Of a stretch of 64,000 nt of DNA, positions 1 to 64,000 are shown in pieces. Location: NCBI GenBank assembly GCA_000830295.1, contig CP010425.1, positions 99,927-163,926 of the forward strand, written 5' to 3'. The notes under the pieces are model-generated. The model was not told the DNA's origin, did not search any database, and saw nothing but the letters and a program-made list of their open reading frames with translations. Positions within the stretch are counted from its first letter, which is position 1. Each line of letters begins with the position of its first letter. This stretch comes from an archaeon GW2011_AR15. GTDB lineage: Archaea; Nanobdellota; Nanobdellia; Woesearchaeales; GW2011-AR15. The translations under genes were made by a program, and so were the position numbers.

Positions 1-28
1 TAGATTATTTAAGATTAACTTTATACAA

Positions 29-229
29 TTGTCAATAATATATTTGATTCTAGTCTTTATATATACTCAATTTAGATATTCTATAGTCAAAGAGGCGTAT
101 TTTTCAGACACACTACCAATTTCTATATCTGTTATCTGCGTTTATTTTGTTTTGTTAACTATTCAATATCATAAAGGCTTGTTAATTTTATTAAGAAAAG
201 ATCTGAAGAGTTTCAAGAAGATAAAATAA
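29..229 (+). CDS. small two-helix membrane protein, possibly an immunity protein
   Basis: This is a 66-residue protein starting with TTG. It has two hydrophobic stretches (about residues 2-13 and 30-46) and a lysine-rich C-terminus, so it is probably an inner-membrane protein. No family is recognised. It sits directly before a start-less RHS fragment, and a similar small two-helix protein follows the displaced RHS cassette at 4743-4967. Small membrane proteins after toxin cassettes are often immunity proteins in polymorphic toxin loci, so it may belong to a cassette lying left of the window. The role is inference and the start codon is weak. Confidence 0.4.
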   Translation: MSIIYLILVFIYTQFRYSIVKEAYFSDTLPISISVICVYFVLLTIQYHKGLLILLRKDLKSFKKIK

Positions 230-729
230 ATACCAATTCATCATACAATGCTTTCGGCAGCATTCTCAATAGGAGCTATGGCAATGGCCTGATACAGCAG
301 TTCAGTTATGATGAGGAGAATAACAGGCTTACAAACATCCATATTTCAGGAGTCCAGAACTTGAGCTATTCATATGATTCTGTAGGAAACATTATCTCCA
401 TACTTGATCCTGTGAATAATAGAAACCACTATCTTGGCTATGACAGCTTGAACAGGCTTGTAAATGCCACAATAGGAGGTGATGTCTACAAGTATTCTTA
501 CAGCCCCTTAGGAAACATGATGAAGATAGTGCATAACAATGAAAGTAAGAAATTCGTTTACAATGGCGATCAGGCTCACGCTCCGTCTTCAATTATTGAA
601 GGAGACGCAGGCATTGACGTTTTCAGCCCGAGAGAGATTGATACTAACAGGAAATCCAGATTGACTGAGTTTTGGCTGCTTAATGACAGGAACACGAGCA
701 TTGTAACTAACTTTACTGTTGGCTTTTGA
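229..729 (+). pseudogene. RHS/YD-repeat protein fragment without a start, closed by an in-frame TGA
   Basis: The frame is open from 175, and recognisable YD-repeat sequence begins near 229. It contains YSYDSVGN, LGYDSLNRL and YKYSYSPLGN, all typical RHS repeats. No ATG or GTG precedes the repeats, so the 5' part of the gene is missing, probably replaced by the small gene at 29-229. The frame stops at TGA 727-729, but the same frame continues open through 730-1968 with matching composition. The fragment and the next gene therefore look like one former protein split by a nonsense change (for example TGG to TGA) or a sequencing error. Confidence 0.6.
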
Positions 730-828
730 GACGGGAATTCCTTCAGCAATGATTCTGTTTCAGTAGAGAACAACATCTGGTTCCTTGTTGAGAACAATTA
801 TTCCAACGGAGGCAATTATTCTGTAAAT

Positions 829-1968
829 GTGAGTGCTGTTTCCTTAGGCATCTCAGACAGTGAGGTTTATGATAACAGATTTGGAGCAAGGGCTAACAAC
901 CTGAAAACTATTTATTCAAATAGCTCATTGAGAACATTTGAGTTCATTATTGAGAATGATGTCTCTGACACCATATACAATGTTACGTGGAACTGCTCAG
1001 ACGGCCTTGACTCAATATACTCGACTGATTTGGAAGGAAATCAAAGCCTGTATGACTATCTTCAGCATAATTACAGCAGCCCAGGCCAGAAGACCTTTGG
1101 CTGCACAGTTGTTAGCAATGACGGTGCTGAAAGCAAAGCAATAGTGTTTACTCTCAATGGATTAGAAATAGAGAATTTTGACATTTTGTCTAATAATGCT
1201 TCATGGAGAGTCGTCAGCTATGATGTAAGGAATTATTTCATACCAATGGAAACAAATATCTCCATGGATGACGGCGCAGCTGAATATTCCAGAGTAACAA
1301 CTTTAGCTTCCAATGAGAACATATTCGTGTTTGCAGAGCAGAATTTCAGTTCTGACGGCTCAAAGACATTCACGATTTCACTGAATTCAGAGAATTATAC
1401 CAATGATTATGCAGAAGCCTTTAGTTTAGAAGGAGTCTCAATAGAGAATTACAACAGGCATTCATCAGGGACTGACCAAATCTTTTCTTTCGACGTGAGA
1501 AACAACTGGAACCCTTCAGTAGTTGTGTGGAACATCAGCGGAGTTCTAAGCAATTCCTCCTCTCTTGACAATGATGAGCTTTTGATGGTAATCGTTGAGA
1601 ACAATTATACAGTGCAGGGCAAAAAACAAGCAATAATTACAGCCAGAAGCTCATCATATGAAGACACAATAACGGATTATTTCCTAATTCAACCTTTATT
1701 AATACAATCTCTAATCACATTGTCAGAGGATGATTCAGAGGCAGTCTCAGAATTAATAGTAGAGAATACGATAAACAACACGCAACAGTTTTCATGGAGA
1801 CTGGATACACAAGAGGAGAATATAACCTCCAACTTAATCAATGTAAGCGACAACATCTTTGTTTATATAGGCAGCGAGTACAATGATGAAGGTGTCTATA
1901 ATATCCGGCTGAATATCAATAATACGAATTATAACGACAGCGAGAAAAGAGGAGTGGTGATATCGTGA
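829..1968 (+). CDS. secreted PKD/Ig-like repeat protein, C-terminal part
   Basis: This is about 379 residues (more if read from 730). It has roughly four or five degenerate beta-sandwich-like repeats of about 90 residues, each ending near a motif such as VENNY..G or EQNFSSDGSKTF, which resembles PKD-type domains. It is rich in N-x-S/T sequons, fitting an N-glycosylated archaeal surface protein. No signal peptide is visible because the true N-terminus lies upstream of the TGA at 727-729. Its TGA stop overlaps the GTG start of the RHS toxin gene (GTGA, 1965-1968), so the two are translationally coupled. It may be the stalk or shell part of the RHS system; this role is inferred. Confidence 0.6.
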   Translation: MSAVSLGISDSEVYDNRFGARANNLKTIYSNSSLRTFEFIIENDVSDTIYNVTWNCSDGLDSIYSTDLEGNQSLYDYLQHNYSSPGQKTFGCTVVSNDGAESKAIVFTLNGLEIENFDILSNNASWRVVSYDVRNYFIPMETNISMDDGAAEYSRVTTLASNENIFVFAEQNFSSDGSKTFTISLNSENYTNDYAEAFSLEGVSIENYNRHSSGTDQIFSFDVRNNWNPSVVVWNISGVLSNSSSLDNDELLMVIVENNYTVQGKKQAIITARSSSYEDTITDYFLIQPLLIQSLITLSEDDSEAVSELIVENTINNTQQFSWRLDTQEENITSNLINVSDNIFVYIGSEYNDEGVYNIRLNINNTNYNDSEKRGVVIS

Positions 1969-3305
1969 AAAAAGCCACCTATCTAAAAATCATCGCCGGA
2001 TTATTGCTCTATTTGGTAGTTTCGCTCCCTGCCGTATTCTCAGCTGAACTCAGTCTAACTTACGATGCTAATGGCAACCTTGTAACAGGAGACGGCAAGT
2101 ATAGAGAATACAATTCATTGAACCAGCTCTGGAAGATTTACAACGGCTCAAATTCTTCTGGTGATTTATTGCAGGAATACGAGTATCATCCGATAGAGGA
2201 GAGAATGCATGTAAAAGTTTCTTATAATGGGGATGGGAGCAACGAAACCACGATTTATATCTCTGAAAACTTTGTCAGGGTAATCAACAGCTCAGGTACT
2301 TTTGACTTTACTTATGTTTATCATAACGGACAACAGATAGCTCAGGTAAAGCCTTCAGGAGATAAAGAGTTCATACATAACGATCATTTAGGCTCAACAT
2401 CAATTATAACAAATGAAAGTGGAGCAATTATTGAAAATACGACATATAGTCCTTACGGTGAAATTATTGCAGGAGGACAAGAATCTAGAAAAGATTATAC
2501 AGGAAAAGAATTTGATTTAGGTCTAGAGGAGTATGATTTTGGCGCAAGAATGTATAAAGCAGAGTGGGGGTTATTCACCAAAGCAGATAGTATAATCCCT
2601 GATCCATTTGAACCTCAAGCTTTCAATCGTTATTCTTATGCAAAGAATAATCCATTTAGATATATTGACCCAGATGGTTTTGCATACTGTGATGCTGTTC
2701 AAGGGTGTGTACAATTAGTGGATGTTTCAGGTGGAGTACATACTTCTGGTCCTTTGACGTTAGAAGAAGGAGAACTTGGAGAATATTCTGAATATAATGG
2801 TTATGAATATAATCCACCATGGTCCGTAGATAAAGCACCAGAAGGAAAAAATCAATTTTGGAACCAGTTAGTAGGAGATTTGTTTACTGCTATTGGTTTT
2901 AGTCTTTCAACTTCACCATTTAGTTTTACTGGTAGAACTTCAATAGCCCCACCAAAACCTGGCGATGATGTCTTAAGTGAAGCATCTAAAAAGGGATTCT
3001 CATCTGATGAACTGCTACAAAAGCATTTTGCAAAGCACAAAGATGAATTTGGATTTAAAACAGTTAAACAATATGATAATGCCGCAAAAAGCTTTGCTAG
3101 CTCAAATAATGCAGATATACAACAATATATAAGACCAAATGGGGATGTTTTAAGATATAATCCTGCGTCAAATGAGTTCCTAGTTGCTTCTAGTAAAGGG
3201 ACAATAAGGACATATTTTAAACCAAGAGCAGGATATAGCTACTACTATCAACAGACAATTAGTGGAGAAGAATTTATTATTGGAATACGAAAACCTAAAA
3301 AATAA
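1965..3305 (+). CDS. secreted RHS-repeat polymorphic toxin
   Basis: This is a 446-residue protein with a signal peptide (about residues 1-26, ending FSA). YD repeats follow (LTYDANGNLV, YREYNSLNQL), then the RHS-associated core HNDHLGST...YSPYGE...YDFGARMY...NRYSYAKNNPFRYIDPDG at about residues 140-240. The IDPDG boundary separates the conserved shell from a variable C-terminus. The last 110 residues carry H..KH..EFG, RPNGDVLRYNP and GTIRTYFKP, resembling BECR-fold (barnase/colicin-like) RNase toxin domains; this assignment is from memory and tentative. It starts with GTG overlapping the upstream stop. A separate small gene follows at once, as expected for toxin-immunity pairs. Confidence 0.75.
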   Translation: MKKATYLKIIAGLLLYLVVSLPAVFSAELSLTYDANGNLVTGDGKYREYNSLNQLWKIYNGSNSSGDLLQEYEYHPIEERMHVKVSYNGDGSNETTIYISENFVRVINSSGTFDFTYVYHNGQQIAQVKPSGDKEFIHNDHLGSTSIITNESGAIIENTTYSPYGEIIAGGQESRKDYTGKEFDLGLEEYDFGARMYKAEWGLFTKADSIIPDPFEPQAFNRYSYAKNNPFRYIDPDGFAYCDAVQGCVQLVDVSGGVHTSGPLTLEEGELGEYSEYNGYEYNPPWSVDKAPEGKNQFWNQLVGDLFTAIGFSLSTSPFSFTGRTSIAPPKPGDDVLSEASKKGFSSDELLQKHFAKHKDEFGFKTVKQYDNAAKSFASSNNADIQQYIRPNGDVLRYNPASNEFLVASSKGTIRTYFKPRAGYSYYYQQTISGEEFIIGIRKPKK

Positions 3306-3330
3306 GCGAATCTTCCAAATAGTCATTAAA

Positions 3331-3732
3331 ATGGTAATTGATAAAGAAAAAAGTCATTTTAAAGCACCCACCACGAAGATTGATAAACTAATTAAAGAAT
3401 GGAGGGAGTTTGTTAATTCTTGTAAAGCAGGCTATGAACTTTCTTTTTATGATTATAAGAATGATTTGGATATTAGGCTTCTTATTCAAAAGATAATAGA
3501 CTCAAATACTAAAAAAAGTGAAAAAATAAGAAGACAAATCCAATTTGAGGATACGGAATTTAGGGAGTTATTAGTTAATATTAACGCTTGCATATATCCT
3601 AAAAATACGGAAACACAATTTGATGAATCTAAAAGGGACAAGTATTTTTGGTATTGGGGAATTATCAAAAATGCACGTGGGGAATTATTGAAAGATTTAG
3701 AATCAGAAAAAAGATTTGAGTATTATTCTTAA
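3331..3732 (+). CDS. candidate immunity protein for the RHS toxin
   Basis: This is a 133-residue, charged, probably helical cytoplasmic protein with no recognised family. An upstream TTG at 3262 would extend it over the toxin's 3' end. The ATG at 3331, 25 nt after the toxin stop, is a more natural start. Its position directly behind the toxin tip, its low GC and the lack of any other function fit an immunity protein, which by established rules of polymorphic toxin loci is encoded immediately downstream of the toxin domain. Direct sequence evidence for that role is absent. Confidence 0.5.
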   Translation: MVIDKEKSHFKAPTTKIDKLIKEWREFVNSCKAGYELSFYDYKNDLDIRLLIQKIIDSNTKKSEKIRRQIQFEDTEFRELLVNINACIYPKNTETQFDESKRDKYFWYWGIIKNARGELLKDLESEKRFEYYS

Positions 3733-3745
3733 ATTAATATACTGA

Positions 3746-4708
3746 TCCAGCCAAGAAACTTTTGACTTTACTTATGTAAAACACGAAGGGCAGCTGATAG
3801 CGCAAGTCAACCCGGATGGCAGCAAATACTTTATCCATTCTGACCATTTAGGCTCAACATCTGTAGTTACCGATGAAGCAGCTGCTGTCATTGAAAACAC
3901 GACTTACAGCCCATTCGGAGAGATTGTAGCAGGCGGTTCTGCTGTCAGGTATGGCTATGAAGGCAAGGAGTATGATAGTGTTGTTGGGGATACGGATTTT
4001 AACTTCAGAAAGTATAATCCAAGCTGGGGAATATTTTTACAACCAGATACAATAATCCAAAACTTATACGATCCGCAGTCGTTGAATAGGTATATGTTTG
4101 AGAGGGGGAATCCTTATTATTATATTGATCCGACAGGACAGAACCCCGTTGCTATTGCTGCTGGAATATACATAGGAATTATGGCATTATCTGGAGGGGG
4201 ACAAGAATTGGCAGTTCAATTAATTTATTCAGGAAGAGTATACGACTGGAGCAGGATAGGATATGCTACATTAGAAGGTACAACTATAGGAGCTATAGCT
4301 ATTGCTACATTGTTTATTCCCTCTATTGGTCCACATATATTTTCAGCAATAACATTTGGGTATGAATGGGAAGGATATAAAGAGTTAGAAGAATCTATTG
4401 GCACAGCAAAAGAAAATAGATTAGAAGATGATGAAAGTACACTCACCTCTAAAGTGACTATACCAAACATGCAAAGTCAAGCCAATAATCAACATATAGT
4501 AACTCCTCCTTCAACACAAACTGCAATAGAAAATATAATATGGTTTGTTTCAAAAACGGCAAGAAGATATCTTGGTGGAAGTACATATACAATATCAGGG
4601 AGAGAATATGGACTAAGTGTTTATCAACCTGCCAGAGACGCAGAAGGCAAAACAAGATGGGATAGAATTATAGAAAGGAATAAAGAGAGAAGTCAAAAAA
4701 ATACATAA
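3746..4708 (+). pseudogene. orphan RHS C-terminal cassette (core plus alternative tip)
   Basis: The frame is open from 3746 to 4708 with no start codon before the homologous part. It repeats the end of the upstream RHS protein (FDFTYV, HSDHLGST, TTYSPFGEI, DPQSLNRYMFERGNPYYYIDPTGQ). After IDPTG it switches to an unrelated tip of about 180 residues containing a hydrophobic helical stretch and a basic end (RWDRIIERNKERS). It begins at a junction (ATCCAGCC, 3744-3751) that also occurs in a remnant at 4989-4996. This is the arrangement of displaced toxin cassettes that can replace the active tip by recombination. A TTG at 4082 could start a short product. The tip function is unknown. Confidence 0.65.
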
Positions 4709-4742
4709 ATTTTTATAGTATGAGCTATGTTAATATGATATA

Positions 4743-4967
4743 ATGAGTAAGAAAATTGCGTCCAGATTTGGAACATATTTATCATTGAATTTGATTGTTT
4801 TTAGTGTCTTATATACTTGGGGGATTATTACATTAAAAAATATCATTACTGATATGTTTGTGCCATTGATTGTATTTTATCGTAGTTTAATAGTCACAAT
4901 TGGATTAAATTTAGCAGCGTTTATATACATTAAAATTAATAAAATTGAGTTAGATAAATTTCTTTAA
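4743..4967 (+). CDS. small two-helix membrane protein after the orphan cassette
   Basis: This is a 74-residue protein with two hydrophobic helices (about residues 13-32 and 38-62) and basic ends. It begins 34 nt after the orphan RHS tip. It has no recognised family. By position it could be the immunity protein for that tip, paralleling the small membrane protein at 29-229. Base composition is as AT-rich as the other cassettes and unlike the housekeeping genes that follow. Confidence 0.45.
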   Translation: MSKKIASRFGTYLSLNLIVFSVLYTWGIITLKNIITDMFVPLIVFYRSLIVTIGLNLAAFIYIKINKIELDKFL

Positions 4968-4982
4968 ATCATTTTCAATTAC

Positions 4983-5036
4983 TTTTTGATCCAGCCATTG
5001 CTTATACAATCGCTTGTAACGCTCTCAGAAGTTTGA
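4983..5036 (+). pseudogene. remnant of a PKD-like repeat gene
   Basis: Eighteen codons read FLIQPLLIQS then LVTLSEV and stop. The first 16 residues match codons at 1681-1728 of the repeat protein (FLIQPLLIQSLITLSE) with one Ile to Val change, while the DNA differs at many third positions. This is an old paralogous fragment, not a recent duplication, and marks the right end of the RHS locus. Confidence 0.5.
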
Positions 5037-5085
5037 CAGCACCGCAAACAAAAACCTTAAAAAACAATTCTGTTTTCATGCCCAG

Positions 5086-5334
5086 ATGGGGAAATTCAGG
5101 ATAATATACGACAGGAAGGCATGCATCGGTGCGAATGCCTGCGTTGTGCTTGACCCTCAGCTTTTTGAGATGGACAAGGACGGGAAGGCCAACCTTATAG
5201 GCGGGAAGAAACTGGCTGACGGCACGTTTGAGCTTGTAACAGATGCCAGAGAGTCAATAATAGAATCTGCGCGCGGCTGCCCTGTTGAGGTAATAAAGGT
5301 TATTGATTTGGAAACAGGGAAAAAGATTGTCTGA
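5086..5334 (+). CDS. ferredoxin, predicted [3Fe-4S] type
   Basis: This is an 82-residue single-cluster ferredoxin that would carry electrons in the cytoplasm. The cluster motif is C13-I-G-A16-N-A-C19 with the distal C65-P. In the paralogue at 8208-8465 the middle position is cysteine (C-x2-C-x2-C). Here it is alanine, so only three cysteine ligands remain and a [3Fe-4S] cluster is expected. A TATA-like box (CCTTAAAAAAC, 5055-5065) lies about 25 nt before the ATG. The gene is monocistronic and follows the AT-rich toxin locus; the composition returns to normal here. The redox partner is not evident. Confidence 0.8.
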   Translation: MGKFRIIYDRKACIGANACVVLDPQLFEMDKDGKANLIGGKKLADGTFELVTDARESIIESARGCPVEVIKVIDLETGKKIV

Positions 5335-5388
5335 TTCATTCTGAGAATAGCTTTATAAATAAGCTCTTTACACTACCACTTGATAGTA

Positions 5389-7410
5389 ATGGCATTGAAG
5401 ACAAAGTTTGAGGCACGCCTTGACAGGCACGCATTCGATCAGCCTGATGTAGAAGATTTTGAGCAGCTTGAAGATTCCGGCCTTGCGCCATTGATTATTT
5501 CTTTGTACAGGAGCATAGAGCAGGGAAAGGGGCTCCAGAGGACATTCAGGGAAAGCCTGGGCAAGCACGGGATTATATATGCTGTTGAAGAGCAGCTCCG
5601 CGTCCTGCCTTACAAGCTGACCGGCTTTATGAACTCTATACTCCCGGGGATAGAAGAATCAGATATCTCTCCTGACAAACTGATAAAAAGGCCTGTAATC
5701 AGGGATGGAAAGCTTGATGCAGAATACAGCGACCCAGGGTCATTTGCAAGGTTAGTGTCATTGCTTCCCGGCTATACTGTGCAGAATACCCCTCTCTGGA
5801 CAAAAAATAATCTCGGGCAGGCAAGAGAAAGAAATGTAATGAAGATATATGCCGAGACAATGGAGCTCGCAGAAAGAGTTTCCCAAATTGGCGACGGGGC
5901 AGACAGGGACAGCATTGTATCAAAAATACAGTCTGCAGCAAAAGGATTCCTGAACAGGACTGCCAACTATCACGCCATAAATGATATGTTCGGGGAAGTG
6001 CTGGAATCTGTGAAGGGGAAAATAGACCAGAGAGAGCTTGAGCTGATATACAGGCTTCATGAGCTGCAGTCAGGAGACAAGGCACTGAAGCACAAGTTTA
6101 CGAGGAAATTCATAGAGCCTTATGAGAAAAAAATCAAAAGCGCAGAAAACAAGGAAGATGTTTTCAGGCAGACTGTTTCAGACAGGATATCATCTGCATT
6201 CCAGTGGGTAGCCTCAAGGCAGCCTCTTGTATATGCTTCTCTTGTTGGAGTTGCCCTGGCTTTGGGAGGAGGGCTGCTGGTAAAGAACGGGGTATATAAT
6301 TATCTCCAGCATCAGGACAAGAACAGGGTCTCTGAAGTTGCAAGGGTGCTTCCGCCTGACTATGAGGGCCTCGGAGCAATAATACCTTTTACTGTGCATG
6401 CTGCCAACACCTCGCACTGGGCTGACCAGGCATATGTTGCGCAGTTTCCTGAGGAATCAGAAATAGATGTGCCATTAAATGACGGACAGCTTTATGTCCT
6501 GCTGGATTCGCATATAGAAACAGGGCTAAGGGATTCTGGTGCCCTTTTGGAGCTTTACAGGGATAGCAGGCTGATAAATGCACTTGATGCAATAAATAAT
6601 GGCGGCGGCACGATAATCAATAGTTTCAGCCACTGGTATACTGAGTCAGGGCATATGAACTGCACCACACGCACAGATTCTGACGGGAATACAACAGAAA
6701 CATGCTACTATGTGTGCGATTCCCGTACACATTTCCAGTCAAAAGACCAGGGGCAGATAAACCAGGGCGTTGAAATGGCAAGGCAGGGCCTTGCAACAGA
6801 AGTTTTCGGTGAACATTTTGGGGATATATTCTTTCCTGTTATTGATGTAAGCCAGTATGTGAATGCAGATACTACTGCAGTGAGGGATTACCTTGCAGCA
6901 GCACAGGGACAGGCTCAGCTTCCTGCAACACTGGAAAGCAATGCATCAAGAATTGCACAGCTTCCTGACAGTGATGTATTTTACGATTGGGGATGCTGGT
7001 ATGGCTACGGCTATCCTCCTTACTGGGAACCAAGAAGCCTTGCCGGCCAGATTTACGGGCTTACAAATGACGTGCAGAACTTCAGCTCTGTCAGCTCTTA
7101 TCTTGAAAAAGCAAACGAAGCGCTCCAGCAGGGAAGCGAGATAATGCATTCAAGCAGCGACGCCGAAACAATTTTCAAGGAGGAAATGGGGGATTTTAGC
7201 ATATACTTGCACAAGGCTTTGGGAATTCCCGGAGCAGGCCACTTGTTCCAGGATGAGATAAAATTCATAAGCAATCTGGCAGGAATAGGCATGGGCATAA
7301 TTGGAATTGCTGCAGCATATGGGTTCTACAACAGCCTCATGAACGGGATGTTCGGAGTCGAGATGGGAAACATCAGAAGAAAATACGGCCTTTCCTCATA
7401 TTCCTATTAA
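5389..7410 (+). CDS. large membrane-anchored protein of unknown function
   Basis: This is 673 residues from ATG 5389. A TTG at 5380 is in frame, but a TATA box (CTTTATAAAT, 5351-5360) places the transcript start near 5380, so ATG is preferred. The first 270 residues are helical and charged. A hydrophobic helix at about residues 280-300 (YASLVGVALALGGGLLV) is followed by an exported-looking region of about 330 residues with cysteines (MNCTTRT, ETCYYVCDS, DWGCWYGYGYP). A second hydrophobic segment lies near residues 625-655. The topology suggests a cytoplasmic N-domain and an outside domain with possible disulfides. No family is recognised. Confidence 0.6.
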   Translation: MALKTKFEARLDRHAFDQPDVEDFEQLEDSGLAPLIISLYRSIEQGKGLQRTFRESLGKHGIIYAVEEQLRVLPYKLTGFMNSILPGIEESDISPDKLIKRPVIRDGKLDAEYSDPGSFARLVSLLPGYTVQNTPLWTKNNLGQARERNVMKIYAETMELAERVSQIGDGADRDSIVSKIQSAAKGFLNRTANYHAINDMFGEVLESVKGKIDQRELELIYRLHELQSGDKALKHKFTRKFIEPYEKKIKSAENKEDVFRQTVSDRISSAFQWVASRQPLVYASLVGVALALGGGLLVKNGVYNYLQHQDKNRVSEVARVLPPDYEGLGAIIPFTVHAANTSHWADQAYVAQFPEESEIDVPLNDGQLYVLLDSHIETGLRDSGALLELYRDSRLINALDAINNGGGTIINSFSHWYTESGHMNCTTRTDSDGNTTETCYYVCDSRTHFQSKDQGQINQGVEMARQGLATEVFGEHFGDIFFPVIDVSQYVNADTTAVRDYLAAAQGQAQLPATLESNASRIAQLPDSDVFYDWGCWYGYGYPPYWEPRSLAGQIYGLTNDVQNFSSVSSYLEKANEALQQGSEIMHSSSDAETIFKEEMGDFSIYLHKALGIPGAGHLFQDEIKFISNLAGIGMGIIGIAAAYGFYNSLMNGMFGVEMGNIRRKYGLSSYSY

Positions 7411-7448
7411 ACCATAATTTTTTATAAACCGGACTTTTCATCTGTTCT

Positions 7449-8084
7449 ATGCTAACTGCAGGGAAAGTATGTTCTATGCTTGATAAGGAATATCCAAAAG
7501 CTGAGATTGCGCTCGGCCATGAAAACCCGCTTGAGCTTCTTATTGCTGTGATGCTGTCTGCGCAGTGCACTGACAAGCGCGTGAATATTGTTACAAAAGA
7601 GCTTTTCAGGGAATACAGGAAGGCAGAGGACTATGCATACGGCAGCCCTGAAAAGCTGAAGAGATACATAAAGTCAACAGGATTCTATAATACAAAGGCA
7701 AAAAACATACAGAACGCGTGCAGGATAATAATTGAAAAGCACTCTGGAAAGGTCCCGGGGACAATGGAAGAGCTTACAGCGCTGCCGGGAGTCGGAAGGA
7801 AAACAGCCAACATTGTGCTGAGCAATGCTTTCGGCAGACTTGAGGGCATGGCCATTGATACCCATATGAAGCGGGTTAATTTTAGGTTAGGGCTGACAAA
7901 AAACACAGACCCTGTGAAAATAGAGCAGGATCTCATAAAGCAGCTTCCCAATGAAAAATGGAACCATTATACCTATCTTATAATAGAGCATGGCAGGGCT
8001 GTCTGCAAGGCTCCGACGCCCAGTTGCAGCATCTGTGTGCTCGAGAAAGAATGCCCTAAAAAGGGAGTTTTGAAGAGTAAATAA
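7449..8084 (+). CDS. nth: endonuclease III, DNA glycosylase/AP lyase
   Basis: This is a 211-residue base-excision repair enzyme that removes oxidised pyrimidines and cuts the abasic site. The helix-hairpin-helix LPGVGRKTA carries catalytic Lys118, and IDTH supplies Asp137. The C-terminal [4Fe-4S] loop is complete: C186-x6-C193-x2-C196-x5-C202. Length is normal for the family. A TATA-like box (TTTTTATAAACC, near 7420) lies about 30 nt upstream, giving a leaderless transcript. It stands alone between a membrane protein and a ferredoxin; the neighbours do not suggest co-function. Confidence 0.95.
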   Translation: MLTAGKVCSMLDKEYPKAEIALGHENPLELLIAVMLSAQCTDKRVNIVTKELFREYRKAEDYAYGSPEKLKRYIKSTGFYNTKAKNIQNACRIIIEKHSGKVPGTMEELTALPGVGRKTANIVLSNAFGRLEGMAIDTHMKRVNFRLGLTKNTDPVKIEQDLIKQLPNEKWNHYTYLIIEHGRAVCKAPTPSCSICVLEKECPKKGVLKSK

Positions 8085-8107
8085 TATGCTTTTAAAGGGT
8101 TAAAAAG

Positions 8108-8172
8108 GGGTTGCAAACCCGTTTGAACGCAGTTTAGTTCAAGAGGCCCCGAAAGCCATTTAAAGGCTTTCG
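8108..8172. repeat. three consecutive short inverted repeats
   Basis: The gap between nth and the next ferredoxin holds three small stem-loops in a row: GGGTT/AACCC (8108-8120), TTGAAC/GTTCAA (8123-8142) and CGAAAGCC/GGCTTTCG (8150-8172). The last ends just before the ferredoxin TATA box (CTTTATATAAGC, 8177-8188). It could be a terminator or leaderless-promoter control element, or a small structured RNA. Nothing in the sequence decides between these. Confidence 0.35.
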
Positions 8173-8207
8173 AAAGCTTTATATAAGCACTTTTTCTCTT
8201 GGGATAT

Positions 8208-8465
8208 ATGGCAAAAGGATTCAAAATTCTGCACGATAAACCCAACTGCATAGGCTGCGGAGCCTGCGCTGTGATAGCCCCGAAATTCTGGGAGATGAAC
8301 GATGACGGCAAGGCAGACGTGATAGGCGGAAAAAACATGCCGGACGGCAAGCAGGAAGGAAGGATAGACCAGAAGGACTTTGATATCAACCTTGAGGCTG
8401 CTGAATCATGCCCTGTTGAAGTCATACACTTAATAGATGAGGAAACAGGCGAGAAGATAATCTAA
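8208..8465 (+). CDS. [4Fe-4S] ferredoxin
   Basis: This is an 85-residue single-cluster ferredoxin with all four ligands: C14-x2-C17-x2-C20 and C68-P. It is clearly paralogous to the protein at 5086-5334 (shared DGKA, GGK and SCPVEV-type end). ATG 8208 is preferred over the in-frame TTG 8199, because the TATA box at 8177-8188 puts the transcript start close to the ATG. It converges with alaS, with only two bases between the stops. Confidence 0.9.
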   Translation: MAKGFKILHDKPNCIGCGACAVIAPKFWEMNDDGKADVIGGKNMPDGKQEGRIDQKDFDINLEAAESCPVEVIHLIDEETGEKII

Positions 8466-8467
8466 TC

Positions 8468-10987
8468 TTATTTTTTCTTAGACAATAATTCTTTCTTGAA
8501 CCTGCTTAATGTATTAGGTATGTGCTGGGCCTGTGTCTTGAGAAGGTTGGCTGTGTTCTTGAGTATCATGGGTTCTGTGTTATTCGACTCTGCTGTGCTT
8601 GCCAGCTTGAAGTCATCAGGCGAGTCAATCCTGCCTTTTTTCACGACTTTCTTCCACTTGTTGAAAAGCTCTTCTGACCTTGCCTCTACCTGGTTTATCC
8701 TGCAGTCAAGTATTTTTGCTGCCTCTTTCAGTATATCTGATTCCCTGTTTATCTCCTTGGCAGCAGCTTCCCCTGCAGTGAATTCAATCCTGACCATGCC
8801 GTCCTGTATCTTGCTCGTCTTGATAATCTTGATTATCTTTGCTTCTCCTGTCAGATGGAGGTGTGTCCCTCCGCATGCCTCTGTGTCAAACTCTGGGATA
8901 GAGATAATCCTCAGCATTTTTCCCGGGACTGCTCCTCCCTGATATAATACGAATCCGTATTCTTTTTCAGCAAGGTCCCTTCTCATGAGTGTTGAGTATA
9001 CAGGCCTGTTTTCCTCAATCACTTTATTGGCAAGGTCCTCAATTTTCTTCACTTCTTCATCTGTTAAAGCATCATAGTGGGTTATGTCCAGCCTTGCCTT
9101 GTCCAGCGCCTTGTGCGCTCCTGCCTGCCAGATGTGGTTGCCGAGTATCCTTTTTGCAGAGCCGTTTATTATGTGGGTTGCTGTGTGGTGCTGGGCCAGC
9201 TGCAGCCTTCTTTCAAAATCAATATCGCCGTGCACAATATCTCCTTTTTTCATTTTCGGCTTGTCTTCAAGGACATGGATTACATGGCCGCCCTGCTTGT
9301 ATACATCAACTACCTTATGGCCTTCAAGAGTTCCTATGTCATGTATCTGCCCCCCTGATGTCGGATAGAATGCCGTCCTGTCAAGCACGACATTGCTGCC
9401 TATGACTTTCTGGACTGCCCCCTTGAATTTCACGAGGCTGAAATCGCTGTAGTATAATATCTCAGTTTCCTGCACACCTTCCAGGTCAAGCTTTTCTTTT
9501 TTCTCAGGCTCTGGGGCTTCCTCTTTCTTCAGCTCAGAGACTTTTGCATAGAAATCTTCAGGATAAGTGATTTTCTTCCCAAGATTTTTTGCCTGCTCTG
9601 CAATCATCTCAGGGCTTATCCCCTGCGATGTGTAACGCTCAATGAATTTTTTCTCCGAGATTTTCTCGTCTTTTTTCAGCAGGTTAAGGATTATCTGCCT
9701 TGATTTGTTTTTTGTCTCTTCATATTTTCTTTTCTCAACGTCCAGAACTTTCTTTACAGTGTCTATATTTTCGATAAGCTCAGGGAACAGCGGCTTCAGG
9801 TATTCAGCGTGCCATTCTGCGATGTCATTCATTGAGATCTTCCAGCCATATTTGTCTATGAAATCCATTGCCCTCCTTATTATGACCCTTAGGTTATAGC
9901 CTCCACCTACGTTGTTCGGCAGCGCGCCGTCTGAAATCGCAAACAGTGCAGAGCGAGTGTGCTCGGCAACAGAATACAGTGCTGATAGCGGGAGAATTTT
10001 CTCTTTCAGCTCTTCAACATCAATTTTGATTTCTTTTGCTACTTTTTTCCATGCTTCCTCAATATTGTCAACCTCATCAATGTTCAGATATGATGAGTAA
10101 GGCAGGAATTTTTTCATCAGGCTTCCCTCAGGCCTTATGCCTGTTATTTTATACAGCTTTTCTGAGACTGTCGGGAATGTTGTCTCGTAGCTTGTGCTTG
10201 CCCCTTTTGTGAACCATGCAATCCTCTCGTGGCCCATGCCCATGTCAAGAACCTTAAGAGGGAGCTCTTTTGCTCCTTTTTCAGTCTGCTCAAAAAGCAT
10301 GTAAACCTGGTTTCCCAGCTCAAGGCCCCTGCAGAAATACTCCATGCACGGCCCAAAATTCCCGCCGCCTGCCCATGCGTCCTCGTGGAAAGTTATCTCG
10401 CTGTTCGGAAGCCCCAGTCCGTCTTTCAGCCACATATGAATATGTGAGAATACCATGTTCTGGTCCCATTTTTCTTTTGGCACGAACATGTGCTGACCTA
10501 TCATCACGAATCCTGTGTAATGCGCCCCGGTTATGCCTACGTTGTCTATGTCATTGAACCTCAGGCAGAACTGCGGCACAACAAGAGGGTTTGCTGGCGG
10601 GTCGACTGCCCCTGATACAACATGCGGCTGGAAATCATATATTGATGCGCCCACCCAGTACTGGTCATCCCTCCATCTTGCAACAACAGGATAGCGCTTT
10701 ATTTCTGTATATCCCAGTTTCTTGAAAAATTTTGAAAATTCCTTCCAGACCTGGATATAGTCCAGCTCTTTTTTTGCAGGAGACCTGCCTATGAACCTGA
10801 AGCCGCCAGAGCATGAGGGGTCCCCGCATAATTTCTGGTCTTTGTTTACTGTCCAGAAGTGTGTTCCGCAGCTGCACTTTTTCCTCATGAATCCCTCTTT
10901 CTTGAGGTGCTTTACTGCATAGTACTTTTCAGGGCTCTCAGAGGCCCTTTTCTTGAACTCCGCCTTTATCTCCTTGTCTGTCTTCAT
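8468..10987 (-). CDS. alaS: alanyl-tRNA synthetase, archaeal type
   Basis: This is an 839-residue cytoplasmic enzyme that charges tRNA-Ala. The N-terminus has the archaeal zinc module (CSCGTH...LCGDPSC, about residues 38-59). The class II catalytic core follows (RWRDDQYWVGASIYDFQPH, FRFNDIDN, MGMGHERIAWF). Next comes an editing domain with HHTATH and the zinc-site CGGTH. The C-Ala region is short: archaeal enzymes are usually nearer 900 residues, and this one ends soon after the editing domain with a basic tail. A TATA-like ATTTAAAT lies about 30 nt upstream of the ATG. Function should be intact because the catalytic and editing motifs are complete. Confidence 0.95.
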   Translation of the reverse strand: MKTDKEIKAEFKKRASESPEKYYAVKHLKKEGFMRKKCSCGTHFWTVNKDQKLCGDPSCSGGFRFIGRSPAKKELDYIQVWKEFSKFFKKLGYTEIKRYPVVARWRDDQYWVGASIYDFQPHVVSGAVDPPANPLVVPQFCLRFNDIDNVGITGAHYTGFVMIGQHMFVPKEKWDQNMVFSHIHMWLKDGLGLPNSEITFHEDAWAGGGNFGPCMEYFCRGLELGNQVYMLFEQTEKGAKELPLKVLDMGMGHERIAWFTKGASTSYETTFPTVSEKLYKITGIRPEGSLMKKFLPYSSYLNIDEVDNIEEAWKKVAKEIKIDVEELKEKILPLSALYSVAEHTRSALFAISDGALPNNVGGGYNLRVIIRRAMDFIDKYGWKISMNDIAEWHAEYLKPLFPELIENIDTVKKVLDVEKRKYEETKNKSRQIILNLLKKDEKISEKKFIERYTSQGISPEMIAEQAKNLGKKITYPEDFYAKVSELKKEEAPEPEKKEKLDLEGVQETEILYYSDFSLVKFKGAVQKVIGSNVVLDRTAFYPTSGGQIHDIGTLEGHKVVDVYKQGGHVIHVLEDKPKMKKGDIVHGDIDFERRLQLAQHHTATHIINGSAKRILGNHIWQAGAHKALDKARLDITHYDALTDEEVKKIEDLANKVIEENRPVYSTLMRRDLAEKEYGFVLYQGGAVPGKMLRIISIPEFDTEACGGTHLHLTGEAKIIKIIKTSKIQDGMVRIEFTAGEAAAKEINRESDILKEAAKILDCRINQVEARSEELFNKWKKVVKKGRIDSPDDFKLASTAESNNTEPMILKNTANLLKTQAQHIPNTLSRFKKELLSKKK

Positions 10988-11091
10988 TATTCTCCTTAAT
11001 TATTGGGAGTGGATTTAAATATTTTGGGATGGGTTTATATATAGGAATCAGTGATAACTTTTATAAACAATTCATATTTCTCATCTATTGC

Positions 11092-11180
11092 GCGACGATA
11101 GTTGAATGGTACAATACGACGTTGCCAATGCGCAAGCAAGCAAACACGTTGTGGCCCGGGTTCGATTCCCGGTCGTCGCA
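11092..11180 (+). tRNA. tRNA-Gly(GCC) with an 18-nt intron
   Basis: The acceptor stem is GCGACGA/TCGTCGC with discriminator A. The D-stem is GTTG/CAAT, the anticodon stem CGACG/CGTTG, and the T-arm CCGGG-TTCGATT-CCCGG. Loop TTGCCA is followed by an intron at 11128-11145, the canonical 37/38 position, then A38 at 11146. Anticodon is GCC. A TATA-like TTTATAAAC lies about 35 nt upstream (11059-11067). No CCA is encoded. Confidence 0.9.
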
Positions 11181-11243
11181 TACATATTACGTCTAAAAAT
11201 AAAAAGTTTATATATTCTATAAGGTATCCCGTCTTTGGGGGCT

Positions 11244-12752
11244 ATGAAAGAAACTGCGAATTCTAAAGGGGCAAAAATCTTCCGATGGAATGAAGAAGAC
11301 ATTGAGAGAATTCGTAAAGAAAATACTGAATCTAGTAAAGAGTTTAAAGAGGCTTATAATGAATGGAGAAAAGAAAAGAAGCGCCCGCATTACCATATAC
11401 CTAAACGTAAAGATATTATAAAAAAAATATACCGACCAAAGAAAAATAAGCCAAAGTGGTTAACACCAAATTTTAAGAGTAGTATACTTCTCCTTTTTGT
11501 AATTATTTTAGTTCTATTTTTATATAATGTCTTCATAAATAGACCTGTAAATGAAGGAGCACAAAAACTAGTAAATCAAACTGTTGAAGAGAATATCTCG
11601 TTTCAGGAATATATCAACACACCTTCAGAATATTATAACGAGAAAATCACTCTAAAAGGTTATCTCTCACTTACACCTTCAAATGACAAGGAAAATTCTC
11701 TTTTAGTGCCCGTTATTATAGACGACAAAAATACTCAAATTAAACTTGCTAAAGTTACTTCTAATTTTTATTCCTTATTTCCAAAAAGTGCAAAAACCAT
11801 AGAGGTATACGAAGTCAATGGTATCTTTAAGAGATATGGAGATTCTTTTAATGTTGAGGTAAACAACATAAAACTATCAAAGAAGGAGTCAAAAATTATA
11901 CAAGTTTCTATTAATGAAAATGTTGCAGATAAAACAAAAGATTCATTTATTACAAATATACTAAATATATTTAAGAGCAATTTCCAAGAAACAATTTTTT
12001 ATAATTGCAGTGATGGAACTAATCATAACGGCTGTTCATCAAGTAAGCCATTTTATTGTACTAATGGGACCTTAATCGAAAAACCAAACACCTGTGGCTG
12101 CCCTGAAACGCTAAAATTATCAAATAGCAAGTGCATGGAAACTTGCTCGGATGGGACCATAGTAGGTAGCTGCTCTAGTAATAAACCATATTATTGCGAT
12201 AATAAAAAATTAATTGAAAGACCGTCTAGTTGCGGCTGCAAGAATAATGAAGTACTAAGTAATGATAAGTGCGTGAGCCAGGTTGAATATATCGAATTAA
12301 AGGTTCATGAATATACCAACTTGGAAAGAGAGAGAAACGGATTGGATTTACTTGAGTGGGATTATGAAATAAATAATATTGCAAGAGAACATAGTGAGGA
12401 TATGATAACTAGGGCTTTCTTCTCTCATACAAATCCAGATGGCGATGAACCTACGGATAGAGGAGAAAAGCATGGATATGATTGTAGAAAGGATTATGGT
12501 TCATACTATACTTATGGTCTGGCGGAGAATATACATCAGGGATGGACGTATGGTTCAACCTACTATATAGATGGAATAGAATCTGGGAAAGATTGGCTAA
12601 CGTCAGATGAAATTGCCAAAACTGCTGTCGATGGATGGATGAATAGCCCTGGCCACAGAGAAAATATACTAGAACCCAACTATGATAGAGAGGGTATTGG
12701 TGTAGGAATCTCTTTTGATGGTAAAGTATTTGTAACACAAAATTTCTGTTAA
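11244..12752 (+). CDS. membrane-anchored CAP-domain surface protein with Cys-rich repeats
   Basis: This is 502 residues from ATG 11244; the TATA (TTTATATATTC, near 11209-11219) argues against the TTG at 11235. The N-terminal ~75 residues are cytoplasmic and basic. One membrane helix follows (SSILLLFVIILVLFLYNVF), then an OB-fold-like stretch (YINTPSEYYNEKITLKGYL). Two tandem 45-residue Cys-rich repeats come next (CSDGT..G.CSS.KP.YC...LIE.P..CGC). A C-terminal CAP/SCP domain ends the protein, with EHSEDM, FFSHTNPDGD, LAENIHQGW and WMNSPGHRENIL. CAP domains act outside the cell in adhesion or hydrolysis; the activity here is unknown. Codon use is AT-rich compared with its neighbours, suggesting recent acquisition. 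Confidence 0.85.
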   Translation: MKETANSKGAKIFRWNEEDIERIRKENTESSKEFKEAYNEWRKEKKRPHYHIPKRKDIIKKIYRPKKNKPKWLTPNFKSSILLLFVIILVLFLYNVFINRPVNEGAQKLVNQTVEENISFQEYINTPSEYYNEKITLKGYLSLTPSNDKENSLLVPVIIDDKNTQIKLAKVTSNFYSLFPKSAKTIEVYEVNGIFKRYGDSFNVEVNNIKLSKKESKIIQVSINENVADKTKDSFITNILNIFKSNFQETIFYNCSDGTNHNGCSSSKPFYCTNGTLIEKPNTCGCPETLKLSNSKCMETCSDGTIVGSCSSNKPYYCDNKKLIERPSSCGCKNNEVLSNDKCVSQVEYIELKVHEYTNLERERNGLDLLEWDYEINNIAREHSEDMITRAFFSHTNPDGDEPTDRGEKHGYDCRKDYGSYYTYGLAENIHQGWTYGSTYYIDGIESGKDWLTSDEIAKTAVDGWMNSPGHRENILEPNYDREGIGVGISFDGKVFVTQNFC

Positions 12753-12767
12753 GTTATATCCTAAGAA

Positions 12768-13130
12768 TTACCTAAGCCCTGAACTGTAATGCCTGGCTAA
12801 CATATGGAATAAATGTTCGGGGATAGGCCACCTATAAATTACTCTGTCCCCTCCTCCTTCTGATGGGATTCTGACAATTTTAGAGACTGCAAGGTTGCTT
12901 ATTGATGACATCTCTGTCCTGCTTTTTACAAGGACATCTGCCAGTTCTTCAAGTGTTTCTTTTTCAAAAGCCTTGATATCCTGGTCTTCATCCACAATAT
13001 TAGTCGGGGTATATCCGAATCCGTCTTCCTTTCGGACTCCGTTTACATAAACTGTGGTGCAATAGACCGTGCCATGCAGCATGTTAACCATAACTTCAGG
13101 AAGGGGATATTTATTTATAAAAATATTCAT
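12768..13130 (-). CDS. conserved-looking hypothetical protein, 120 residues
   Basis: This is an unrecognised cytoplasmic protein. The N-terminal half has beta-like sequence (TVYCTTVYVNGV), and the middle is an acidic helix (EDQDIKAFEKETLEELADVL). No signal peptide or metal motif is seen. It converges with the CAP protein gene (15 bp apart) and diverges from the gene at 13185. An upstream TATA-like box lies in the shared AT-rich gap, so it is probably expressed alone. Confidence 0.55.
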   Translation of the reverse strand: MNIFINKYPLPEVMVNMLHGTVYCTTVYVNGVRKEDGFGYTPTNIVDEDQDIKAFEKETLEELADVLVKSRTEMSSISNLAVSKIVRIPSEGGGDRVIYRWPIPEHLFHMLARHYSSGLR

Positions 13131-13184
13131 TTAACAGTAGTAAAGATAGGTAAATTTATATATATCCTGTATCTACTTTTCTGA

Positions 13185-13478
13185 ATGGCAGATTTAAACA
13201 ATATTGTAAGAAAAATGCTTCTTGAGGATTATGGTATAGCACAGGGTGCAATAGATGGTATCCTTAAAGGAGGCAAAAATTATCAGGTTATAGACGAGGA
13301 TTATGTCAGGCCAACTATGAACCCCAGGGCAAATCTTCCTCTGGAGAGCCATGGCGGTGCGTTCTTTTATTACAAGACAATAAGAGATGCTCTGGAATCT
13401 GCTTTGGCATTCGGCCAGATTTCTGAGGAGCAGCTGCCTCCAAGATCACCGCAGTACCTTAGCGTTTTGGTCAAATAA
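13185..13478 (+). CDS. hypothetical protein, 97 residues
   Basis: A small, probably helical protein with no recognised domain. A strong TATA box (AAATTTATATATATCC, 13152-13167) lies about 25 nt before ATG 13185, so the mRNA is leaderless. Three separately promoted small genes follow one another here (13185, 13529, 13962), so this is not an operon. Confidence 0.55.
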   Translation: MADLNNIVRKMLLEDYGIAQGAIDGILKGGKNYQVIDEDYVRPTMNPRANLPLESHGGAFFYYKTIRDALESALAFGQISEEQLPPRSPQYLSVLVK

Positions 13479-13528
13479 TTTTTTCTGAATTCACTAAATT
13501 TAAATATAACTTCCTTTCCTTTCAGCGG

Positions 13529-13885
13529 ATGGCAGAGCTGCTGGATGCTTTATTTGATGAGGACGGAGAGATAGATCTATCCAGCGAGCGTCTTAATGTG
13601 GGCTGGGTTAATGTAGACGGGAAAATGATTGCCGCTGCCTGCTTCACGCACCCCATATGGTATAAGGGCGCCAGAGGTGTTCTTGTAACCGAAGGCCTTG
13701 CGGATAAATACAACACTGAAGTAAAACAGGAGAGCTACGTGTATTCCATAATCCCTGAAAAAGAGACGCTGCCTGAGAGTTATTCTGTGCTTGAGACTCT
13801 TGCTGCAAATCTGGCAAAGAAAGGGTTTCCTGTCGTATTCTCCGATGATAAAAGTTACAGAAGACTGGAATATGTAAGCAATTAA
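13529..13885 (+). CDS. hypothetical protein, 118 residues
   Basis: A soluble protein of unknown family with an acidic N-terminus (DALFDEDGEIDL) and beta-like central segments (KMIAAACFTHPIW, YVYSIIPEKETL). A TATA-like box (AATTTAAATATAAC, 13497-13510) lies about 20-25 nt upstream of ATG 13529. It lies just before thioredoxin but has its own promoter. No function is proposed. Confidence 0.55.
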   Translation: MAELLDALFDEDGEIDLSSERLNVGWVNVDGKMIAAACFTHPIWYKGARGVLVTEGLADKYNTEVKQESYVYSIIPEKETLPESYSVLETLAANLAKKGFPVVFSDDKSYRRLEYVSN

Positions 13886-13961
13886 ATAATAACCCATTCT
13901 TAAATAGTCAAAAAATTTTATAAGCATATCTCCATTACCTTTTCATAATGAGGTGGTCAGT

Positions 13962-14315
13962 ATGAGCAATTTGCCGGCATTTTCTGAGCCGTTGGAAAAC
14001 TTTCTTAATAAAAAGGGGACTTTGGAAGAATACTTAATAGTTGATTTCTGGGCGCCCTGGTGCATGCCATGCAGGGTGCTTGACCCTGTAGTGGAAGAGC
14101 TGAGCAATGATTACAGGGGAAAAATAGGGTTCTATCAGATAGATGCTGATGTGCACCCGAAAATAGCCCGGGAGTATGAGGTCTTGGGCATACCTACTCT
14201 GGCTTTCCTGAAGGCAGATAATGGAAAATACAGTGTTGAAGAATTAGGGAGAATAGTCGGAGTCCAGCCAAAGCACAGGATAGAAGAAAAGATTAAGGAA
14301 TATTTTTATTCCTGA
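13962..14315 (+). CDS. trxA: thioredoxin
   Basis: This is a 117-residue cytoplasmic disulfide reductant. The active site is W33-C34-M35-P36-C37 in FWAPWCMPC, and the cis-proline loop is GIPTLAFL. It keeps the DFW and DADVHP features of the fold. ATG 13962 is preferred to GTG 13953, because GAGGTGG sits at Shine-Dalgarno distance before it. A TATA-like box (ATTTTATAAGC) lies near 13913-13923, giving a short leader. Confidence 0.92.
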   Translation: MSNLPAFSEPLENFLNKKGTLEEYLIVDFWAPWCMPCRVLDPVVEELSNDYRGKIGFYQIDADVHPKIAREYEVLGIPTLAFLKADNGKYSVEELGRIVGVQPKHRIEEKIKEYFYS

Positions 14316-14361
14316 TTTCTCCTCTGAAAAACTCTTTAGGCAAATTATTTAGTTTTCTTTA

Positions 14362-14390
14362 CACTGGACTTTCTAGTGTGAGATATATAA
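14362..14390 (+). promoter_or_regulatory. CACTGGAC element plus TATA box of the homing endonuclease gene
   Basis: CACTGGAC at 14362-14369 is followed after exactly 14 nt by TATATAAA (14384-14391 region). ACACT...AGTGT also forms an inverted repeat around the element. The same word at the same spacing precedes a TATA box at 42211 and 54576. It may be a binding site for a transcription factor upstream of the BRE. Confidence 0.5.
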
Positions 14391-14431
14391 ACTAATCATT
14401 TAGATTACACTCTAATAAAAGTGAGCTATTT

Positions 14432-15247
14432 ATGGAAAGTCCAAGATGGATTATTGATATTGAAGATTTGCTCTCAACGTATGAGTATTTTATACCAAAA
14501 ACAAAAATTTTACAGGCAGAAAAATGGCTTCCGCTGGAGGATAGTTCGAGATTGTCTTGTGAGTTTGCTTATCTCCTGGGGAAATCATTTGGTGACGGCC
14601 ATCTTGATAAAAGATTTACATTCAAACACTCGGGTGAGAAAGAAAATCAAGAGCAATTAAAATATTTTTTAATAGAAACTTTTGACTTGTCAGATAGCTC
14701 GGTTAAATTAATAGAGAACAAATACTCAAAGGGAAGCTCAACAATTCTTCAAGTAAACAATTCAATATTCGGTCGCATTCTATATACACTCGGTGCCCCA
14801 ATTGGAAATAAAACAAAACAGTCCTTTCTGGTACCTACGTGGATTATTGAAAATAAAGAGAACTCTAGATCTTTTCTAAGGGGGATTTTAGAAGATGAAT
14901 TATCAACTATAAAAATCAGGAATAAAACTCACTCTTCTAGTGCAATGTTAAAAATGACAAAAAGACCAGGGCTAATAGCCTCGCTACGTGAGTTTCTAGA
15001 AGAGATAGGGCATATGCTAGAAAGCTTAGATATTGAATGCAGTGAAGTTTCAGGTAAGACTTACTCCAAAAAAGAACAAAAAACGCAGGAATTATATCTC
15101 CTCATACACGGTAATAAGAAGAATATTTTACAGTTTAGAGATAATATCGGGTTTAGATTGCACAAGAGGAAAATCAACGAATTAGAAAATTGTTGCAAGA
15201 TAATTGAGAATTCTTTATTGAAAGAAGATGCGGGAGACCGGATTTGA
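14432..15247 (+). CDS. LAGLIDADG homing endonuclease-like protein
   Basis: This is a 271-residue single-chain LAGLIDADG-type DNA endonuclease. Motif 1 is AYLLGKSFGDGHLD and motif 2 is SFLRGILEDEL, both keeping acidic catalytic positions (GDG and EDE). The fold binds a long asymmetric target and makes a double-strand break. It is free-standing, not inside an intron or intein, and its stop codon (15245-15247) lies inside the convergent tRNA-Leu gene. It has its own TATA box and an AT-rich composition unlike the neighbours. It could act as a mobile gene that once targeted the tRNA or its intron. Confidence 0.8.
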   Translation: MESPRWIIDIEDLLSTYEYFIPKTKILQAEKWLPLEDSSRLSCEFAYLLGKSFGDGHLDKRFTFKHSGEKENQEQLKYFLIETFDLSDSSVKLIENKYSKGSSTILQVNNSIFGRILYTLGAPIGNKTKQSFLVPTWIIENKENSRSFLRGILEDELSTIKIRNKTHSSSAMLKMTKRPGLIASLREFLEEIGHMLESLDIECSEVSGKTYSKKEQKTQELYLLIHGNKKNILQFRDNIGFRLHKRKINELENCCKIIENSLLKEDAGDRI

Positions 15248-15340
15248 ACCGGCGAACTCACTAAGAGACAGGATGACCAAGGTACAACCAAGGCTGTCCA
15301 CTTAAGTCCTGCGGATTTGACCATGCTTTCCTACTCCCGC
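15229..15340 (-). tRNA. tRNA-Leu(TAA) with a 26-nt intron
   Basis: The acceptor stem is GCGGGAG/CTCCCGC with discriminator A. There is a long class II variable arm (around TCTCTTAGTGA) and a T-arm CCGG-TTCAAAT-CCGG. Anticodon stem CAGGA/TCCTG encloses loop CTTAAG, with the intron at 15275-15300 after position 37. Anticodon is TAA. The last 19 bases overlap the 3' end of the convergent endonuclease gene. A TATA-like TTTTAAATCC lies about 30 nt upstream. Confidence 0.9.
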
Positions 15341-15458
15341 ATAGTATTTTAGAATCTGACTAGGATTTAAAAAGTTGTCTAAATGCCCTGTTCAGACTCT
15401 TTAAATATTGATCTTTTCCACAATCTTTAAATATAGTCTATTTAGTTATCCACCACAA

Positions 15459-15974
15459 ATGGATGCTAAAAGCTTTTTACTGGGTGCTGCTGCCGGAGCG
15501 CTTGTGCTATATTCTGCTTTATCACTGGCAGGAAAAGATGCAAAGTATTTTTATACTTTGAACAGGATTGAGAATGCTTCTTTTTACGCTGATATGACCC
15601 GGGACAATGCTGTAACCTATGGATTATGCAATGTAGAAGGCATTAGCATAACAACAGAGAAATGGAGCCTTGATGCTGTAGTCCAGGTAATGCTTGACGA
15701 GACGCAGGAAAGCTGCCAGAACCCATGGCCGCAGACAGTAGAAGTATGGGAAGCAAGAGGCCTTCTGGATGCCGGTACAGGAGAGCCTGTAGGATATGAG
15801 CTTATCTTCAGGCCAACATATATAGGGGTTAACCTGGATATGGAGAATATTATGGGATTTAACTCTAATGGCCCTGCTATTCTGGATACTCTGACCCTGA
15901 CAACCAGGAAAACATTATCCGTAGGTTATGCAGACGCTCCGGTCGGAACATTCTATGATGTAGTTGAGAATTAA
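15459..15974 (+). CDS. exported or membrane-anchored hypothetical protein
   Basis: This is 171 residues from ATG 15459, chosen because the TATA-like CTTTAAATATAG (15425-15436) puts the transcript start near it. The N-terminus (SFLLGAAAGALVLYSALSLA) is one hydrophobic helix, a signal or anchor, and the rest is beta-rich with two cysteines. No family is recognised. It converges with the metal-binding lipoprotein gene, only 3 bp away. Confidence 0.6.
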   Translation: MDAKSFLLGAAAGALVLYSALSLAGKDAKYFYTLNRIENASFYADMTRDNAVTYGLCNVEGISITTEKWSLDAVVQVMLDETQESCQNPWPQTVEVWEARGLLDAGTGEPVGYELIFRPTYIGVNLDMENIMGFNSNGPAILDTLTLTTRKTLSVGYADAPVGTFYDVVEN

Positions 15975-15977
15975 TCT

Positions 15978-16880
15978 CTAATTAACCAGCCCTTCAACAA
16001 TAGTTCCTGCATTTGCCTTAAGCAGTTCAAGATATGTCGGAGCCGGGCCGTCGGCTTCAGAAAGTGAATCGACATACAGCACTCCTCCGAACTTCGCTCC
16101 TGTCTGGGCCGCAACTGTCCTCTGCGCCTTGTCATTGACTGTGCTCTCGCAGAACACAGCAGGGATATTATTTTCTGCAACCTCATCAATAACATACTTT
16201 ATCTGCTGGGGCGTCCCCTCCTGGTCAGAGTTGACAGCCCACAAATACAACTCTCCCATCCCGTAATCCCTTGTCAGGTAGGAGAATGCGCCCTCGCATG
16301 TTGCAAGCACCCTCTGATTCGAAGGCAGTGATGACAATTCTTCCCTAAGGTAATTATCAACCTCTTTGATTTCATTAATATAATCCTCTGCGTTCTCCCT
16401 GAATGCTGCCTCATTCTCAGGATCCAAATCAATAAACGCATCTCTTATGTTTTCTACATAAATAATTGCATTTGTAGGGGACATCCATGAGTGCGGGTTA
16501 GGCCTGCCGTCAAAAGGCCCTCCGGAAATCATTATAGGGGTTATGCCTTCAGTCAGTGTTGCATGCGGGACATCAGGGGCATTTGCATAGAATCTTTCTG
16601 CCCATGCTTCCAGCCCGAAGCCGTTGTCAAGTATGAAATCAGCGTCCTGCGCCCTTACAATATCGCTCGGCGTCGGCTCGTAATGATGAATCTCCGCTCC
16701 CGGCTTTGTGATTGAAACAACTTCAATTTTATCTCCGGCGACATTTGAAGCCATGTCTGCAAGGATAGTGAAAGTCGTAAGGACTTTCTTTTTCTCAGGT
16801 CCTGATTCTGCGGAGATCTGGCAGGCTACTGTCAGCAACAGCAGGACGAGCGCAGCAGCTACTAACATGGGTTTATCCAT
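15978..16880 (-). CDS. Mn/Zn ABC transporter, substrate-binding lipoprotein
   Basis: This is a 300-residue cluster A-I (TroA/PsaA/ZnuA) binding protein. It has a lipobox-like LLTVAC at the end of the signal peptide. Metal ligands are visible in order: EIHHYEPTP (His), NPHSWMSP (His), FCESTV (Glu) and YVDSLS (Asp). The Glu and Asp set and the lack of a long His-rich loop favour manganese over zinc, though this is not decisive. It captures the ion outside the cell and passes it to the permease at 16882-17748. It is the last gene of a four-gene operon starting with the regulator. Confidence 0.9.
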   Translation of the reverse strand: MDKPMLVAAALVLLLLTVACQISAESGPEKKKVLTTFTILADMASNVAGDKIEVVSITKPGAEIHHYEPTPSDIVRAQDADFILDNGFGLEAWAERFYANAPDVPHATLTEGITPIMISGGPFDGRPNPHSWMSPTNAIIYVENIRDAFIDLDPENEAAFRENAEDYINEIKEVDNYLREELSSLPSNQRVLATCEGAFSYLTRDYGMGELYLWAVNSDQEGTPQQIKYVIDEVAENNIPAVFCESTVNDKAQRTVAAQTGAKFGGVLYVDSLSEADGPAPTYLELLKANAGTIVEGLVN

Positions 16881-16881
16881 G

Positions 16882-17748
16882 CTAAATCATCTCCTGCTTT
16901 GACTCATGCCTGAGCCTGCGCACTGCAAGCAGTCCCCTTTTAGGCGCGAGTATCATTGCAGCTACAAATATCAGGGCCTGCAGGACTACAATAGTCCCGC
17001 CTGTTGATGCATCAATAAGGTAACTGATGTATGTTCCAGCTACGCTTGAGAAGACCCCGCATGCTATTGCAAGCATCATCATGTGGTCAAACCTGTCAGT
17101 CAAAAGATAGGCAAAAGAGCCCGGTGTTATAAGCATTGCAATTACCAGTATAATCCCTACTGTAATCTGCGAGGCAACAACAGTAAGGGCAAGCAGGGAA
17201 AACAGTGCATAGTACAGGAAATCAGTGTTCAGCCCTATTGAGCGGGCATGGTTCTGGTCAAAGCAGTACAGCAGCAGGTCTTTCCTAAGTATAAAGACCC
17301 CGAGCAGCGTGATAAGGCTTATAATTACTGTCTGGACAATATCAGAGGGAAGCATGCCCAGCACATTCCCGAATAATATGTGGGTTATATCGACAGTGCT
17401 GGGGGTTTTGGATATTATGACAATGCCAAGTGCAAAAAAGCCTGTGAAAACAACGCCTATTACTGCATCTTCCTTTATCCTTGTTTTTGATTTTATGTAG
17501 CCGATGGCTATTGTCGCCCCGAATCCGAATATGAATGCACCTATTGCAAAAGGGATCCCTAGTATGTAGGAAACTGCAACTCCGGGCACCACTGAATGTG
17601 AGATCGCATCTCCCATAAGCGACCATCCTTTCAGCGTGATATAGCATGAGAGGACTGCACAGACCAGCCCGACAAGGGCGCTGACCAGCACTGCCTTTAC
17701 CATGAAGTCATAGGCAAACGGCGCAAGGACAGCCTGAAGCAGGCTCAT
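16882..17748 (-). CDS. Mn/Zn ABC transporter permease (ABC-3 family)
   Basis: This is a 288-residue integral membrane protein with about eight hydrophobic helices. It carries the family signature LKGWSLMGDAISHSVVPGVA. It forms the channel that imports Mn2+ or Zn2+ with the ATPase encoded upstream. The start overlaps the ATPase stop by 4 nt, and the lipoprotein gene begins 2 nt after its stop, so the three are translated from one message. Confidence 0.92.
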   Translation of the reverse strand: MSLLQAVLAPFAYDFMVKAVLVSALVGLVCAVLSCYITLKGWSLMGDAISHSVVPGVAVSYILGIPFAIGAFIFGFGATIAIGYIKSKTRIKEDAVIGVVFTGFFALGIVIISKTPSTVDITHILFGNVLGMLPSDIVQTVIISLITLLGVFILRKDLLLYCFDQNHARSIGLNTDFLYYALFSLLALTVVASQITVGIILVIAMLITPGSFAYLLTDRFDHMMMLAIACGVFSSVAGTYISYLIDASTGGTIVVLQALIFVAAMILAPKRGLLAVRRLRHESKQEMI

Positions 17749-18533
17749 GACAGCAGCACCTCTCTTTCAATGGAAGATGCATTACTATTTCGCTTCAGGC
17801 TCAGAAGCACGCCTCCAAAAGCATCTGTAATATTGCCTTCTGTAAAGACCTCTTCAGTGCGGCCATATGAGCGCAGTGTCCTGTTAATCATAATCACATG
17901 GTCGCAGAATCTTGGGACTGAATTCAGGTCATGCGTTGATACCAGTATAGTGCTTCCCTGCCTGCTCAGCTCTATAAGCAGTTCAATTATCGCGTGCTCT
18001 GTCTTTGCGTCCACTCCTGTAAAAGGCTCATCCAACAGCATTATATTGCCCTGCTGGGCCAGTGCCCTGGCAAGGAAAACCCTTTTTCTCTGCCCGCCGG
18101 ACAGCGCTCCGATTTGCCTGTCCTTAAACTGCGTCATGTGCACTCTCTCAAGGCACTCGGCAGCAACATCTTCATCTTCTTTGGAGGGCTTCCTCAGAAA
18201 ATTCATATGGCCGTATCTTCCCATCATGACAACCTCCCTTACGCTTACAGGAAAATTCCAGTCAATCTCCTCAGACTGCGGCACATATGCAATCAGGTTT
18301 TTTTTCTGTGCTTCCCTGTTGGAAAGGCCATTGATAGCAACACTGCCTCCTGAAGGCCTGATGAATCCCATAATTGCCTTGAACAGCGTTGATTTTCCCC
18401 CTCCGTTGGGACCGACAAGGCCGTTGATAGTGCCCGGCTGCAGCTCAAGATTGATACCACTTATTGCGACTTTCCCATCGTATGCCACGAATAGGCCCTC
18501 TGTCTTTATAGCTGGCTGTATTTTATTTTTCAT
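17745..18533 (-). CDS. Mn/Zn ABC transporter ATP-binding protein
   Basis: This is a 262-residue ATPase with Walker A GPNGGGKST, Q-loop VPQSEEIDW, signature LSGGQRKR, Walker B IMLLDEPF and the H-loop STHD. The stretch NFPVSVREVVMMGRYGH is typical of manganese importers of the MntB/SitB group. It powers the permease encoded next. A tandem ATTTTTC repeat lies just before the start (18530-18548), between this gene and the regulator. Confidence 0.92.
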   Translation of the reverse strand: MKNKIQPAIKTEGLFVAYDGKVAISGINLELQPGTINGLVGPNGGGKSTLFKAIMGFIRPSGGSVAINGLSNREAQKKNLIAYVPQSEEIDWNFPVSVREVVMMGRYGHMNFLRKPSKEDEDVAAECLERVHMTQFKDRQIGALSGGQRKRVFLARALAQQGNIMLLDEPFTGVDAKTEHAIIELLIELSRQGSTILVSTHDLNSVPRFCDHVIMINRTLRSYGRTEEVFTEGNITDAFGGVLLSLKRNSNASSIEREVLLS

Positions 18534-18557
18534 TTTTCATTTTTCATTCCCAAAGAA

Positions 18558-18959
18558 TCAGGAATTTGGTATTGGCTCTCCGTGCGGATCTGTCTTCGGA
18601 TTCCCCAGAAACTCCCTTATTTTTTTTATTGATTTGTCGCTGAAGGCATGCTCAAGCCTGTGGGCTTCATCATGAATCTCCTTCCTGTCCATCTTCAGCA
18701 CTTCTGTCAGGAACAGCTCTATAATCCTGTGTTTCATCGTAAGCTTTCTTGCAATCTCCCTCCCTTTTTTTGTCAGGCACGGGGAGGCATATTTTTCATA
18801 TGTGGCAAGCCCTTCTTTATCCAGTTTCTTTACCATTTCAGTCACACTCGGCTTTGCAATATTGAGCTTTTCAGCTATTTCAGTTATAGACGGCTCTTTA
18901 TTCTTCTCCTCCATAAGATAGAACTCCCTCAGATAGTCCTCCCTGCTCGCTGATTCCAT
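18558..18959 (-). CDS. DtxR/MntR-family metal-dependent repressor
   Basis: This is 133 residues from ATG 18959. A winged helix-turn-helix (PSITEIAEKLNIAKPSVTEMVKKL) is followed by the metal-binding dimerisation domain with E..H..EH (HDEAHRLEHAFS). It lacks the SH3-like third domain, as MntR does. It would repress the metal transporter operon it heads when Mn2+ or Fe2+ is plentiful. A clear operator (18962-18979) sits between its TATA box and its start codon, so it is probably autoregulated. An in-frame upstream start at 18980 would lie inside the operator and is unlikely. Confidence 0.9.
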   Translation of the reverse strand: MESASREDYLREFYLMEEKNKEPSITEIAEKLNIAKPSVTEMVKKLDKEGLATYEKYASPCLTKKGREIARKLTMKHRIIELFLTEVLKMDRKEIHDEAHRLEHAFSDKSIKKIREFLGNPKTDPHGEPIPNS

Positions 18960-18961
18960 AA

Positions 18962-18979
18962 TGTTAGGTAAGCCTAACA
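18962..18979. promoter_or_regulatory. DtxR-type operator
   Basis: TGTTAGG-TAAG-CCTAACA is an inverted repeat with 7-bp arms, matching the TTAGGnnnnCCTAA pattern of archaeal DtxR-family sites. It lies 2 nt before the repressor start codon and next to the TATA-like ATTTAAATATA (18981-18991). Binding would cover the transcript start of the metal transport operon. It is also near the rightward gene at 19039. Confidence 0.8.
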
Positions 18980-19038
18980 TATATTTAAATCTTTGGATTA
19001 CGATAAAGTATTTTAATCAAAGGCGCTTCTGTGCCGGA

Positions 19039-19545
19039 ATGAAGAAGATAAAATTTGATAAGAAATTGTCTCTCTATGCCGTGCTGCTGTTAGCAGCCCT
19101 GGCTGCCCTCATGATTTTTGGAAAAACAACTCTTTTGCTGCAGGTAGCACTGTTTATCTTCTGCTTTTTCTTCATGCTGAGATTCGGCTCTGCATTCCCG
19201 CTGGATCTCGACCCTGTTCCGTTCTGCGGCCTTGTGGTACTGCAGACCAGCGGCATGACTTCAGCAATACTCTTTCTTGTGCTTGCAGCCATTGCCATAG
19301 ATATGCCTACAGGAAGATTCAACCATTTCACCCTGATCAACCTGGCCTCGTCGCTTTCAGCAGTCCTTGTTTTCAGCTATCTCCTTCCGACAAATTTTGC
19401 TATTGTGCTGGGCATACTGCTTTTTGACATCACCAGAATACTTATTGCACTGGCTCTGAGGCTCGGCCCGCAGACTATACTCTTCTCAGCACTGCACGGA
19501 GCAATCTATGCTGTACTAGGAAGTGTCGTAATCTTGTTTATCTAG
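19039..19545 (+). CDS. polytopic membrane protein of unknown function
   Basis: This is 168 residues from ATG 19039, with five or six hydrophobic helices and few charged residues. The central FGSAFPLDLDPVPFCGLVVL loop and IDMPTGRFNHFTLINLA hold the only distinctive polar residues. No family is named with confidence. It diverges from the metal-transport operon, and the DtxR operator is about 60 nt upstream, so metal control is possible but unproven. Confidence 0.6.
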   Translation: MKKIKFDKKLSLYAVLLLAALAALMIFGKTTLLLQVALFIFCFFFMLRFGSAFPLDLDPVPFCGLVVLQTSGMTSAILFLVLAAIAIDMPTGRFNHFTLINLASSLSAVLVFSYLLPTNFAIVLGILLFDITRILIALALRLGPQTILFSALHGAIYAVLGSVVILFI

Positions 19546-19559
19546 CAAAATTTATATAG

Positions 19560-19593
19560 TTATTTCTTATTTTAGATATCAAAAAAGAAATAA
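19560..19593. promoter_or_regulatory. inverted repeat before the recombinase-like gene
   Basis: TTATTTCTT (19560-19568) and AAGAAATAA (19585-19593) are perfect 9-bp arms around a 16-nt spacer. TATA-like boxes lie on both sides (AATTTATATAG and AGTATATATAAAA). It could be an operator for the gene at 19616. Confidence 0.4.
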
Positions 19594-19615
19594 TTTCCTA
19601 AAGTATATATAAAAA

Positions 19616-20113
19616 ATGAAATATATAACTCAAAAGGATATGAGAAAGCTGATAGGCTCAGTCAGCAGCCAGAGGGATTCCCTGGTAATCAGAATTATTT
19701 ATGAGACCGGATGCTCCCTAAAAGAGCTTGCTGGAATTAAAGTCTCGGATATCGCAGGCAACATGATAAGGACAGGAAAAGCAGCAAGGTTCTCCCAGAT
19801 ATCCGGGAAGCTATCAAAAGACCTTAAGCTTTACACAGAAGGGAATAGCATCAAAAAAGAGTCATTATTATTTGACATATCCGGCAGAAGAATTTCACAG
19901 CTGACAGAATCCCATGCTGAAAAAATACTCGGAACCAGGTTAACACCCCATGATCTAAGGAACCTCCACATAATGCATGCCTATCTCAATGGTGTTTATC
20001 TGGAAAACATAGCCGGCCAGACTGGGTTAAGTGAGCTTAGGATATTCCAGATAATAAGCAGTTTCAATGTAAAACCTGAAAGAAACTACGGGAATTTCCT
20101 GAAGAGAACCTAG
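19616..20113 (+). CDS. tyrosine-recombinase-like protein, probably inactive
   Basis: This is 165 residues resembling only the catalytic domain of XerC/D-type integrases. YETGCSLKELAGIKVSDI aligns with the box I pattern TGLRxxELxxLxxxDI, but the catalytic Arg is Ser. HDLRNLHIMHAYLNGVYLENIAG aligns with box II HxLR. The later His is Gln (GQTGL), and the nucleophilic Tyr position appears as Phe (RIFQII). With Arg I, the second His and Tyr missing, strand cleavage is unlikely. A DNA-binding role is possible. Its stop overlaps the convergent ATPase stop at 20110. Confidence 0.55.
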   Translation: MKYITQKDMRKLIGSVSSQRDSLVIRIIYETGCSLKELAGIKVSDIAGNMIRTGKAARFSQISGKLSKDLKLYTEGNSIKKESLLFDISGRRISQLTESHAEKILGTRLTPHDLRNLHIMHAYLNGVYLENIAGQTGLSELRIFQIISSFNVKPERNYGNFLKRT

Positions 20114-21201
20114 TCATCAAAAACAAATACCTTGTACTCCGGGATTTCTTCTTCTATATCCTCGCTGGCTTCAACCTTTCCCAATGCATCTTTTTTGGCA
20201 TCCACCAGCCTGTTTACCTTGTATTTCTTCTGCCTGCTTTTGTCTTCTTCAGTCTTCAGCTGGTCCGGCGAAAGTTCTTTTGGCTTCTCTTCCGGAACCT
20301 GCTGCTGAATCTCTTTAACTTCTTTTTCTTTAAGCTCAAGTTCAGGCTCGGGCCTTTTCTTTTCTATCTGAACAGCCGGCTCTTCCTGCTTTTCAATAAC
20401 TGCAGGAGTTTCTATAAATTTTGGTTTCTCCTCTGCCTTTTCCTGCTTTGGAATCCTGTTCAGCTGCCTCTGCTTCTTCCTTTTTTCTTTCTGTTCTTTT
20501 ATTGCTGCTGAAAGTGCGGTCTCAACATGGAAATCAGTAACCTTGAGGTCTTCTGTCTCAACAGCATACCTTGCTGCATCCTCGCAGTATTCAAGGAACC
20601 TTCTCGGATTTTTGTCTGAAAGCGCATATATCCTTGCAAGGATTTTGGCCGGGAACAGGTCTATATTTCCTATTCTGTTCCTGACAAGCTCGAATGCGTC
20701 TTTCTGTGTGAGGGAGATTGTCCTTAGCATATTGCCCCCAAGATGCTTCTCTATCTCCTCAGGCAGCCTGGCAATTGAGGAATCATGATTCACAAAAACA
20801 ACTGACTGCAGCTGTCCGCTAGTGTAATATTTCAGTATCTGGGAGCTGTCTGACCTGCCCATATAATGGACTTCATCAAGCAGCAGTATCACCTTCTTGG
20901 CTTTTATTCCTGCAATCTTTCCGAAAAATGAGCTGGCTCCGTCAAGAAGCTCCTTCATGTTAAACTGTTTTCCGCTGTTAAAGCTGAAATAGATTATCCT
21001 GTTCTTCCCCCTGAACCTGGCAATTATGTTTTTCAGGATTGTAGTCTTTCCCGTCCCATAGTCCCCTTCTATAAAAAGCATCTCAGCATTTTCAATTTTC
21101 TTATAGATGTAATCCAGGTCATAGGCAACCATCTCATTATTGAATGCTGCCGGCTTTATGCTGAACGGATTGTCATGGAATCCAAGTCTCTTATACCACA
21201 T
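20110..21201 (-). CDS. AAA ATPase (ExeA/Orc-like) with a charged C-terminal tail
   Basis: This is 363 residues. The N-terminus FHDNPFSIKP is typical of ExeA-like ATPases. Walker A is GDYGTGKT (46-53) and Walker B is ILLLDEVHY (D109, E110). A winged-helix-like end of the AAA module follows to about residue 225. The last ~130 residues are a low-complexity, Lys/Glu/Pro-rich tail. It overlaps the preceding paralogue by 11 nt, so the pair may form a hetero-oligomer. Position just outside the lipoprotein cluster suggests, but does not prove, a link to it. Confidence 0.7.
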   Translation of the reverse strand: MWYKRLGFHDNPFSIKPAAFNNEMVAYDLDYIYKKIENAEMLFIEGDYGTGKTTILKNIIARFRGKNRIIYFSFNSGKQFNMKELLDGASSFFGKIAGIKAKKVILLLDEVHYMGRSDSSQILKYYTSGQLQSVVFVNHDSSIARLPEEIEKHLGGNMLRTISLTQKDAFELVRNRIGNIDLFPAKILARIYALSDKNPRRFLEYCEDAARYAVETEDLKVTDFHVETALSAAIKEQKEKRKKQRQLNRIPKQEKAEEKPKFIETPAVIEKQEEPAVQIEKKRPEPELELKEKEVKEIQQQVPEEKPKELSPDQLKTEEDKSRQKKYKVNRLVDAKKDALGKVEASEDIEEEIPEYKVFVFDD

Positions 21202-21907
21202 CTTTCAACACCCTGAGATCCACTGCCTGTGCCATGCTGCGCCTTTTCCTGGAGGCAGAACTGGCCACATGTTCGCAGTTATGGAGGAACTTCTTTATAG
21301 AATTGTCTGACAGCTTAAAAATTTTTTTTAGGAGGGCATCATTAAACAGCTTGCTGTCTCCTATCCTGCTCCTTGCTATATCAACTGCATCCTCTTCTGT
21401 AAGCACTGGCAGGCTTATCACTCTCTTGCCTATCCTGTCCCTGAGACTGTCTGAGAATTTTGCTCTCTTATATGAAACTGTTGTGAAGATTATTGACTTT
21501 ATGTAATTCTGGTCAAAATAATACTTCAGCCTTTCAGTATTTTTCTCTGAAAGCTGCTGCACATTGTCCATCAGCACAATCATGTTCCTCGGCTTTTTAT
21601 TGAAAAGCTTCCCGAAAAGACCGTTCCTTTCCTGCAGCACTGTTGTTATGTTAAGCTTCCTGTCAAGTGTCCTGCAGTCAAGATAGACTACGTTTCTCAT
21701 GCCTCCGAATTTTTTTGCAGCAATCATGAGCAGCGTTGTCTTGCCGTTGCCGTCTGCCCCCTCAACAGCCAGCATGCTCCCTGAATCAATCCTGTAGAAA
21801 ATCTCCTCTACTGCATGCTCCATCCCAACAAGCTTATCGTGGTTCTTTCTCGGGTCAGTGGAAAAGGGATTTTCGCCAAACCCAGATTTCTCATACCATT
21901 CCATCAT
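21191..21907 (-). CDS. AAA ATPase paralogue with altered Walker B
   Basis: This is 238 residues, clearly related to the next gene (FGENPFSTDP start). Walker A is GADGNGKT (50-57). Walker B reads VLMDNVQQL, with Asn113 where the catalytic Glu is expected, so it may bind ATP without hydrolysing it well. It has no charged tail. Its ATG overlaps the stop of a short membrane ORF (ATGA, 21904-21907). Pairing of one active and one degenerate ATPase is known in other AAA systems; here it is inference. Confidence 0.7.
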   Translation of the reverse strand: MMEWYEKSGFGENPFSTDPRKNHDKLVGMEHAVEEIFYRIDSGSMLAVEGADGNGKTTLLMIAAKKFGGMRNVVYLDCRTLDRKLNITTVLQERNGLFGKLFNKKPRNMIVLMDNVQQLSEKNTERLKYYFDQNYIKSIIFTTVSYKRAKFSDSLRDRIGKRVISLPVLTEEDAVDIARSRIGDSKLFNDALLKKIFKLSDNSIKKFLHNCEHVASSASRKRRSMAQAVDLRVLKDVV

Positions 21908-22119
21908 GATTTCTCCTGCTTCATTGCCCTTTCCCTGTACTCATTAGAAAGCATATAGTGATACTTTGCTTTTTCATCATTCCCTTTTAAATGATATTCC
22001 TCTCCCAGCTTATGGTGCTTCCTTGCTCTCCTGAAATTATTGCCAGGACTGCCTTTCAGATAAAAATAAAGCACAACTGCAAGGAAGATTACGGCTGCTA
22101 TTAACCATATGCTGACAAT
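21904..22119 (-). CDS. small single-helix membrane protein with no standard start codon
   Basis: An open frame ends in a TGA that overlaps the start of the ATPase gene (ATGA). It encodes one membrane helix (IVSIWLIAAVIFLAVVLYFYL), then a basic TPR-like helical tail (HHKLGEEYHLKGNDEKAKYHY). The frame opens at 22168 but has no ATG, GTG or TTG before the helix. The ATT at 22119 is given only as a plausible start. A TATA-like TTAAATATA lies at about 22163-22171. It may anchor the two ATPases to the membrane. Confidence 0.4.
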   Translation of the reverse strand: MVSIWLIAAVIFLAVVLYFYLKGSPGNNFRRARKHHKLGEEYHLKGNDEKAKYHYMLSNEYRERAMKQEKS

Positions 22120-22186
22120 CTTAACCCACCCAAAATACTTGTAAGCACTTTGAAATGGTGAGTATATTTAAGCTTTTCCCCGGGCT

Positions 22187-22774
22187 TTATTCACCTGGAG
22201 AGGCATAGTCTATGCCGAAAGAATCATTGTCAATAGCAATGATACCCGTTATGGAATAAGGGCCCTGAAGGCCGTCTATCGGCCTGTTATTGGTATATGG
22301 ATAGTCATATAGATTTAAAAAAGTTGATATGTCCGCCACAGTTATTATCTCGCCTTCTTTTACAGGAAAGTATTCCAGCTGCACTTCCGCCCCTGTTATT
22401 ACCGGCCTGTCTCCAAGGTAGAGAAAAGTATCATAACTATCTATATCGCTTTGTCCGGACTCGCGCGCGATAATCCTGGTAAGCCTGAAATTGTATCCCC
22501 TGCTTGATTGGTCTGTAAACATAAGAGGATAATCCACACTTATGACTACATAATTTCCGCTTTCCCTGTTGCTATCAAGTTTTGATGCCAGGGAATCTGA
22601 ATCTCCGACAATAAGGGAAATCTGGCTGCTCAGTATGCCTGAGCCTCCGGCCTCTATTGTTGCCCGGACATCTGTATCGGATTCTACATAACCCGGTGTA
22701 CAGGCTCCCAAGACAAAAGCTCCTCCCAGTATGACCGGCAACATATATTTTTTCACTATTGTGTCTAAACCCAT
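22187..22774 (-). CDS. lipoprotein, family B (copy 4 of 4)
   Basis: This is a 195-residue predicted lipoprotein. The signal VKKYMLPVILGGAFVLGAC ends in a lipobox. The family core has four shared blocks: [QV]VDYP, ITRI[VI]A.[EQ]SG..D...Y.TFLYLGDRP, LEYFPVKEG and GPYSITGIIAID, ending YASPGE. It is the last gene of the long leftward operon and lies 2 nt after copy 3, with GGTGA of the previous codons serving as ribosome-binding site. Function is unknown; it is predicted to be outside the cytoplasm, tethered by lipid. Confidence 0.7.
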   Translation of the reverse strand: MGLDTIVKKYMLPVILGGAFVLGACTPGYVESDTDVRATIEAGGSGILSSQISLIVGDSDSLASKLDSNRESGNYVVISVDYPLMFTDQSSRGYNFRLTRIIARESGQSDIDSYDTFLYLGDRPVITGAEVQLEYFPVKEGEIITVADISTFLNLYDYPYTNNRPIDGLQGPYSITGIIAIDNDSFGIDYASPGE

Positions 22775-22776
22775 TT

Positions 22777-23376
22777 TTATTCACCTGGCGAAATATACTC
22801 TATGGCAGGAAGGCCGTTTTCAATTGCAATAATGCCAGTTATTGAGTAAGGCCCATGGAACCCCTCTATAACCCTGTTAAGGCCATAAGATGAGGAAAAC
22901 ATGAAATCTGTAATATCATCTTCTGTTATAAGCTGGCCCTCTTTTACAGGAAAATACTCAAGCCTGACTTTTGTCCCTTCAATCAGCGGCCTGTTTCCCA
23001 GATATAGGAAGGTCTCATAATTCTCCACATCAGTAAACCCTGACTGAATGGCAACTATCCTTGTTATGTTTATATCATACGTCGCACCTTCCTCAAATGT
23101 TTCTTCCAGTAATAGAGACGGATAGTCTACTCTTACTATGTTATATGTTCCGCTTTGTTTTTCTGTTTCCAGTTTTGGAATAAGGGAGGCTGACGGTCCG
23201 GTAAAAAAAGTAAGCTCGCTTCCGAATATTGCTTCTCCGCCTGCTTCTGTTGTTGCCTGGGCCTCGGCATCAAACCTTCCTGCTGCATCCGGGCTGGGAC
23301 CGCAGGACACCATAAAAAGCCCTAATCCTAAAGTTATTGGAAGAGTATATTTTTTTATTATGCTGCTTAAACTCAT
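22777..23376 (-). CDS. lipoprotein, family B (copy 3 of 4)
   Basis: This is 199 residues from the ATG (MSLSSIIKKY), preceded by GGTGA, rather than the GTG at 23385. The lipobox is LFMVSC. The conserved blocks ITRIVAIQSGFTDVENYETF, LYLGNRP, LEYFPVKEG and GFHGPYSITGIIAI are present, and the end is EYISPGE. It is most similar to the copy at 23378. Ser/Gly and acidic residues after the lipid-anchored Cys form a short linker. No enzymatic motif is seen. Confidence 0.7.
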   Translation of the reverse strand: MSLSSIIKKYTLPITLGLGLFMVSCGPSPDAAGRFDAEAQATTEAGGEAIFGSELTFFTGPSASLIPKLETEKQSGTYNIVRVDYPSLLLEETFEEGATYDINITRIVAIQSGFTDVENYETFLYLGNRPLIEGTKVRLEYFPVKEGQLITEDDITDFMFSSSYGLNRVIEGFHGPYSITGIIAIENGLPAIEYISPGE

Positions 23377-23377
23377 T

Positions 23378-23962
23378 TCATTCACCTGGTGATATGTATT
23401 CTATTCCAGAAACGCCTTCATTATAAGCCACTATCCCTGTTATTGAATACGGGCCGTGGAATCCCTCTATTACCCTATACACACTGACACTCTCCTGCTC
23501 TCCAAGGACCGACATGATATCATCATTTGTTATTGCGTTCCCAGGTATCACTGGGTAGTATGTAATCCTTATGCGGCCGCCTTCCATTATCGGCCTATCT
23601 CCGAAATACAGAAAAGTCTCATAGTTCTCCACATCTGTTAATCCGGACTGAAGAGCAACTATCCTTGTTATTCTTATATCATAGCCCTCCTCGCCATCAT
23701 CGTACATTATCGTCGGGTAGTCTACCTGAATGACTGTATATTCCCCTCTTACGGTTTCAGGCTCTATTTTGTCAGTCAAAGATTCAGAATTTTCCGCTAT
23801 GAAAGTAAGATTATCCTGGAATACCGCTTTTCCTCCTGCATCTACTGTTGCCTGCGCAACTTCATCCTGTTCAGGAGTTATAGGCGCGCAGCCTCCGGCA
23901 GCAAGAGCCGCCCCTAATGTGACTGGTAATATGTATTGTCTTAGTATTCTGGTTAAACTCAT
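23378..23962 (-). CDS. lipoprotein, family B (copy 2 of 4)
   Basis: This is 194 residues from the ATG in GGTGAATGAAATG. The lipobox is LAAGGC. It shares the family blocks QVDYPTIM, ITRIVALQSGLTDVENYETF, LYFGDRP, YYPVIPG and GFHGPYSITGIVAY. The tail is EYISPGE. Its stop is within the ribosome-binding site and start of the next gene, so translation of the row is coupled. Confidence 0.7.
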   Translation of the reverse strand: MSLTRILRQYILPVTLGAALAAGGCAPITPEQDEVAQATVDAGGKAVFQDNLTFIAENSESLTDKIEPETVRGEYTVIQVDYPTIMYDDGEEGYDIRITRIVALQSGLTDVENYETFLYFGDRPIMEGGRIRITYYPVIPGNAITNDDIMSVLGEQESVSVYRVIEGFHGPYSITGIVAYNEGVSGIEYISPGE

Positions 23963-23963
23963 T

Positions 23964-24572
23964 TCATTCACCTGGTGAGATGTATTCTATGCCTGGGCCA
24001 TCTGAATCTATCCCGATTATCCCGGTTATTGCAGAATCGCTGAATCCTTCTATGACACGATCAGTCCCAACATAAGAGCCGCTGCTTATCAAAGAAGCTA
24101 CGTTATTGTTTGTTATAACCTGGCCGGGCTTCACAGGATAATATTCCAGCCTTGCCTGGGAGCCCTCGATTACCGGCTTGTCCCCAAGGTAAAGGAAAGT
24201 AACATAATTCTCCATATCCGTAAATCCCTTTTCCAGTGCAACTATCCTTGTAATTGAAATGTTCAGGGTTCCGTAAGAATCATCAAACATTATAATAGGG
24301 TGGTCAACAGCAATAATCGTGTAGAGCCCGGTTTCTGTTTCAGTCTCCAGCTTGTCTGTCAGCGTTGCTGAGTTTTCAACAATGTAAACTAAGTTAGTCT
24401 GCAGTATAATCTCTGCCTCTCCTCCTACTTCTGCTGTTTCTGTTGCTGCCTGCTCTGTTCCCTGAGGATCGTAGTTATCATAATATCCTGCGGGCCCGCA
24501 GCCTCCAATTATCAGTCCTGCGCCCAGTGCAACCGGCAGAGCATATTTTTTTATTATTTTTGCTAGACTCAT
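23964..24572 (-). CDS. lipoprotein, family B (copy 1 of 4)
   Basis: This is 202 residues with the signal IIKKYALPVALGAGLIIGGC and lipobox IGGC. A Thr/Glu-rich linker follows. The family core reads VDHPIIMF, ITRIVALEKGFTDMENYVTF, LYLGDKP, LEYYPVKPG and SAITGIIGID. The start overlaps the stop of the last family A gene (ATGA, 24569-24572). It is the first of four adjacent family B genes; within-family divergence is high, so the duplications are not recent. Confidence 0.7.
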   Translation of the reverse strand: MSLAKIIKKYALPVALGAGLIIGGCGPAGYYDNYDPQGTEQAATETAEVGGEAEIILQTNLVYIVENSATLTDKLETETETGLYTIIAVDHPIIMFDDSYGTLNISITRIVALEKGFTDMENYVTFLYLGDKPVIEGSQARLEYYPVKPGQVITNNNVASLISSGSYVGTDRVIEGFSDSAITGIIGIDSDGPGIEYISPGE

Positions 24573-25192
24573 TCTAAATCACCTGATGAAACAAAATCAA
24601 CGGCATTCAGCTCTATTACACCGTCTGTATGTCCGTCAGGAGCAGAGCTTTGAATAAGGAAGTCCATCCTAACATCGTAACTCATATAATGGTCTGGTAT
24701 GAAAATATCTGTAATGTATGATAGCATATTATTCAGGAGGAGGGCACTCTCATTCATTTCCCAGTACCTTCTTATAACAATCTCCTGCCCTATTGGGAAT
24801 CTTCTTTCTGTAGGGTAGATGAAGTAGTACATGCTACCATCTATATCCCTCTTCACAGTCAGCCATGTAAACGGCCTCTGTGTTACTTTCTCTCCGTAAT
24901 CACCGATGGTGTAGCCAAAGTACGTGTCTACCACTGTTCCCCTGAGATTCTCAACTGGCTCAGGCTTAAACATGTACTCAAATGAATCGCTTATAGGATA
25001 GTTATATTGTATTCTAAAAGGGCTATTTTCCTGTGATATTGCAAATGTAGGGGCCGGGGTAATCTCTCCGGAAGACGGTGTTGCAGTCCTCTGGATTGTC
25101 AGATCCTCTATATTTTGAGTCCGGGGACCGCAGGCTGCCATTGTTGTCCCAAGCAGCACAAGAGCTGCCAGCCCTTGATATAATCTCTTCAT
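24569..25192 (-). CDS. lipoprotein, family A (copy 6 of 6)
   Basis: This is a 207-residue lipoprotein with lipobox TMAAC. The family A core is VENLRGTVVDTY, RPFTWLTVKRD, YYFIYPTER.FPIGQE, RYWEM, NNMLSYIT and IQSSAPDGHTDGVIELNAV. It ends DFVSSGDLE rather than the usual EYISP-type tail. It starts directly after the TAG of copy 5 (GGGGAATAGATG), so it is translationally coupled. No catalytic motif is recognised; the predicted location is the outer face of the membrane. Confidence 0.7.
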   Translation of the reverse strand: MKRLYQGLAALVLLGTTMAACGPRTQNIEDLTIQRTATPSSGEITPAPTFAISQENSPFRIQYNYPISDSFEYMFKPEPVENLRGTVVDTYFGYTIGDYGEKVTQRPFTWLTVKRDIDGSMYYFIYPTERRFPIGQEIVIRRYWEMNESALLLNNMLSYITDIFIPDHYMSYDVRMDFLIQSSAPDGHTDGVIELNAVDFVSSGDLE

Positions 25193-25813
25193 CTATTCCC
25201 CTCCTCCGACATAATCAACAGCGCTAAGAGTTATGATGCCGTCAACATGGCCGTCCGGAGCTGAGCTTTCTATAAGGAAGTCCATCCATGAACCGTAGGA
25301 TATACTTTCATTTGTCCCGACTTCTGTAATATATGCCAGCATATTGTTGGTAACAACTTTTGCATCCTCCTTTATAGGCCAGTATTCCCTTATTATGATC
25401 TCCTGGCCTAGAGGAAACACCCTTTCAGTCGGGTAGATGAAATAATACAGTTCATTGTCTATATCCCTCTTTACAGTCAGCCAGGTGAAAGGCCTTTGTA
25501 TTCCTATGTCATTATAATAATTCACAACTACAAAACCCGAGTAGCTGTCAATAACTGTCCCCCTGAAATTTTCAACAGGCTCTCTCTCGAGCAGGTATTC
25601 AAAGGAATCTTCGATGTTATACTCGTAACCATCCCTGAACGGATTGTGGTTCTGTGATACGGGAAATGTCGGAACCGGTGTAATCCTGCCGCTGCTCGGA
25701 GTTGGCGTTTTTTCAATTGTCAGGTCAACTATATCCCTCTCTTCTGCTGGACCGCAGGCTGCCATTGTTGCTGCCACGACCAGTGCTGCCAATCCCTGAT
25801 ATACTCTTTTCAT
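25193..25813 (-). CDS. lipoprotein, family A (copy 5 of 6)
   Basis: This is 206 residues from the ATG at 25813 (MKRVYQGLAALVVAATMAACG); an in-frame upstream start at 25831 would overlap the previous gene. The lipobox is TMAAC. The core is VENFRGTVIDSY, RPFTWLTVKRD, YYFIYPTERVFPLGQE, YWPI, NNMLAYIT and IESSAPDGHVDGIITLSAV. The signal is nearly the same as in copy 6, so these two are the closest pair. Confidence 0.7.
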   Translation of the reverse strand: MKRVYQGLAALVVAATMAACGPAEERDIVDLTIEKTPTPSSGRITPVPTFPVSQNHNPFRDGYEYNIEDSFEYLLEREPVENFRGTVIDSYSGFVVVNYYNDIGIQRPFTWLTVKRDIDNELYYFIYPTERVFPLGQEIIIREYWPIKEDAKVVTNNMLAYITEVGTNESISYGSWMDFLIESSAPDGHVDGIITLSAVDYVGGGE

Positions 25814-25814
25814 T

Positions 25815-26507
25815 CTATTCCCCCTCTGCACTAATATATTCCACTGCTCCCAGTTCTATTATGCCGTCAACATGACCATCGGGGGCTGAGCTCTCTATTA
25901 TATAGTCCAGCCCGACATAATAATTTATGCTGCCTTCCTGCTTATCATTGGAAGTGATGTAAACGAGCATGTTATTCATTAATGTAACGCCTTTCCTGAT
26001 TGCCCAGTACTTCTCAATCTTGATCTCTTCTCCCTCAGTAAAAGTCCTTTCTCCGGGATATATAAGATATTCCAGACTGTCATCAACCCTGTCTCTTACA
26101 ACCAGCCATGTAAACGGCCTGGAAACACTGCCATAGTCCCCACCATAATTATATATCATTTCTGCTTTATAGGTCTCGATTATGGTCCCGTAGAAATTTT
26201 CAACAGGTTTTCTTTCAAATATGTCAAATGAGGTCGAAGCATCATACTCAAGTGTGCTTACGGCAAACGGGTTGTCTATCTGCGATATTGATAAAGTCGG
26301 AGTTGGTGTTAGTGTCGGAGTCGGGGTGAATGTCGGTGTGCCTTCAAGTACTGAGTCTATTGTTTCAACTACTGGGGTCGGTTCTTCCTGTATCTCTGTG
26401 TTTCCGCCGAACCCATCTGTAAAATAGTACACTATCCCAACTACAGCAGCAACAGCTGTTCCCAAACCTACAAATAACAGGCAACCATCACTTTCATCAT
26501 AATACAT
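25815..26507 (-). CDS. membrane-anchored family A protein (copy 4 of 6)
   Basis: This is 230 residues. Instead of a lipobox it has an N-terminal membrane helix (CLLFVGLGTAVAAVVGIVYYF) and a Thr-Pro-rich stalk (TPTLTPTPT). The family A core then appears: VENFYGTIIETY, RPFTWLVVRDR, LEYLIYPGER, YWAI, NNMLVYIT and IESSAPDGHVDGIIELGAV. It starts one base after the previous TAG. The rigid TP stalk suggests the core is held away from the membrane. Confidence 0.7.
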   Translation of the reverse strand: MYYDESDGCLLFVGLGTAVAAVVGIVYYFTDGFGGNTEIQEEPTPVVETIDSVLEGTPTFTPTPTLTPTPTLSISQIDNPFAVSTLEYDASTSFDIFERKPVENFYGTIIETYKAEMIYNYGGDYGSVSRPFTWLVVRDRVDDSLEYLIYPGERTFTEGEEIKIEKYWAIRKGVTLMNNMLVYITSNDKQEGSINYYVGLDYIIESSAPDGHVDGIIELGAVEYISAEGE

Positions 26508-26508
26508 C

Positions 26509-27114
26509 CTATTCGCCCTCCGGCCCTATATATTCAACTGCACCCAGTTCTATTATACCGTCAACGTGGCCGTCCGGGGCTGAGCTCTCTATCTGAAAAT
26601 TCATCCTGTCATCATAAGTGAATTCCCCCGGAATATCTGTTATGTATGTAAGCATATTGTTAAGTAATACTGCATCCTCTTTTATTTCCCAGTATCTTGC
26701 TATCCTGACTCTCTGGCCTTCAGGAAAAATTCTTTCAGTAGGGTATATCATGTAATAGAGGTTATTGTCAGTTCCTCTTAGTATTATCCAGCTGAAGGGC
26801 CTCACTGTTCCTTCGTCGCCATAATCACCAACAGAATAACCTAAGTAGCTGTCTATAATTGTCCCCCTCAGCCCTTCAACTGGTTCTTCTTCAAAAAGAT
26901 ATTCAAAAGAGATTTTCTCATTAAAATTATAATTTATTCTGAACGGGTTATTGTCTCTTGAAATCGGGAATCCCGGGCCTTCTGTATAATCTTCGCCTGA
27001 AGGCGTGGCTGTTTCAGTATCCAGGCTGATAACTTCTCCTTGGGAACCTGGTTCGCACGACGCTATGGTTGCAGCCAGAACCAATGCTGCAAGACCCCGA
27101 TATATTCCTTTCAT
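26509..27114 (-). CDS. lipoprotein, family A (copy 3 of 6)
   Basis: This is 201 residues from the ATG at 27114 (MKGIYRGLAALVLAATIASC); the upstream in-frame start at 27159 lies inside the previous gene. The lipobox is TIASC. The core is VEGLRGTIIDSY, RPFSWIILRG, YYMIYPTERIFPEGQ, YWEI, NNMLTYIT and IESSAPDGHVDGIIELGAV, ending EYIGPEGE. Family A therefore alternates lipoproteins with helix-anchored versions. Confidence 0.7.
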   Translation of the reverse strand: MKGIYRGLAALVLAATIASCEPGSQGEVISLDTETATPSGEDYTEGPGFPISRDNNPFRINYNFNEKISFEYLFEEEPVEGLRGTIIDSYLGYSVGDYGDEGTVRPFSWIILRGTDNNLYYMIYPTERIFPEGQRVRIARYWEIKEDAVLLNNMLTYITDIPGEFTYDDRMNFQIESSAPDGHVDGIIELGAVEYIGPEGE

Positions 27115-27115
27115 C

Positions 27116-27820
27116 TTACTTTTCCTCCGGGCTGATGTATTCCACAGCGCCAAGCTCAATTATCCCGTCGACATGGCCATCGGCAGCCGGGCTTTCTATA
27201 GTAAAATCAAGGAGAGTGTAAAAGTCCTCGCTGCCCCTGTTATCCCTGGTGACATATGCAAGCATATTGTTCATCAGTGTTACTCCTTCTTTTATTTCCC
27301 AATATCTCTGTATGTTAACTTCCTGGCCTATTGGGAATATTTTTTCTGCCGGATAGATAAGATAATGTATGCTGCCTATCTGGTCTCTTAAAATCATCCA
27401 GCTGAACGGCCGCAATGTCCCAGAGTCATATTCCACAGCCATATACCCAAGATAGCTGTCAACTACTGTTCCCTTGAGATTTTCTGAGGGATATCTTTCA
27501 AATATAAGGTCGAATGACTCATCCACATTATACTCAAGCGGGCTCTTGAAAGGGTTGTTCTCCCATGATATTGCCAAGGTGGGCGTCGGGGTCAATGTAG
27601 GGGTGGATATTAGTGTAGGTGTCGGCATAGCCGTATATTCAGGTGTGCCTAATGCTATGGACTCAAGAGTCTGTACTGCTGCTGTCTCTTCCTGCTTCTG
27701 CTGCTGTTCTGCTGCTGCCAGCTCTGAATCAAATGCCCCTTTGCACATATAAATCATCGCTATCCCTAGAACTATATACAATGCATTGTCCCATAGCCAT
27801 TCGCCAACACTTCTTACCAC
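27116..27820 (-). CDS. membrane-anchored family A protein (copy 2 of 6)
   Basis: Read from a GTG at 27820, one base after the previous stop and at ribosome-binding distance from its GAGGGCG, it is 234 residues. An in-frame start at 27859 would give 247. It has an N-terminal helix (NALYIVLGIAMIYMC), a Gln/Glu-rich coil, then a TP stalk (PTLTPTPTLA). The core is SENLKGTVVDSY, RPFSWMILRD, HYLIYPAEKIFPIGQE, YWEI, NNMLAYVT and IESPAADGHVDGIIELGAV. It ends EYISPEEK. Confidence 0.68.
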   Translation of the reverse strand: MVRSVGEWLWDNALYIVLGIAMIYMCKGAFDSELAAAEQQQKQEETAAVQTLESIALGTPEYTAMPTPTLISTPTLTPTPTLAISWENNPFKSPLEYNVDESFDLIFERYPSENLKGTVVDSYLGYMAVEYDSGTLRPFSWMILRDQIGSIHYLIYPAEKIFPIGQEVNIQRYWEIKEGVTLMNNMLAYVTRDNRGSEDFYTLLDFTIESPAADGHVDGIIELGAVEYISPEEK

Positions 27821-27821
27821 C

Positions 27822-28514
27822 TTATTCGCCCTCTGGTGTAACATATTCGATTCCGCCAAGCTCTATGATGCCGTCTGTATGTCCGTCAGGGGCAGGGCTC
27901 TCTATACGGAATACTGTTTCAGCATAATAGTAGAGATTTTCTGGGTTGATTGAAATTATATATGCAAGTATATGATTTGTAAGTGCTACATTTTTCTTTA
28001 TCGGCCAGTACCTATCTATTATAACTTCTCCACCCGGAAAAACTCTCTCTGCCGGGTACATCAGGTATTCAAGTGAGTCGTCTTCCCTGTCCCTTACAAC
28101 AAGCCAGGTGAACGGCTTGGCATACATCATCGTATCAAGATAATTTATATAAAGCTGGCCGGGGTAGCTCTCCACTATTGTGCCGTAAAAATTCTCGACT
28201 GGCTCTGCCTCAAATATGCTGAATGAATCTGCAGGGTCGGTCCATGGCTGCGAGAAAGGGTTGTATTCTATTGAAGGAGGCACATCTGCAGGTGTTGGTG
28301 TAGCTGTAGGTTCCGGAGTGTGTGTTGCTGTTGCCTCCTCTAAAACTGTCTCTATTGTTGCTGCTGCAGGTTCAATTGTTGCAGTCGGCTCCTGCTGTGT
28401 TTGCGGCTGGCTGAAAAAAGTATAAATTGTGGCTGTAACTACGCAAATTGCCATAGCGGCTGCAGGCACCAATGGCCAAAGGTTGGAGTTTGAATTACTC
28501 ACCACTACCACCAT
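27822..28514 (-). CDS. membrane-anchored family A protein (copy 1 of 6)
   Basis: This is 230 residues or slightly fewer: the ATG at 28514 overlaps the previous gene by 20 nt, and a GTG at 28502 is also possible. An N-terminal helix (PLVPAAAMAICVVTATIYTFF) is followed by a Thr/Pro/Glu stalk. The core is VENFYGTIVESY, KPFTWLVVRDR, LEYLMYPAERVFPGGE, YWPI and IESPAPDGHTDGIIELGGI, ending EYVTPEGE. It is the first of the ten small envelope genes. Confidence 0.7.
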   Translation of the reverse strand: MVVVVSNSNSNLWPLVPAAAMAICVVTATIYTFFSQPQTQQEPTATIEPAAATIETVLEEATATHTPEPTATPTPADVPPSIEYNPFSQPWTDPADSFSIFEAEPVENFYGTIVESYPGQLYINYLDTMMYAKPFTWLVVRDREDDSLEYLMYPAERVFPGGEVIIDRYWPIKKNVALTNHILAYIISINPENLYYYAETVFRIESPAPDGHTDGIIELGGIEYVTPEGE

Positions 28515-30093
28515 TCACAAACTTTATCCCCGCTTCCCTGCATTCCTTTGCACTGTTTTTTGAAAGCCACTCGTTCACTTCATAATTATACTGGTCGTGG
28601 TAGCTTATTCCTGCTGCAAGTCCTTTTATCATTCCAACCCTTTGTTCATGGGATGACTGCTGCCATTGTTCTATGAAAGGCTGGCCTTTGTGATATGCCC
28701 GTGCAAGCTCTGTCTGCGTGCTCCTGTTTATAATCTCATAGAGCACAGAATCCGCTCTCATAGGAACAATAAGATCAAGCTTTGTCTCCAGAGGAAGGGA
28801 TTTGAAATAGAGCCCCTTGTCTGCCTGGCTCTCATGGCTCAGCGTGTCAAGCACAGTGTAGAAATTCTCTACTTCCTGAGGTATTGCGCTGTTGTGCTCT
28901 TTTATCTGCTTTATCAGCTCAAATGTGTCAATATCCTGCCTGTTTTTCATCTTAAGCTCTTCAAGCTTTTCCTTTCCTCTCTTGAAGGAAAATGTGACGA
29001 GCCCGAAATCATACAGAGTATTGATAACCCTGTCTGTGTCATATCCGTTTACCAGCTTTATGCTCCTGTTCTCGTATGATGCCTCAAGCTTTCCTGAATC
29101 GTCAAAATAGACAAAAAGGAACTTCCTGTTCCTGAACGCATAAAGCTCCTGCCCGTTTCTCCTGAGCTTGATGAAATCCTCCACACTCTCTACAGGGAAC
29201 ACATCAGGAAGCTGTATCCTGTCAAGCTGGCCGTGTATCTCTTTCGGTTTTCTGGAAAGCTCAATCATGCTTTCAAGATATCCTGGCTTCAGTATAAGAT
29301 CCGGATCTTTCTTGACATCATTATATGAATCCTGGATTTTCTTTACCGCATCTACTGTGGCTGCTGCTGTATCAAGCGAAAGCTCCAGCCTGAAAATGCT
29401 TTCCGTGTAGTCTTTGATGTTCAGGAGTATATCCTGCAGGCTGAGCTCTGATATCTCTGTTTTCACTTGCCCGAAAAGCGCTTCTCCGAAGGTTATCTGC
29501 TCTATAAAAGGCGCTGCGGACTTGTTGAGTTTCTTGAGAAGGTTTTTCTTGAATGAGTAGTTTCCTCCGAGTATGTCGCTGTCAAACTGCTTTAAAGACA
29601 CAATTATATAATAATTATTCAGGCCTTCAATATCCGGGTCATGGCCGAGAGCATCTATGAAAAATGATTTCCTTCTTTGTCTCCTGCCGGTTATTGCATG
29701 CACTACATCTGCATATCTTTTTGCCTCCTCTCCTTCGATAGAATAAAGGAGCGGCTGCTTCAGCACAAGCTCTCCGGGATTTACATGCTTTCTTGTCTTT
29801 GAATGTATCTGCAGAAATGTGTCTTTTATCAGCGAAGACATGGATGAATCGCTTGGCAGCTCAACAGGTTCTTCTCTTGGCTGGGGCTCTGAGCGTATCT
29901 CTTCGAAAATAGACTCAAGGAAGTCCGGATTGCTGCTTCTCTCGCGCAGATACTCTTCCAGCATCTGCCTGTGCCTGTCGCTGTCTCCAGTCCTGCTACT
30001 CCCTGTTCTCCTTCTCCTTGGAGTTTCAGATGCCTGTCTTGCTCCTTTCTGAGTGAAACTTGAAAGGATGTCATCTATTTTTTTGTCATCCAT
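28495..30093 (-). CDS. large soluble protein of unknown function in the lipoprotein operon
   Basis: This is 532 residues. The first ~100 are charged and probably disordered (RRRRTGSSRTGDSDRHR). The remainder is mixed alpha/beta without a recognised motif or membrane segment. It overlaps the ATPase gene upstream by 8 nt and the first lipoprotein gene downstream, so it is made together with both. It could be the adaptor between the cytoplasmic ATPase and the envelope proteins. That is inference from position only. Confidence 0.6.
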   Translation of the reverse strand: MDDKKIDDILSSFTQKGARQASETPRRRRTGSSRTGDSDRHRQMLEEYLRERSSNPDFLESIFEEIRSEPQPREEPVELPSDSSMSSLIKDTFLQIHSKTRKHVNPGELVLKQPLLYSIEGEEAKRYADVVHAITGRRQRRKSFFIDALGHDPDIEGLNNYYIIVSLKQFDSDILGGNYSFKKNLLKKLNKSAAPFIEQITFGEALFGQVKTEISELSLQDILLNIKDYTESIFRLELSLDTAAATVDAVKKIQDSYNDVKKDPDLILKPGYLESMIELSRKPKEIHGQLDRIQLPDVFPVESVEDFIKLRRNGQELYAFRNRKFLFVYFDDSGKLEASYENRSIKLVNGYDTDRVINTLYDFGLVTFSFKRGKEKLEELKMKNRQDIDTFELIKQIKEHNSAIPQEVENFYTVLDTLSHESQADKGLYFKSLPLETKLDLIVPMRADSVLYEIINRSTQTELARAYHKGQPFIEQWQQSSHEQRVGMIKGLAAGISYHDQYNYEVNEWLSKNSAKECREAGIKFVNGGSGE

Positions 30094-31768
30094 CTTTCTT
30101 CTTACCTTTACCCAGTTTCTGCTTCATCCTCTCATAAAAACCCCTGGGTTCTTCGCCTGGAATGCTGCTCAGGCCCATAATTGCATCTGCATCTGCCTGC
30201 GCACCCCTGTTTCTCAGGATATATTCAACATTGGATTTGTGCTCTTCCTGGCGCTGCCTATCCATAACATCTTTCTCTTCTTTGAAGTAATGCCCTGCTA
30301 TGCCCCTGATATCTTCATACGACAGCGGTTTTGAATGTTTTCTTTCCATCTCCAGGCATTCTTCAAGCGTTGTGTCAGGGTCATAATACTTTTCAGGAAG
30401 TTCTGAACGCATCGGCCTTATGCGCTTAATGGCATTAGTGCTGATATGGTCCACTGCTCTCCCGTTCATGCCGTACTCTTCATAGCATAATTTCCCGAAC
30501 TCTTCCCACTGCTTTTCAGTTATGCTGCTTATGTAATCCTTATAGTCTCTCAGCTTGATATCCCTGAACAGCTTCACAACACCCTCTCCGCTTTTTACTC
30601 CTTCTCCTTCCCACATATTTTCTTTCAGCCTTGAATATGCAGCAGCATCTTCAGGGAGGAAGTTGGCGTCGGCCCACCAGAACCATTTCCCGTTTTTCTT
30701 GCCGAGCGTGCCGTCAAATATGCCGAACATGATGTTCTGCACCTGCTTCTGCTCATTTGTGGTATGCGGGCTTTCCCTTGAAACCAGATAAGTGTCAAAG
30801 TCCGGCGTGTATACCATCACTGCGCCGTTCCATCCCACAATCTCATCCTCTATCCATCTCTGCAGGTTCTTGGCGCTTTCGAACTGGTATGCGGTCCCGT
30901 AGTCTGTAGGCCTCAGTATAATAACCCTTGCCGGAATATCCCTCTTGCTGCAGAATTCAAGGAATTCATTTGCTGTCGCATGCGCCAAAAATGTTTTTCC
31001 CTCTCCTGGCTTTGAAACGACAAACGCAGAGTGGCTGAAAGGAAGCCTGGGGTTAATCCACTCGTTATTCTTTTTCCTCAGCCCCCCTAAATTCCCTATC
31101 ATTTCCCTTGCCATTTCCTTTACTTTGTCAAACCCGATAACATAATCCAGCTTTGCACTGTCCATCAGCTCAGCCGGCCTCATTATCTTGAATGAGGAAT
31201 ATGAGTAGCCGTCAAATGTTATCTCGTCAATCTTAAATTTCGTGGTCAGGTCCTCTTTTCTTGCAAGTGCGAGGAACTGGTCTTTGTAAATTTCTGCTGA
31301 GTTTATCATTGTTTTATAGAATGATGACAGGATAGTCATCATCTTATCTTCATCTGTATTTTTTATCTGCTCCTTGTTCTGGAGAAGCATAAGATAAAGC
31401 CCTCTTAGCGAGTCGCCGATTGCATCATAAAGAGGTCTCCTGAAATTGAAGCTTATAACTCTTGAATTATCTGTGATATCCACCATGGCTTTGTCTTCCA
31501 GCGTCTTTAGTCCTATAACAGAACCCACATAGACTGAATAGGCAATAACCCTCCCTTTATCTTTCATCAGTTTGTCCTGTTCTCTTAATTTTAGCTCTTC
31601 ATCACTTATTTTTTTGAGCTCAAGTTCCCTGTCTGTTATATGGAGCTGGGAATCCAGCGCGCTGTATGCTGTAAGCGCTGCTGCTACCATCCTCTCAAGG
31701 CTGTTAATTGCGTCCAGCTGCTTATCAGTATTTTTTTTCTGCGGGAAACTCCCTATTGCATCTCTCAT
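30086..31768 (-). CDS. AAA-type ATPase of the divergent operon system
   Basis: From ATG 31768 it is 560 residues. A helical N-domain precedes a P-loop module starting VIGFDKVKEMA, with Walker A VSKPGEGKT (about 251-259). Likely Walker B is GAVMVYTPDFD, and WFWWADANF may be sensor 1. Another helical region and a basic C-terminus follow. The same frame is open a further 56 codons upstream to 31936 with coding-like sequence. There an ATC, not ATG, lies 6 nt behind a good GAGGTG site, so the true protein may be 616 residues. It would drive remodelling or transport in the system. Confidence 0.72.
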   Translation of the reverse strand: MRDAIGSFPQKKNTDKQLDAINSLERMVAAALTAYSALDSQLHITDRELELKKISDEELKLREQDKLMKDKGRVIAYSVYVGSVIGLKTLEDKAMVDITDNSRVISFNFRRPLYDAIGDSLRGLYLMLLQNKEQIKNTDEDKMMTILSSFYKTMINSAEIYKDQFLALARKEDLTTKFKIDEITFDGYSYSSFKIMRPAELMDSAKLDYVIGFDKVKEMAREMIGNLGGLRKKNNEWINPRLPFSHSAFVVSKPGEGKTFLAHATANEFLEFCSKRDIPARVIILRPTDYGTAYQFESAKNLQRWIEDEIVGWNGAVMVYTPDFDTYLVSRESPHTTNEQKQVQNIMFGIFDGTLGKKNGKWFWWADANFLPEDAAAYSRLKENMWEGEGVKSGEGVVKLFRDIKLRDYKDYISSITEKQWEEFGKLCYEEYGMNGRAVDHISTNAIKRIRPMRSELPEKYYDPDTTLEECLEMERKHSKPLSYEDIRGIAGHYFKEEKDVMDRQRQEEHKSNVEYILRNRGAQADADAIMGLSSIPGEEPRGFYERMKQKLGKGKKKDG

Positions 31769-31939
31769 GAAGGTATATAGGTTGTATCTTCTGCTGCCAT
31801 CAACAGGTGGTGTGAGCTGATTGAGATATTCTATTGCGGCACTAAGGTTAAGATGATATTCCTCCTCACTTATCTCGATAGCTGTTTTGCCTGTAATGTC
31901 TTCAAGTTTCTTTGCTGCTACTTTATCGTCTGCGATTTT

Positions 31940-33040
31940 TTACACCTCATATATCCTTGCTTCTTCTCTCATCTTTGCCATCTCTATCAGCTGTTTCTGG
32001 AGCTGCTTGAGTTCTGTTGGAAGTACTATAAATTCATCAGACTTCATATCTTCCCTTGAAAATTCTTCTTTGGTTTCCCCAAGTATTTCTTTCTGCCCTG
32101 TGCTTACAAGATAGTCCCTTTTGGAAAGCATTACAAATGTGTCCGGGTGGTCCATGAACATTTTAGTTAGGGTCTCTGACATACTGGGTTTTCCGGGAAA
32201 ATAGAAACCAGATATATAAACTCCTGAAACCATTTTCGGATGTATGCCCGGCAGTTTATTGAGAGACCACATCAGATGAGCTACCCCAAAGCTCCAGTCT
32301 CTCTCAAGTATCCCGAGAAGATCTTCTGAGATATGTTTTGTGCCATCGGCATCAACATAGATATGGCTTATTTTTCTTGTCTGCTTTTTTCCAAAAAGGG
32401 GCTTTGTTGATATATCTATCTCTTCTTTTTCCAGATCGCATGCATAGACTGCCCAGATGCTCTTTAGCTTATCAGGAATGGCAAACACTATCCTGTAAAG
32501 ATTTTGGATATTATCATAGGGTATAATCTCCATGTTATCACTTACTGAGTTGATATCAAGCAAGTCTGCATTATGTATGCCTTCCATGTATTTTCTCGTC
32601 CGGTATTCCTCTCTAATTTTTGCAAGCAGGCCCGATTCATCCTCTGTGGAAACTGAGTTGTCAAAAAGCAGCTTCCTGTAGGAGCCGAGGACTTCTTCAA
32701 GATCTTCTGCACGCTGAAGATGCTGCTCAGCAAACCTTTTGTCTGAGTGGAGTCTGGCATGCATCCCTATTTCAGGAAATCCATTTTCCCCGATTTCAGT
32801 CTCTGTATAAATTCCTCCGTTATCATGGTAATTCTGCTCATTGTCCAGCCTTCTCATCCAGCGTATGTCAGAAGAAAGTTTCTTTATGTGTCTGCTTATG
32901 TCCGGATATGCCGGCTTCAGCTTGTAATCTTTGCTAAGCTCAAGCTTAGTATCTGATAGAAGCCTTGATGAAAGTGCAGTGAGGCTTCTCTCCAAATCAA
33001 ATAAGTATTTGTTATTAGCCTCACCTTCAAGCAATGCCAT
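31940..33040 (-). CDS. unknown protein of the divergent operon system
   Basis: This is 366 residues, soluble. The first ~170 are helical and charged, and the rest looks alpha/beta (LYRIVFAIPDKLKSIWAVYAC, GVYISGFYFPGKPS). No signal, membrane segment or known motif is seen. It is the second gene of the leftward operon, 30 nt after the coiled-coil gene. Its last codons (GAGGTG) form the ribosome-binding site of the ATPase gene. No function is proposed. Confidence 0.6.
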   Translation of the reverse strand: MALLEGEANNKYLFDLERSLTALSSRLLSDTKLELSKDYKLKPAYPDISRHIKKLSSDIRWMRRLDNEQNYHDNGGIYTETEIGENGFPEIGMHARLHSDKRFAEQHLQRAEDLEEVLGSYRKLLFDNSVSTEDESGLLAKIREEYRTRKYMEGIHNADLLDINSVSDNMEIIPYDNIQNLYRIVFAIPDKLKSIWAVYACDLEKEEIDISTKPLFGKKQTRKISHIYVDADGTKHISEDLLGILERDWSFGVAHLMWSLNKLPGIHPKMVSGVYISGFYFPGKPSMSETLTKMFMDHPDTFVMLSKRDYLVSTGQKEILGETKEEFSREDMKSDEFIVLPTELKQLQKQLIEMAKMREEARIYEV

Positions 33041-33070
33041 GCTTCCCTCCGAAAAAATGAAATAAAAAAA

Positions 33071-34357
33071 TTAGTTAAGCTTCGGGACCTCATAAGTGCC
33101 TACATCTGCATTGGCAGCTTCGTATAAAGTCCTTGTAAGCTCTTTTCTTTTCTCCCTAAGCTCTTCCCATTTTGCCTGCCTGTCATCCAGGATCTTCTCA
33201 TATTCAACAATCTTCTCAGGATCCCATTTCTTTGTCAGGACATACTGGCTCAGCGCATCCATTATCTGGTCGCCTTCCTCAACTGCCAGCCTCAGCATCT
33301 GGTCAAAGACATTCCTGTAGTCAAGAAGTGCCTGGAATGACCTTACACCGAGTGCCTGCGCAAGGTTTATCTTTGTAAGCAGGTCTGTTGTAGGCTTTCC
33401 ATACTCCAGCTCTGCGTGGTATTCGTTTGCCAGCAGTTCCTGCTGCCTTACAAGGCCTTTTATTGTTTTCTTGAGAATCCTCTCGTTAAGAGCGTATTCC
33501 TCTCCTGCCCTTGCAATGAACATGTCATAGCCTGTCTCTTTGAGCTTAAAGTCGTCAAGAGTATCTGTAAGGTCTGAGAGCTCTTTATTGAGTTTGTTGT
33601 ATTTCTCTTTCTCAATAACAAGCTGCTTGTCTTTCTCCCTCTGGTCTGCATTTGACAGCTCTTCCACTGAAGCCTCAAGGGAAAGAGTGGGCATTATCCT
33701 GTTACCCTCACCGAATATTACTCCATAGACAGCCAGCACTTCTTTCTGCTGTGCCAGTCTATCATGAGTTGCACTTACAGTTATCTCAAGTTCTTTCTGC
33801 TTTTGAAGGTTTGTATATAACTCCTTGCCAAGCCTGTGTATATCTGCGGCATAGAAATCTGATGCCTGCTTTGACTCCTCGCTTACCCTGATAAGCATTG
33901 TCTTCAGTTCCCCGACAACCTTCTGGTTAGCATATAGAATTTCAATCATATCCTTATACTGGTCAGGGATTATGTTCATTTCTCCTTTTACAGAATTCCA
34001 GAAAATATTCTCAGCCCAGTTTCTTATTCTCTCAGAAGGGAAATTTTCTGCAATATATCTCCAGACTCCTCCCTTCTTTGTTATGCTGGTTATGCTTGAT
34101 TTAAAGAGTCCTGCCTGCACGCCGTATCTTTTGATAAAATCCCTTTGTGTCTTGGCAATCTCAAAATATCCATCCATCCATTTCTGGAGCCTGGCGCTGT
34201 CAAACTGCTTTGACTGCACACCCCGTACTGTGCTCTTGAACTCATGCTGCATTGTACCTTTAGAAAATACGTCATCCCATTCTTTTTGTGAAGGCGTTGT
34301 TACATTTCTTGCCTTAGCTAGTTTTTGTTCTAATGATTGTCCTGACTGTCCTGCCAT
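33071..34357 (-). CDS. helical coiled-coil protein, first gene of the leftward operon
   Basis: This is 428 residues, almost entirely helical, with long heptad-like stretches (about residues 165-270 and 370-415). It has no membrane helix or signal. A GGAGGG ribosome-binding site precedes the ATG, and the TATA-like GCTTTAAATATAGAC lies at about 34420-34434, with a small palindrome (34401-34414) near the transcript start. The overall shape recalls TelA-like or structural coiled-coil proteins, but no specific match is claimed. Confidence 0.62.
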   Translation of the reverse strand: MAGQSGQSLEQKLAKARNVTTPSQKEWDDVFSKGTMQHEFKSTVRGVQSKQFDSARLQKWMDGYFEIAKTQRDFIKRYGVQAGLFKSSITSITKKGGVWRYIAENFPSERIRNWAENIFWNSVKGEMNIIPDQYKDMIEILYANQKVVGELKTMLIRVSEESKQASDFYAADIHRLGKELYTNLQKQKELEITVSATHDRLAQQKEVLAVYGVIFGEGNRIMPTLSLEASVEELSNADQREKDKQLVIEKEKYNKLNKELSDLTDTLDDFKLKETGYDMFIARAGEEYALNERILKKTIKGLVRQQELLANEYHAELEYGKPTTDLLTKINLAQALGVRSFQALLDYRNVFDQMLRLAVEEGDQIMDALSQYVLTKKWDPEKIVEYEKILDDRQAKWEELREKRKELTRTLYEAANADVGTYEVPKLN

Positions 34358-34400
34358 TTTTTAATTCCCTCCTGTCAATATAATTTCATTCCCCTTTTTT

Positions 34401-34414
34401 AAGTTCCAGAACTT
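34401..34414. promoter_or_regulatory. palindrome in the shared divergent control region
   Basis: AAGTTC-CA-GAACTT lies about 45 nt before the leftward start and next to the leftward TATA-like box (34420-34434). Rightward, TATA-like CTTAAATATTAAC lies near 34472 and a strong GAGGGGGAG site precedes ATG 34553. Both long operons are therefore driven from 34358-34552, and the palindrome is a candidate operator for a shared regulator. Confidence 0.45.
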
Positions 34415-34552
34415 GAAGTCTATATTTAAAGCTTGCGTTGTGTTGTTACGGGCAAGTAGATAGTAATAGAAATGCTTAAATATTAACATTATATCCGGAA
34501 TCTGAATTTAAAACCGCTTAAAAATTTAACAGAGGATGTTGAGGGGGAGACA

Positions 34553-35170
34553 ATGGTAACAAGTAATATTACAGCACCGCAGAACAAGGCAGACTTAAAG
34601 CCGGTAACCGTAAACAGGTATGGAACACTTGATGAGCTTATTAAAATACACAGGGAAGATATAGGTGTGGGAAAGGTTGTTCCTATGCTTCCGTTTGTAT
34701 TCTTCAGAATTGGCTCTGTGAATTCTCCGCCTGATAAGTGGTATTTTGCGCTGTTGAACAGGGACCAGCTAAGGTCTTCAGAGGAAGTAATAGAGAATTA
34801 CAGGAATGGCGGCGATGTTGAAGTGCTTCCTAAGGAAGTGCTTGATTTTACACTGAGCGAGATGCTTGGGAGGCATTTGTTCCCTACACAGGATGTAATG
34901 GCTGATTACAGTGTTAGTTATGATGCTGCCCTGGATGTTGTATACGGAAGAGACGCTGACAAGCCGACAATCAAATCCAATCATGAAGGAAAAAGAATAC
35001 TTTACAGCCTCCAGGATAATCCCTTCGGAGGTAACCAGGTTGAGCTTTCAACACGGGTAAAGGATTGCCTCTCTTATATCACAATAGATGATAAAAATGA
35101 GTCGTCTGTGCACTACGGAGCAATTACTGTTGATATGACATACGCCACTGCAGGCAAAGGCGGTAGGTGA
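34553..35170 (+). CDS. unknown protein ending in Gly-Gly-Arg, candidate modifier
   Basis: This is 205 residues with no signal peptide. The C-terminal half is beta-rich and ends GAITVDMTYATAGKGGR. A Gly-Gly one residue from the end is what a ubiquitin-like modifier precursor would show before trimming. The genes that follow encode an E1-like enzyme and a JAMM-type protein. It has no clear ubiquitin fold by eye and is longer than a single ubiquitin-like domain, so the modifier idea is only inference. It is the first gene of the rightward operon with a strong GAGGGGGAG ribosome-binding site. Confidence 0.55.
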   Translation: MVTSNITAPQNKADLKPVTVNRYGTLDELIKIHREDIGVGKVVPMLPFVFFRIGSVNSPPDKWYFALLNRDQLRSSEEVIENYRNGGDVEVLPKEVLDFTLSEMLGRHLFPTQDVMADYSVSYDAALDVVYGRDADKPTIKSNHEGKRILYSLQDNPFGGNQVELSTRVKDCLSYITIDDKNESSVHYGAITVDMTYATAGKGGR

Positions 35171-35202
35171 GGCTGCAGGCCGAAAGGCTTGGGGGAAAAA
35201 GA

Positions 35203-36513
35203 ATGAATCTTCCGAAGTTCTACTTTTTTAATTTTAGCGGGATTACTATAGTACATAGCGGAAGAATCTACACTGCGAGCAGCCAGGTTTCTGATTTTAC
35301 TGATGAGATAGCAATAGAGAGCCTTGTGGATGCCGGTCCGGAATCCCAGGAAAGGTTTCCGCTTGAACCGCAGGAAACCCTCCTTGGCCTTGAAGCGCTT
35401 TATTTCATACATAATAACAGTGAGATAGGAAAGTGGCAGGCCGAGTATATGAAGAAATTCAACATTGATTCGCTTTCAGATATAGACATGGCCAACAGAA
35501 TTAAGGAATCTAAGCTGCTTGAGTTTATAGTAAAGGAAGTCTTCCCAAGGTTCGTAAGCTCAGGGAGGATAGACATAGAAGGGATGGGGCTAAATGTAAA
35601 AGCGCCCTCTGCAAAGAAAAAAAGCAGCAGAAAGAAAAGGGCTTCAGGAGGAATTGCCGGGACTGTATTTGATATAATTGAGGGAATCGAGAATGAAGGA
35701 TATACACAAAAAGATATCGGTAAAATTGCAAAGGAATTCAGCCTCAAAAGATCTATCCTGCAGTCAGATGTGCTTGGAAACGAGAGCATATGCATAATAG
35801 ATAATGAAGTATATGTGATGAGATCTGCAAAATCAGAAAAGGTCCTGGACGGCATACAAATAACTCTTGGCCCAAAAAAATTCGGGCTTGTGTATTACGG
35901 CTCCCTCAGCACAATTGAAACATCATTCAGCAGTGCGCTTGGAGAGCACCTGAAAAAACAGGCGTTCAAGAACAACCCTGTTATTTTAAGGCAGATTGAA
36001 ATCAGGGATGAACTGCTCAAAGAGATAAAAAATCCGAAATACCAGGAAGCCGGGCTTGGCATTGAGAAAACAGACAAGGACGGCACTTCATACATGATTT
36101 CCATTGATGTTCCTGAATTTGTGAACCTGGGAGAAAGCCAGAATTACTTTTATTTCCCTGCAACAAAAGTCGGCCTTCAGGTGTGGATTCAGGGAGAGGC
36201 GATAAGGCATTCAAAGAAGCCTATTGTAATGGGAAAATACAAGCACCCGTTTGTAGGGGACTGGTCATCAAACAGGGATATATGCACGGATGAATATGAA
36301 TCCAGTTACACTACACCAGAAGAAAGAATTGCAGATTACCTTAATTACGGCAAGAATATCCTGATGTCCGGATACTTCGGCAGCGTGAGGCCAAGGGCGC
36401 TGCTGAACAAGTCCACTTTCCATGAAAGCCAGTTCAGAAAAGTAGACGGCATGAGCAGGGAAGAAATAATCAAGCAATATCCAATCACAAATGTAATAGC
36501 CCAGAGAAGGTGA
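35203..36513 (+). CDS. protein with an E2-like C-terminal region
   Basis: This is 436 residues from ATG 35203, which has GGGGGA at good distance. A GTG at 35167 overlapping the previous stop is the alternative. The middle holds a basic linker (KKKSSRKKRA) and a possible winged helix (YTQKDIGKIAKEFSLKRSIL). Near residues 270-380 the order is: helix (RQIEIRDELLKEIKN), beta strands, then YKHPFV (His348) and RDIC (Cys361), then TTPEERIADYL. Ubiquitin-conjugating enzymes show the same order: helix, strands, HPN, catalytic IC. Cys361 would be the thioester site. The similarity is short and unproven. Confidence 0.55.
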   Translation: MNLPKFYFFNFSGITIVHSGRIYTASSQVSDFTDEIAIESLVDAGPESQERFPLEPQETLLGLEALYFIHNNSEIGKWQAEYMKKFNIDSLSDIDMANRIKESKLLEFIVKEVFPRFVSSGRIDIEGMGLNVKAPSAKKKSSRKKRASGGIAGTVFDIIEGIENEGYTQKDIGKIAKEFSLKRSILQSDVLGNESICIIDNEVYVMRSAKSEKVLDGIQITLGPKKFGLVYYGSLSTIETSFSSALGEHLKKQAFKNNPVILRQIEIRDELLKEIKNPKYQEAGLGIEKTDKDGTSYMISIDVPEFVNLGESQNYFYFPATKVGLQVWIQGEAIRHSKKPIVMGKYKHPFVGDWSSNRDICTDEYESSYTTPEERIADYLNYGKNILMSGYFGSVRPRALLNKSTFHESQFRKVDGMSREEIIKQYPITNVIAQRR

Positions 36514-36519
36514 TAAAAA

Positions 36520-37674
36520 ATGTCCGACCTAGTAAAAAACCTAAAAGCAATTGTCAATGAAGATGTCCATGTCAGTTACAGCCAGCTGACAATCAATCAG
36601 CAGATACTGACAGAGGGCGTTGTCAGAAAAATCTATGCAGTATACAATGTAATCAACAAGATTGAGGGCAGCATGGAGGCCTATTTCCTCCCACTGAGAA
36701 AAGAAGGGGAAAATTTCACAAGGGATATCTTCCTGCCAACCCAGTATGATGCCTCGCATGCCCATGTGCAGGTAGAGCCTGAAGCTCTTCAGGAATTTGA
36801 CAATGACAACCCCTATGGTCTTGTGGTTGACGGATGGATGCATTTCCACCCCGGATACGGCTCTGTCCATCCCTCAGGGACTGACGATGACAATAACAGG
36901 CAGGTGCTAAAGCTTGTTCCGCACAACAAGATTTCGGGTGTCCAGGAAACACTGATGAAAAACCTTGATTATAAAATAAAAGGCGGCAAGGTCATAGTAT
37001 CCGATCTTCTTACAGGAATGGAATACGGAATACCTACAGACCAGCTTACTTCACTGATAAAATCATTTAACGCCCATCACAAAAAGGGCAAGGAAGCCAG
37101 TGATGAGGACATTGCAGGCTTTATGAAAGGCTACTTCAGCGAAAAAGGCCCAGGGCTGAAAGTAATGTCCAGCTACCTGAGGGCAGAGCTGCAGTATGCA
37201 AAGAGCACAATCTTCAACGGGCTTAGCCTTGACCACGTGCTAAATCTTGACGGCACAGAGAAAGGAGGGAGGAGCAGGAACGTGTATTCTGAAGCAATTG
37301 TGCAGAATTACCTCGACGGCAAGCCAAGAGGGGATATGAAGCTCATAGAAAATATTCCTATAAAGGTAATCCAAGTAGAGAATGACGTTGCATTTACCGT
37401 AAAAGAGATTGAGGAGCTTGTAAGAGAAAAAATAGTCAAGCCGAGAAAGAGCGGGTTCTCATATGAAGTACATGAGCCTGTCAGGGAAGAAAAGGAGCCA
37501 AAGAAAGACTATGATGCCCCTGAAAAGCAGGAGAAGGTTGTTGTTGACAGAGGGGATAATTATAGTGGACTGGCAAGATTCCTCTTGTGGCTTGCCAGGC
37601 TGGCCGGCGTAAATATACGGGAGACCACAGAACCTGAGGAAAAAAAGCCAGAGGCAGAAAAGAAAGATGAGTGA
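36520..37674 (+). CDS. JAMM/JAB-type metalloprotease-like protein
   Basis: This is 384 residues. GWMHFHPGYGSVHPSGTDD holds H108-x-H110...S119-x2-D122, the zinc motif of JAB/MPN deubiquitinases. The H-to-S spacing is 8 rather than the usual 7. A following domain of ~200 residues and an acidic, Lys/Glu-rich tail with one amphipathic helix (ARFLLWLARLAGV) are unassigned. JAMM proteins cut isopeptide bonds or trim modifier precursors. Next to an E1-like gene, that is the likely role. Its stop overlaps the E1-like start by 8 nt. Confidence 0.75.
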   Translation: MSDLVKNLKAIVNEDVHVSYSQLTINQQILTEGVVRKIYAVYNVINKIEGSMEAYFLPLRKEGENFTRDIFLPTQYDASHAHVQVEPEALQEFDNDNPYGLVVDGWMHFHPGYGSVHPSGTDDDNNRQVLKLVPHNKISGVQETLMKNLDYKIKGGKVIVSDLLTGMEYGIPTDQLTSLIKSFNAHHKKGKEASDEDIAGFMKGYFSEKGPGLKVMSSYLRAELQYAKSTIFNGLSLDHVLNLDGTEKGGRSRNVYSEAIVQNYLDGKPRGDMKLIENIPIKVIQVENDVAFTVKEIEELVREKIVKPRKSGFSYEVHEPVREEKEPKKDYDAPEKQEKVVVDRGDNYSGLARFLLWLARLAGVNIRETTEPEEKKPEAEKKDE

Positions 37675-39058
37675 TAGGTACTTAAGGCAGATGATTATTG
37701 AAGGATGGGATCAGTCAAAGCTATATAATTCAAGCGTGGCTGTGGTTGGTTCCGGTCCTGTTGCCATCTCAACACTCGTTGCACTGAGTATGCTTGGGGT
37801 CGGGGATATTGATATCTACAGCAACCGCATCTTAAAGCAGTATGACCCGTCTGAATTCCTATATTTCGGGGAAGAGCCGGGAGTCTATAAGGTTGATGCC
37901 CTGGAAAGGATAATGAAAAAAAGCAATCCTGACCTTGAGGGCAATATAACAAACCTGAAAATGGGAGTTACATGGAATTTCCTCAGCGACAGCGAGCTCA
38001 TCCTTATGGACAAAAGTGCAGGAAAAACAAGGTATAACCTTGTTGTAGATGCGACAAATAATCCTTCCATTGAGTCACTTATGCTTCAGTATGGTATCTC
38101 AAGGATGGTTCCTATCATAAATGCCTCTGCAATGGCATACAAAGGCGAGGTGAAAGTAGTGACGCCTGACGGCAAGGAAATCTCCAGAGGAGCACTTTCA
38201 ACTGAATACGCATACAAGCCGCAGGACCCGGTTATGGCAGGCCTTATAGGCGGGCTCGTGGGAGAAGAGGCAAGGAGACTGCTTATGCCGCTGAAAGGCG
38301 AAAGCATAGAAGATATTGATGTCAACCTGAATTTCCTTTCAAGAAAAATAGTAGGGCAGGAAGACGATTATGAGAATCTGAACCCAGACTACAGAAAAAG
38401 TGTGCTTGTTGTGGGTGCAGGCTCATTGGGAGTGAATGTAGTGAGAGAGCTTGTCCAAAGGGGCGTAAAGAAAATATGGCTATATGATGCTGACAGGGTG
38501 GAAGAGTTAAACCTGAACAGGCAGTATGAATATACCCTTGCTGATTCTGTCGGACAGCCAAAGGCACTTATGCTTAAGGAAGTGGCTTCCCAGTACAATC
38601 CAGCAGTTCAGATTATAGCAAAAAACGAGTTCTTTACAGGAGAATTCAAATCCGCTCTTCCCGATGCCATATTCAGGTGCACTGATTCCTTTAAGACGTC
38701 TGCTATGCTCAATGCGACAGCCCACAAATATAATATTCCGCTGTTCTATGCAGCAACCTCCAAGGATGACGGCCAGGCATATGCTGTAATACCCGGAAAA
38801 ACACCCGGGCTTGATGATATCTTCGATGTAAACAAAGCAGCAGAAGAGGAGATTGTGCCCGCCGGCTGCGTTGAAGAGCCTACTCCTTCAGTAGGGACCG
38901 TGAACATGATAATGTCAAGTGCCATGGTCGGACTGTTTGATATATGGTGCGCCGGCGCAGAAGTGCCAAGAGGCTACCTGAATTACAGCAACAAAGAATT
39001 TAACAGATTTTCGTTCGTTGAAACTAATTTTAAAACGGCACAAAATAAAGGGGTATAA
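37667..39058 (+). CDS. E1-like (ThiF/MoeB superfamily) enzyme with two Rossmann domains
   Basis: This is 463 residues. Domain 1 has GSGPVA (28-33) but lacks the rest of the adenylation site, like the inactive half of eukaryotic E1. Domain 2 is complete: GAGSLG (250-255), YDADRVE (D274, D276), NLNRQ (282-286), GQPKA (K299), RCTD (D340), and a Cys401 followed by a PSVG segment where E1/MoeB proteins carry the reactive cysteine. It would adenylate the C-terminal Gly of a ubiquitin-like protein with ATP. It is overlapped by the JAMM-type gene, a classic pairing in prokaryotic ubiquitin-like operons. Confidence 0.88.
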   Translation: MSDRYLRQMIIEGWDQSKLYNSSVAVVGSGPVAISTLVALSMLGVGDIDIYSNRILKQYDPSEFLYFGEEPGVYKVDALERIMKKSNPDLEGNITNLKMGVTWNFLSDSELILMDKSAGKTRYNLVVDATNNPSIESLMLQYGISRMVPIINASAMAYKGEVKVVTPDGKEISRGALSTEYAYKPQDPVMAGLIGGLVGEEARRLLMPLKGESIEDIDVNLNFLSRKIVGQEDDYENLNPDYRKSVLVVGAGSLGVNVVRELVQRGVKKIWLYDADRVEELNLNRQYEYTLADSVGQPKALMLKEVASQYNPAVQIIAKNEFFTGEFKSALPDAIFRCTDSFKTSAMLNATAHKYNIPLFYAATSKDDGQAYAVIPGKTPGLDDIFDVNKAAEEEIVPAGCVEEPTPSVGTVNMIMSSAMVGLFDIWCAGAEVPRGYLNYSNKEFNRFSFVETNFKTAQNKGV

Positions 39059-39063
39059 AGCAT

Positions 39064-39813
39064 ATGGCAGTAAAAACAAAAACCAGCGCAGCAGATGAAA
39101 AGCTTGATAGCCTCCTAGGCTCAATCATGCAGCCTGCTGAAAGGCGCGTGGAAAGACAGGCAGGGGATACAAGCCCCTATCAGGCAATCCTGCCCATGGA
39201 CCTCTACACAACAAGGATACTTTCATCAATGCTTAAGACTCCGGCTGCACAGAAAAACCTGGAGAAAATAAGTGATATTGAAGAATTCTATCAGCTGCTT
39301 CTGGCAGATCTTTTCGTTAGCAATGCTGGAACAGAGGAGTCAAAGAAGAGTATGGAAGAGATAATGATGGATGATTCATCTTCCATATATTCAAAATCAA
39401 AAGATGTTGCAGGAATTTTCTATAAATCACTTCCTGAAGGTGAGGTTGCCGGCCAGGCAGAAAAGCTGAAGCAGGTAATTGGTGAGAATTATATCAATAA
39501 TAACAGGGAAACTATTGAATCCATGCTAAGCAAGGCATATAATACAAAAATTGCAGTAAATAACGCAATTGCAAGAAGGAGCATCATACCCAGATGGATT
39601 TTCCGCATTGCCGCCGCTGCTATCATCGGCGCAGCAGTTTATTTCGGGCTTGCAGAGCATCACCGGCAGCTTGAGTATCAGGCCCAGTACGGCCAGTACG
39701 TAGAAGATACCTATGGTGCCACATTGCCTGACAATGTCTACGATGAAATAATCCCAGATTCAATATACACTACAATACAGGATACAGTGCAGAAGCTGTT
39801 TTCAGGAGAATAG
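39064..39813 (+). CDS. single-helix membrane protein of the rightward operon
   Basis: This is 249 residues. A helical cytoplasmic-looking N-domain of ~175 residues is followed by one membrane helix (IFRIAAAAIIGAAVYFGLA, about 180-200) and a short outside tail of ~50 residues rich in Tyr/Asp. It lies 5 nt after the E1-like gene. The design matches the next, larger gene, so the two may assemble together. No family is recognised. Confidence 0.62.
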   Translation: MAVKTKTSAADEKLDSLLGSIMQPAERRVERQAGDTSPYQAILPMDLYTTRILSSMLKTPAAQKNLEKISDIEEFYQLLLADLFVSNAGTEESKKSMEEIMMDDSSSIYSKSKDVAGIFYKSLPEGEVAGQAEKLKQVIGENYINNNRETIESMLSKAYNTKIAVNNAIARRSIIPRWIFRIAAAAIIGAAVYFGLAEHHRQLEYQAQYGQYVEDTYGATLPDNVYDEIIPDSIYTTIQDTVQKLFSGE

Positions 39814-39814
39814 A

Positions 39815-41578
39815 ATGGCAGAAGAAAAAAGGACGCGGGGGGTTGTAAATCTTGCAAGAGTGGTCCAGAAATCAAGGGAGAGGTATGCTCCAAAGGATGC
39901 TTCTAAAGATCTTGCCAAAGATCCCAGATGGATGGTGTTTCTCAACAGGATAGGGCAAAGTAAAAACAGTGAACTTGCCCAGCAGCTGAAATCAGCCGCA
40001 ACTGCAGAAGAAGCTACTGATGTCCTGATAAAAGCCTATATGTCTTCTTCAAGCCTTTATCCTGTCCAGAATATTGTGAATTCAGATGCAAAGCCGGGAG
40101 AGATGATTTCTGACCTTGCGGCAATAGTCTCAGGAAAGCTGAGCAAAAGTGACCTGAAGTCTCTTGAGCATTCTGTTGTTACAGATATTACTTCAAAACT
40201 GCAGAAGGAGCATCATGAGAGCATTGACCAGAAAATAAAGGCGGGAAGCTATTCAGACAATATAAGAAGAGAAACCAGGCAGGGCATATTCAGAGGATTA
40301 AAAAGGACCATAAGCACTGCTGTAATATTTGCCCTTCTTGGCACAGCAGCATATGTCTATTTCAACGTGAGTTTTGAAGGGAGAAGGGAGGAGGCCATAC
40401 GGCCTGTATATGAGCAGGTTATGTCAGAGGCCATCGCTGCTGAAAATGTCGTGGTCCCGATGTCCAGCCTGATAAATCTTGGAGTGGATTATTCTCCTTT
40501 AACCTTCCTGCCGTATCAGGAGCTGCCGTCCTCTGCAGCTGTTGCAGAAAGGTATCTGGCAGTAACCGAGATGCCGGAAACTGGCGAAACCCCGGAGATA
40601 ACCCTGGAGCTTCTTAATGCAAAGGTAGATGCTTTTGCAGCAATCGTGTCTGAATATCCCGGAAGCCTTGAAGCCTATAAATCAGATTACCAGGTATATA
40701 TACTAAAGTCATTCAACCAGAGCATCTACACCCAGGAGGAGGTAATAGGGAAAATAAACGACATTGTGCTCTCCTATCCCAATGCTGAATCGCTTTCTGC
40801 AAAAAGGCTCGTTGAGCTGACTGAAGACTATTATACTATCCAGCTAAGGAAAACAGGAAGTGAGGCATCTGCCAGGGCAGAAACAATAGACTGGATAAAT
40901 GAAACTATAAATGAGAATTCAGGAAGCCACATCTCCTACAAACTGAGCTATATACTCGCCAATATAATGTCAGGAAACACTGAGTTCGTATCACCTGATG
41001 ATACAGGCACAATTTCCCTGCTTGATGAGATTGCCTCAGAAGCGGATAATGAAGAAGTTATTGCCCTTTATCTTGCAGGCATGAGAGAGAGCCCAATGGC
41101 TGCGTCTCTCGTGCATTATTCAGCTGCACAGCTATACCTTGACGGGATTGACCTGAATAACCCGGAGTCCTATGCCCTTCTTGAGAGCCCAATAGATGTA
41201 GCAGGCTATCTGGAAGAGAGCATTGCTCTTGCAGAGGAATATGGATCTGCTGATGCGAGCTGGCTTCCGGAGGCATATTACAGCCTTGCTCTTGTAGCAA
41301 GGAACATGGGGCAGTTTGATTATGCAACAGAAACACTGAATGCACTGATACAGAAATATTCAGACAGCTCTCCGGTTGTATCCGGCAATGCCCAAAGCGT
41401 GATAGACAATATGGATCAGGCCAGGGTTGAAAGAGAGCAGGCAAGACAACAGGAGATAGAAAACCAGTTCTACACCTGGTATGAGCAGTCAAAGGACGAT
41501 GCAGGCATAACTGATATAAAAGACGAGATAATAAGCGTGCTAAATACTGTCGGCGGCTGGTTTGGCTCTGGGGAGTGA
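39815..41578 (+). CDS. single-helix membrane protein with a large TPR-like outer domain
   Basis: This is 587 residues. The basic N-domain is ~165 residues, the membrane helix is TAVIFALLGTAAYVYF (about 172-190), and the rest (~390 residues) is helical with TPR-like pairs (AEAYYSLALVARNMGQFDYATETLNALIQKY) and ends GWFGSGE. It starts one base after the preceding stop. By topology it would link cytoplasmic components to the lipoproteins made by the divergent operon. Function is inferred from position. Confidence 0.65.
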   Translation: MAEEKRTRGVVNLARVVQKSRERYAPKDASKDLAKDPRWMVFLNRIGQSKNSELAQQLKSAATAEEATDVLIKAYMSSSSLYPVQNIVNSDAKPGEMISDLAAIVSGKLSKSDLKSLEHSVVTDITSKLQKEHHESIDQKIKAGSYSDNIRRETRQGIFRGLKRTISTAVIFALLGTAAYVYFNVSFEGRREEAIRPVYEQVMSEAIAAENVVVPMSSLINLGVDYSPLTFLPYQELPSSAAVAERYLAVTEMPETGETPEITLELLNAKVDAFAAIVSEYPGSLEAYKSDYQVYILKSFNQSIYTQEEVIGKINDIVLSYPNAESLSAKRLVELTEDYYTIQLRKTGSEASARAETIDWINETINENSGSHISYKLSYILANIMSGNTEFVSPDDTGTISLLDEIASEADNEEVIALYLAGMRESPMAASLVHYSAAQLYLDGIDLNNPESYALLESPIDVAGYLEESIALAEEYGSADASWLPEAYYSLALVARNMGQFDYATETLNALIQKYSDSSPVVSGNAQSVIDNMDQARVEREQARQQEIENQFYTWYEQSKDDAGITDIKDEIISVLNTVGGWFGSGE

Positions 41579-41583
41579 GTGGA

Positions 41584-41982
41584 ATGAGCACAATAGAGGA
41601 ATGCCTTCCTTCCACAAAATACATACTTGATTTCCAGAAAAACAGTCTTGACCCCGGAATTGAGATTAAGCTGGAAGTTCTTATCCCTGCAGAATACAGG
41701 AGAGATGAAAAACTCCACGGCCTGATGCTTGATCATAACTGCCCTATTGACAAGATAATAAGGTCGCAGGGATTCTTAAAACCTAACAGGATAATATACG
41801 AAGGCTCTTCTGATGAATTTGGAGACTACAGCCTTATTTTGAATGTCAGGGGGTCTGAGTTCTGGGAAACGCAAAAAACATACATAAGCCTGAAAATATC
41901 AAAAGGAGACGCTGAGACCGGCAAGCTGACAGGACTTATTGAAGTAGTCAAGGAATATGTGGATTCATACGGGAGAAAATAA
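41584..41982 (+). CDS. small unknown protein, last gene of the rightward operon
   Basis: This is 132 residues from ATG 41584, with a purine-rich GGGGAGTGAGTGG before it; a GTG at 41575 overlaps the previous stop. It is soluble and beta-rich in the middle (IEIKLEVLIPAEY, YSLILNVRGSEF) with a helical C-terminus. It could be a small beta-fold adaptor or modifier, but no Gly-Gly end is present (it ends YGRK). The next 90 bp hold a tRNA-derived repeat. Confidence 0.55.
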   Translation: MSTIEECLPSTKYILDFQKNSLDPGIEIKLEVLIPAEYRRDEKLHGLMLDHNCPIDKIIRSQGFLKPNRIIYEGSSDEFGDYSLILNVRGSEFWETQKTYISLKISKGDAETGKLTGLIEVVKEYVDSYGRK

Positions 41983-41984
41983 CT

Positions 41985-42000
41985 ATGGGCCCGACCAGAT
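41985..42000. repeat. direct repeat of the tRNA-Val 3' end (att-like)
   Basis: ATGGGCCCGACCAGAT (41985-42000) recurs exactly at 42073-42088, where it is the 3' end of tRNA-Val(GAC) on the minus strand. Integrated elements duplicate tRNA 3' ends in this way. Only 88 bp separate the copies, so this is at most a scar or one arm of a site. Confidence 0.55.
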
Positions 42001-42035
42001 CAATCCTTTAAAAAGCATTGATGGAAACAAATCCG

Positions 42036-42059
42036 GTTCTGTTAACAAGTTAACAGAAC
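42036..42059. repeat. perfect 11-bp inverted repeat
   Basis: GTTCTGTTAAC-AA-GTTAACAGAAC lies between the rightward operon and the tRNA-Val. It has no T-run on either side, so a simple terminator is less likely than a protein-binding or recombination site, though a terminator for the convergent units remains possible. Confidence 0.55.
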
Positions 42060-42073
42060 GACAAAAGAAAAAA

Positions 42074-42145
42074 TGGGCCCGACCAGATTCGAACTGGTGA
42101 TCTTCCGCGAGTCAAGCGGATGTCATGCCTCTAGACCACGAGCCC
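42074..42145 (-). tRNA. tRNA-Val(GAC)
   Basis: The acceptor stem is GGGCTCG/CGGGCCC (one G-T pair) with discriminator A. D-arm is GTC...GAC, anticodon stem TCCGC/GCGGA, loop TTGACTC giving anticodon GAC, and T-arm ACCAG-TTCGAAT-CTGGT. There is no intron and no encoded CCA. It converges with the rightward operon, and its 3' end is duplicated at 41985-42000. Confidence 0.92.
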
Positions 42146-42210
42146 CCGTATGGCTGAGAATAAATGCCATGTTAAAAACGTTTCTTTTTTAGGCACTGGA
42201 CACCAGGTTG

Positions 42211-42240
42211 CACTGGACATCGCCTTGTGAGGTATATAAA
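42211..42240 (+). promoter_or_regulatory. CACTGGAC element plus TATA box
   Basis: CACTGGAC (42211-42218) is followed after 14 nt by TATATAAA (42233-42240). A second CACTGGAC lies at 42194-42201. The arrangement equals that at 14362 and 54576. It drives the small ORF at 42256. Confidence 0.5.
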
Positions 42241-42255
42241 TCATTAGGGCATACA

Positions 42256-42354
42256 ATGTCCCAGGTGATGCAAATGTACGACCACAGCACAATAGAAACC
42301 CTGTTTTTCATCCAGGCAAAAAACCTGAGCATGAAAAGCTTAAATAAAATATAA
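42256..42354 (+). CDS. possible 32-residue peptide
   Basis: ATG 42256 opens a frame reading MSQVMQMYDHSTIETLF and ending SLNKI. The TATA box at 42233-42240 lies about 16-25 nt upstream, and an internal GGTGATG offers a second start at 42268. No signal or homology is seen. It is included because of the strong promoter; it could equally be a leader for the Sua5 gene 28 nt downstream. Confidence 0.3.
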   Translation: MSQVMQMYDHSTIETLFFIQAKNLSMKSLNKI

Positions 42355-42382
42355 AAAGCCATTCTTATTCTCTTTTCTTCCC

Positions 42383-42955
42383 ATGCTTGTTTTAACCAAA
42401 AAGGAATTTATGGAAGACAGGGAAAAATGGATGAAAGAGATACTCAATGGGAGTGTTTTCATCTATCCGACTGATACTATATACGGTATAGGCTGCAATG
42501 CAAAAAATGACAAGGCGGTCTTGAGAGTCAGGCAGCTGAAGCAACGGCCTGAAAACCCTTTTTCCATTATTGCGCCAAGAAAAGAATGGATTATTGAAAA
42601 CTGTGAGGTTGATGGGATGGGCGAACTTTCCAGGCTGCCAGGACCATATACTTTTATTCTCAGCCTCAACAGTAAGGATATCATATCAGAGCATGTGAAT
42701 CCCGGAAGCGATACTGTCGGCGTGAGGATTCCGGATAATTGGTTCTCAGATATTGTAAGGGAACTGAATGTGCCTATAGTGACCACCTCTGTAAACAAGT
42801 CTGGAAAGGCTTTCATGACCTCTCTTGAGGATGCAGACGAAGATATTAAAAACAGCGTTGATTTCATAATATACGAAGGGCCTAAAAAAGGAAAGCCCTC
42901 CACAATAGTAAGTTTTGACAAAAAGGAAATGAAATTCAAGCTGAGGCAAAAATGA
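42383..42955 (+). CDS. Sua5/YciO/YrdC-family threonylcarbamoyl-AMP synthase
   Basis: This is 190 residues. The YrdC fold is shown by IYPTDTIYGIGCNA, the KQRPENPFSII basic site and VGVRIPD, with TTSVNKSG near the end. The enzyme makes threonylcarbamoyl-AMP from Thr, bicarbonate and ATP for t6A37 of tRNA. It lacks the extra C-terminal Sua5 domain, so it is TsaC/YrdC-sized. Its stop overlaps the next start (ATGA, 42952-42955). A kinase-domain fusion two genes downstream may be loosely related by function. Confidence 0.9.
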   Translation: MLVLTKKEFMEDREKWMKEILNGSVFIYPTDTIYGIGCNAKNDKAVLRVRQLKQRPENPFSIIAPRKEWIIENCEVDGMGELSRLPGPYTFILSLNSKDIISEHVNPGSDTVGVRIPDNWFSDIVRELNVPIVTTSVNKSGKAFMTSLEDADEDIKNSVDFIIYEGPKKGKPSTIVSFDKKEMKFKLRQK

Positions 42956-43557
42956 AGATACTTGCGGCCGGCGATATCCACGGCGACATGGGGCTGGCAA
43001 AGAAGCTGGCAAAGAAAGCAGAAGACGAGAAAGTAGACTTAGTCATATTGTGCGGCGACCTGACCTACAGGGAGCAGAGCACAGAGAATATTGTGGGTCC
43101 TTTTGTCAAGAAGAAAAAAAGAGTCCTGATTATCCCGGGGAACCATGAATCTGTCGCCACTGCTGATTTCCTCGCAGAGTTGTATGGCGTGAAAAACCTC
43201 CATGGATATTCTGTGAAATACGATAATATCGGCATATTCGGGGCAGGCGGCGCCAATATAGGCCCTTTCTCAAAGATGACAGACAAGGAAATATATGACC
43301 TGCTCAAGCAGGGCCATGACAGGCTGAAGGACATAGAGAAGAAAATAATGGTAACACATGTGCACCCTACAGAAAGCAAAATGGAGAAGCTATCTGAATT
43401 TGTGCCTGGAAGCAGCGGAGTGAAAAAGGCCATTGAAAAATTCAAGCCGGATATATTATTGTGCAGCCATGTCCACGAGGCAGAAGGCATAGAGGAAGTC
43501 ATCGGAAGCACAAAAGTCTTCAATGTCGGCAGGCATGGAAGGATAATTGATATATAG
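42952..43557 (+). CDS. calcineurin-like metallophosphoesterase
   Basis: This is 201 residues with the metal motifs GDIHGD, LCGDLT, GNHE, THVHP and CSHVHEAEG (GNHE, and GxH replaced by CSHVH). It binds two metals and cleaves a phosphoester; the substrate is unknown. It is translationally coupled to the YrdC gene by a 4-nt overlap. Confidence 0.88.
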   Translation: MKILAAGDIHGDMGLAKKLAKKAEDEKVDLVILCGDLTYREQSTENIVGPFVKKKKRVLIIPGNHESVATADFLAELYGVKNLHGYSVKYDNIGIFGAGGANIGPFSKMTDKEIYDLLKQGHDRLKDIEKKIMVTHVHPTESKMEKLSEFVPGSSGVKKAIEKFKPDILLCSHVHEAEGIEEVIGSTKVFNVGRHGRIIDI

Positions 43558-43578
43558 TCCTCTATTTTCTTGTACGCT

Positions 43579-44745
43579 ATGGAAGAGACAGTTTACGAGC
43601 CGCGTGAAGACTCTTACCTACTGCAGAAATATGTTGAGGAATACTCAAAAGGCTCAGTGCTTGACATGGGCACCGGCTCAGGGATACAGGCAATAGCCGC
43701 TGCAAAAAACGCCAGAGGGGTCATTGCTGCTGACATAAATCCTGAAGCTGTAAATCAGACCAGGCTTACCGCAGAGATAGAGAAGCTGAAGAACATTAAA
43801 GCAGTTGAATCTGACCTGTTTGAAAAAGTTCCTAAAAAGAAATTTGACCTCATATGCTTTAACCCGCCTTATCTGCCCAAAGAAAAGAATATTGATGATA
43901 TTGCGCTTTTCTCTGCCAGGAGAGGAACAGGGACAACTACAAAATTTCTTGACAGCGCTGCTGATTACCTGAAAAAAGACGGCATTATCCTGCTTGTCAA
44001 CTCATCAATTGCAGACCAAAATAAAATAAACAAAGCCCTTGAAGAAAACCTTCTGGATTCTGTAGTTGTAGAAAAGGAGCACAGGTTTTTCGAGGATATT
44101 TTTGTGATGAGGATAACCAAATCGCCTCTGCTGAAAAAGCTTGATGAACTCGGTATCAGGCATGCGATGGTGTTTGCGCACGGCAAGAGAGGAGTCATAA
44201 TAGCCGGGGATTACAAGAAGAAGAAAGTTGCGGTAAAAGTAAAAAAAACAGGAAGCACAGCACAGGGCACGATAGAGAATGAGGCGTCTTTCCTGAAAAA
44301 GCTGAACAGGAAAGGCATTGGGCCAAAATTAATCATGGCTGAAAAGGACTTCCTGGTGTATGAATTTGCAGAAGGGAGTTTCATTGAGGAATTCTTTGAA
44401 AAGGGCTCAAAAAGAGATATTATACTTGTGCTGAAGAAATTATTTGAGCAGCTTTACACTATGGATAAAATGGGCATAAACAAGTTTGAGATGCATCACC
44501 CTGTCAAGCATATAATCATAAAAAATAATTCTCCTGTTCTTATTGATTTTGAACGATGCAGATATACAGAAGAGCCAAAGAATGTAACCCAGTTCTGCGA
44601 TTTCCTGATTGGAGACAGGGTCACTGGACATTTGAAGAAAAAAAATATAAATCTGGACAAGACAAGGATAATTGAATTAGCAAGGCAGTACAAAGAAAAT
44701 CAGACTAAGGCTAATTTCATGAAAATACTGGAGGAATTAAAATGA
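43579..44745 (+). CDS. fusion of HemK2/Mtq2-like methyltransferase and COG2112-like kinase
   Basis: This is 388 residues from ATG 43579. Residues 1-185 are an N5-glutamine methyltransferase: motif I LDMGTGSG (28-35), acidic AADIN, and NPPY (95-98), which positions the target Gln. Residues ~195-388 resemble an archaeal protein kinase: a glycine loop (GKRGVIIAG), Lys in VAVKVKK, NEASFL, hinge LVYEFAEG, HHPVKHIIIKNN, metal-binding LIDFERC and NVTQF. The usual HxD catalytic Asp is not evident. The methyltransferase half probably modifies aRF1 GGQ. The two halves may act on one translation substrate; that is inference. Confidence 0.82.
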   Translation: MEETVYEPREDSYLLQKYVEEYSKGSVLDMGTGSGIQAIAAAKNARGVIAADINPEAVNQTRLTAEIEKLKNIKAVESDLFEKVPKKKFDLICFNPPYLPKEKNIDDIALFSARRGTGTTTKFLDSAADYLKKDGIILLVNSSIADQNKINKALEENLLDSVVVEKEHRFFEDIFVMRITKSPLLKKLDELGIRHAMVFAHGKRGVIIAGDYKKKKVAVKVKKTGSTAQGTIENEASFLKKLNRKGIGPKLIMAEKDFLVYEFAEGSFIEEFFEKGSKRDIILVLKKLFEQLYTMDKMGINKFEMHHPVKHIIIKNNSPVLIDFERCRYTEEPKNVTQFCDFLIGDRVTGHLKKKNINLDKTRIIELARQYKENQTKANFMKILEELK

Positions 44746-45053
44746 GCCTGTCAGAAAGAGCATACAGATTGCTGAAAAAAGTTCCGAAGGGAAAAGTAAC
44801 AACATATAAGGAAATGGCAAGAGCCCTTAACACAAAAGCATACAGGGCAATCGGCCAGATAATGAGGCACAATCCGGATGCCCCGCATACTCCATGCCAC
44901 AGGTGCGTTGCCTCTGACGGAAGCATTGGTGGGTTTTCCGGGCAGACAAAAGGAAAAGAGATTTCCAGAAAAATAAGCATGCTGAAAAAAGAGGGAGTTA
45001 AGTTTGAGGGGAACAGAATAAAGAATTTTGAAAAAGTCTTATACAGGTTCTAA
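44742..45053 (+). CDS. O6-alkylguanine-DNA alkyltransferase-like protein
   Basis: This is 103 residues, only the DNA-binding/active-site domain of the family. It has the RAIGQIMRHNP helix and the reactive PCHRC, where PCHRV is usual; the extra Cys is unusual. It reverses alkyl damage on guanine by transfer to Cys, or, if of the ATL type, flags it for repair; here the Cys is present. It overlaps the fusion gene by 4 nt and converges with TFB. Confidence 0.88.
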   Translation: MSLSERAYRLLKKVPKGKVTTYKEMARALNTKAYRAIGQIMRHNPDAPHTPCHRCVASDGSIGGFSGQTKGKEISRKISMLKKEGVKFEGNRIKNFEKVLYRF

Positions 45054-45979
45054 TCCTTTGACTTTTTCTTCAGCTTCTTTATCTCGTTCTCAAGGTCCAG
45101 CTTGTCAAGAAGCTCCTTATACCTGTTCCTGATAGTAACTTCTGTTACGCCGGCAACATCAGCAACTTCCCTCTGGGTTCTTTTCTCGCCGTTAATCAGG
45201 GCAGCGACATAAAGCCCTGCTGCTGCGATTCCTGTAGGCCCTCTCCCTGAGGTGAGCTCCTGCTTCTGCGCCATCTCGATTATCTCGACAGCCTTGCTCT
45301 GCGTCTTTGGAGACAGCTTCAGTGAACTGGAAAATCTTGGTATATAATCAATAGGGTTGCTCGGCAGTATTGAGATTGCAAGCTCCCTTGTTATGAACCT
45401 GTAGGTCCTCCCGACTTCCTTTTTCTCGATGCCTGATGCCTCGCTAAGCTCGTCTAAAGTCCTGGGCACTTCATGGCGCCTGCATGCTGCATACAATGCT
45501 CCTGCAACAACGCTCTCCATGCTCCTTCCCCTTACAAGCCCCCTCTGAACAGCCATTGTATATATCCTTGCTGCCTCTTCCTCAACTGATTTGGGAAGCT
45601 TTAGGTATGATGAAACCCTCTTCAGCTCTGCCAGGGCAAGCTTTAGGTTCCTCTCTATGGCTGTTGATATCCTGTACTGCCATTTCCTTAACCTGAAAAA
45701 CTTGTTCTTTGACTTGTTTGTAAGAGAATAAAGGTCTGCCTTTCTTCCGACTTCTGTCCCAAGCCCCTGGTCATACTGCGTGTATGTTATGGGCGCCCCA
45801 GTCCTTCTTCTGCTCTCGCCTGAATCAGAATCGAACTCACGCCATTCCTGGCCGAAGTCCACCATCTTTTCCTCGACAACAAGACCGCAGTCCTTACAGA
45901 TGACTTCGCCTTTCTCTTTGTTCCAGAATAAATTAACTCCCCCGCATTCAGGGCACTTTCTCACAATATCTCTATCCAC
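45050..45979 (-). CDS. tfb: transcription initiation factor B
   Basis: This is 309 residues starting with GTG, with a purine-rich GGTGGGGGTGTGAAGG before it. The N-terminal zinc ribbon is KCPECGG...CKDCG. The B-finger region (EWREFDSDSG) follows, then two cyclin-like repeats of ~90 residues (about 115-205 and 210-300) that bind TBP and the BRE. It is full length and should be the general factor. TATA-like boxes (TTTTTTAAAC and CTTTTTAAATC) lie at about 46012-46046. Confidence 0.95.
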   Translation of the reverse strand: MDRDIVRKCPECGGVNLFWNKEKGEVICKDCGLVVEEKMVDFGQEWREFDSDSGESRRRTGAPITYTQYDQGLGTEVGRKADLYSLTNKSKNKFFRLRKWQYRISTAIERNLKLALAELKRVSSYLKLPKSVEEEAARIYTMAVQRGLVRGRSMESVVAGALYAACRRHEVPRTLDELSEASGIEKKEVGRTYRFITRELAISILPSNPIDYIPRFSSSLKLSPKTQSKAVEIIEMAQKQELTSGRGPTGIAAAGLYVAALINGEKRTQREVADVAGVTEVTIRNRYKELLDKLDLENEIKKLKKKSKD

Positions 45980-46084
45980 CCTTCACACCCCCACCTATTA
46001 GTAAAAACATTAAGTTTAAAAAATGAACAATGAGAAGATTTAAAAAGCTTTCGGTTGCCTGGACTTTCTGCCCAAAATTGAAAT

Positions 46085-46150
46085 TAAAAAATAAAGTATA
46101 TTAGAAAGGAGGAGTCGGGTATAATCCCTGGCCTCCTTTCCGTTGTTATA
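46085..46150 (-). ncRNA. candidate small hairpin RNA
   Basis: GAAAGGAGG (46104-46112) pairs with CCTCCTTTC (46132-46140), and GGG/CCC can pair inside the loop. On the minus strand a strong TATA box (AAATTTATATATAAG, 46169-46183) lies about 25-30 nt before the hairpin, and a T-rich tract (TTTATTTTTT) follows it, as for a short terminated transcript. The RNA could also be the 5' leader of TFB. No family is recognised. Confidence 0.35.
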
Positions 46151-46245
46151 GTATAAGAATAGTTATAACTTATATATAAATTTACTGGAATATTACAGGA
46201 ATATTATTGGGATAATACCCTAATATTACTTAAATTATATTAAGA

Positions 46246-46830
46246 TTATAATACTATTTTATCAAACATATCATCTAAACGAATAACTTTATCCGCCGAT
46301 CTCATAGTTTCATCTCCTAGAGCAGAAATAAACGAAACAACCCATACTCTCACTCCTTTTTTCTTTATATAATTTATCGCATCTTCAAAATCGTTATCTC
46401 CACTTACTATGATTGCAATATCATATGCTTTCTCGAATGCTAAACCCATTATGTCAGTAGCTAAAGAAACATCAACACCTTTCTGATATGGGATGTTCGT
46501 ATCGACTTTCTTACAATGTTTACATTCATTTTTTTTATACCTTAAATCTTTGGTTACTATAGTAACACCTAATCCACGCAGCATATCAAAAAAACCCTGT
46601 TTTTTATCACCTATTGGATTTGGTATAGCATCGTAGAAATATCCCCTAATATAGTGTGTATCTTTCGTAATTTCTTTTAGAAGTTTTGCGTAATCAAGTT
46701 TCTTCATTAACTCCTCTTTTTTAGATGCTCCACTTGTCTTTGTATATCCCTTTTGCTTACAATATGTCCACCAACCACCTAATATATTACTTGCGTCAAT
46801 AAAAACCATGCTCTTGTTTTCGGTTGCCAT
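46246..46830 (-). CDS. NYN-domain (PIN-like) nuclease
   Basis: This is 194 residues from ATG 46830; a TTG at 46836 is less likely. Acidic active-site segments are FIDASNI, KGVDVSLATDIM and VSGDNDFEDAI, as in the LabA/NYN group of RNases. A CxxC..C pair (ECKHCKK) is present in the middle. The domain cuts RNA with a divalent metal. Composition is more AT-rich than its neighbours. It is preceded by AT-rich sequence with repeated GGAATATTA-like words at 46185-46245. Confidence 0.85.
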   Translation of the reverse strand: MATENKSMVFIDASNILGGWWTYCKQKGYTKTSGASKKEELMKKLDYAKLLKEITKDTHYIRGYFYDAIPNPIGDKKQGFFDMLRGLGVTIVTKDLRYKKNECKHCKKVDTNIPYQKGVDVSLATDIMGLAFEKAYDIAIIVSGDNDFEDAINYIKKKGVRVWVVSFISALGDETMRSADKVIRLDDMFDKIVL

Positions 46831-46881
46831 CTTCAAAATAATAAGGGACCTATTTATAAATATTATGAAACAGAATAACTT

Positions 46882-47109
46882 TTATTGATTATATTTAATT
46901 ATGAAAGCAACTATCAGAGAGCCTAATGCAGCAATAAACCAATATCCTCCTCTCAATAAATCTATATCCTCTGTATTATGAGTGGCACTTTGGAAGAACA
47001 TGCCGTTACCGAATGCCAAGTTTATATATTGAGCCAAACAAATTAGACCAACTATAAAGAATACCCAGCCCAGCATAATTACTGGATTTAATTGTGCTTT
47101 CTTGTTCAT
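46882..47109 (-). CDS. small two-helix membrane protein
   Basis: This is 75 residues from the ATG at 47109 (MNKKAQLNPVIMLGW). Two hydrophobic helices (PVIMLGWVFFIVGLICLAQY and YWFIAALGSLIVAFIIKY) flank an outside loop. Reading from further upstream (47271) would add a stretch with no coding character that overlaps the phosphorylase gene. A TATA-like box (ACTTATATAGTT) lies at about 47125-47140. Function is unknown. Confidence 0.55.
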   Translation of the reverse strand: MNKKAQLNPVIMLGWVFFIVGLICLAQYINLAFGNGMFFQSATHNTEDIDLLRGGYWFIAALGSLIVAFIIKYNQ

Positions 47110-47242
47110 GTTTGTGTAACTTATCTTATTAACTATATAAGTCTGTGCTAACATAATGTTAACAAAATTACTTTCCGCACACCGCTTTGGGTTTCTAAAC
47201 AGGCCCTGATTTTTGCACAAAGTCGGTTGCTCAGACTTTGTT

Positions 47243-48040
47243 CTAATAAGAAACAATAATCTCCTTGGCAATATTAGTCAGGTATCCGCCTGCTTTCTTC
47301 ATGACCTTGAGTGTCTGTTCATGGCTGACAATCATGTCTTTTGAGAGCCCTTCTGCATAATTGACATTAGAGGCAATGGCTGCAAACGGGATATTCATCT
47401 GCTTCAGCAGCATAACCTCTGGAACTGTTGTCATGCCTACTACCCGCATGGCATTAAGGCATCTTGTCTCCTTTTCTAAAACTTTTATCTCTTCAGGGGT
47501 TTCAAAAGCATCCCCGCCGTTGTAGATGTATACCCCTTTCATCATATCATATCCTGCAGCCTTTATTGCGCTGAATACCCTCACTATAAGCTTTGGATCA
47601 AAAGGCTCTCCCATGCTAGGATGGACATTAAGGGCACTGGCTCCAAAACTGTGCTGGGAAGCTGCAACTCCCCTTACATAAGAATAGGGCACAACAAAGC
47701 AGCCCTTGTCTGCCAGTGGTATCTGCATGTCAAGAGCGCCGACAGCAGTAGTGCCATAGACTGCCTGGACACCAAGTTTGTAAAGCTGCCAGATATTGGC
47801 CTCATACCCTCTCTGCCTCACAAGTTCTGCAGGGGTCCTTGTCGGCTTGCCTCCTTCTGACTCGCCATGCCTCGGAAGGATAACTACATTTGTATTCCCG
47901 TGCTTTCCTGTATAATATGAAAGAACTGTGCCGAATTCATTTGCAACATGTTCGTGCTGCGTAACTTCTGCAAGAAGGCCTTCAAGCCCCTGCGCAAGAC
48001 CGCTGCCGCCGATAAAAGCTACTGTTTTAGATTCAGCCAT
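47243..48040 (-). CDS. purine nucleoside phosphorylase / MTA phosphorylase family
   Basis: This is 265 residues with the family P-loop-like start FIGGSGL, phosphate-binding LPRHGE, substrate region YGTTAVGAL and VVGMTTVPEVML with FAAIASNVNYAEG. It splits purine nucleosides or methylthioadenosine with phosphate in salvage; the specificity cannot be set by eye. Length is normal. It stands alone, with a TATA-like box just upstream of the ATG. Confidence 0.9.
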   Translation of the reverse strand: MAESKTVAFIGGSGLAQGLEGLLAEVTQHEHVANEFGTVLSYYTGKHGNTNVVILPRHGESEGGKPTRTPAELVRQRGYEANIWQLYKLGVQAVYGTTAVGALDMQIPLADKGCFVVPYSYVRGVAASQHSFGASALNVHPSMGEPFDPKLIVRVFSAIKAAGYDMMKGVYIYNGGDAFETPEEIKVLEKETRCLNAMRVVGMTTVPEVMLLKQMNIPFAAIASNVNYAEGLSKDMIVSHEQTLKVMKKAGGYLTNIAKEIIVSY

Positions 48041-48065
48041 TTAAGGCAAGAGAAATATGTTATAT

Positions 48066-48374
48066 TTATAGCTTTTCAAAAACATACGGCTTCATCCTGC
48101 AGACTTTTTCAAGGTATTGCACTGCCTGCTCCCTTAAAGGCTCCAGTGTTTCCCATCCATATAAGTAGTCGTCAGGTGCATACGCTATGTCAACTAGTTT
48201 ACCGCTCCCGTTGCTAATTACTACCCTTATATGCTGCAAACCAATATCAGTAACATCCTTAATCCAAAAAACAATATCTGATTTTCTTAAATCCTTTTGT
48301 CCAAAATACTGCACAGCCTGCTCAATATGGGAATCCAGATCGCTATGCAATTCAGAATAAAATCCCTTTTGCAT
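48066..48374 (-). CDS. hypothetical protein, 102 residues
   Basis: A soluble protein with mixed helices and strands (SDIVFWIKDVTDIGL, IRVVISNGSGKLVDIAY). No family is recognised. It lies 25 nt upstream of the phosphorylase start and could share its message. No metal or catalytic motif is visible. Confidence 0.5.
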   Translation of the reverse strand: MQKGFYSELHSDLDSHIEQAVQYFGQKDLRKSDIVFWIKDVTDIGLQHIRVVISNGSGKLVDIAYAPDDYLYGWETLEPLREQAVQYLEKVCRMKPYVFEKL

Positions 48375-48461
48375 AACGAGGGGAAGGTAAATTTATATAA
48401 AAATCTATTTCCTGGCGCTCATTAGAAAATTTTATATATTCTTTAAACAAATGGAGGACTG

Positions 48462-49070
48462 ATGAATAAGAACTATCTCTTCATGGCTGCCTTATTGCTT
48501 GTCCTAAGCTCATGCACTTTTGCAGGGAACGGAGGCGGCCCGGAGCTTCCTGAAGAGATGCATCTGTGGGCTGTGTCTGCAGAGGCAAGTGACTCTTATG
48601 GGGGTGCATTCGGCGGAAACAGGGATGACCAGAGCGCTTTTGCAGCAACAGGAGAATCAGATGTAGCGGAATGCGGGGACAACCCAAGGGCATGGGTCAT
48701 CAGCCAGGAGGATGACGGCCTGCACTGGATTGAGCTTACATATGACAAGTTTGTCTATGTCTCAGGAATAAAAGTTGCAGAATCATTCAGCCCCGGTGCT
48801 GTTGTGAAGATAGAGCTGAAAAACGGCTCAGATTATTTTACAATGTGGGAAGGAAAGTACACAACAAAGACATGCCCCTATGTGCTCGAGAGAAAATACA
48901 GCGCAATGGAAGGCAACATAACACTGAACATGACCCCCTTCAACACAGACACAGTAAGGATTACCCTGGATACTGATGTGCCTGGATGGAACGAGATAGA
49001 TGTTGTCCAGCTCAGCGGATATGCGCAGAAATGGTATTTGTTCAACAGCACGCTTGTTATAGAAGAATAA
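48462..49070 (+). CDS. lipoprotein with a discoidin-like domain
   Basis: This is 202 residues with a clear signal and lipobox LVLSSC (Cys18). The rest looks like an F5/8-type C (discoidin) beta-sandwich: AVSAEASDSYGG, a D/E-rich loop, HWIELTYDKFVYVSGIKV, VDIELKNGSDYF-like strands and DTVRITLDTD. Such domains bind sugars or surfaces. It has three extracellular Cys residues apart from the lipidated one. The TATA-like TTTTATATATTC is at about 48429-48440. Confidence 0.65.
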   Translation: MNKNYLFMAALLLVLSSCTFAGNGGGPELPEEMHLWAVSAEASDSYGGAFGGNRDDQSAFAATGESDVAECGDNPRAWVISQEDDGLHWIELTYDKFVYVSGIKVAESFSPGAVVKIELKNGSDYFTMWEGKYTTKTCPYVLERKYSAMEGNITLNMTPFNTDTVRITLDTDVPGWNEIDVVQLSGYAQKWYLFNSTLVIEE

Positions 49071-49072
49071 GC

Positions 49073-49627
49073 TTATCTTCCTACAAATATAAGATACTTC
49101 TCATCGCCCTGAAGCTCTGAAAGTATCCTCTTTATTATTATCTTTACCGGGTCAGGCATCAGCTTGACTCTTGCCTTAAGGTCATCAAAACTCTTGAAAG
49201 GCTCTATTCTCCTCTCTTCAACAATTTCCCACATGTGCTTTTTTCCGAGTCCTGGAAGAAGCTCAAGCACATGCATCCTTGTCGTAAGCGGCTGTGCCTT
49301 GTTATAGAAATCCAGATACCTCTGCGGGTTGCTCATTACAATCTCCTTGACAACAAGCTCAAGCTCTGCTTTTGCTGTTGCTGTCAGCTTGTTGGGGTCA
49401 AGCTTGCCATTGACATGGTGTATCTTATCACGCTTGCCCTCTCCTATATAGACCTCATCATGGATATTAAGAGTAATATCTTTCTTTGGGACTGCTTCCA
49501 GCAAAACAAGGGTTGTTTTCCCCAGAGCCTGGACTATTGCAGTCTTCCTGTAGCTTGGGGTATTGTCGAAAGCATACCCGTGAGGAAGGTAGTCCAGCAC
49601 TATTGCGTATTCTTCTTTTTGCATCAT
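49073..49627 (-). CDS. DUF655 protein (RNA-binding, translation-linked)
   Basis: This is 184 residues matching the archaeal DUF655 family: EYAIVLDYLPHGY start, a small beta-barrel with VYIGEGKRDKIHHV, then helix-hairpin-helix LELLPGLGKKHMWEIVEERR. It is always found near rpoF and rpl21e in archaea, as here. It is predicted to bind nucleic acid. A Met at 49624 is an equal start. It converges with the lipoprotein gene. Confidence 0.9.
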   Translation of the reverse strand: MMQKEEYAIVLDYLPHGYAFDNTPSYRKTAIVQALGKTTLVLLEAVPKKDITLNIHDEVYIGEGKRDKIHHVNGKLDPNKLTATAKAELELVVKEIVMSNPQRYLDFYNKAQPLTTRMHVLELLPGLGKKHMWEIVEERRIEPFKSFDDLKARVKLMPDPVKIIIKRILSELQGDEKYLIFVGR

Positions 49628-49676
49628 TTTTGGTTATTGGTGAGAAATATTTAAATGTTTGCGCTGAAAGTTCTTT

Positions 49677-50027
49677 TCAGCTGTTAGGAATGTATTTCTT
49701 GAGTGTAGAAATCATTTTTTCCATGTTCTCTTTATTGACGGTAAGCGTGTATCCCTGAAGTATGACTTTCAGCTCCTCGACACTTGCAGGCAGAAGGTCC
49801 AGTATTTTTTTTACATGGACTTCCTTAAGCCTTGGGACCTCCAGTTTCAGCAGCTCTTCTTCAAGTGCTTCTGCATCTTTTGGCTTTAGGATAACAAAGT
49901 TGTTCAGGTATTCCTCTGTCTTTGCAGCCCTGACTGAAAGCTCTTCATCTCTCTTCTTTATCTTTGTCATCTCTTTCTTGAGATCATAGATACTGATAGG
50001 GACTTCTTCCTGCATCTTAGGCTTCAT
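49677..50027 (-). CDS. rpoF: RNA polymerase subunit F (Rpb4-like)
   Basis: This is 116 residues with the Rpb4 helical pattern (YDLKKEMTKIKKRDEEL, TEEYLNNFVILKPKDAEALEEEL, IVDLLP-like LDLLPASVEELKVIL). With RpoE it forms the polymerase stalk. It overlaps the L21e gene by 4 nt. The order L21e, RpoF, DUF655 is the standard archaeal arrangement. Confidence 0.92.
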   Translation of the reverse strand: MKPKMQEEVPISIYDLKKEMTKIKKRDEELSVRAAKTEEYLNNFVILKPKDAEALEEELLKLEVPRLKEVHVKKILDLLPASVEELKVILQGYTLTVNKENMEKMISTLKKYIPNS

Positions 50028-50317
50028 TTTTCAGACCTCTTAAGATGAATAGGATGGACAATAAGAAGCTTTTCTTTTCTGCCGTCTTTTATGAGAACTT
50101 CATAGCATTCTCCTCTTTTGCCGAGGACCATGCCTGATTTTCCATGAAACCTTGGATAATACATGCCATTCTGGTAAGCCGGCTCTGCTTTCATGACTAC
50201 TTTTTCTCCATTTTTAAATTCCTGGAAAAATTTCCTCAGAGAGATTTTGCCCTTTTCCTTATGGCCTTTGCTGAGCTTTCCTCTGGTTTTCCTTCTGAAA
50301 GATCCATGGTGTTGCAT
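50024..50317 (-). CDS. rpl21e: ribosomal protein L21e
   Basis: This is 97 residues, basic. FRRKTRGKLSK start, KGKISLRKFFQEF and KVVMKAEPAYQNGMYYPRFHGKSG match L21e, with the HPIHLKR end. It is part of the large subunit in archaea and eukaryotes. It is the first gene of the L21e-RpoF-DUF655 unit. Confidence 0.95.
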   Translation of the reverse strand: MQHHGSFRRKTRGKLSKGHKEKGKISLRKFFQEFKNGEKVVMKAEPAYQNGMYYPRFHGKSGMVLGKRGECYEVLIKDGRKEKLLIVHPIHLKRSEK

Positions 50318-50359
50318 AGTGCTGAGAAAAAAGACACAGTTTATAAAGATTATGATTGG

Positions 50360-51448
50360 CTATCTGAGGTGGAGCTCGACAATATCCCTGTCCTGGAGCT
50401 CATGCGCCAGCTTTGTAATTTTCTGGCCGTCATACTTTACAGAGCCCCATATCCTAGCAAACCTGAATTTTTTCACAAACTCCCTGTGAAGCTTGATGCA
50501 GAGCTCATTGAGCCTGTCCCCCTGCCTCATTATCAGCGGCTCTTTCACGTCTGCCTCTTTTCCGGGCTGCTTCAGGTAAATCCTTATCATTTTCAGGCCG
50601 CTGAATATCTTTTCTTTCAGCTCTTCGAGATTAATTCCCAGCTCTGCTGAGACGAATATTGCCTCAGGATATCTCGCTTTCGCCTCCTGGAGCTTTTCCT
50701 CGGAAACAGTTTCCATTTTGTTTACTATCACTATGCCGGGCAGGTATTTCTTATTGCCTTCAACAACATCTATAAGCTCATCATCGTTTATTCTGGTCCT
50801 TATAAGCACGTCTGCGTTTGTTACTTTAAATTCATTCAGTATCCCCTCAAAGGTCTTCCTGTCTATGTCAAGAGGCACTGTAGAATTTACTGAAATCCCT
50901 CCTTTTGGCGTCTTCTTTATCTTGACATCGGGCATTTTTTTGTTCAGCCTGAAGCCTGAATCATAGAGCTCTTTCTGGACTATCTTATAATGGTCAAGCC
51001 TATTGATATCAATGAGAATCATTATCATGTCTGCTGACCTTATTGCAGCAAGCACTTCCTTTCCCCTTCCTGTTCCCTCTGCTGCCCCGCCCACAATTCC
51101 CGGGACGTCAAATATCTGTATCTGGGCACTCTTGTATTCAAGCATACCCGGTATGACTGTCAGCGTAGTGAATTCGTATTCTGCAACTTTTGATTCTGCG
51201 TTTGTCAGCTTATTGAGAAGAGTTGACTTGCCTACTGACGGATAGCCCACCAGGACAACTGTGGCATCGCCTGTTTTCTTCAGTACAAAGCCCTCGCTTT
51301 TTCCCTTCCCTCTTTTTTTTGTCTCTATCTCTTCCTTGAGCTTGGCTATCTTAGCCTTGACAAGGCCCACGTGGTGCTGTGTCCTCTTGTTGTATTTTGT
51401 TGTCGAAAGCTCTTCCTCAAGCTCTTTTATCTTATCTTCTCTGGACAT
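50360..51448 (-). CDS. DRG-family GTPase with TGS domain
   Basis: This is 362 residues from ATG 51448; a GTG at 51454 is the alternative. The N-terminal helical domain is followed by G1 GYPSVGKST, switch TTLTVIPG, G3 DVPGIVGG, G4 NKME and G5 SAE. A TGS-like end follows (RIWGSVKYDGQ...HELQDRDIVELH). DRG GTPases work with the translating ribosome. The G-domain insert of ~80 residues is usual for the family. Confidence 0.92.
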   Translation of the reverse strand: MSREDKIKELEEELSTTKYNKRTQHHVGLVKAKIAKLKEEIETKKRGKGKSEGFVLKKTGDATVVLVGYPSVGKSTLLNKLTNAESKVAEYEFTTLTVIPGMLEYKSAQIQIFDVPGIVGGAAEGTGRGKEVLAAIRSADMIMILIDINRLDHYKIVQKELYDSGFRLNKKMPDVKIKKTPKGGISVNSTVPLDIDRKTFEGILNEFKVTNADVLIRTRINDDELIDVVEGNKKYLPGIVIVNKMETVSEEKLQEAKARYPEAIFVSAELGINLEELKEKIFSGLKMIRIYLKQPGKEADVKEPLIMRQGDRLNELCIKLHREFVKKFRFARIWGSVKYDGQKITKLAHELQDRDIVELHLR

Positions 51449-51540
51449 ATACACAATTAGAAAACTATCCCTTATAAAAAGATTTATGGAAATACAGAAA
51501 AAACAGGGATATAAAAAAATCTGTTCAGAAACTGATTATG

Positions 51541-52044
51541 TCATCTGTCACTTCCAGCTTTGGCTTCGTAGCTGACTCCCCTAATCTTTTCTACTTCTTT
51601 CCTTAGCCCTGCTATGTAGCGCGGCTCCCTGCCGTTGTATTCTACTTTCACGTCATAAGGTGTTACTTTAACCCTTACATCATAATTCTTGCCTAGAGTC
51701 CATTCTATCTCTCCCAGTGTAACCCTCAATAAGTCACTATAGTGGGGCTCATCTTCCTCATGTTTGGGAGTTTTATTTGCTTTGTGCACGCCGGGAGAGC
51801 CGCCTTTCCTTTCAATCTCATAATTCTTCTTGTAAAGCTCCAGAACATCTCTTTTCGTTGCATGGCCCAGGCTGGCTGTCCTCATATTATCTATCTCCAG
51901 GCCCTCTAAAAACTCCCCGGTCTGCCTTGATATATCAGAGTAGTCGAAATTGTATAGTTCTACTTTAACATCGCTCGGGTCCGGAAGATGCTTTAATATT
52001 TTTTCAAGATCAGAAGGCTCCATTTGTTGAAGAATTGTTAGCAT
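51541..52044 (-). CDS. hypothetical protein, 167 residues
   Basis: A soluble, charged protein. The first third is helical (PSDLEKILKHLP), the middle has a basic linker (RKGGSPGVHKANKTPKHEEDE), and the end has strands (YDVRVKVTPYDVKVEYNG). The C-terminal part could bind RNA, but no family is named. It diverges from the pyrophosphatase gene. Confidence 0.5.
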   Translation of the reverse strand: MLTILQQMEPSDLEKILKHLPDPSDVKVELYNFDYSDISRQTGEFLEGLEIDNMRTASLGHATKRDVLELYKKNYEIERKGGSPGVHKANKTPKHEEDEPHYSDLLRVTLGEIEWTLGKNYDVRVKVTPYDVKVEYNGREPRYIAGLRKEVEKIRGVSYEAKAGSDR

Positions 52045-52171
52045 TGTATCACCCTGTTTACCCCCAAACTTATCTTATATTTAAAGATTTGCCAACTTTC
52101 TTCGTCGCATTAAAAAAGATTTAAATATTAATACCAAATCTTTTAAAAAATAAAGATTAGGGGGTTAAAAC

Positions 52172-54145
52172 ATGGTATTGAATCTTATTTTGGTTGCGAG
52201 CCTTCTCGCCTTGTTGTATGCCGGCTGCCTTGCCTTCTATATACTAAGGCAGGATCCGGGAAACAAGAAGATGCAGGAAATCGCAGATGCGATTGCACAG
52301 GGCGCAAAGGCTTATCTATTGAGACAGAACACAACAATTGCTGTTGTTACAATTGTATTGGCAGGAATTATATGGTATCTGCTTGGCATGACAACTGCCC
52401 TTACATTCGTGCTGGGCGCATTCCTTTCCGCTGTAGCGGGGTTCATAGGAATGATGATCTCAGTCAAGGCAAACGTCAGGACTGCACAGGCAGCCAATAA
52501 GGGGCTAAGAGAGGCAATGGACCTTGGCTTCAAAGGCGGAACTGTAACAGGAATGGCAGTTGTCGGGCTTGGGCTGCTTGGTATCTCACTCTTATTTGGA
52601 GTTTACAATGACCCTAAGGCAATAATAGGGTTTGGCTTCGGAGCTTCGCTTATCAGCTTATTTGCGAGAGTGGGTGGGGGAATCTACACAAAAGGAGCTG
52701 ACGTAGGGGCAGATTTAGTCGGAAAAGTTGAGAAGGGAATCCCTGAAGACGACCCAAGGAATCCTGCGGTCATAGCAGACAACGTGGGAGACAACGTGGG
52801 AGACTGCGCAGGAATGGCTGCCGACCTTTTCGAATCATATTCAGTAACACTGATAGCTGCAATGCTTCTTGGGCTTTCAATCGTGGGAAGCATGCCTAAT
52901 GCAGTAATATATCCTATGGCCCTTGGCGGAGTGGCAATCCTTGCTTCAATCCTGGGGACATTTGTGGTAAGGACAGATGACAAAAATAAGATATGGTCTG
53001 CGCTGAACAGGGGGATACTTGTAACTGCACTGCTTTCAGCAGTCGGGTTTTACTTTGTGACTGTTCTGCTGATGGGCAGCATGGCTTTCTTCTATGCGGC
53101 TCTTACAGGCCTGGCTGTTACAGTTGCCATCGGCCAGATTGTTGAATACTACACCTCAGCAGACAAAAAGCCTACACAGGATGTTTCAGAGGCATCAACA
53201 ACAGGCTCAGGAACAAACATAATCATGGGGCTTGCTGTTGGAATGGAAAGCACACTGCTTCCGGTGCTTGTGATATGCGCAGGAATCTTCGCCTCATTTT
53301 ATTTTGCAGGAGTCTATGGAATTGCAGTCGCTGCAATGGCAATGCTTGCGATGACAGGGATTGTTGTGTCAGTTGATTCCTTTGGCCCTATAACAGACAA
53401 TGCAGGCGGAATAGCAGAGATGTCCAACCTTCCTGAAAAAGTAAGGGAAAACACAGACGCGCTTGATGCTGTAGGAAACACAACAAAAGCAGTGACAAAG
53501 GGATTTGCAATCGGAGGGGCTGCGCTTGCTGCACTCTCACTTTTCGTTGCATATTCCGAGGAAGTCGGCCTGACAATAATAAATATCCTTGACCATAGGG
53601 TTGTCATAGGACTGTTCATCGGCGGCGTCCTGCCGTTTGTATTCTCATCAATGACAATGAGGGCAGTCGGAAGGGCTGCAAAGCTTATTGTTGAGGAAGT
53701 CAGGAGGCAGTACAGGGAAATAAAAGGCATCATGGAAAGAAAGGCAAAGCCTGATTATGCCAGATGCGTTGACATAAGCACAAAAGCAGCAATAAATGAG
53801 CTTATTGTTCCAGGGCTGATTGCCGTGCTTTCACCTCTTGCAGTGGGCCTTCTTCTGGGACCGGCTGCTCTTGGCGGAATGCTTGCAGGGGCAATAATCA
53901 CAGGACTGCTTATGGCAATAATGATGACAACAGGAGGGGCTACCTGGGACAATGCAAAGAAATACATTGAAAAGGGAGCCTATGGCGGAAAAGGCAGCGA
54001 AGCCCACAAGGCAGCTGTTGTTGGTGATACTGTCGGTGACCCATTCAAGGACACAGCAGGACCGGCACTTAACCCGCTGATAAAGGTTGTCAACACAATA
54101 GCACTGCTTGCAGCAGGGCTGATATTGACTTACGGGCTTTTCTAA
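52172..54145 (+). CDS. hppA: membrane-bound proton-pumping pyrophosphatase, K+-independent type
   Basis: This is 657 residues with about 16 membrane helices. The catalytic loops are [18 protein letters not shown] (Lys and Asp), DNVGDNVGD and the C-terminal [14 protein letters not shown]. It couples pyrophosphate hydrolysis to ion export. The sequence GNTTKA has Lys where K+-dependent enzymes have Ala, which marks the K+-independent, H+-pumping class. A strong AGGGGG ribosome-binding site and a TATA-like GATTTAAATATT (about 52118-52129) precede the ATG; inverted AAGATTT/AAATCTT flanks the TATA. Confidence 0.95.
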
Positions 54146-54184
54146 ACAGAAAAGCTTAAAATTTAATTTTTTCTCCTTTCTTTT

Positions 54185-54574
54185 ATGGATATTGAAGAAT
54201 GGTTCCTGAAATCTGAAGAACTGATCCTGATGCGGCTGACTTCAGAGCTTGAACATGCTGCTGCAGGGACCAGGGCGCTGATAAAGCCAAGGGGAGCATA
54301 CATGCCTCATGGATATGACCAGGGCATATTCTATGGATATGTAAACCCTGTGCCAAACAATGGCTCAAGATGCGGCTATGCAAAATTCTGCTGGGAAACT
54401 GCAAACGAAGTTCTGATCGGAATAAAAGTTCCTATAAATCTTTCTTTTATCCACTCAGCAGGAAAATTCTTTGAGGTTAATTATCCTCCAAAGCTTAAGC
54501 TGGAAAAAATATTCCCCGGAGATCCCAACCACACAGAAATTCTTGGATATCTGGATGATCTCCAATATGCCTAG
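54185..54574 (+). CDS. hypothetical protein, 129 residues
   Basis: A soluble protein with helical N-terminus (EEWFLKSEELILMRLTSELEHA) and a central region with two Cys and aromatic residues (RCGYAKFCWE). No family is recognised. It lies 40 nt after the pyrophosphatase and has its own short AT-rich upstream. A promoter for the next gene follows its stop. Confidence 0.5.
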   Translation: MDIEEWFLKSEELILMRLTSELEHAAAGTRALIKPRGAYMPHGYDQGIFYGYVNPVPNNGSRCGYAKFCWETANEVLIGIKVPINLSFIHSAGKFFEVNYPPKLKLEKIFPGDPNHTEILGYLDDLQYA

Positions 54575-54575
54575 G

Positions 54576-54605
54576 CACTGGACATCAGTGCAAAAACTAT
54601 TTAAT
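54576..54605 (+). promoter_or_regulatory. CACTGGAC element plus TATA box of nre
   Basis: CACTGGAC (54576-54583) is followed after 14 nt by TATTTAAT (54598-54605). GCACTG-GACAT-CAGTGC (54575 region) makes a 6-bp hairpin. Same spacing as at 14362 and 42211. The downstream gene is nre (DNA repair), so the element could report DNA damage. Confidence 0.5.
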
Positions 54606-54627
54606 TTGATTTCGTATTTCCTCCTTT

Positions 54628-55842
54628 ATGGACTTTAACTGCCCTTACTGCGGGAGCTCCAGGCTTCATCACCTGAGAAGCTGCCCAAAAATGTATTCTA
54701 TGGTGAAGCAGAAGCAGTTCAATGAAAAGGCAAAGCAGGATTATTTCGGGGAATCGCCCAATGTCTTCATAGGAAGATACGGCTATCCGAAAGTTAATGT
54801 GGGTTTCCTGTCAAATGAAGAGCTGCCTAAAGACACGGATATGCCTAAATTATGGTCCAGGGAGAATTATGACATCCCGAAGATTGTTGACCTGAGAAGC
54901 AACCTGATAAACTCGAGGTTCAAGGCCGACATAAAGAGCTTTGACGAGAAATTCATGGATGTCGCAAAAGAAGTCTCAATGGCAGAGAAGCCTGTTGATG
55001 TTGAAGTCCATCTTAACAAGAGGCCTGTCTTCAGCCTGAAGCTTGACAATGACATAACACCCTACGGCCCGTCTGTGGAGCTTGAGAAAGCTGAGATAAC
55101 TGAAAATCCCTCAATAACAAGGCAGGTCGACAAAGTTGTGGGCGATGAAGACATGAAGGCGGTTGATGCGATGGATTATCTCTACAGCAAGGGATATGAT
55201 GAACATTTCCTTACAAAGCTGATTTCTGTGGGGAATATCGGAATAGGAAAAAACAGGAAGCTCGTGCCCACAAGATGGTCAATAACTGCTGTGGATGACA
55301 CGCTTGGGAAAAATCTTATCTCAGAAATAAAAAATTTTTCTGAGTATGAATATGCTGCGCATTTCGGAGGCTATCTTGGAAATTACTATCTCATACTGTT
55401 CTTCCCGGAGATCTGGTCATACGAGCTTTTTGAGACTTATGTGGGTGACCCAAGCCAGCCGAAAAAAAGCGAGATAGAGACATCGACAGACTATGAGTCC
55501 TACGAGGGAAGAAAGGATTATGCAAGCAATACTGTCGGGGGCTATTATGCAGCCAGGCTTGGCATACTTGAATACCTGATATCAAAAAAAAGGCAGGCAT
55601 CTGTGCTGGCATTAAGGTTTATCACAAACGAGTATTATATGGGACTCGGTGTCTGGGTTGTAAGGCAGGCAACAAGGCATGCCCTTGAATCAAAAACAAT
55701 AAAGTTCTCATCAAAGGAGCTCATGCTCAGTTATGCAAGATTAATGATTAAAAAAAAATTCAGCTTTGATGCTGAGGAACTGCTGAAAAAGAGCATGTTG
55801 CTGAAAGAGATAAAAGAACAAAAGAAGCTCAGCAGCTTCTGA
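54628..55842 (+). CDS. nreA: Nre-family DNA repair protein
   Basis: This is 404 residues with an N-terminal zinc motif (CPYCG...SCP, C5, C8, C19) and the Nre core (FIGRYGYPKVNVG, LWSRENYDIPKIVDLRS, PTRWSITAVDDTLG, NYYLILFFPEIWSYE). The C-terminus is QKKLSSF, a PIP motif (QxxLxxF) for PCNA binding. In haloarchaea Nre proteins help repair mitomycin C damage. The gene ends 4 bp before the convergent S6e gene. Confidence 0.92.
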   Translation: MDFNCPYCGSSRLHHLRSCPKMYSMVKQKQFNEKAKQDYFGESPNVFIGRYGYPKVNVGFLSNEELPKDTDMPKLWSRENYDIPKIVDLRSNLINSRFKADIKSFDEKFMDVAKEVSMAEKPVDVEVHLNKRPVFSLKLDNDITPYGPSVELEKAEITENPSITRQVDKVVGDEDMKAVDAMDYLYSKGYDEHFLTKLISVGNIGIGKNRKLVPTRWSITAVDDTLGKNLISEIKNFSEYEYAAHFGGYLGNYYLILFFPEIWSYELFETYVGDPSQPKKSEIETSTDYESYEGRKDYASNTVGGYYAARLGILEYLISKKRQASVLALRFITNEYYMGLGVWVVRQATRHALESKTIKFSSKELMLSYARLMIKKKFSFDAEELLKKSMLLKEIKEQKKLSSF

Positions 55843-55846
55843 AAAA

Positions 55847-56371
55847 TTATTCAGCCTTTTTCTCTGCTGGCTTTTCTTCCTTTGGAGCTGCCTTTTTCTC
55901 TTCTTTGGAGTGCTCTTTTGGTTTCTCCTCTTTCTTTGGCTTCTCTTTCTTTTTAGGCTCTTCGGCGGGCTTTTCAGCTGGTGCTTCCCCTTCTGCTGCC
56001 GGAGCTCCTCCTAATGGTGTCTTTCCATGCTTAAGGATTTTCATTGAAACTTGTGTAATCCTCTCGTGGATTGTATTCCCGCAGACTGTCCTTCTCAGCC
56101 TGATGCCTGCTTCTCTGTTCCTTGTTCCGACGCCGGTTGTGATAAGGACCTGTTTCCTTACCGGGCCCTCGATATCCTTCCTCATCGGGAAGCCGCAGTA
56201 GTCTGCTCCGCCTGTAATCTCAAATTCGTATCCGGCAAGGTCAAAAGCCTCTCCTTTTATTGTATCTCCTATCTTTTTTCCAAGGAGGGAATTTGCATTT
56301 TCTTCAGACACTGCAATCTGGTGTGTTTTCCCTGACTTAGGGTCTCCTATGCTTAGCTTAAATTCAACCAT
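55847..56371 (-). CDS. rps6e: ribosomal protein S6e with an acidic/basic tail
   Basis: This is 174 residues; the first ~125 are S6e (VEFKLSIGDPKSGKTHQ, GADYCGFPMRKDIEGPVRKQVLITTGVGTR, RRTVCGNTIHERITQVSMKIL). The remaining ~50 are low-complexity Lys/Glu/Pro/Ala (KKKEKPKKEEKPKE), absent from most S6e proteins. The TATA-like GCTTAAAGG lies about 45 nt upstream. The tail may be an added interaction region. Confidence 0.92.
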   Translation of the reverse strand: MVEFKLSIGDPKSGKTHQIAVSEENANSLLGKKIGDTIKGEAFDLAGYEFEITGGADYCGFPMRKDIEGPVRKQVLITTGVGTRNREAGIRLRRTVCGNTIHERITQVSMKILKHGKTPLGGAPAAEGEAPAEKPAEEPKKKEKPKKEEKPKEHSKEEKKAAPKEEKPAEKKAE

Positions 56372-56509
56372 CTTAATTGTTCACCTTTTGATTTTATGCT
56401 GAGAAACCTTTAAGCCCCTTCGGGTCAACCCAAGGCATGCGCCTCAGCAATTGAAATGGAGTTGCAGATGATTTAAAAGCTTTTTTGTTTTGGAATAGAG
56501 AAATAAAAA

Positions 56510-56610
56510 ATGTCGGGAATGAGGGGAAACCTCACACCTCCCGAAAAAGCGGGTGTCGGCGTTTCAAAGTTCCATAGATACGCCTGTGACTACACTAGGA
56601 AATTACCTGT
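56510..56610 (-). ncRNA. candidate structured small RNA beside rpl15e
   Basis: The 345-nt gap between rps6e and rpl15e holds several stems: GGCGT/ACGCC (56561-56588 region), ACACC/GGTGT, and CGGGA-TGAGG/CCTCA-TCCCG (56515-56550 region). Read on the minus strand, the last stem is followed by a run of six T, and a symmetric TATA box (GTTTATAAAAG, 56631-56641) lies ~25 nt upstream, giving a ~100-nt transcript. On the plus strand a TATA-like ATTTAAAAG is at 56472-56480. The orientation is undecided and no known RNA family was recognised. Confidence 0.35.
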
Positions 56611-56716
56611 TATTCTGACTACTTTACATAACTTTTATAAACACTCCATTTTTCCAAATCAGTAAGAAATGTGGGCATATCCTATACGGAAGCCTGAATC
56701 TTAAAGGTGATAAAAA

Positions 56717-57289
56717 ATGAGCATGTACAAATATATAAGGCAGGCCTGGAAAAAACCGAAGAAAAATCTTGGTGAGATATGGAAAGAGAGGCTTGTTCAG
56801 TGGAGAAAGGAACCTGTTACAATAAGGATAGAAAAGCCTACTAGGCTGGACAGAGCAAGAGCTCTTGGATATAAGGCCATTCAGGGAGTTTTCATTGTAA
56901 GGCAGAGAGTCCAAAGGGGAGGAAGGCAGAGGCTGCAGATAAGGAAGGCCAGAAGGTCAAAGACCCAAAGGCACAAGAAGATAGTTGCAAGAAACTATCA
57001 GAGCATTGCAGAAGAAAGAGCAAACAAGAAGTTCCTGAACTGCGAGGTGCTTAATTCATACTGGGTTGGCGAAGATGGTGTGTACAAGTGGTATGAGGTT
57101 ATCATGGTAGACAGAAGCCACCCTGTTGTCAAGTCAAAGCACTACCTGAGCTGGATTGCAAAGAAAAAAGCAAGGGCTTTCAGAGGCATTACATCTGCAA
57201 GCAGGAAAAGCAGAGGCCTGAGAAACAAAGGCAAGGGAGCTGAGAAGCTGAGGCCAAGCCTGAGAGCGCACAACAGGCAGGCTCATTAA
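56717..57289 (+). CDS. rpl15e: ribosomal protein L15e
   Basis: This is 190 residues, strongly basic, matching L15e ([74 protein letters not shown]). It is part of the large subunit. A ribosome-binding site (AAAGGTGAT) and the TATA-like CTTTTATAAAC (56631-56641) fix the start. The leader is about 55 nt. Confidence 0.95.
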
Positions 57290-57292
57290 ATG

Positions 57293-57396
57293 TCAAGAAC
57301 CGCTTATCTGTAAATGGCGGTTCTTGAGTATGCTCACGATTTCCACGATGTGGTGTTGTCATTTTCAACTCGCTATTGGAACACGAGTGGAAATCG
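57293..57396. repeat. two inverted repeats after rpl15e
   Basis: TCAAGAACCGC (57293-57303) pairs with GCGGTTCTTGA (57317-57327), a perfect 11-bp stem. CGATTTCCAC (57337-57346) pairs with GTGGAAATCG (57387-57396), a perfect 10-bp stem around 40 nt that itself holds CTCG/CGAG. The first could terminate rpl15e. The second ends just before the tRNA TATA box. It could be a structured RNA or a protein-binding pair of sites. Confidence 0.4.
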
Positions 57397-57434
57397 CGAC
57401 ATTTATATATTATTTTTATTTCATATCCATACAC

Positions 57435-57551
57435 GGGCCCGTGGTCTAGTGGTTCAAGTGGTTAGAAATAACAACTTACACAAATGACGTTGCCCTTACA
57501 AGCATATGCTAAGTGAGGCGAAGGTCACCAGTTCGACTCTGGTCGGGCCCA
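57435..57551 (+). tRNA. tRNA-Val(TAC) with two introns
   Basis: Acceptor GGGCCCG/CGGGCCC with discriminator A, T-arm ACCAG-TTCGACT-CTGGT, anticodon stem TTGCC/GGCGA, loop CTTACA giving TAC. A 15-nt intron (57501-57515, AGCATATGCT core) is at position 37/38. A second, 29-nt insert (about 57455-57483) splits the D-loop and folds as AAGTGGTT/AACAACTT. Removing both gives a standard tRNA. TATA (CATTTATATATT, 57400-57411) is ~28 nt upstream. Confidence 0.88.
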
Positions 57552-57561
57552 CTATTTTTCT

Positions 57562-58074
57562 TTATTCAGGAAACAGATACATTATCCTCTCTTCAGCAGC
57601 CTCATTAACGAGCTCAATAATCCTGTCTTTCATTCCCTGCGGGATTCTGCCCACAGATTTCAGCATGCCAAGATATCCGTCCAGAATAGGCTTATATGCT
57701 GCCCTGAACTCATTGCTGTCCTTAAATTCGGCTTTTACAGCTTCTTCATACGTGTCAACATTATGCCTTATCAGCCTCTGGTAAAACTCTACTGTTCCAC
57801 GAAGAAGGCCCCTATCAATTTCAAATGACTTAAATTCATTGGCCAGTGCATCCAAATCGCCTTCGGAAGGCGGATAATCCATCCTGTATGCCTCATCAAG
57901 GAAAAACCTGGCTTTTTCAGCTCCGAGATCGAAAAATTTGGAGCGGGCTGCTTTCAGCATGAGCTTCATAACCTTCCCGCTCTCTGAGTAAAGTTTGCCA
58001 TATATGTCCTCAAACCCTTTCATCTCAAATTCAAGGATAGCATCATAAAGACTCATGCTCCCGGAGAATTGCAT
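57562..58074 (-). CDS. hypothetical helical protein, about 170 residues
   Basis: A soluble helical protein. Read from ATG 58074; a TTG at 58095 and an ATG at 58056 (with GGGAG just before it) are alternatives. The TATA-like AGTATAAAAA is at about 58105-58114. Blocks such as GAEKARFFLDEAYRMDYPP, SEFRAAYKPILDGYLG-like helices and IIELVNEAAEERI are seen. No family is named. It diverges from the membrane protein at 58137. Confidence 0.5.
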   Translation of the reverse strand: MQFSGSMSLYDAILEFEMKGFEDIYGKLYSESGKVMKLMLKAARSKFFDLGAEKARFFLDEAYRMDYPPSEGDLDALANEFKSFEIDRGLLRGTVEFYQRLIRHNVDTYEEAVKAEFKDSNEFRAAYKPILDGYLGMLKSVGRIPQGMKDRIIELVNEAAEERIMYLFPE

Positions 58075-58136
58075 TTTTATTATAAAGATATCCAAAGATT
58101 GAAAAAATTTTTATACTAATCAGACAAACAAAACCC

Positions 58137-58436
58137 ATGCGCAAGAAAAACGGGAATGCAATAGCCATGATATGGCTCATATTCGCCCAGCTGTTTATGC
58201 TGATAACCCTGCTTCCCTGGTTTGCTGTGTTCGGGCCTTCTTTTATGGTATTCGACAAACAAAATCCAATACTCTCAGCATTATACGTCGGAGCTGTGGG
58301 AAGCTATCCTGTTGTCTGTATCCTCCTCTCAATATTCGCCTGGAAAGCGTATGCCGAGGACAAAATAAGAAAAGCCGTTGTTCTTGGCTCAATACCCATA
58401 GTAATAGCTATAATTTTTATGCTGCTCATAATTTAA
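58137..58436 (+). CDS. small polytopic membrane protein
   Basis: This is 99 residues with three hydrophobic helices (MIWLIFAQLFMLITLLPWF, ALYVGAVGSYPVVCILLSIF and SIPIVIAIIFMLLII). Few charged residues are in the helices, so it is probably not a transporter on its own. It precedes the signal peptidase gene by 41 nt. No family is recognised. Confidence 0.55.
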   Translation: MRKKNGNAIAMIWLIFAQLFMLITLLPWFAVFGPSFMVFDKQNPILSALYVGAVGSYPVVCILLSIFAWKAYAEDKIRKAVVLGSIPIVIAIIFMLLII

Positions 58437-58477
58437 ACCCAAACTTTTAAATAACTTCTGCTCCTTGCATCTTTTCT

Positions 58478-59146
58478 ATGAGGAAAAAACCGAAGAGCTT
58501 TCTCGGGAAGGCATGGGATTTCATCTGGCATGACAACTCTATATGGAGCTGGATTGTGAATGTCATACTTGCATTTGTGCTGATAAAATTCCTTATATAC
58601 CCCGGGCTTGGCTTTGCCTTTGGGACAAGCCACCCTGTTGTTGCTGTTGTCTCAAGCAGCATGGAGCATGAAGGCATGGACTATGATGAATTCTGGGCAG
58701 AGACAGGAAAATGGTACGAAGAAAACATGGGGATAACGAAAGAGGAATTCAGGAAATATCCTTTCAGTAGCGGATTCAGCAAGGGAGATATAATGGTGCT
58801 GGTCGGCGTTTCGCCTGATAAAATAAAAAAGGGGGATATACTTGTATTCTGGAACCAGGAAAACAATCCCAATGCATATCCTATAATACACAGGGTTACT
58901 GGTTTTGTGGAAACAGAAAAAAACGGCTTTTTCTACCAGACAAAAGGCGACAACCCTATAACAAACAAGGAGCCTATAGACTTCTGCAACAGTACAGGAT
59001 GCATTGATGAAAAGAACATACATGAGAACCAGGCCATAGGGAAAGCAATATTCAGGATACCTTTCATCGGCAACCTTAAGATATGGTTTGTTGATTTCCT
59101 TCATATGGTCGGCGTGGGAACCACAGTGGACGGGGTGCTGAATTAA
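58478..59146 (+). CDS. signal peptidase I, ER/archaeal type
   Basis: This is 222 residues with an N-terminal membrane helix (WIVNVILAFVLIKFLIYPG). The catalytic Ser is in VVSSSMEH, His replaces the bacterial Lys in PIIHRVTGF, and the acidic box is TKGDNP. It cleaves Sec signal peptides outside the membrane, including those of the many exported proteins in this window. An insert of ~40 residues (DEFWAETGKWYEEN) follows the Ser motif; a similar insert is not usual. Confidence 0.9.
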   Translation: MRKKPKSFLGKAWDFIWHDNSIWSWIVNVILAFVLIKFLIYPGLGFAFGTSHPVVAVVSSSMEHEGMDYDEFWAETGKWYEENMGITKEEFRKYPFSSGFSKGDIMVLVGVSPDKIKKGDILVFWNQENNPNAYPIIHRVTGFVETEKNGFFYQTKGDNPITNKEPIDFCNSTGCIDEKNIHENQAIGKAIFRIPFIGNLKIWFVDFLHMVGVGTTVDGVLN

Positions 59147-59147
59147 A

Positions 59148-59465
59148 ATGATGTTCTGCCCGAAATGCGGCTCAATACTTGGACCGAAAAAAGTTGGGGG
59201 AAAGACAGTAATGGGATGCAGTTGTGGCTATATTAACAGGAAACCGGAGAAACTCGAGATAAAAGAAGTCATTAAAGACAAAGAAGAGATAGTACCTGTT
59301 GAAGAAGAAGTTGAGGTGCATCCATTAACAGACGACGCTGAATGCCCGAAATGCGGGCACACTAAGGCATATTACTGGGAAGTCCAGACAAGGGCATCTG
59401 ACGAGCCTGCGACCAAATTTCTCAAATGCGAGAAGTGCAAACACATATGGCGGGACTATAAATGA
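59148..59465 (+). CDS. tfs: transcription factor S (TFIIS-like)
   Basis: This is 105 residues. An N-terminal zinc ribbon (FCPKCGSILG...GCSCGY) is followed by a linker and the C-terminal ribbon CPKCGHTKAYYWEVQTRASDEPATKFLKC, split here into two runs, with the catalytic D-E pair inserted into the polymerase channel to stimulate RNA cleavage. ATG 59151 (MFCPKCG) is an equal start. The stop overlaps the PHP gene start (ATGA). Confidence 0.93.
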   Translation: MMFCPKCGSILGPKKVGGKTVMGCSCGYINRKPEKLEIKEVIKDKEEIVPVEEEVEVHPLTDDAECPKCGHTKAYYWEVQTRASDEPATKFLKCEKCKHIWRDYK

Positions 59466-60232
59466 CTTCTGTTGAATTCTCAAGGCCAAAATCATTAGAA
59501 GGGTATAGATGCGTGGATATGCATTTTCATACAACCCACAGTGACGGCGCTGCAACTGTTGAGCAGATACTTGGAAAGATAAGGACATTGAAGATAGGCG
59601 TTGCAGTCACAGACCATACGACCATCTCAGGCTCGCTGGAAATTTTCAGGAAAAAATCAGAGAAAGACTTTGTTATCCCCGGAGTGGAAATCAACTCAGA
59701 AGAGCGCGTTGATGTCCTTTTCTATTTCTATGATATTGAGGAAATGAAATCTTTTTACAAAAAGGAAATCCTCCCGAACAGGGTCAGGATGCTGCGATAC
59801 TTCAGATCAACACTTTCGCTGCCTGAACTTCACAAACTGTCTAAAAAATACAACTGCGTGACTTCTGTGGCACATCCTTATGGCTATACAATGAGAGGCG
59901 GCTCAAATAGGATATTTGAAAAAAATGAAAATGAACTAAAAAAATTTGATGCAGTAGAAGCCATAAACGGCGGAACATCAAGGAAAAACAACCGGCGCGC
60001 TGTTGATTATATAAAACAGAACCTTAAATCATATACCGGCGGCAGCGACGGCCATTCAATCTATCCGCTGGGCAATGTGCTGACATGCTCAAAAGCCAAT
60101 ACAGTAAAAGAATTCCTGGACAATATCAAAAACAAAAAGAACCATGTCATTGGAAAAGAGCTGAGGTTCAACAAGTTCAGCGAATATTTTTACTATGGCA
60201 AAAATAAGATAAAGAATATTTTTTCAAAATGA
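59462..60232 (+). CDS. PHP-domain phosphoesterase
   Basis: This is 256 residues with the PHP metal motifs DMHFHTTHSDG, VTDHTT, PGVEIN, VAHPYG and GGSDGH. These bind a trinuclear metal site that hydrolyses phosphoesters; the substrate is unknown. It is coupled to the TFS gene and to the DUF167 gene by 4-nt overlaps, making a three-gene unit. Confidence 0.88.
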   Translation: MTSVEFSRPKSLEGYRCVDMHFHTTHSDGAATVEQILGKIRTLKIGVAVTDHTTISGSLEIFRKKSEKDFVIPGVEINSEERVDVLFYFYDIEEMKSFYKKEILPNRVRMLRYFRSTLSLPELHKLSKKYNCVTSVAHPYGYTMRGGSNRIFEKNENELKKFDAVEAINGGTSRKNNRRAVDYIKQNLKSYTGGSDGHSIYPLGNVLTCSKANTVKEFLDNIKNKKNHVIGKELRFNKFSEYFYYGKNKIKNIFSK

Positions 60233-60468
60233 TAGACGGTTACATAAAAAACAGCAGGCTGACAATCATCGTAAAGCCCAATTCATCCAAGAACGAGATA
60301 ACCGGCTATGACAGGGAAAGAGAAGCAATAAAAGTAAACATAAAAGCAGCAGCTGAAGACAACAAAGCTAACATAGAAGTTATAAAATTCTTTTCAAAGC
60401 TTACAAAGAAAAAAGTAAGGATAGTATTGGGACTAACAGGAAAAAAGAAAATAATTGAAATAGCCTAA
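60229..60468 (+). CDS. DUF167 (YggU-family) protein
   Basis: This is 79 residues with the DUF167 pattern: IIVKPNSSKNEI, VNIKAAAEDNKANIEVIKFFSK and KKKVRIVLGLTGKKKII. The fold is a small alpha/beta domain of unknown role, widespread in bacteria and archaea. It is translationally coupled to PHP (ATGA) and overlaps the convergent deaminase by 4 nt. Confidence 0.88.
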   Translation: MIDGYIKNSRLTIIVKPNSSKNEITGYDREREAIKVNIKAAAEDNKANIEVIKFFSKLTKKKVRIVLGLTGKKKIIEIA

Positions 60469-60941
60469 TCTTCTTTTTCTTCCTTATACTTCACTAATTT
60501 CACGCCCGCTTCCTCATATAATTTCCTGGATATCGGATCCAGGTCATAATCCTCGCTGTAATAGACTTTCTTTATTCCTGCGTTTATGATGTGCTTCGTG
60601 CAGTATCTGCATGTAAAGAGGCTGGTATAAAAAGTGGCGCCTTTAATAGAAACCCCGTTGTATGCTGCCTGCAACAGTGCATTTTCCTCTGCATGCACGC
60701 AGACACACTCGTCAAGTTTTTCTCCTGACTTTACAGTGCCTTTCACCCTTCCCTCGCACCTCGGGCAGCCGCCTTCGTCGCAGTTCTTTATCCCTCTCGG
60801 CGTGCCATTGTAGCCTGTAGAGAGAATCATGTTGTCTCTTACAATGACTGCTCCCACCTGCCTTGAAGTGCAGGAACTTCTCTTTGCCACAAGCTTTGCT
60901 ATTTTGATAAAGTATTCATCCCATGTCGGTTTTTTGTTCAT
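60465..60941 (-). CDS. dCMP deaminase family protein
   Basis: This is 158 residues. The catalytic zinc site is VHAEENAL with CRYC (two Cys). A second, structural zinc motif (GCPRCEG and a nearby Cys) is typical of ComEB-type dCMP deaminases. It converts dCMP to dUMP for dTTP synthesis. It is overlapped at its start by the upstream nucleotide-kinase-like gene (26 nt), so both are co-translated. Confidence 0.92.
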   Translation of the reverse strand: MNKKPTWDEYFIKIAKLVAKRSSCTSRQVGAVIVRDNMILSTGYNGTPRGIKNCDEGGCPRCEGRVKGTVKSGEKLDECVCVHAEENALLQAAYNGVSIKGATFYTSLFTCRYCTKHIINAGIKKVYYSEDYDLDPISRKLYEEAGVKLVKYKEEKED

Positions 60942-61479
60942 TTAACCACCTTTTGAAATTTTCATATTCTTTTTTTAACTCGTCCATTGTCCCTATATTT
61001 CGTATCATATAGTCTGCAATCGCTATCGGCCCCACTTTGTTGATATTCTCTATCTCGCTCTTGTCCCTGCTCTGCGCTTCCTCCGGCGTAAGAGGCCTGA
61101 CAGGCCTTTTTCCCAGCCATTTATGCCTGAGTGATGGAGGGGAATAGACTGCAAGGACAATCAGCCTGTTTCCAAATTTTTCCTTAAGATAAAGATATTC
61201 TTCCCAGCTGTAAAGCCCGTCGGCAACCACGTCAGACTTTTTCAGAGCTTTGGTAATCTTAGGCTCGTTGAGGATTGCATAAGCAGCCATGCCGTGGTCT
61301 TTCCTTAGTTTCTCCCTGATGTACCTCTCGTTCTTCTCATTTACCTGCAGGCCTGCTTCCTTTATTTTCTCCTCTGTTATATCGCCGAACCTTATCTTAT
61401 GATAGCCTTCTTTTTCCATCATGCCCGCAAGCTCAGTCTTGCCAGAACCAGTCATGCCAACTATTGCTATTACTTTCAT
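60916..61479 (-). CDS. UPF0200-type nucleotide kinase-like P-loop protein
   Basis: This is 187 residues from ATG 61479 (MKVIAIVGMTGSGKTE); an upstream start at 61608 lies in the promoter region of the divergent gene and is unlikely. P-loop GMTGSGKT, FGDITEEK, VADGLYSWEEY, RPVRPLTPEEAQSRD and IADYMIRN match the archaeal UPF0200 family, related to dephospho-CoA and adenylate kinases. The LID-like region has Arg residues. Partner dCMP deaminase suggests a nucleotide role. Confidence 0.82.
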   Translation of the reverse strand: MKVIAIVGMTGSGKTELAGMMEKEGYHKIRFGDITEEKIKEAGLQVNEKNERYIREKLRKDHGMAAYAILNEPKITKALKKSDVVADGLYSWEEYLYLKEKFGNRLIVLAVYSPPSLRHKWLGKRPVRPLTPEEAQSRDKSEIENINKVGPIAIADYMIRNIGTMDELKKEYENFKRWLNEQKTDMG

Positions 61480-61556
61480 TATTCCCCCGATCCAGAGATG
61501 ATAGCATAATAATTTAAATATGTTGCTGTATTGCAGGATACAGATATGGGGGCTAC

Positions 61557-61649
61557 ATGAAACCGCTAATGCTTTTGGCAGTTCTTGCAGTGCTTTCGCT
61601 GGCGGCATTCGCGGCAGTTCTGCGGGTATTTGTGTGGGTGAGAAGATGA
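61557..61649 (+). CDS. 30-residue membrane peptide
   Basis: ATG 61557 reads MKPLMLLAVLAVLSLAAFAA then VLRVFVWVRR and stops at a TGA overlapping the DoxX start (ATGA, 61646-61649). It is one membrane helix with basic ends. The TATA-like AATTTAAATATG (61511-61522) is about 35 nt upstream, so it is the first cistron of a coupled unit. It may be a small membrane subunit or a translation-coupling leader. Confidence 0.5.
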   Translation: MKPLMLLAVLAVLSLAAFAAVLRVFVWVRR

Positions 61650-62116
61650 AGGAAAAGGCTGCTGTTCTGCTTAGGATCGGATTATCGCTGGTGTTCCTGT
61701 GGTTTGGCTTTAACCAGCTTTTGTTCCCTGAAAGTTTTTTAGGGTATTTGCCGGAGTGGGTGATGGGGCATGCGAGGGACTCAATACCTCATTATATGAT
61801 GGTAATGATGAGCTATCTGCCGGAGAACCTCTCTATTCTCATAATAGTGAATGGTATTTTTGAAATAACCTTCGGTACTCTTTTGTTATTGGGAGTGTTT
61901 ACAAGAATCTCCTCGCTGGTTCTTGCAGCACATCTGGCGTTTATAGCCGTAAGCCTTGGGTACAATGATGTTGCAGTAAGAGATTTCGGCCTGGTAATTG
62001 CCGCTCTTTCAGTATTCCTGCATGGGCCGGATGAGAAATCACTAGACAGGAAATTAAAAATCAGAATACCAAAAATTCTTAAGCCGCTTTATTTCTTTGA
62101 TGATAAGCTCAAATGA
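61646..62116 (+). CDS. DoxX-family membrane protein
   Basis: This is 156 residues from ATG 61646, which overlaps the peptide stop. Four membrane helices, with FLWFGFNQLLFPESF and LSILIIVNGIFEITFGTLLLLG, match DoxX/DoxD-like proteins. Role unclear: some act in thiosulfate or quinone redox. It is coupled to the JAMM-protease gene next (ATGA, 62113-62116). Confidence 0.78.
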   Translation: MKEKAAVLLRIGLSLVFLWFGFNQLLFPESFLGYLPEWVMGHARDSIPHYMMVMMSYLPENLSILIIVNGIFEITFGTLLLLGVFTRISSLVLAAHLAFIAVSLGYNDVAVRDFGLVIAALSVFLHGPDEKSLDRKLKIRIPKILKPLYFFDDKLK

Positions 62117-62688
62117 AACCTGAAGAAGGAGATATTGAAGAGATAGAGAATCTTAATCAGGACAAGAAACTACTCAAGAGGCTGAAGAAAATATATATTG
62201 TTGTCATTGCGCTCCTTCTTGCTGCATTGCTTATAATGAATACAAATGCGGGCTACCATATTATTTCACTTCTCTCAGGCAGGATAGTGACTTCAAATCT
62301 TGGAGAGGACTATACTTTTGCGCTGAAAAAAGGCGGCCTGGTTATATTTGAAAAAGAAACATATGAAATACTGAGGCAGATGTATCTCGATAACCAGGAG
62401 CATGAGATAAAGGCCTGCCTGACCGGATACAGGAATGAAAACAACTATGTTGTGGAAGGGCTCTATGCCCCTTTAATATACAGGCAGGATGTTTATTCAG
62501 TAACTTCTCAGCTGTGCAACAGCAGCACTATTGTCTCGCTGCACAGCCATCCCCCGCTGAGCTGCATATTTTCAGAGCAGGACATAGAATCATATGGGGC
62601 ATTCAAGGGTGTTAACCCTGAAGGTATAATAGGAGTCATGTGCGGGGAAGAGACAATTACCTTCTACGGCTACCAGAATAAAGTTTAA
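62113..62688 (+). CDS. membrane-anchored JAMM/JAB metalloprotease
   Basis: This is 191 residues. An N-terminal charged segment is followed by a membrane helix (IVVIALLLAALLIM, 29-42). The MPN/JAB domain (about 65-190) has E98 (EIKACLTG), LHSHPP (H144, H146) and SEQD (S154, D157), the complete JAMM zinc site with canonical spacing. It would cut a peptide or isopeptide bond near the membrane. It is distinct from the JAMM-type protein at 36520, and here the neighbour is DoxX, not E1. Confidence 0.82.
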   Translation: MKPEEGDIEEIENLNQDKKLLKRLKKIYIVVIALLLAALLIMNTNAGYHIISLLSGRIVTSNLGEDYTFALKKGGLVIFEKETYEILRQMYLDNQEHEIKACLTGYRNENNYVVEGLYAPLIYRQDVYSVTSQLCNSSTIVSLHSHPPLSCIFSEQDIESYGAFKGVNPEGIIGVMCGEETITFYGYQNKV

Positions 62689-62765
62689 ATACTTCTCTTA
62701 TTACTATATTCCAGTTCTATATTAGAACGATACTTTTATATACCAGTATACAAATATATAATAAA

Positions 62766-63533
62766 ATGCTAGAGGCCTCAGTGAAGTCAAACGACCAGAT
62801 ATTCAACATTCTCTTTAATAGCGATGAGATTACCTGGCAGAATATGATTTATGATCTTGTTAGTTCAGAGAATATGGACCCGTGGGACATTGACGTGTCA
62901 ATGCTTGCCCAGAAGTTCCTTGAGAAACTGAACAAACTGAAAGATATGGACCTGAAGATATCTGGGAAAGTGCTTTTGGCTGCAGCTATACTTCTCAGGG
63001 TGAAATCATACAGGTTCATGGAAGAGGACATAAACGCTCTTGACACCCTAATTGCATCAGCCAACGAGCCTGAGCATGACGGCGATCTGTTTGATGAGAT
63101 GATGGAATATGAGGAGGGTGCTCTCAGTCTTGAAGGAAGGCCAAGGATATACCCAAGGACACCTCAGCCAAGGAAGAGGAAAGTCTCTGTGTTTGACCTG
63201 GTAAATGCCCTTGAAAAAGCCCTAGAAGTCTATGAGAGAAGGCCTCCGAAGATGAAAAGCTATCCTGAGGTAAAGATTCCTGAGAAAACACTTGATATAA
63301 GCAGGGTAATAAAAGATGTATATGCAAAGATAGTCCGTCATTTCAAATCAAAGGGGAAGGAAGCCCCAAAACTGACATTTAATCTCCTCCTGCCTGAAAA
63401 CACAAAAGAGGATAAGGTGTTCACATTCATTCCTCTGCTCCACCTGGACAACCAGAGAAAAATAGACCTGATACAGGAGTATCACCATGGCGAGATTTTC
63501 ATAGATCTTCTCAATTCCCCTGAAACTTCCTAA
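62766..63533 (+). CDS. scpA: ScpA-like kleisin of an SMC complex
   Basis: This is 255 residues. The N-terminal helices (WQNMIYDLVSSENMDPWDIDVSMLAQKFL) and KVLLAAAILLRVKSY match ScpA, and the C-terminal winged helix (EYHHGEIFIDLLNS) binds SMC heads. It links SMC arms in chromosome organisation. A Pro/Arg-rich middle linker is present. A TATA-like TTTTATATACC lies at about 62732-62742 and gives a leaderless or short-leader message. scpB and smc are not in the window. Confidence 0.9.
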   Translation: MLEASVKSNDQIFNILFNSDEITWQNMIYDLVSSENMDPWDIDVSMLAQKFLEKLNKLKDMDLKISGKVLLAAAILLRVKSYRFMEEDINALDTLIASANEPEHDGDLFDEMMEYEEGALSLEGRPRIYPRTPQPRKRKVSVFDLVNALEKALEVYERRPPKMKSYPEVKIPEKTLDISRVIKDVYAKIVRHFKSKGKEAPKLTFNLLLPENTKEDKVFTFIPLLHLDNQRKIDLIQEYHHGEIFIDLLNSPETS

Positions 63534-63635
63534 AGTAAGGGTTAGGATAGAATGGTTCCTGAGCCTTATCTTTCCACAGGATACCGGAAAATCTAGGCGA
63601 AAATTATAAATACCTCGCTTTTAACCCATTTAGCT

Positions 63636-64000
63636 ATGGGGTTTACAAATCTTACGGCAATAGCAGATTCTGTTGATAATTACATGGTTTCTGCCGGGAT
63701 AAATGAGATACATTTCAGAGCAGGGATCGTGCTGCTGACTTTCCTTATTCTTGGATTAATAACAATGCTCCTTTTCAAGGTTATCCTGAAAAGACTGGTG
63801 CAAAAAACAAAAACTGATTTTGATGACAAGGTAATTGATGCAACACAGATGCCTGTGCTCCTCCTGGTCATCATGTCAGGAATATTCTTCTCAGGCAAGA
63901 TGCTTGATCTGGACATGTCCCTGCAGCCTTATTTTTCAAAGATATACCTCTCAATAGTCTCTTACCTCCTGTTCCTGATATTGCTCAGGGTCGTACTTCT
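63636..64000 (+). CDS. MscS-family mechanosensitive channel, 5' part
   Basis: The first 121 codons, cut by the window end, show three hydrophobic helices (AGIVLLTFLILGLITMLLF, VLLLVIMSGIFFSG and YLSIVSYLLFLILLRVVL) and KTKTDFDDKVID between the first two. This is the N-terminal pattern of small MscS-like channels, where a charged TKTxxDD loop precedes the second helix. ATG 63636 has a TATA-like AAATTATAAATACC at about 63600-63613. Confidence 0.75.
   Translation, partial: MGFTNLTAIADSVDNYMVSAGINEIHFRAGIVLLTFLILGLITMLLFKVILKRLVQKTKTDFDDKVIDATQMPVLLLVIMSGIFFSGKMLDLDMSLQPYFSKIYLSIVSYLLFLILLRVVL

What the first reader, a model, noticed from the sequence alone, without database searches (positions are those of the whole stretch)
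22187..41982. Candidate ubiquitin-like conjugation system coupled to the cell envelope
Two long operons diverge from one control region (34358-34552). Rightward: a protein ending Gly-Gly-Arg, an E2-like motif protein, a JAMM-type protein, a double-ThiF E1-like enzyme, two single-helix membrane proteins and a small protein. Leftward: a coiled-coil protein, an unknown, an AAA-type ATPase, an unknown, then ten lipoprotein or membrane-anchored proteins. The E1 catalytic residues and the JAMM-type zinc motif can be read directly. Adjacency and overlaps show co-expression. An archaeal Ub-like pathway whose other genes are a membrane-tethered array is not one I know; Caldiarchaeum-type systems lack this envelope part. 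Targets could be the membrane proteins, but this is inference.
Basis: partly seen in the sequence, partly recalled or inferred. Interest (0 to 1): 0.92.

Follow-up and report, generated by a model that had tools for sequence, protein, structure and literature searches.

The report
Membrane-linked archaeal ubiquitin-like conjugation system
A tiny archaeon carries a complete-looking set of ubiquitin-type tagging enzymes that, in its lineage, travels with membrane-anchored partners, a molecular motor and a long row of surface lipoproteins, hinting at a ubiquitin-like pathway wired to the cell envelope rather than only to the cell interior.

Summary
In detail: two divergent operons, seven genes rightward and fourteen leftward. 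The rightward operon encodes an E1 with an inactive and an active adenylation domain (putative thioester Cys401 invariant in 11 relatives), a protein whose predicted structure matches eukaryotic E2s and whose only invariant residue in 53 relatives is Cys361, a JAMM peptidase with an intact metal site, and, just upstream, a small protein in the Ubl position. This core recurs on one strand in 53 of 65 sampled E1 loci, mostly DPANN archaea, some Njordarchaeota and bacteria. The E2 and Ubl families match no Pfam model.

The envelope link is more than adjacency. The two nearest E1 relatives also carry the membrane protein TM2. The first four leftward genes form a conserved AAA module, divergent to the same operon in one other family and over-represented in genomes with this E1 even when unlinked. 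The larger lipoprotein family is homologous to a giant lipoprotein array beside the DUF6638 gene in a third family.

Weak points: the Ubl's fold and homology are unproven, activity is untested, and the second locus has no lipoprotein array. Best reading: a new, envelope-coupled variant of prokaryotic ubiquitin-like conjugation.

The parts
34553..35170 (+). Candidate ubiquitin-like modifier (205 aa, C-terminus ATAGKGGR)
   Evidence: Sits directly upstream of E2, as the small gene does in most relatives. Such genes carry GG in their last 28 aa in 26/48 against 29/366 control small genes. AF2 confidence low (pLDDT 59); no significant pairwise similarity to counterparts.
35203..36513 (+). E2-like conjugating enzyme, catalytic Cys361, HP motif at 348-349
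   Evidence: Cys361 in 53/53, P349 in 50/53, H348 in 47/53. AF2 pLDDT 83. The 50 listed PDB fold matches are E2 enzymes or E2 complexes, best probability 0.85, E-values only 0.05-0.3. No Pfam match.
36520..37674 (+). JAMM peptidase (E53, H108, H110, S119, D122)
   Evidence: Motif conserved in 44-46 of 46. Best PDB match of the profile is Caldiarchaeum Rpn11, 3.7e-9. 30 of 46 relatives match Prok-JAB, though the window protein itself does not.
37667..39058 (+). E1: N-terminal inactive and C-terminal active adenylation domains, putative thioester Cys401
   Evidence: Pfam ThiF 1.8e-50. Profile matches MoeB 4e-38 and yeast Uba1 2e-37. R7, D276, N282, Q286, K299, D340 and C401 invariant in 11.
39064..39813 (+). 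TM1: single-pass membrane protein, predicted N-in
   Evidence: TM near residue 178, net charge +4 before and -3 after. Homologues beside E1 in G248 and weaker ones elsewhere.
39815..41578 (+). TM2: single-pass, predicted outside C-terminal domain with a TPR-like repeat
   Evidence: TM near residue 169, charge +5/-2. TPR_6 6.6e-5, below cut-off. Homologues in the two nearest E1 loci: G248 3e-9, G296 1e-9.
41584..41982 (+). Small protein of unknown function
   Evidence: No homologue found.
33071..34357 (-). Coiled-coil protein, first gene of the AAA module
   Evidence: Same position in G248 and six stand-alone modules. A profile of the six finds the G248 copy (6.5e-8) but not this one on its own.
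31940..33040 (-). AAA-module protein of unknown function
   Evidence: Profile of six other loci matches it at 1.7e-15.
30086..31768 (-). AAA ATPase
   Evidence: Profile of six other loci matches it at 6.4e-44. G248 copy 6e-17. No proteasomal OB domain found.
28495..30093 (-). DUF6638-like protein, last gene of the AAA module
   Evidence: DUF6638 9e-5, below cut-off. Other modules 2.6e-46. G248 copy 5e-39.
24569..28514 (-). Lipoprotein/anchored family A, six tandem paralogues
   Evidence: Homologous to the G296:C39 array (hhalign 7e-8; hmmsearch best 3.7e-8).
22187..24572 (-). Lipoprotein family B, four tandem paralogues
   Evidence: weakly related to family A (hhalign 9e-5).
34358..34552 (.). 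Shared divergent control region
   Evidence: Between the two start codons, with a Shine-Dalgarno-like site before each.

Best explanation
This is a prokaryotic ubiquitin-like conjugation system that works at the inner face of the cytoplasmic membrane. Shown by sequence or structure comparison: an E1, an E2-fold protein and a JAMM peptidase with intact active sites, encoded together. Inferred: the JAMM enzyme trims the small protein 34553 to a C-terminal glycine and later removes it from targets; the E1 adenylates it and passes it through Cys401 to Cys361 of the E2, which attaches it to lysines. The single-pass proteins TM1 and TM2 hold the machinery at the membrane. TM2's outer domain, and the lipoprotein array encoded divergently, face the outside and probably bind or report surface partners. 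The AAA ring, with its coiled-coil and DUF6638-like partners, pulls out or unfolds the tagged proteins.
For: Active-site conservation of E1, E2 and JAMM enzyme. E2 fold. Core on one strand in 53 of 65 E1 loci. GG tail enrichment of the upstream small gene. TM2 in all three members of the E1 clade window + G248 (98) + G296 (97). Same divergent layout in G248. AAA module and E1 co-occur: 9/11 against 16/169 near-complete genomes, p = 2e-7, hand count. Lipoprotein family A homologous to a long lipoprotein array beside DUF6638 in G296:C39.
Against: The Ubl has no confident fold, no profile match to ubiquitin, and no detectable pairwise similarity to its positional counterparts. G248 has no lipoproteins after DUF6638. 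Six AAA modules stand apart from Ub genes. In G296 the E1 and lipoprotein loci are on different contigs. Co-occurrence was not corrected for phylogeny or genome size. No protein activity is known.
Confidence: 0.6

Rival explanations
1. Chance neighbours: a real ubiquitin-like operon merely lies beside an unrelated AAA/lipoprotein operon.
For: The AAA module often occurs without adjacent Ub genes. The lipoprotein family occurs in only four of 353 genomes, once as a lone gene in a genome without this E1.
Against: Same divergent arrangement in G248; unlinked co-occurrence p = 2e-7; TM2 inside the Ub operon of all three clade members.
Confidence: 0.2
2. An anti-viral defence island working like Bil: conjugation of the Ubl to viral particles.
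For: Patchy distribution; absent from the two same-genus genomes; lies beside tRNA-Val with a 16-bp repeat of the tRNA end; E1 weakly matches PADLOC E1-E2 models.
Against: Only the ThiF fold matches PADLOC. A lipoprotein array is not a known Bil/Bub/CBASS part (own knowledge). No left-hand copy of the repeat was found.
Confidence: 0.15
3. A proteolysis-tagging system: the AAA unfolds conjugates for the 20S proteasome, and the membrane genes are substrates or accessories.
For: In G049 and G271 an AAA of proteasomal type (OB domain 2e-5 in G049) lies directly upstream of Ubl-E2-JAB-E1, and in G334 a related AAA lies upstream of a Ubl-JAB-E1 operon. The own genome has a 20S alpha-like gene.
Against: The window AAA has no proteasomal OB domain and the own genome none by Pfam.
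Confidence: 0.3
4. A sulfur-carrier (ThiF/MoeB) pathway.
For: The E1 active half is MoeB-like.
Against: ThiS lies beside another ThiF; E2 and JAMM genes accompany this E1.
Confidence: 0.03

Closest known systems
BilABCD (bacterial ISG15-like conjugation)
   Same: Ubl, E2, JAB and an E1 with inactive plus active adenylation domains in one operon; JAB pre-processing (PMC11354881).
   Different: E1 lacks the ~80-residue Cys domain; E2 has an HP motif and not CEHH; AAA module, TM proteins and lipoproteins are added.
Caldiarchaeum subterraneum Ub-E1-E2-Rpn11-RING cluster
   Same: Archaeal E1-E2-JAMM-Ub logic; the JAMM profile's best PDB match is CsRpn11.
   Different: No RING gene found; E2 and Ubl not recognised by Pfam; a membrane array is present.
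Prokaryotic Ub-like/JAB/E1/E2 neighbourhoods 6a-6f (Iyer 2006, PMC1779556)
   Same: Four-part cassette.
   Different: In the table rows read, those are bacterial; their E2-like proteins lack the classical histidine, and no lipoprotein is mentioned.
SAMP/UbaA system of Haloferax
   Same: Archaeal Ubl conjugation with a JAMM enzyme.
   Different: Single ThiF and no E2.
Pup-Mpa/ARC
   Same: Some relatives place a proteasomal-type AAA beside the Ubl.
   Different: The window AAA lacks the OB domain; E1/E2 chemistry instead of Pup ligase.

Membership tests
Ubiquitin-like E1-E2-JAB conjugation system | E1 with adenylation site and thioester Cys | tested here: met
Ubiquitin-like E1-E2-JAB conjugation system | E2 fold with catalytic Cys | tested here: met
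   Foldseek E-values modest (0.05-0.3) but all 50 listed hits are E2s or E2 complexes.
Ubiquitin-like E1-E2-JAB conjugation system | JAMM peptidase motif | tested here: met
Ubiquitin-like E1-E2-JAB conjugation system | Modifier with beta-grasp fold | tested here: inconclusive
   Low-confidence model, no fold or profile match.
Ubiquitin-like E1-E2-JAB conjugation system | Modifier ending in Gly after processing | tested here: met
   Window ...GKGGR; GG enriched across candidates, 26/48 against 29/366. Processing itself untested.
Ubiquitin-like E1-E2-JAB conjugation system | Covalent conjugation to targets | not testable with these tools
   Needs biochemistry.
BilABCD | ~80-residue Cys domain in E1 | tested here: not met
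   The window has only about 18 residues between PGLDD and Cys401.
BilABCD | CEHH motif in E2 | tested here: not met
   No such pattern after Cys361; HP precedes it.
Caldiarchaeum-type cluster | RING E3 | tested here: not met
   No RING match in the 20 proteins scanned by Pfam.
SAMP/UbaA | Single ThiF paired with MoaD/ThiS-type Ubl, no E2 | tested here: not met
   Double ThiF with E2; ThiS is beside another ThiF.
Proteasomal ATPase (PAN/ARC) | Coiled-coil plus OB domain before AAA | tested here: not met

The most novel reading that the evidence does not exclude
A transmembrane ubiquitin-like signalling system: a tandem array of surface lipoproteins and TPR-bearing membrane proteins controls cytosolic E1-E2-JAMM conjugation and AAA extraction, in DPANN archaea that often live attached to other cells.
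Probability: 0.3. Interest if true: 0.92.

Novelty: new variant of a known kind. Interest (0 to 1): 0.78.

Why it matters
It would extend E1-E2-type ubiquitin-like conjugation to many families of DPANN archaea, with E2 and modifier families not yet in Pfam, and would be the first such prokaryotic system I know of that is linked to the cell envelope. It offers a natural experiment on how ubiquitin pathways became tied to membranes and AAA motors before eukaryotes. The held open-access library returned no report of it.

Tried and rejected
C-terminal GE/GGE on many window proteins as a Pup-like tag: rejected; it is the Shine-Dalgarno GGTGA/GGAG read through the end of genes that overlap or abut the next start. 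The window Ubl's GGR is not of this kind, since the E2 start at 35203 has its own site 33 bases on. Ubl against ubiquitin by profile: no match. Ubl fold search: meaningless, low confidence. E2 by PDB sequence profile: no match. Lipoprotein family A alone: only this genome; found elsewhere only after a synteny lead. Viral origin: no close full-length relative in viral contigs. Plasmids: only partial ThiF matches. Island test: a tRNA-Val 16-bp repeat at 41985 and 42073, but no left copy.

Full report
Setting. The window is G000:C1:99927-163926 of a 1.16-Mb single-contig genome. Its order contains genomes that match records titled Woesearchaeota, Pacearchaeota and Nanoarchaeota, so it is a DPANN archaeon; the exact name is not given.

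Observation. The two divergent operons exist as described. Pfam recognises ThiF in 37667-39058 and otherwise only sub-threshold matches in the two operons: AAA, TPR and DUF6638. NCBIfam and PADLOC add nothing specific.

Conjugation core. Double ThiF homologues occur in about 50 of 353 genomes of the order (counted by hand) and in Njordarchaeota, Desulfobacteraceae, Myxococcota and other bacteria. Gene calling on their loci gave an E2 family, a JAMM family and a small upstream gene: E1 with E2 and JAMM on one strand in 53 of 65 loci, 44 of these with a Ubl-position gene. In the E1, R7, D276, N282, Q286, K299, D340 and C401 are invariant in 11 relatives and R285 is in 10. In the E2, C361 is the only invariant residue of 53, with H348-P349 in 47 and 50. 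The E2 model has pLDDT 83, and all 50 listed PDB fold matches are E2s such as Rad6, UbcH5 and Ubc13 or complexes with them, though with E-values of 0.05 to 0.3 for a domain inside a longer protein. The JAMM profile hits Caldiarchaeum Rpn11 best. Neither the E2 nor the Ubl family matches a Pfam model.

Modifier. The protein 34553 is assigned by position and by its C-terminal glycines. Small genes in that position have GG in the last 28 residues in 26 of 48, against 29 of 366 control small genes (Fisher p = 1.5e-13; rows are related, so this is a guide), and the tail after GG varies from 0 to 19 residues, as a peptidase-processed precursor would show. The fold could not be shown: the AF2 model is poor, fold and profile searches fail and pairwise similarity to counterparts is not above shuffles.

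Envelope link. In the E1 tree (quick method) the window groups with G248 (98) and G296 (97). All three loci carry TM2; G248 and the window also carry TM1. In G248, minus-strand coiled-coil, 31940, AAA and DUF6638 genes diverge from plus-strand Ubl, E2, JAMM, E1, TM1, TM2, followed by five tandem membrane proteins of about 200 residues. In G296 the operon has an 879-residue lipoprotein-like gene between E1 and TM2. The four leftward genes form a module found in the same order in six other loci, apart from Ub genes. Genomes with the DUF6638 gene have a double ThiF E1 in 9 of 11 near-complete cases against 16 of 169 without (p = 2e-7; hand count, not corrected for phylogeny or genome size).

Lipoproteins. 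Family A by itself is found only here. But G296:C39, which holds a DUF6638 gene, carries a long same-strand run of small lipobox or N-terminally anchored proteins next to it (27 ORFs in the stretch read). Family A is homologous to these (hhalign 7e-8; best hmmsearch 3.7e-8 among 1176 proteins, where the best non-window hits all come from that array). Wider search finds them in four genomes, two as single genes. So the array is recurrent with DUF6638 but not obligatory.

Mechanism. Steps shown: enzyme families and their active residues, gene linkage. Steps inferred: thioester relay, JAMM maturation and recycling, membrane docking by TM1/TM2 (charge bias predicts N-in), AAA extraction, and a sensory or adhesive role of the lipoproteins. 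Lipoproteins as direct targets are unlikely because of topology.

Known systems. It works like BilABCD and the Caldiarchaeum cluster but meets neither definition: no large E1 Cys domain, no CEHH E2, no RING. It is not a sulfur-carrier pathway; ThiS adjoins another ThiF in this genome. In G049 and G271 an AAA of proteasomal type precedes the same cassette, and in G334 a related AAA precedes a Ubl-JAMM-E1 version, which suggests a proteolytic version elsewhere. I file it as a new variant of prokaryotic ubiquitin-like conjugation.

Noticed in passing
L005:12748-15507 (G000:C1:1112747-1115506): A second, paralogous double-ThiF E1 plus JAMM gene pair in the same genome, without E2 or Ubl, about 2 kb from a 20S proteasome alpha-like gene.
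   Followed up: partly
window 41985-42000 and 42073-42088: 16-bp direct repeat of the tRNA-Val 3' end beside the last gene of the rightward operon, like an integration scar; no matching left end found.
   Followed up: partly
window 20110-21907 and 19616-20113: Two paralogous AAA ATPases and a short tyrosine-recombinase-like protein flank the locus; both are conserved near each other in same-genus genomes that lack the E1, so the acquired part probably starts near 22.1 kb.
   Followed up: partly
L256:1-19501 and L220 (G296:C39): Very long same-strand run of lipobox and anchored proteins beside a DUF6638 gene and five tandem two-helix membrane proteins.
   Followed up: partly
L038:10156-11649, L158:13606-15090, L161:13289-14770: Proteasomal-type AAA ATPase directly upstream of the Ubl gene, a possible direct ubiquitin-like-to-proteasome link in DPANN.
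   Followed up: partly
L087:1260-5334: Ubl-E2-JAMM-E1 cassette in a Njordarchaeota MAG.
   Followed up: no
L187:12381-15533: Five tandem ~200-residue membrane proteins downstream of TM2, unrelated to the window lipoproteins.
   Followed up: no
window 361-4708: RHS/YD-repeat-like protein pieces in several frames.
   Followed up: no
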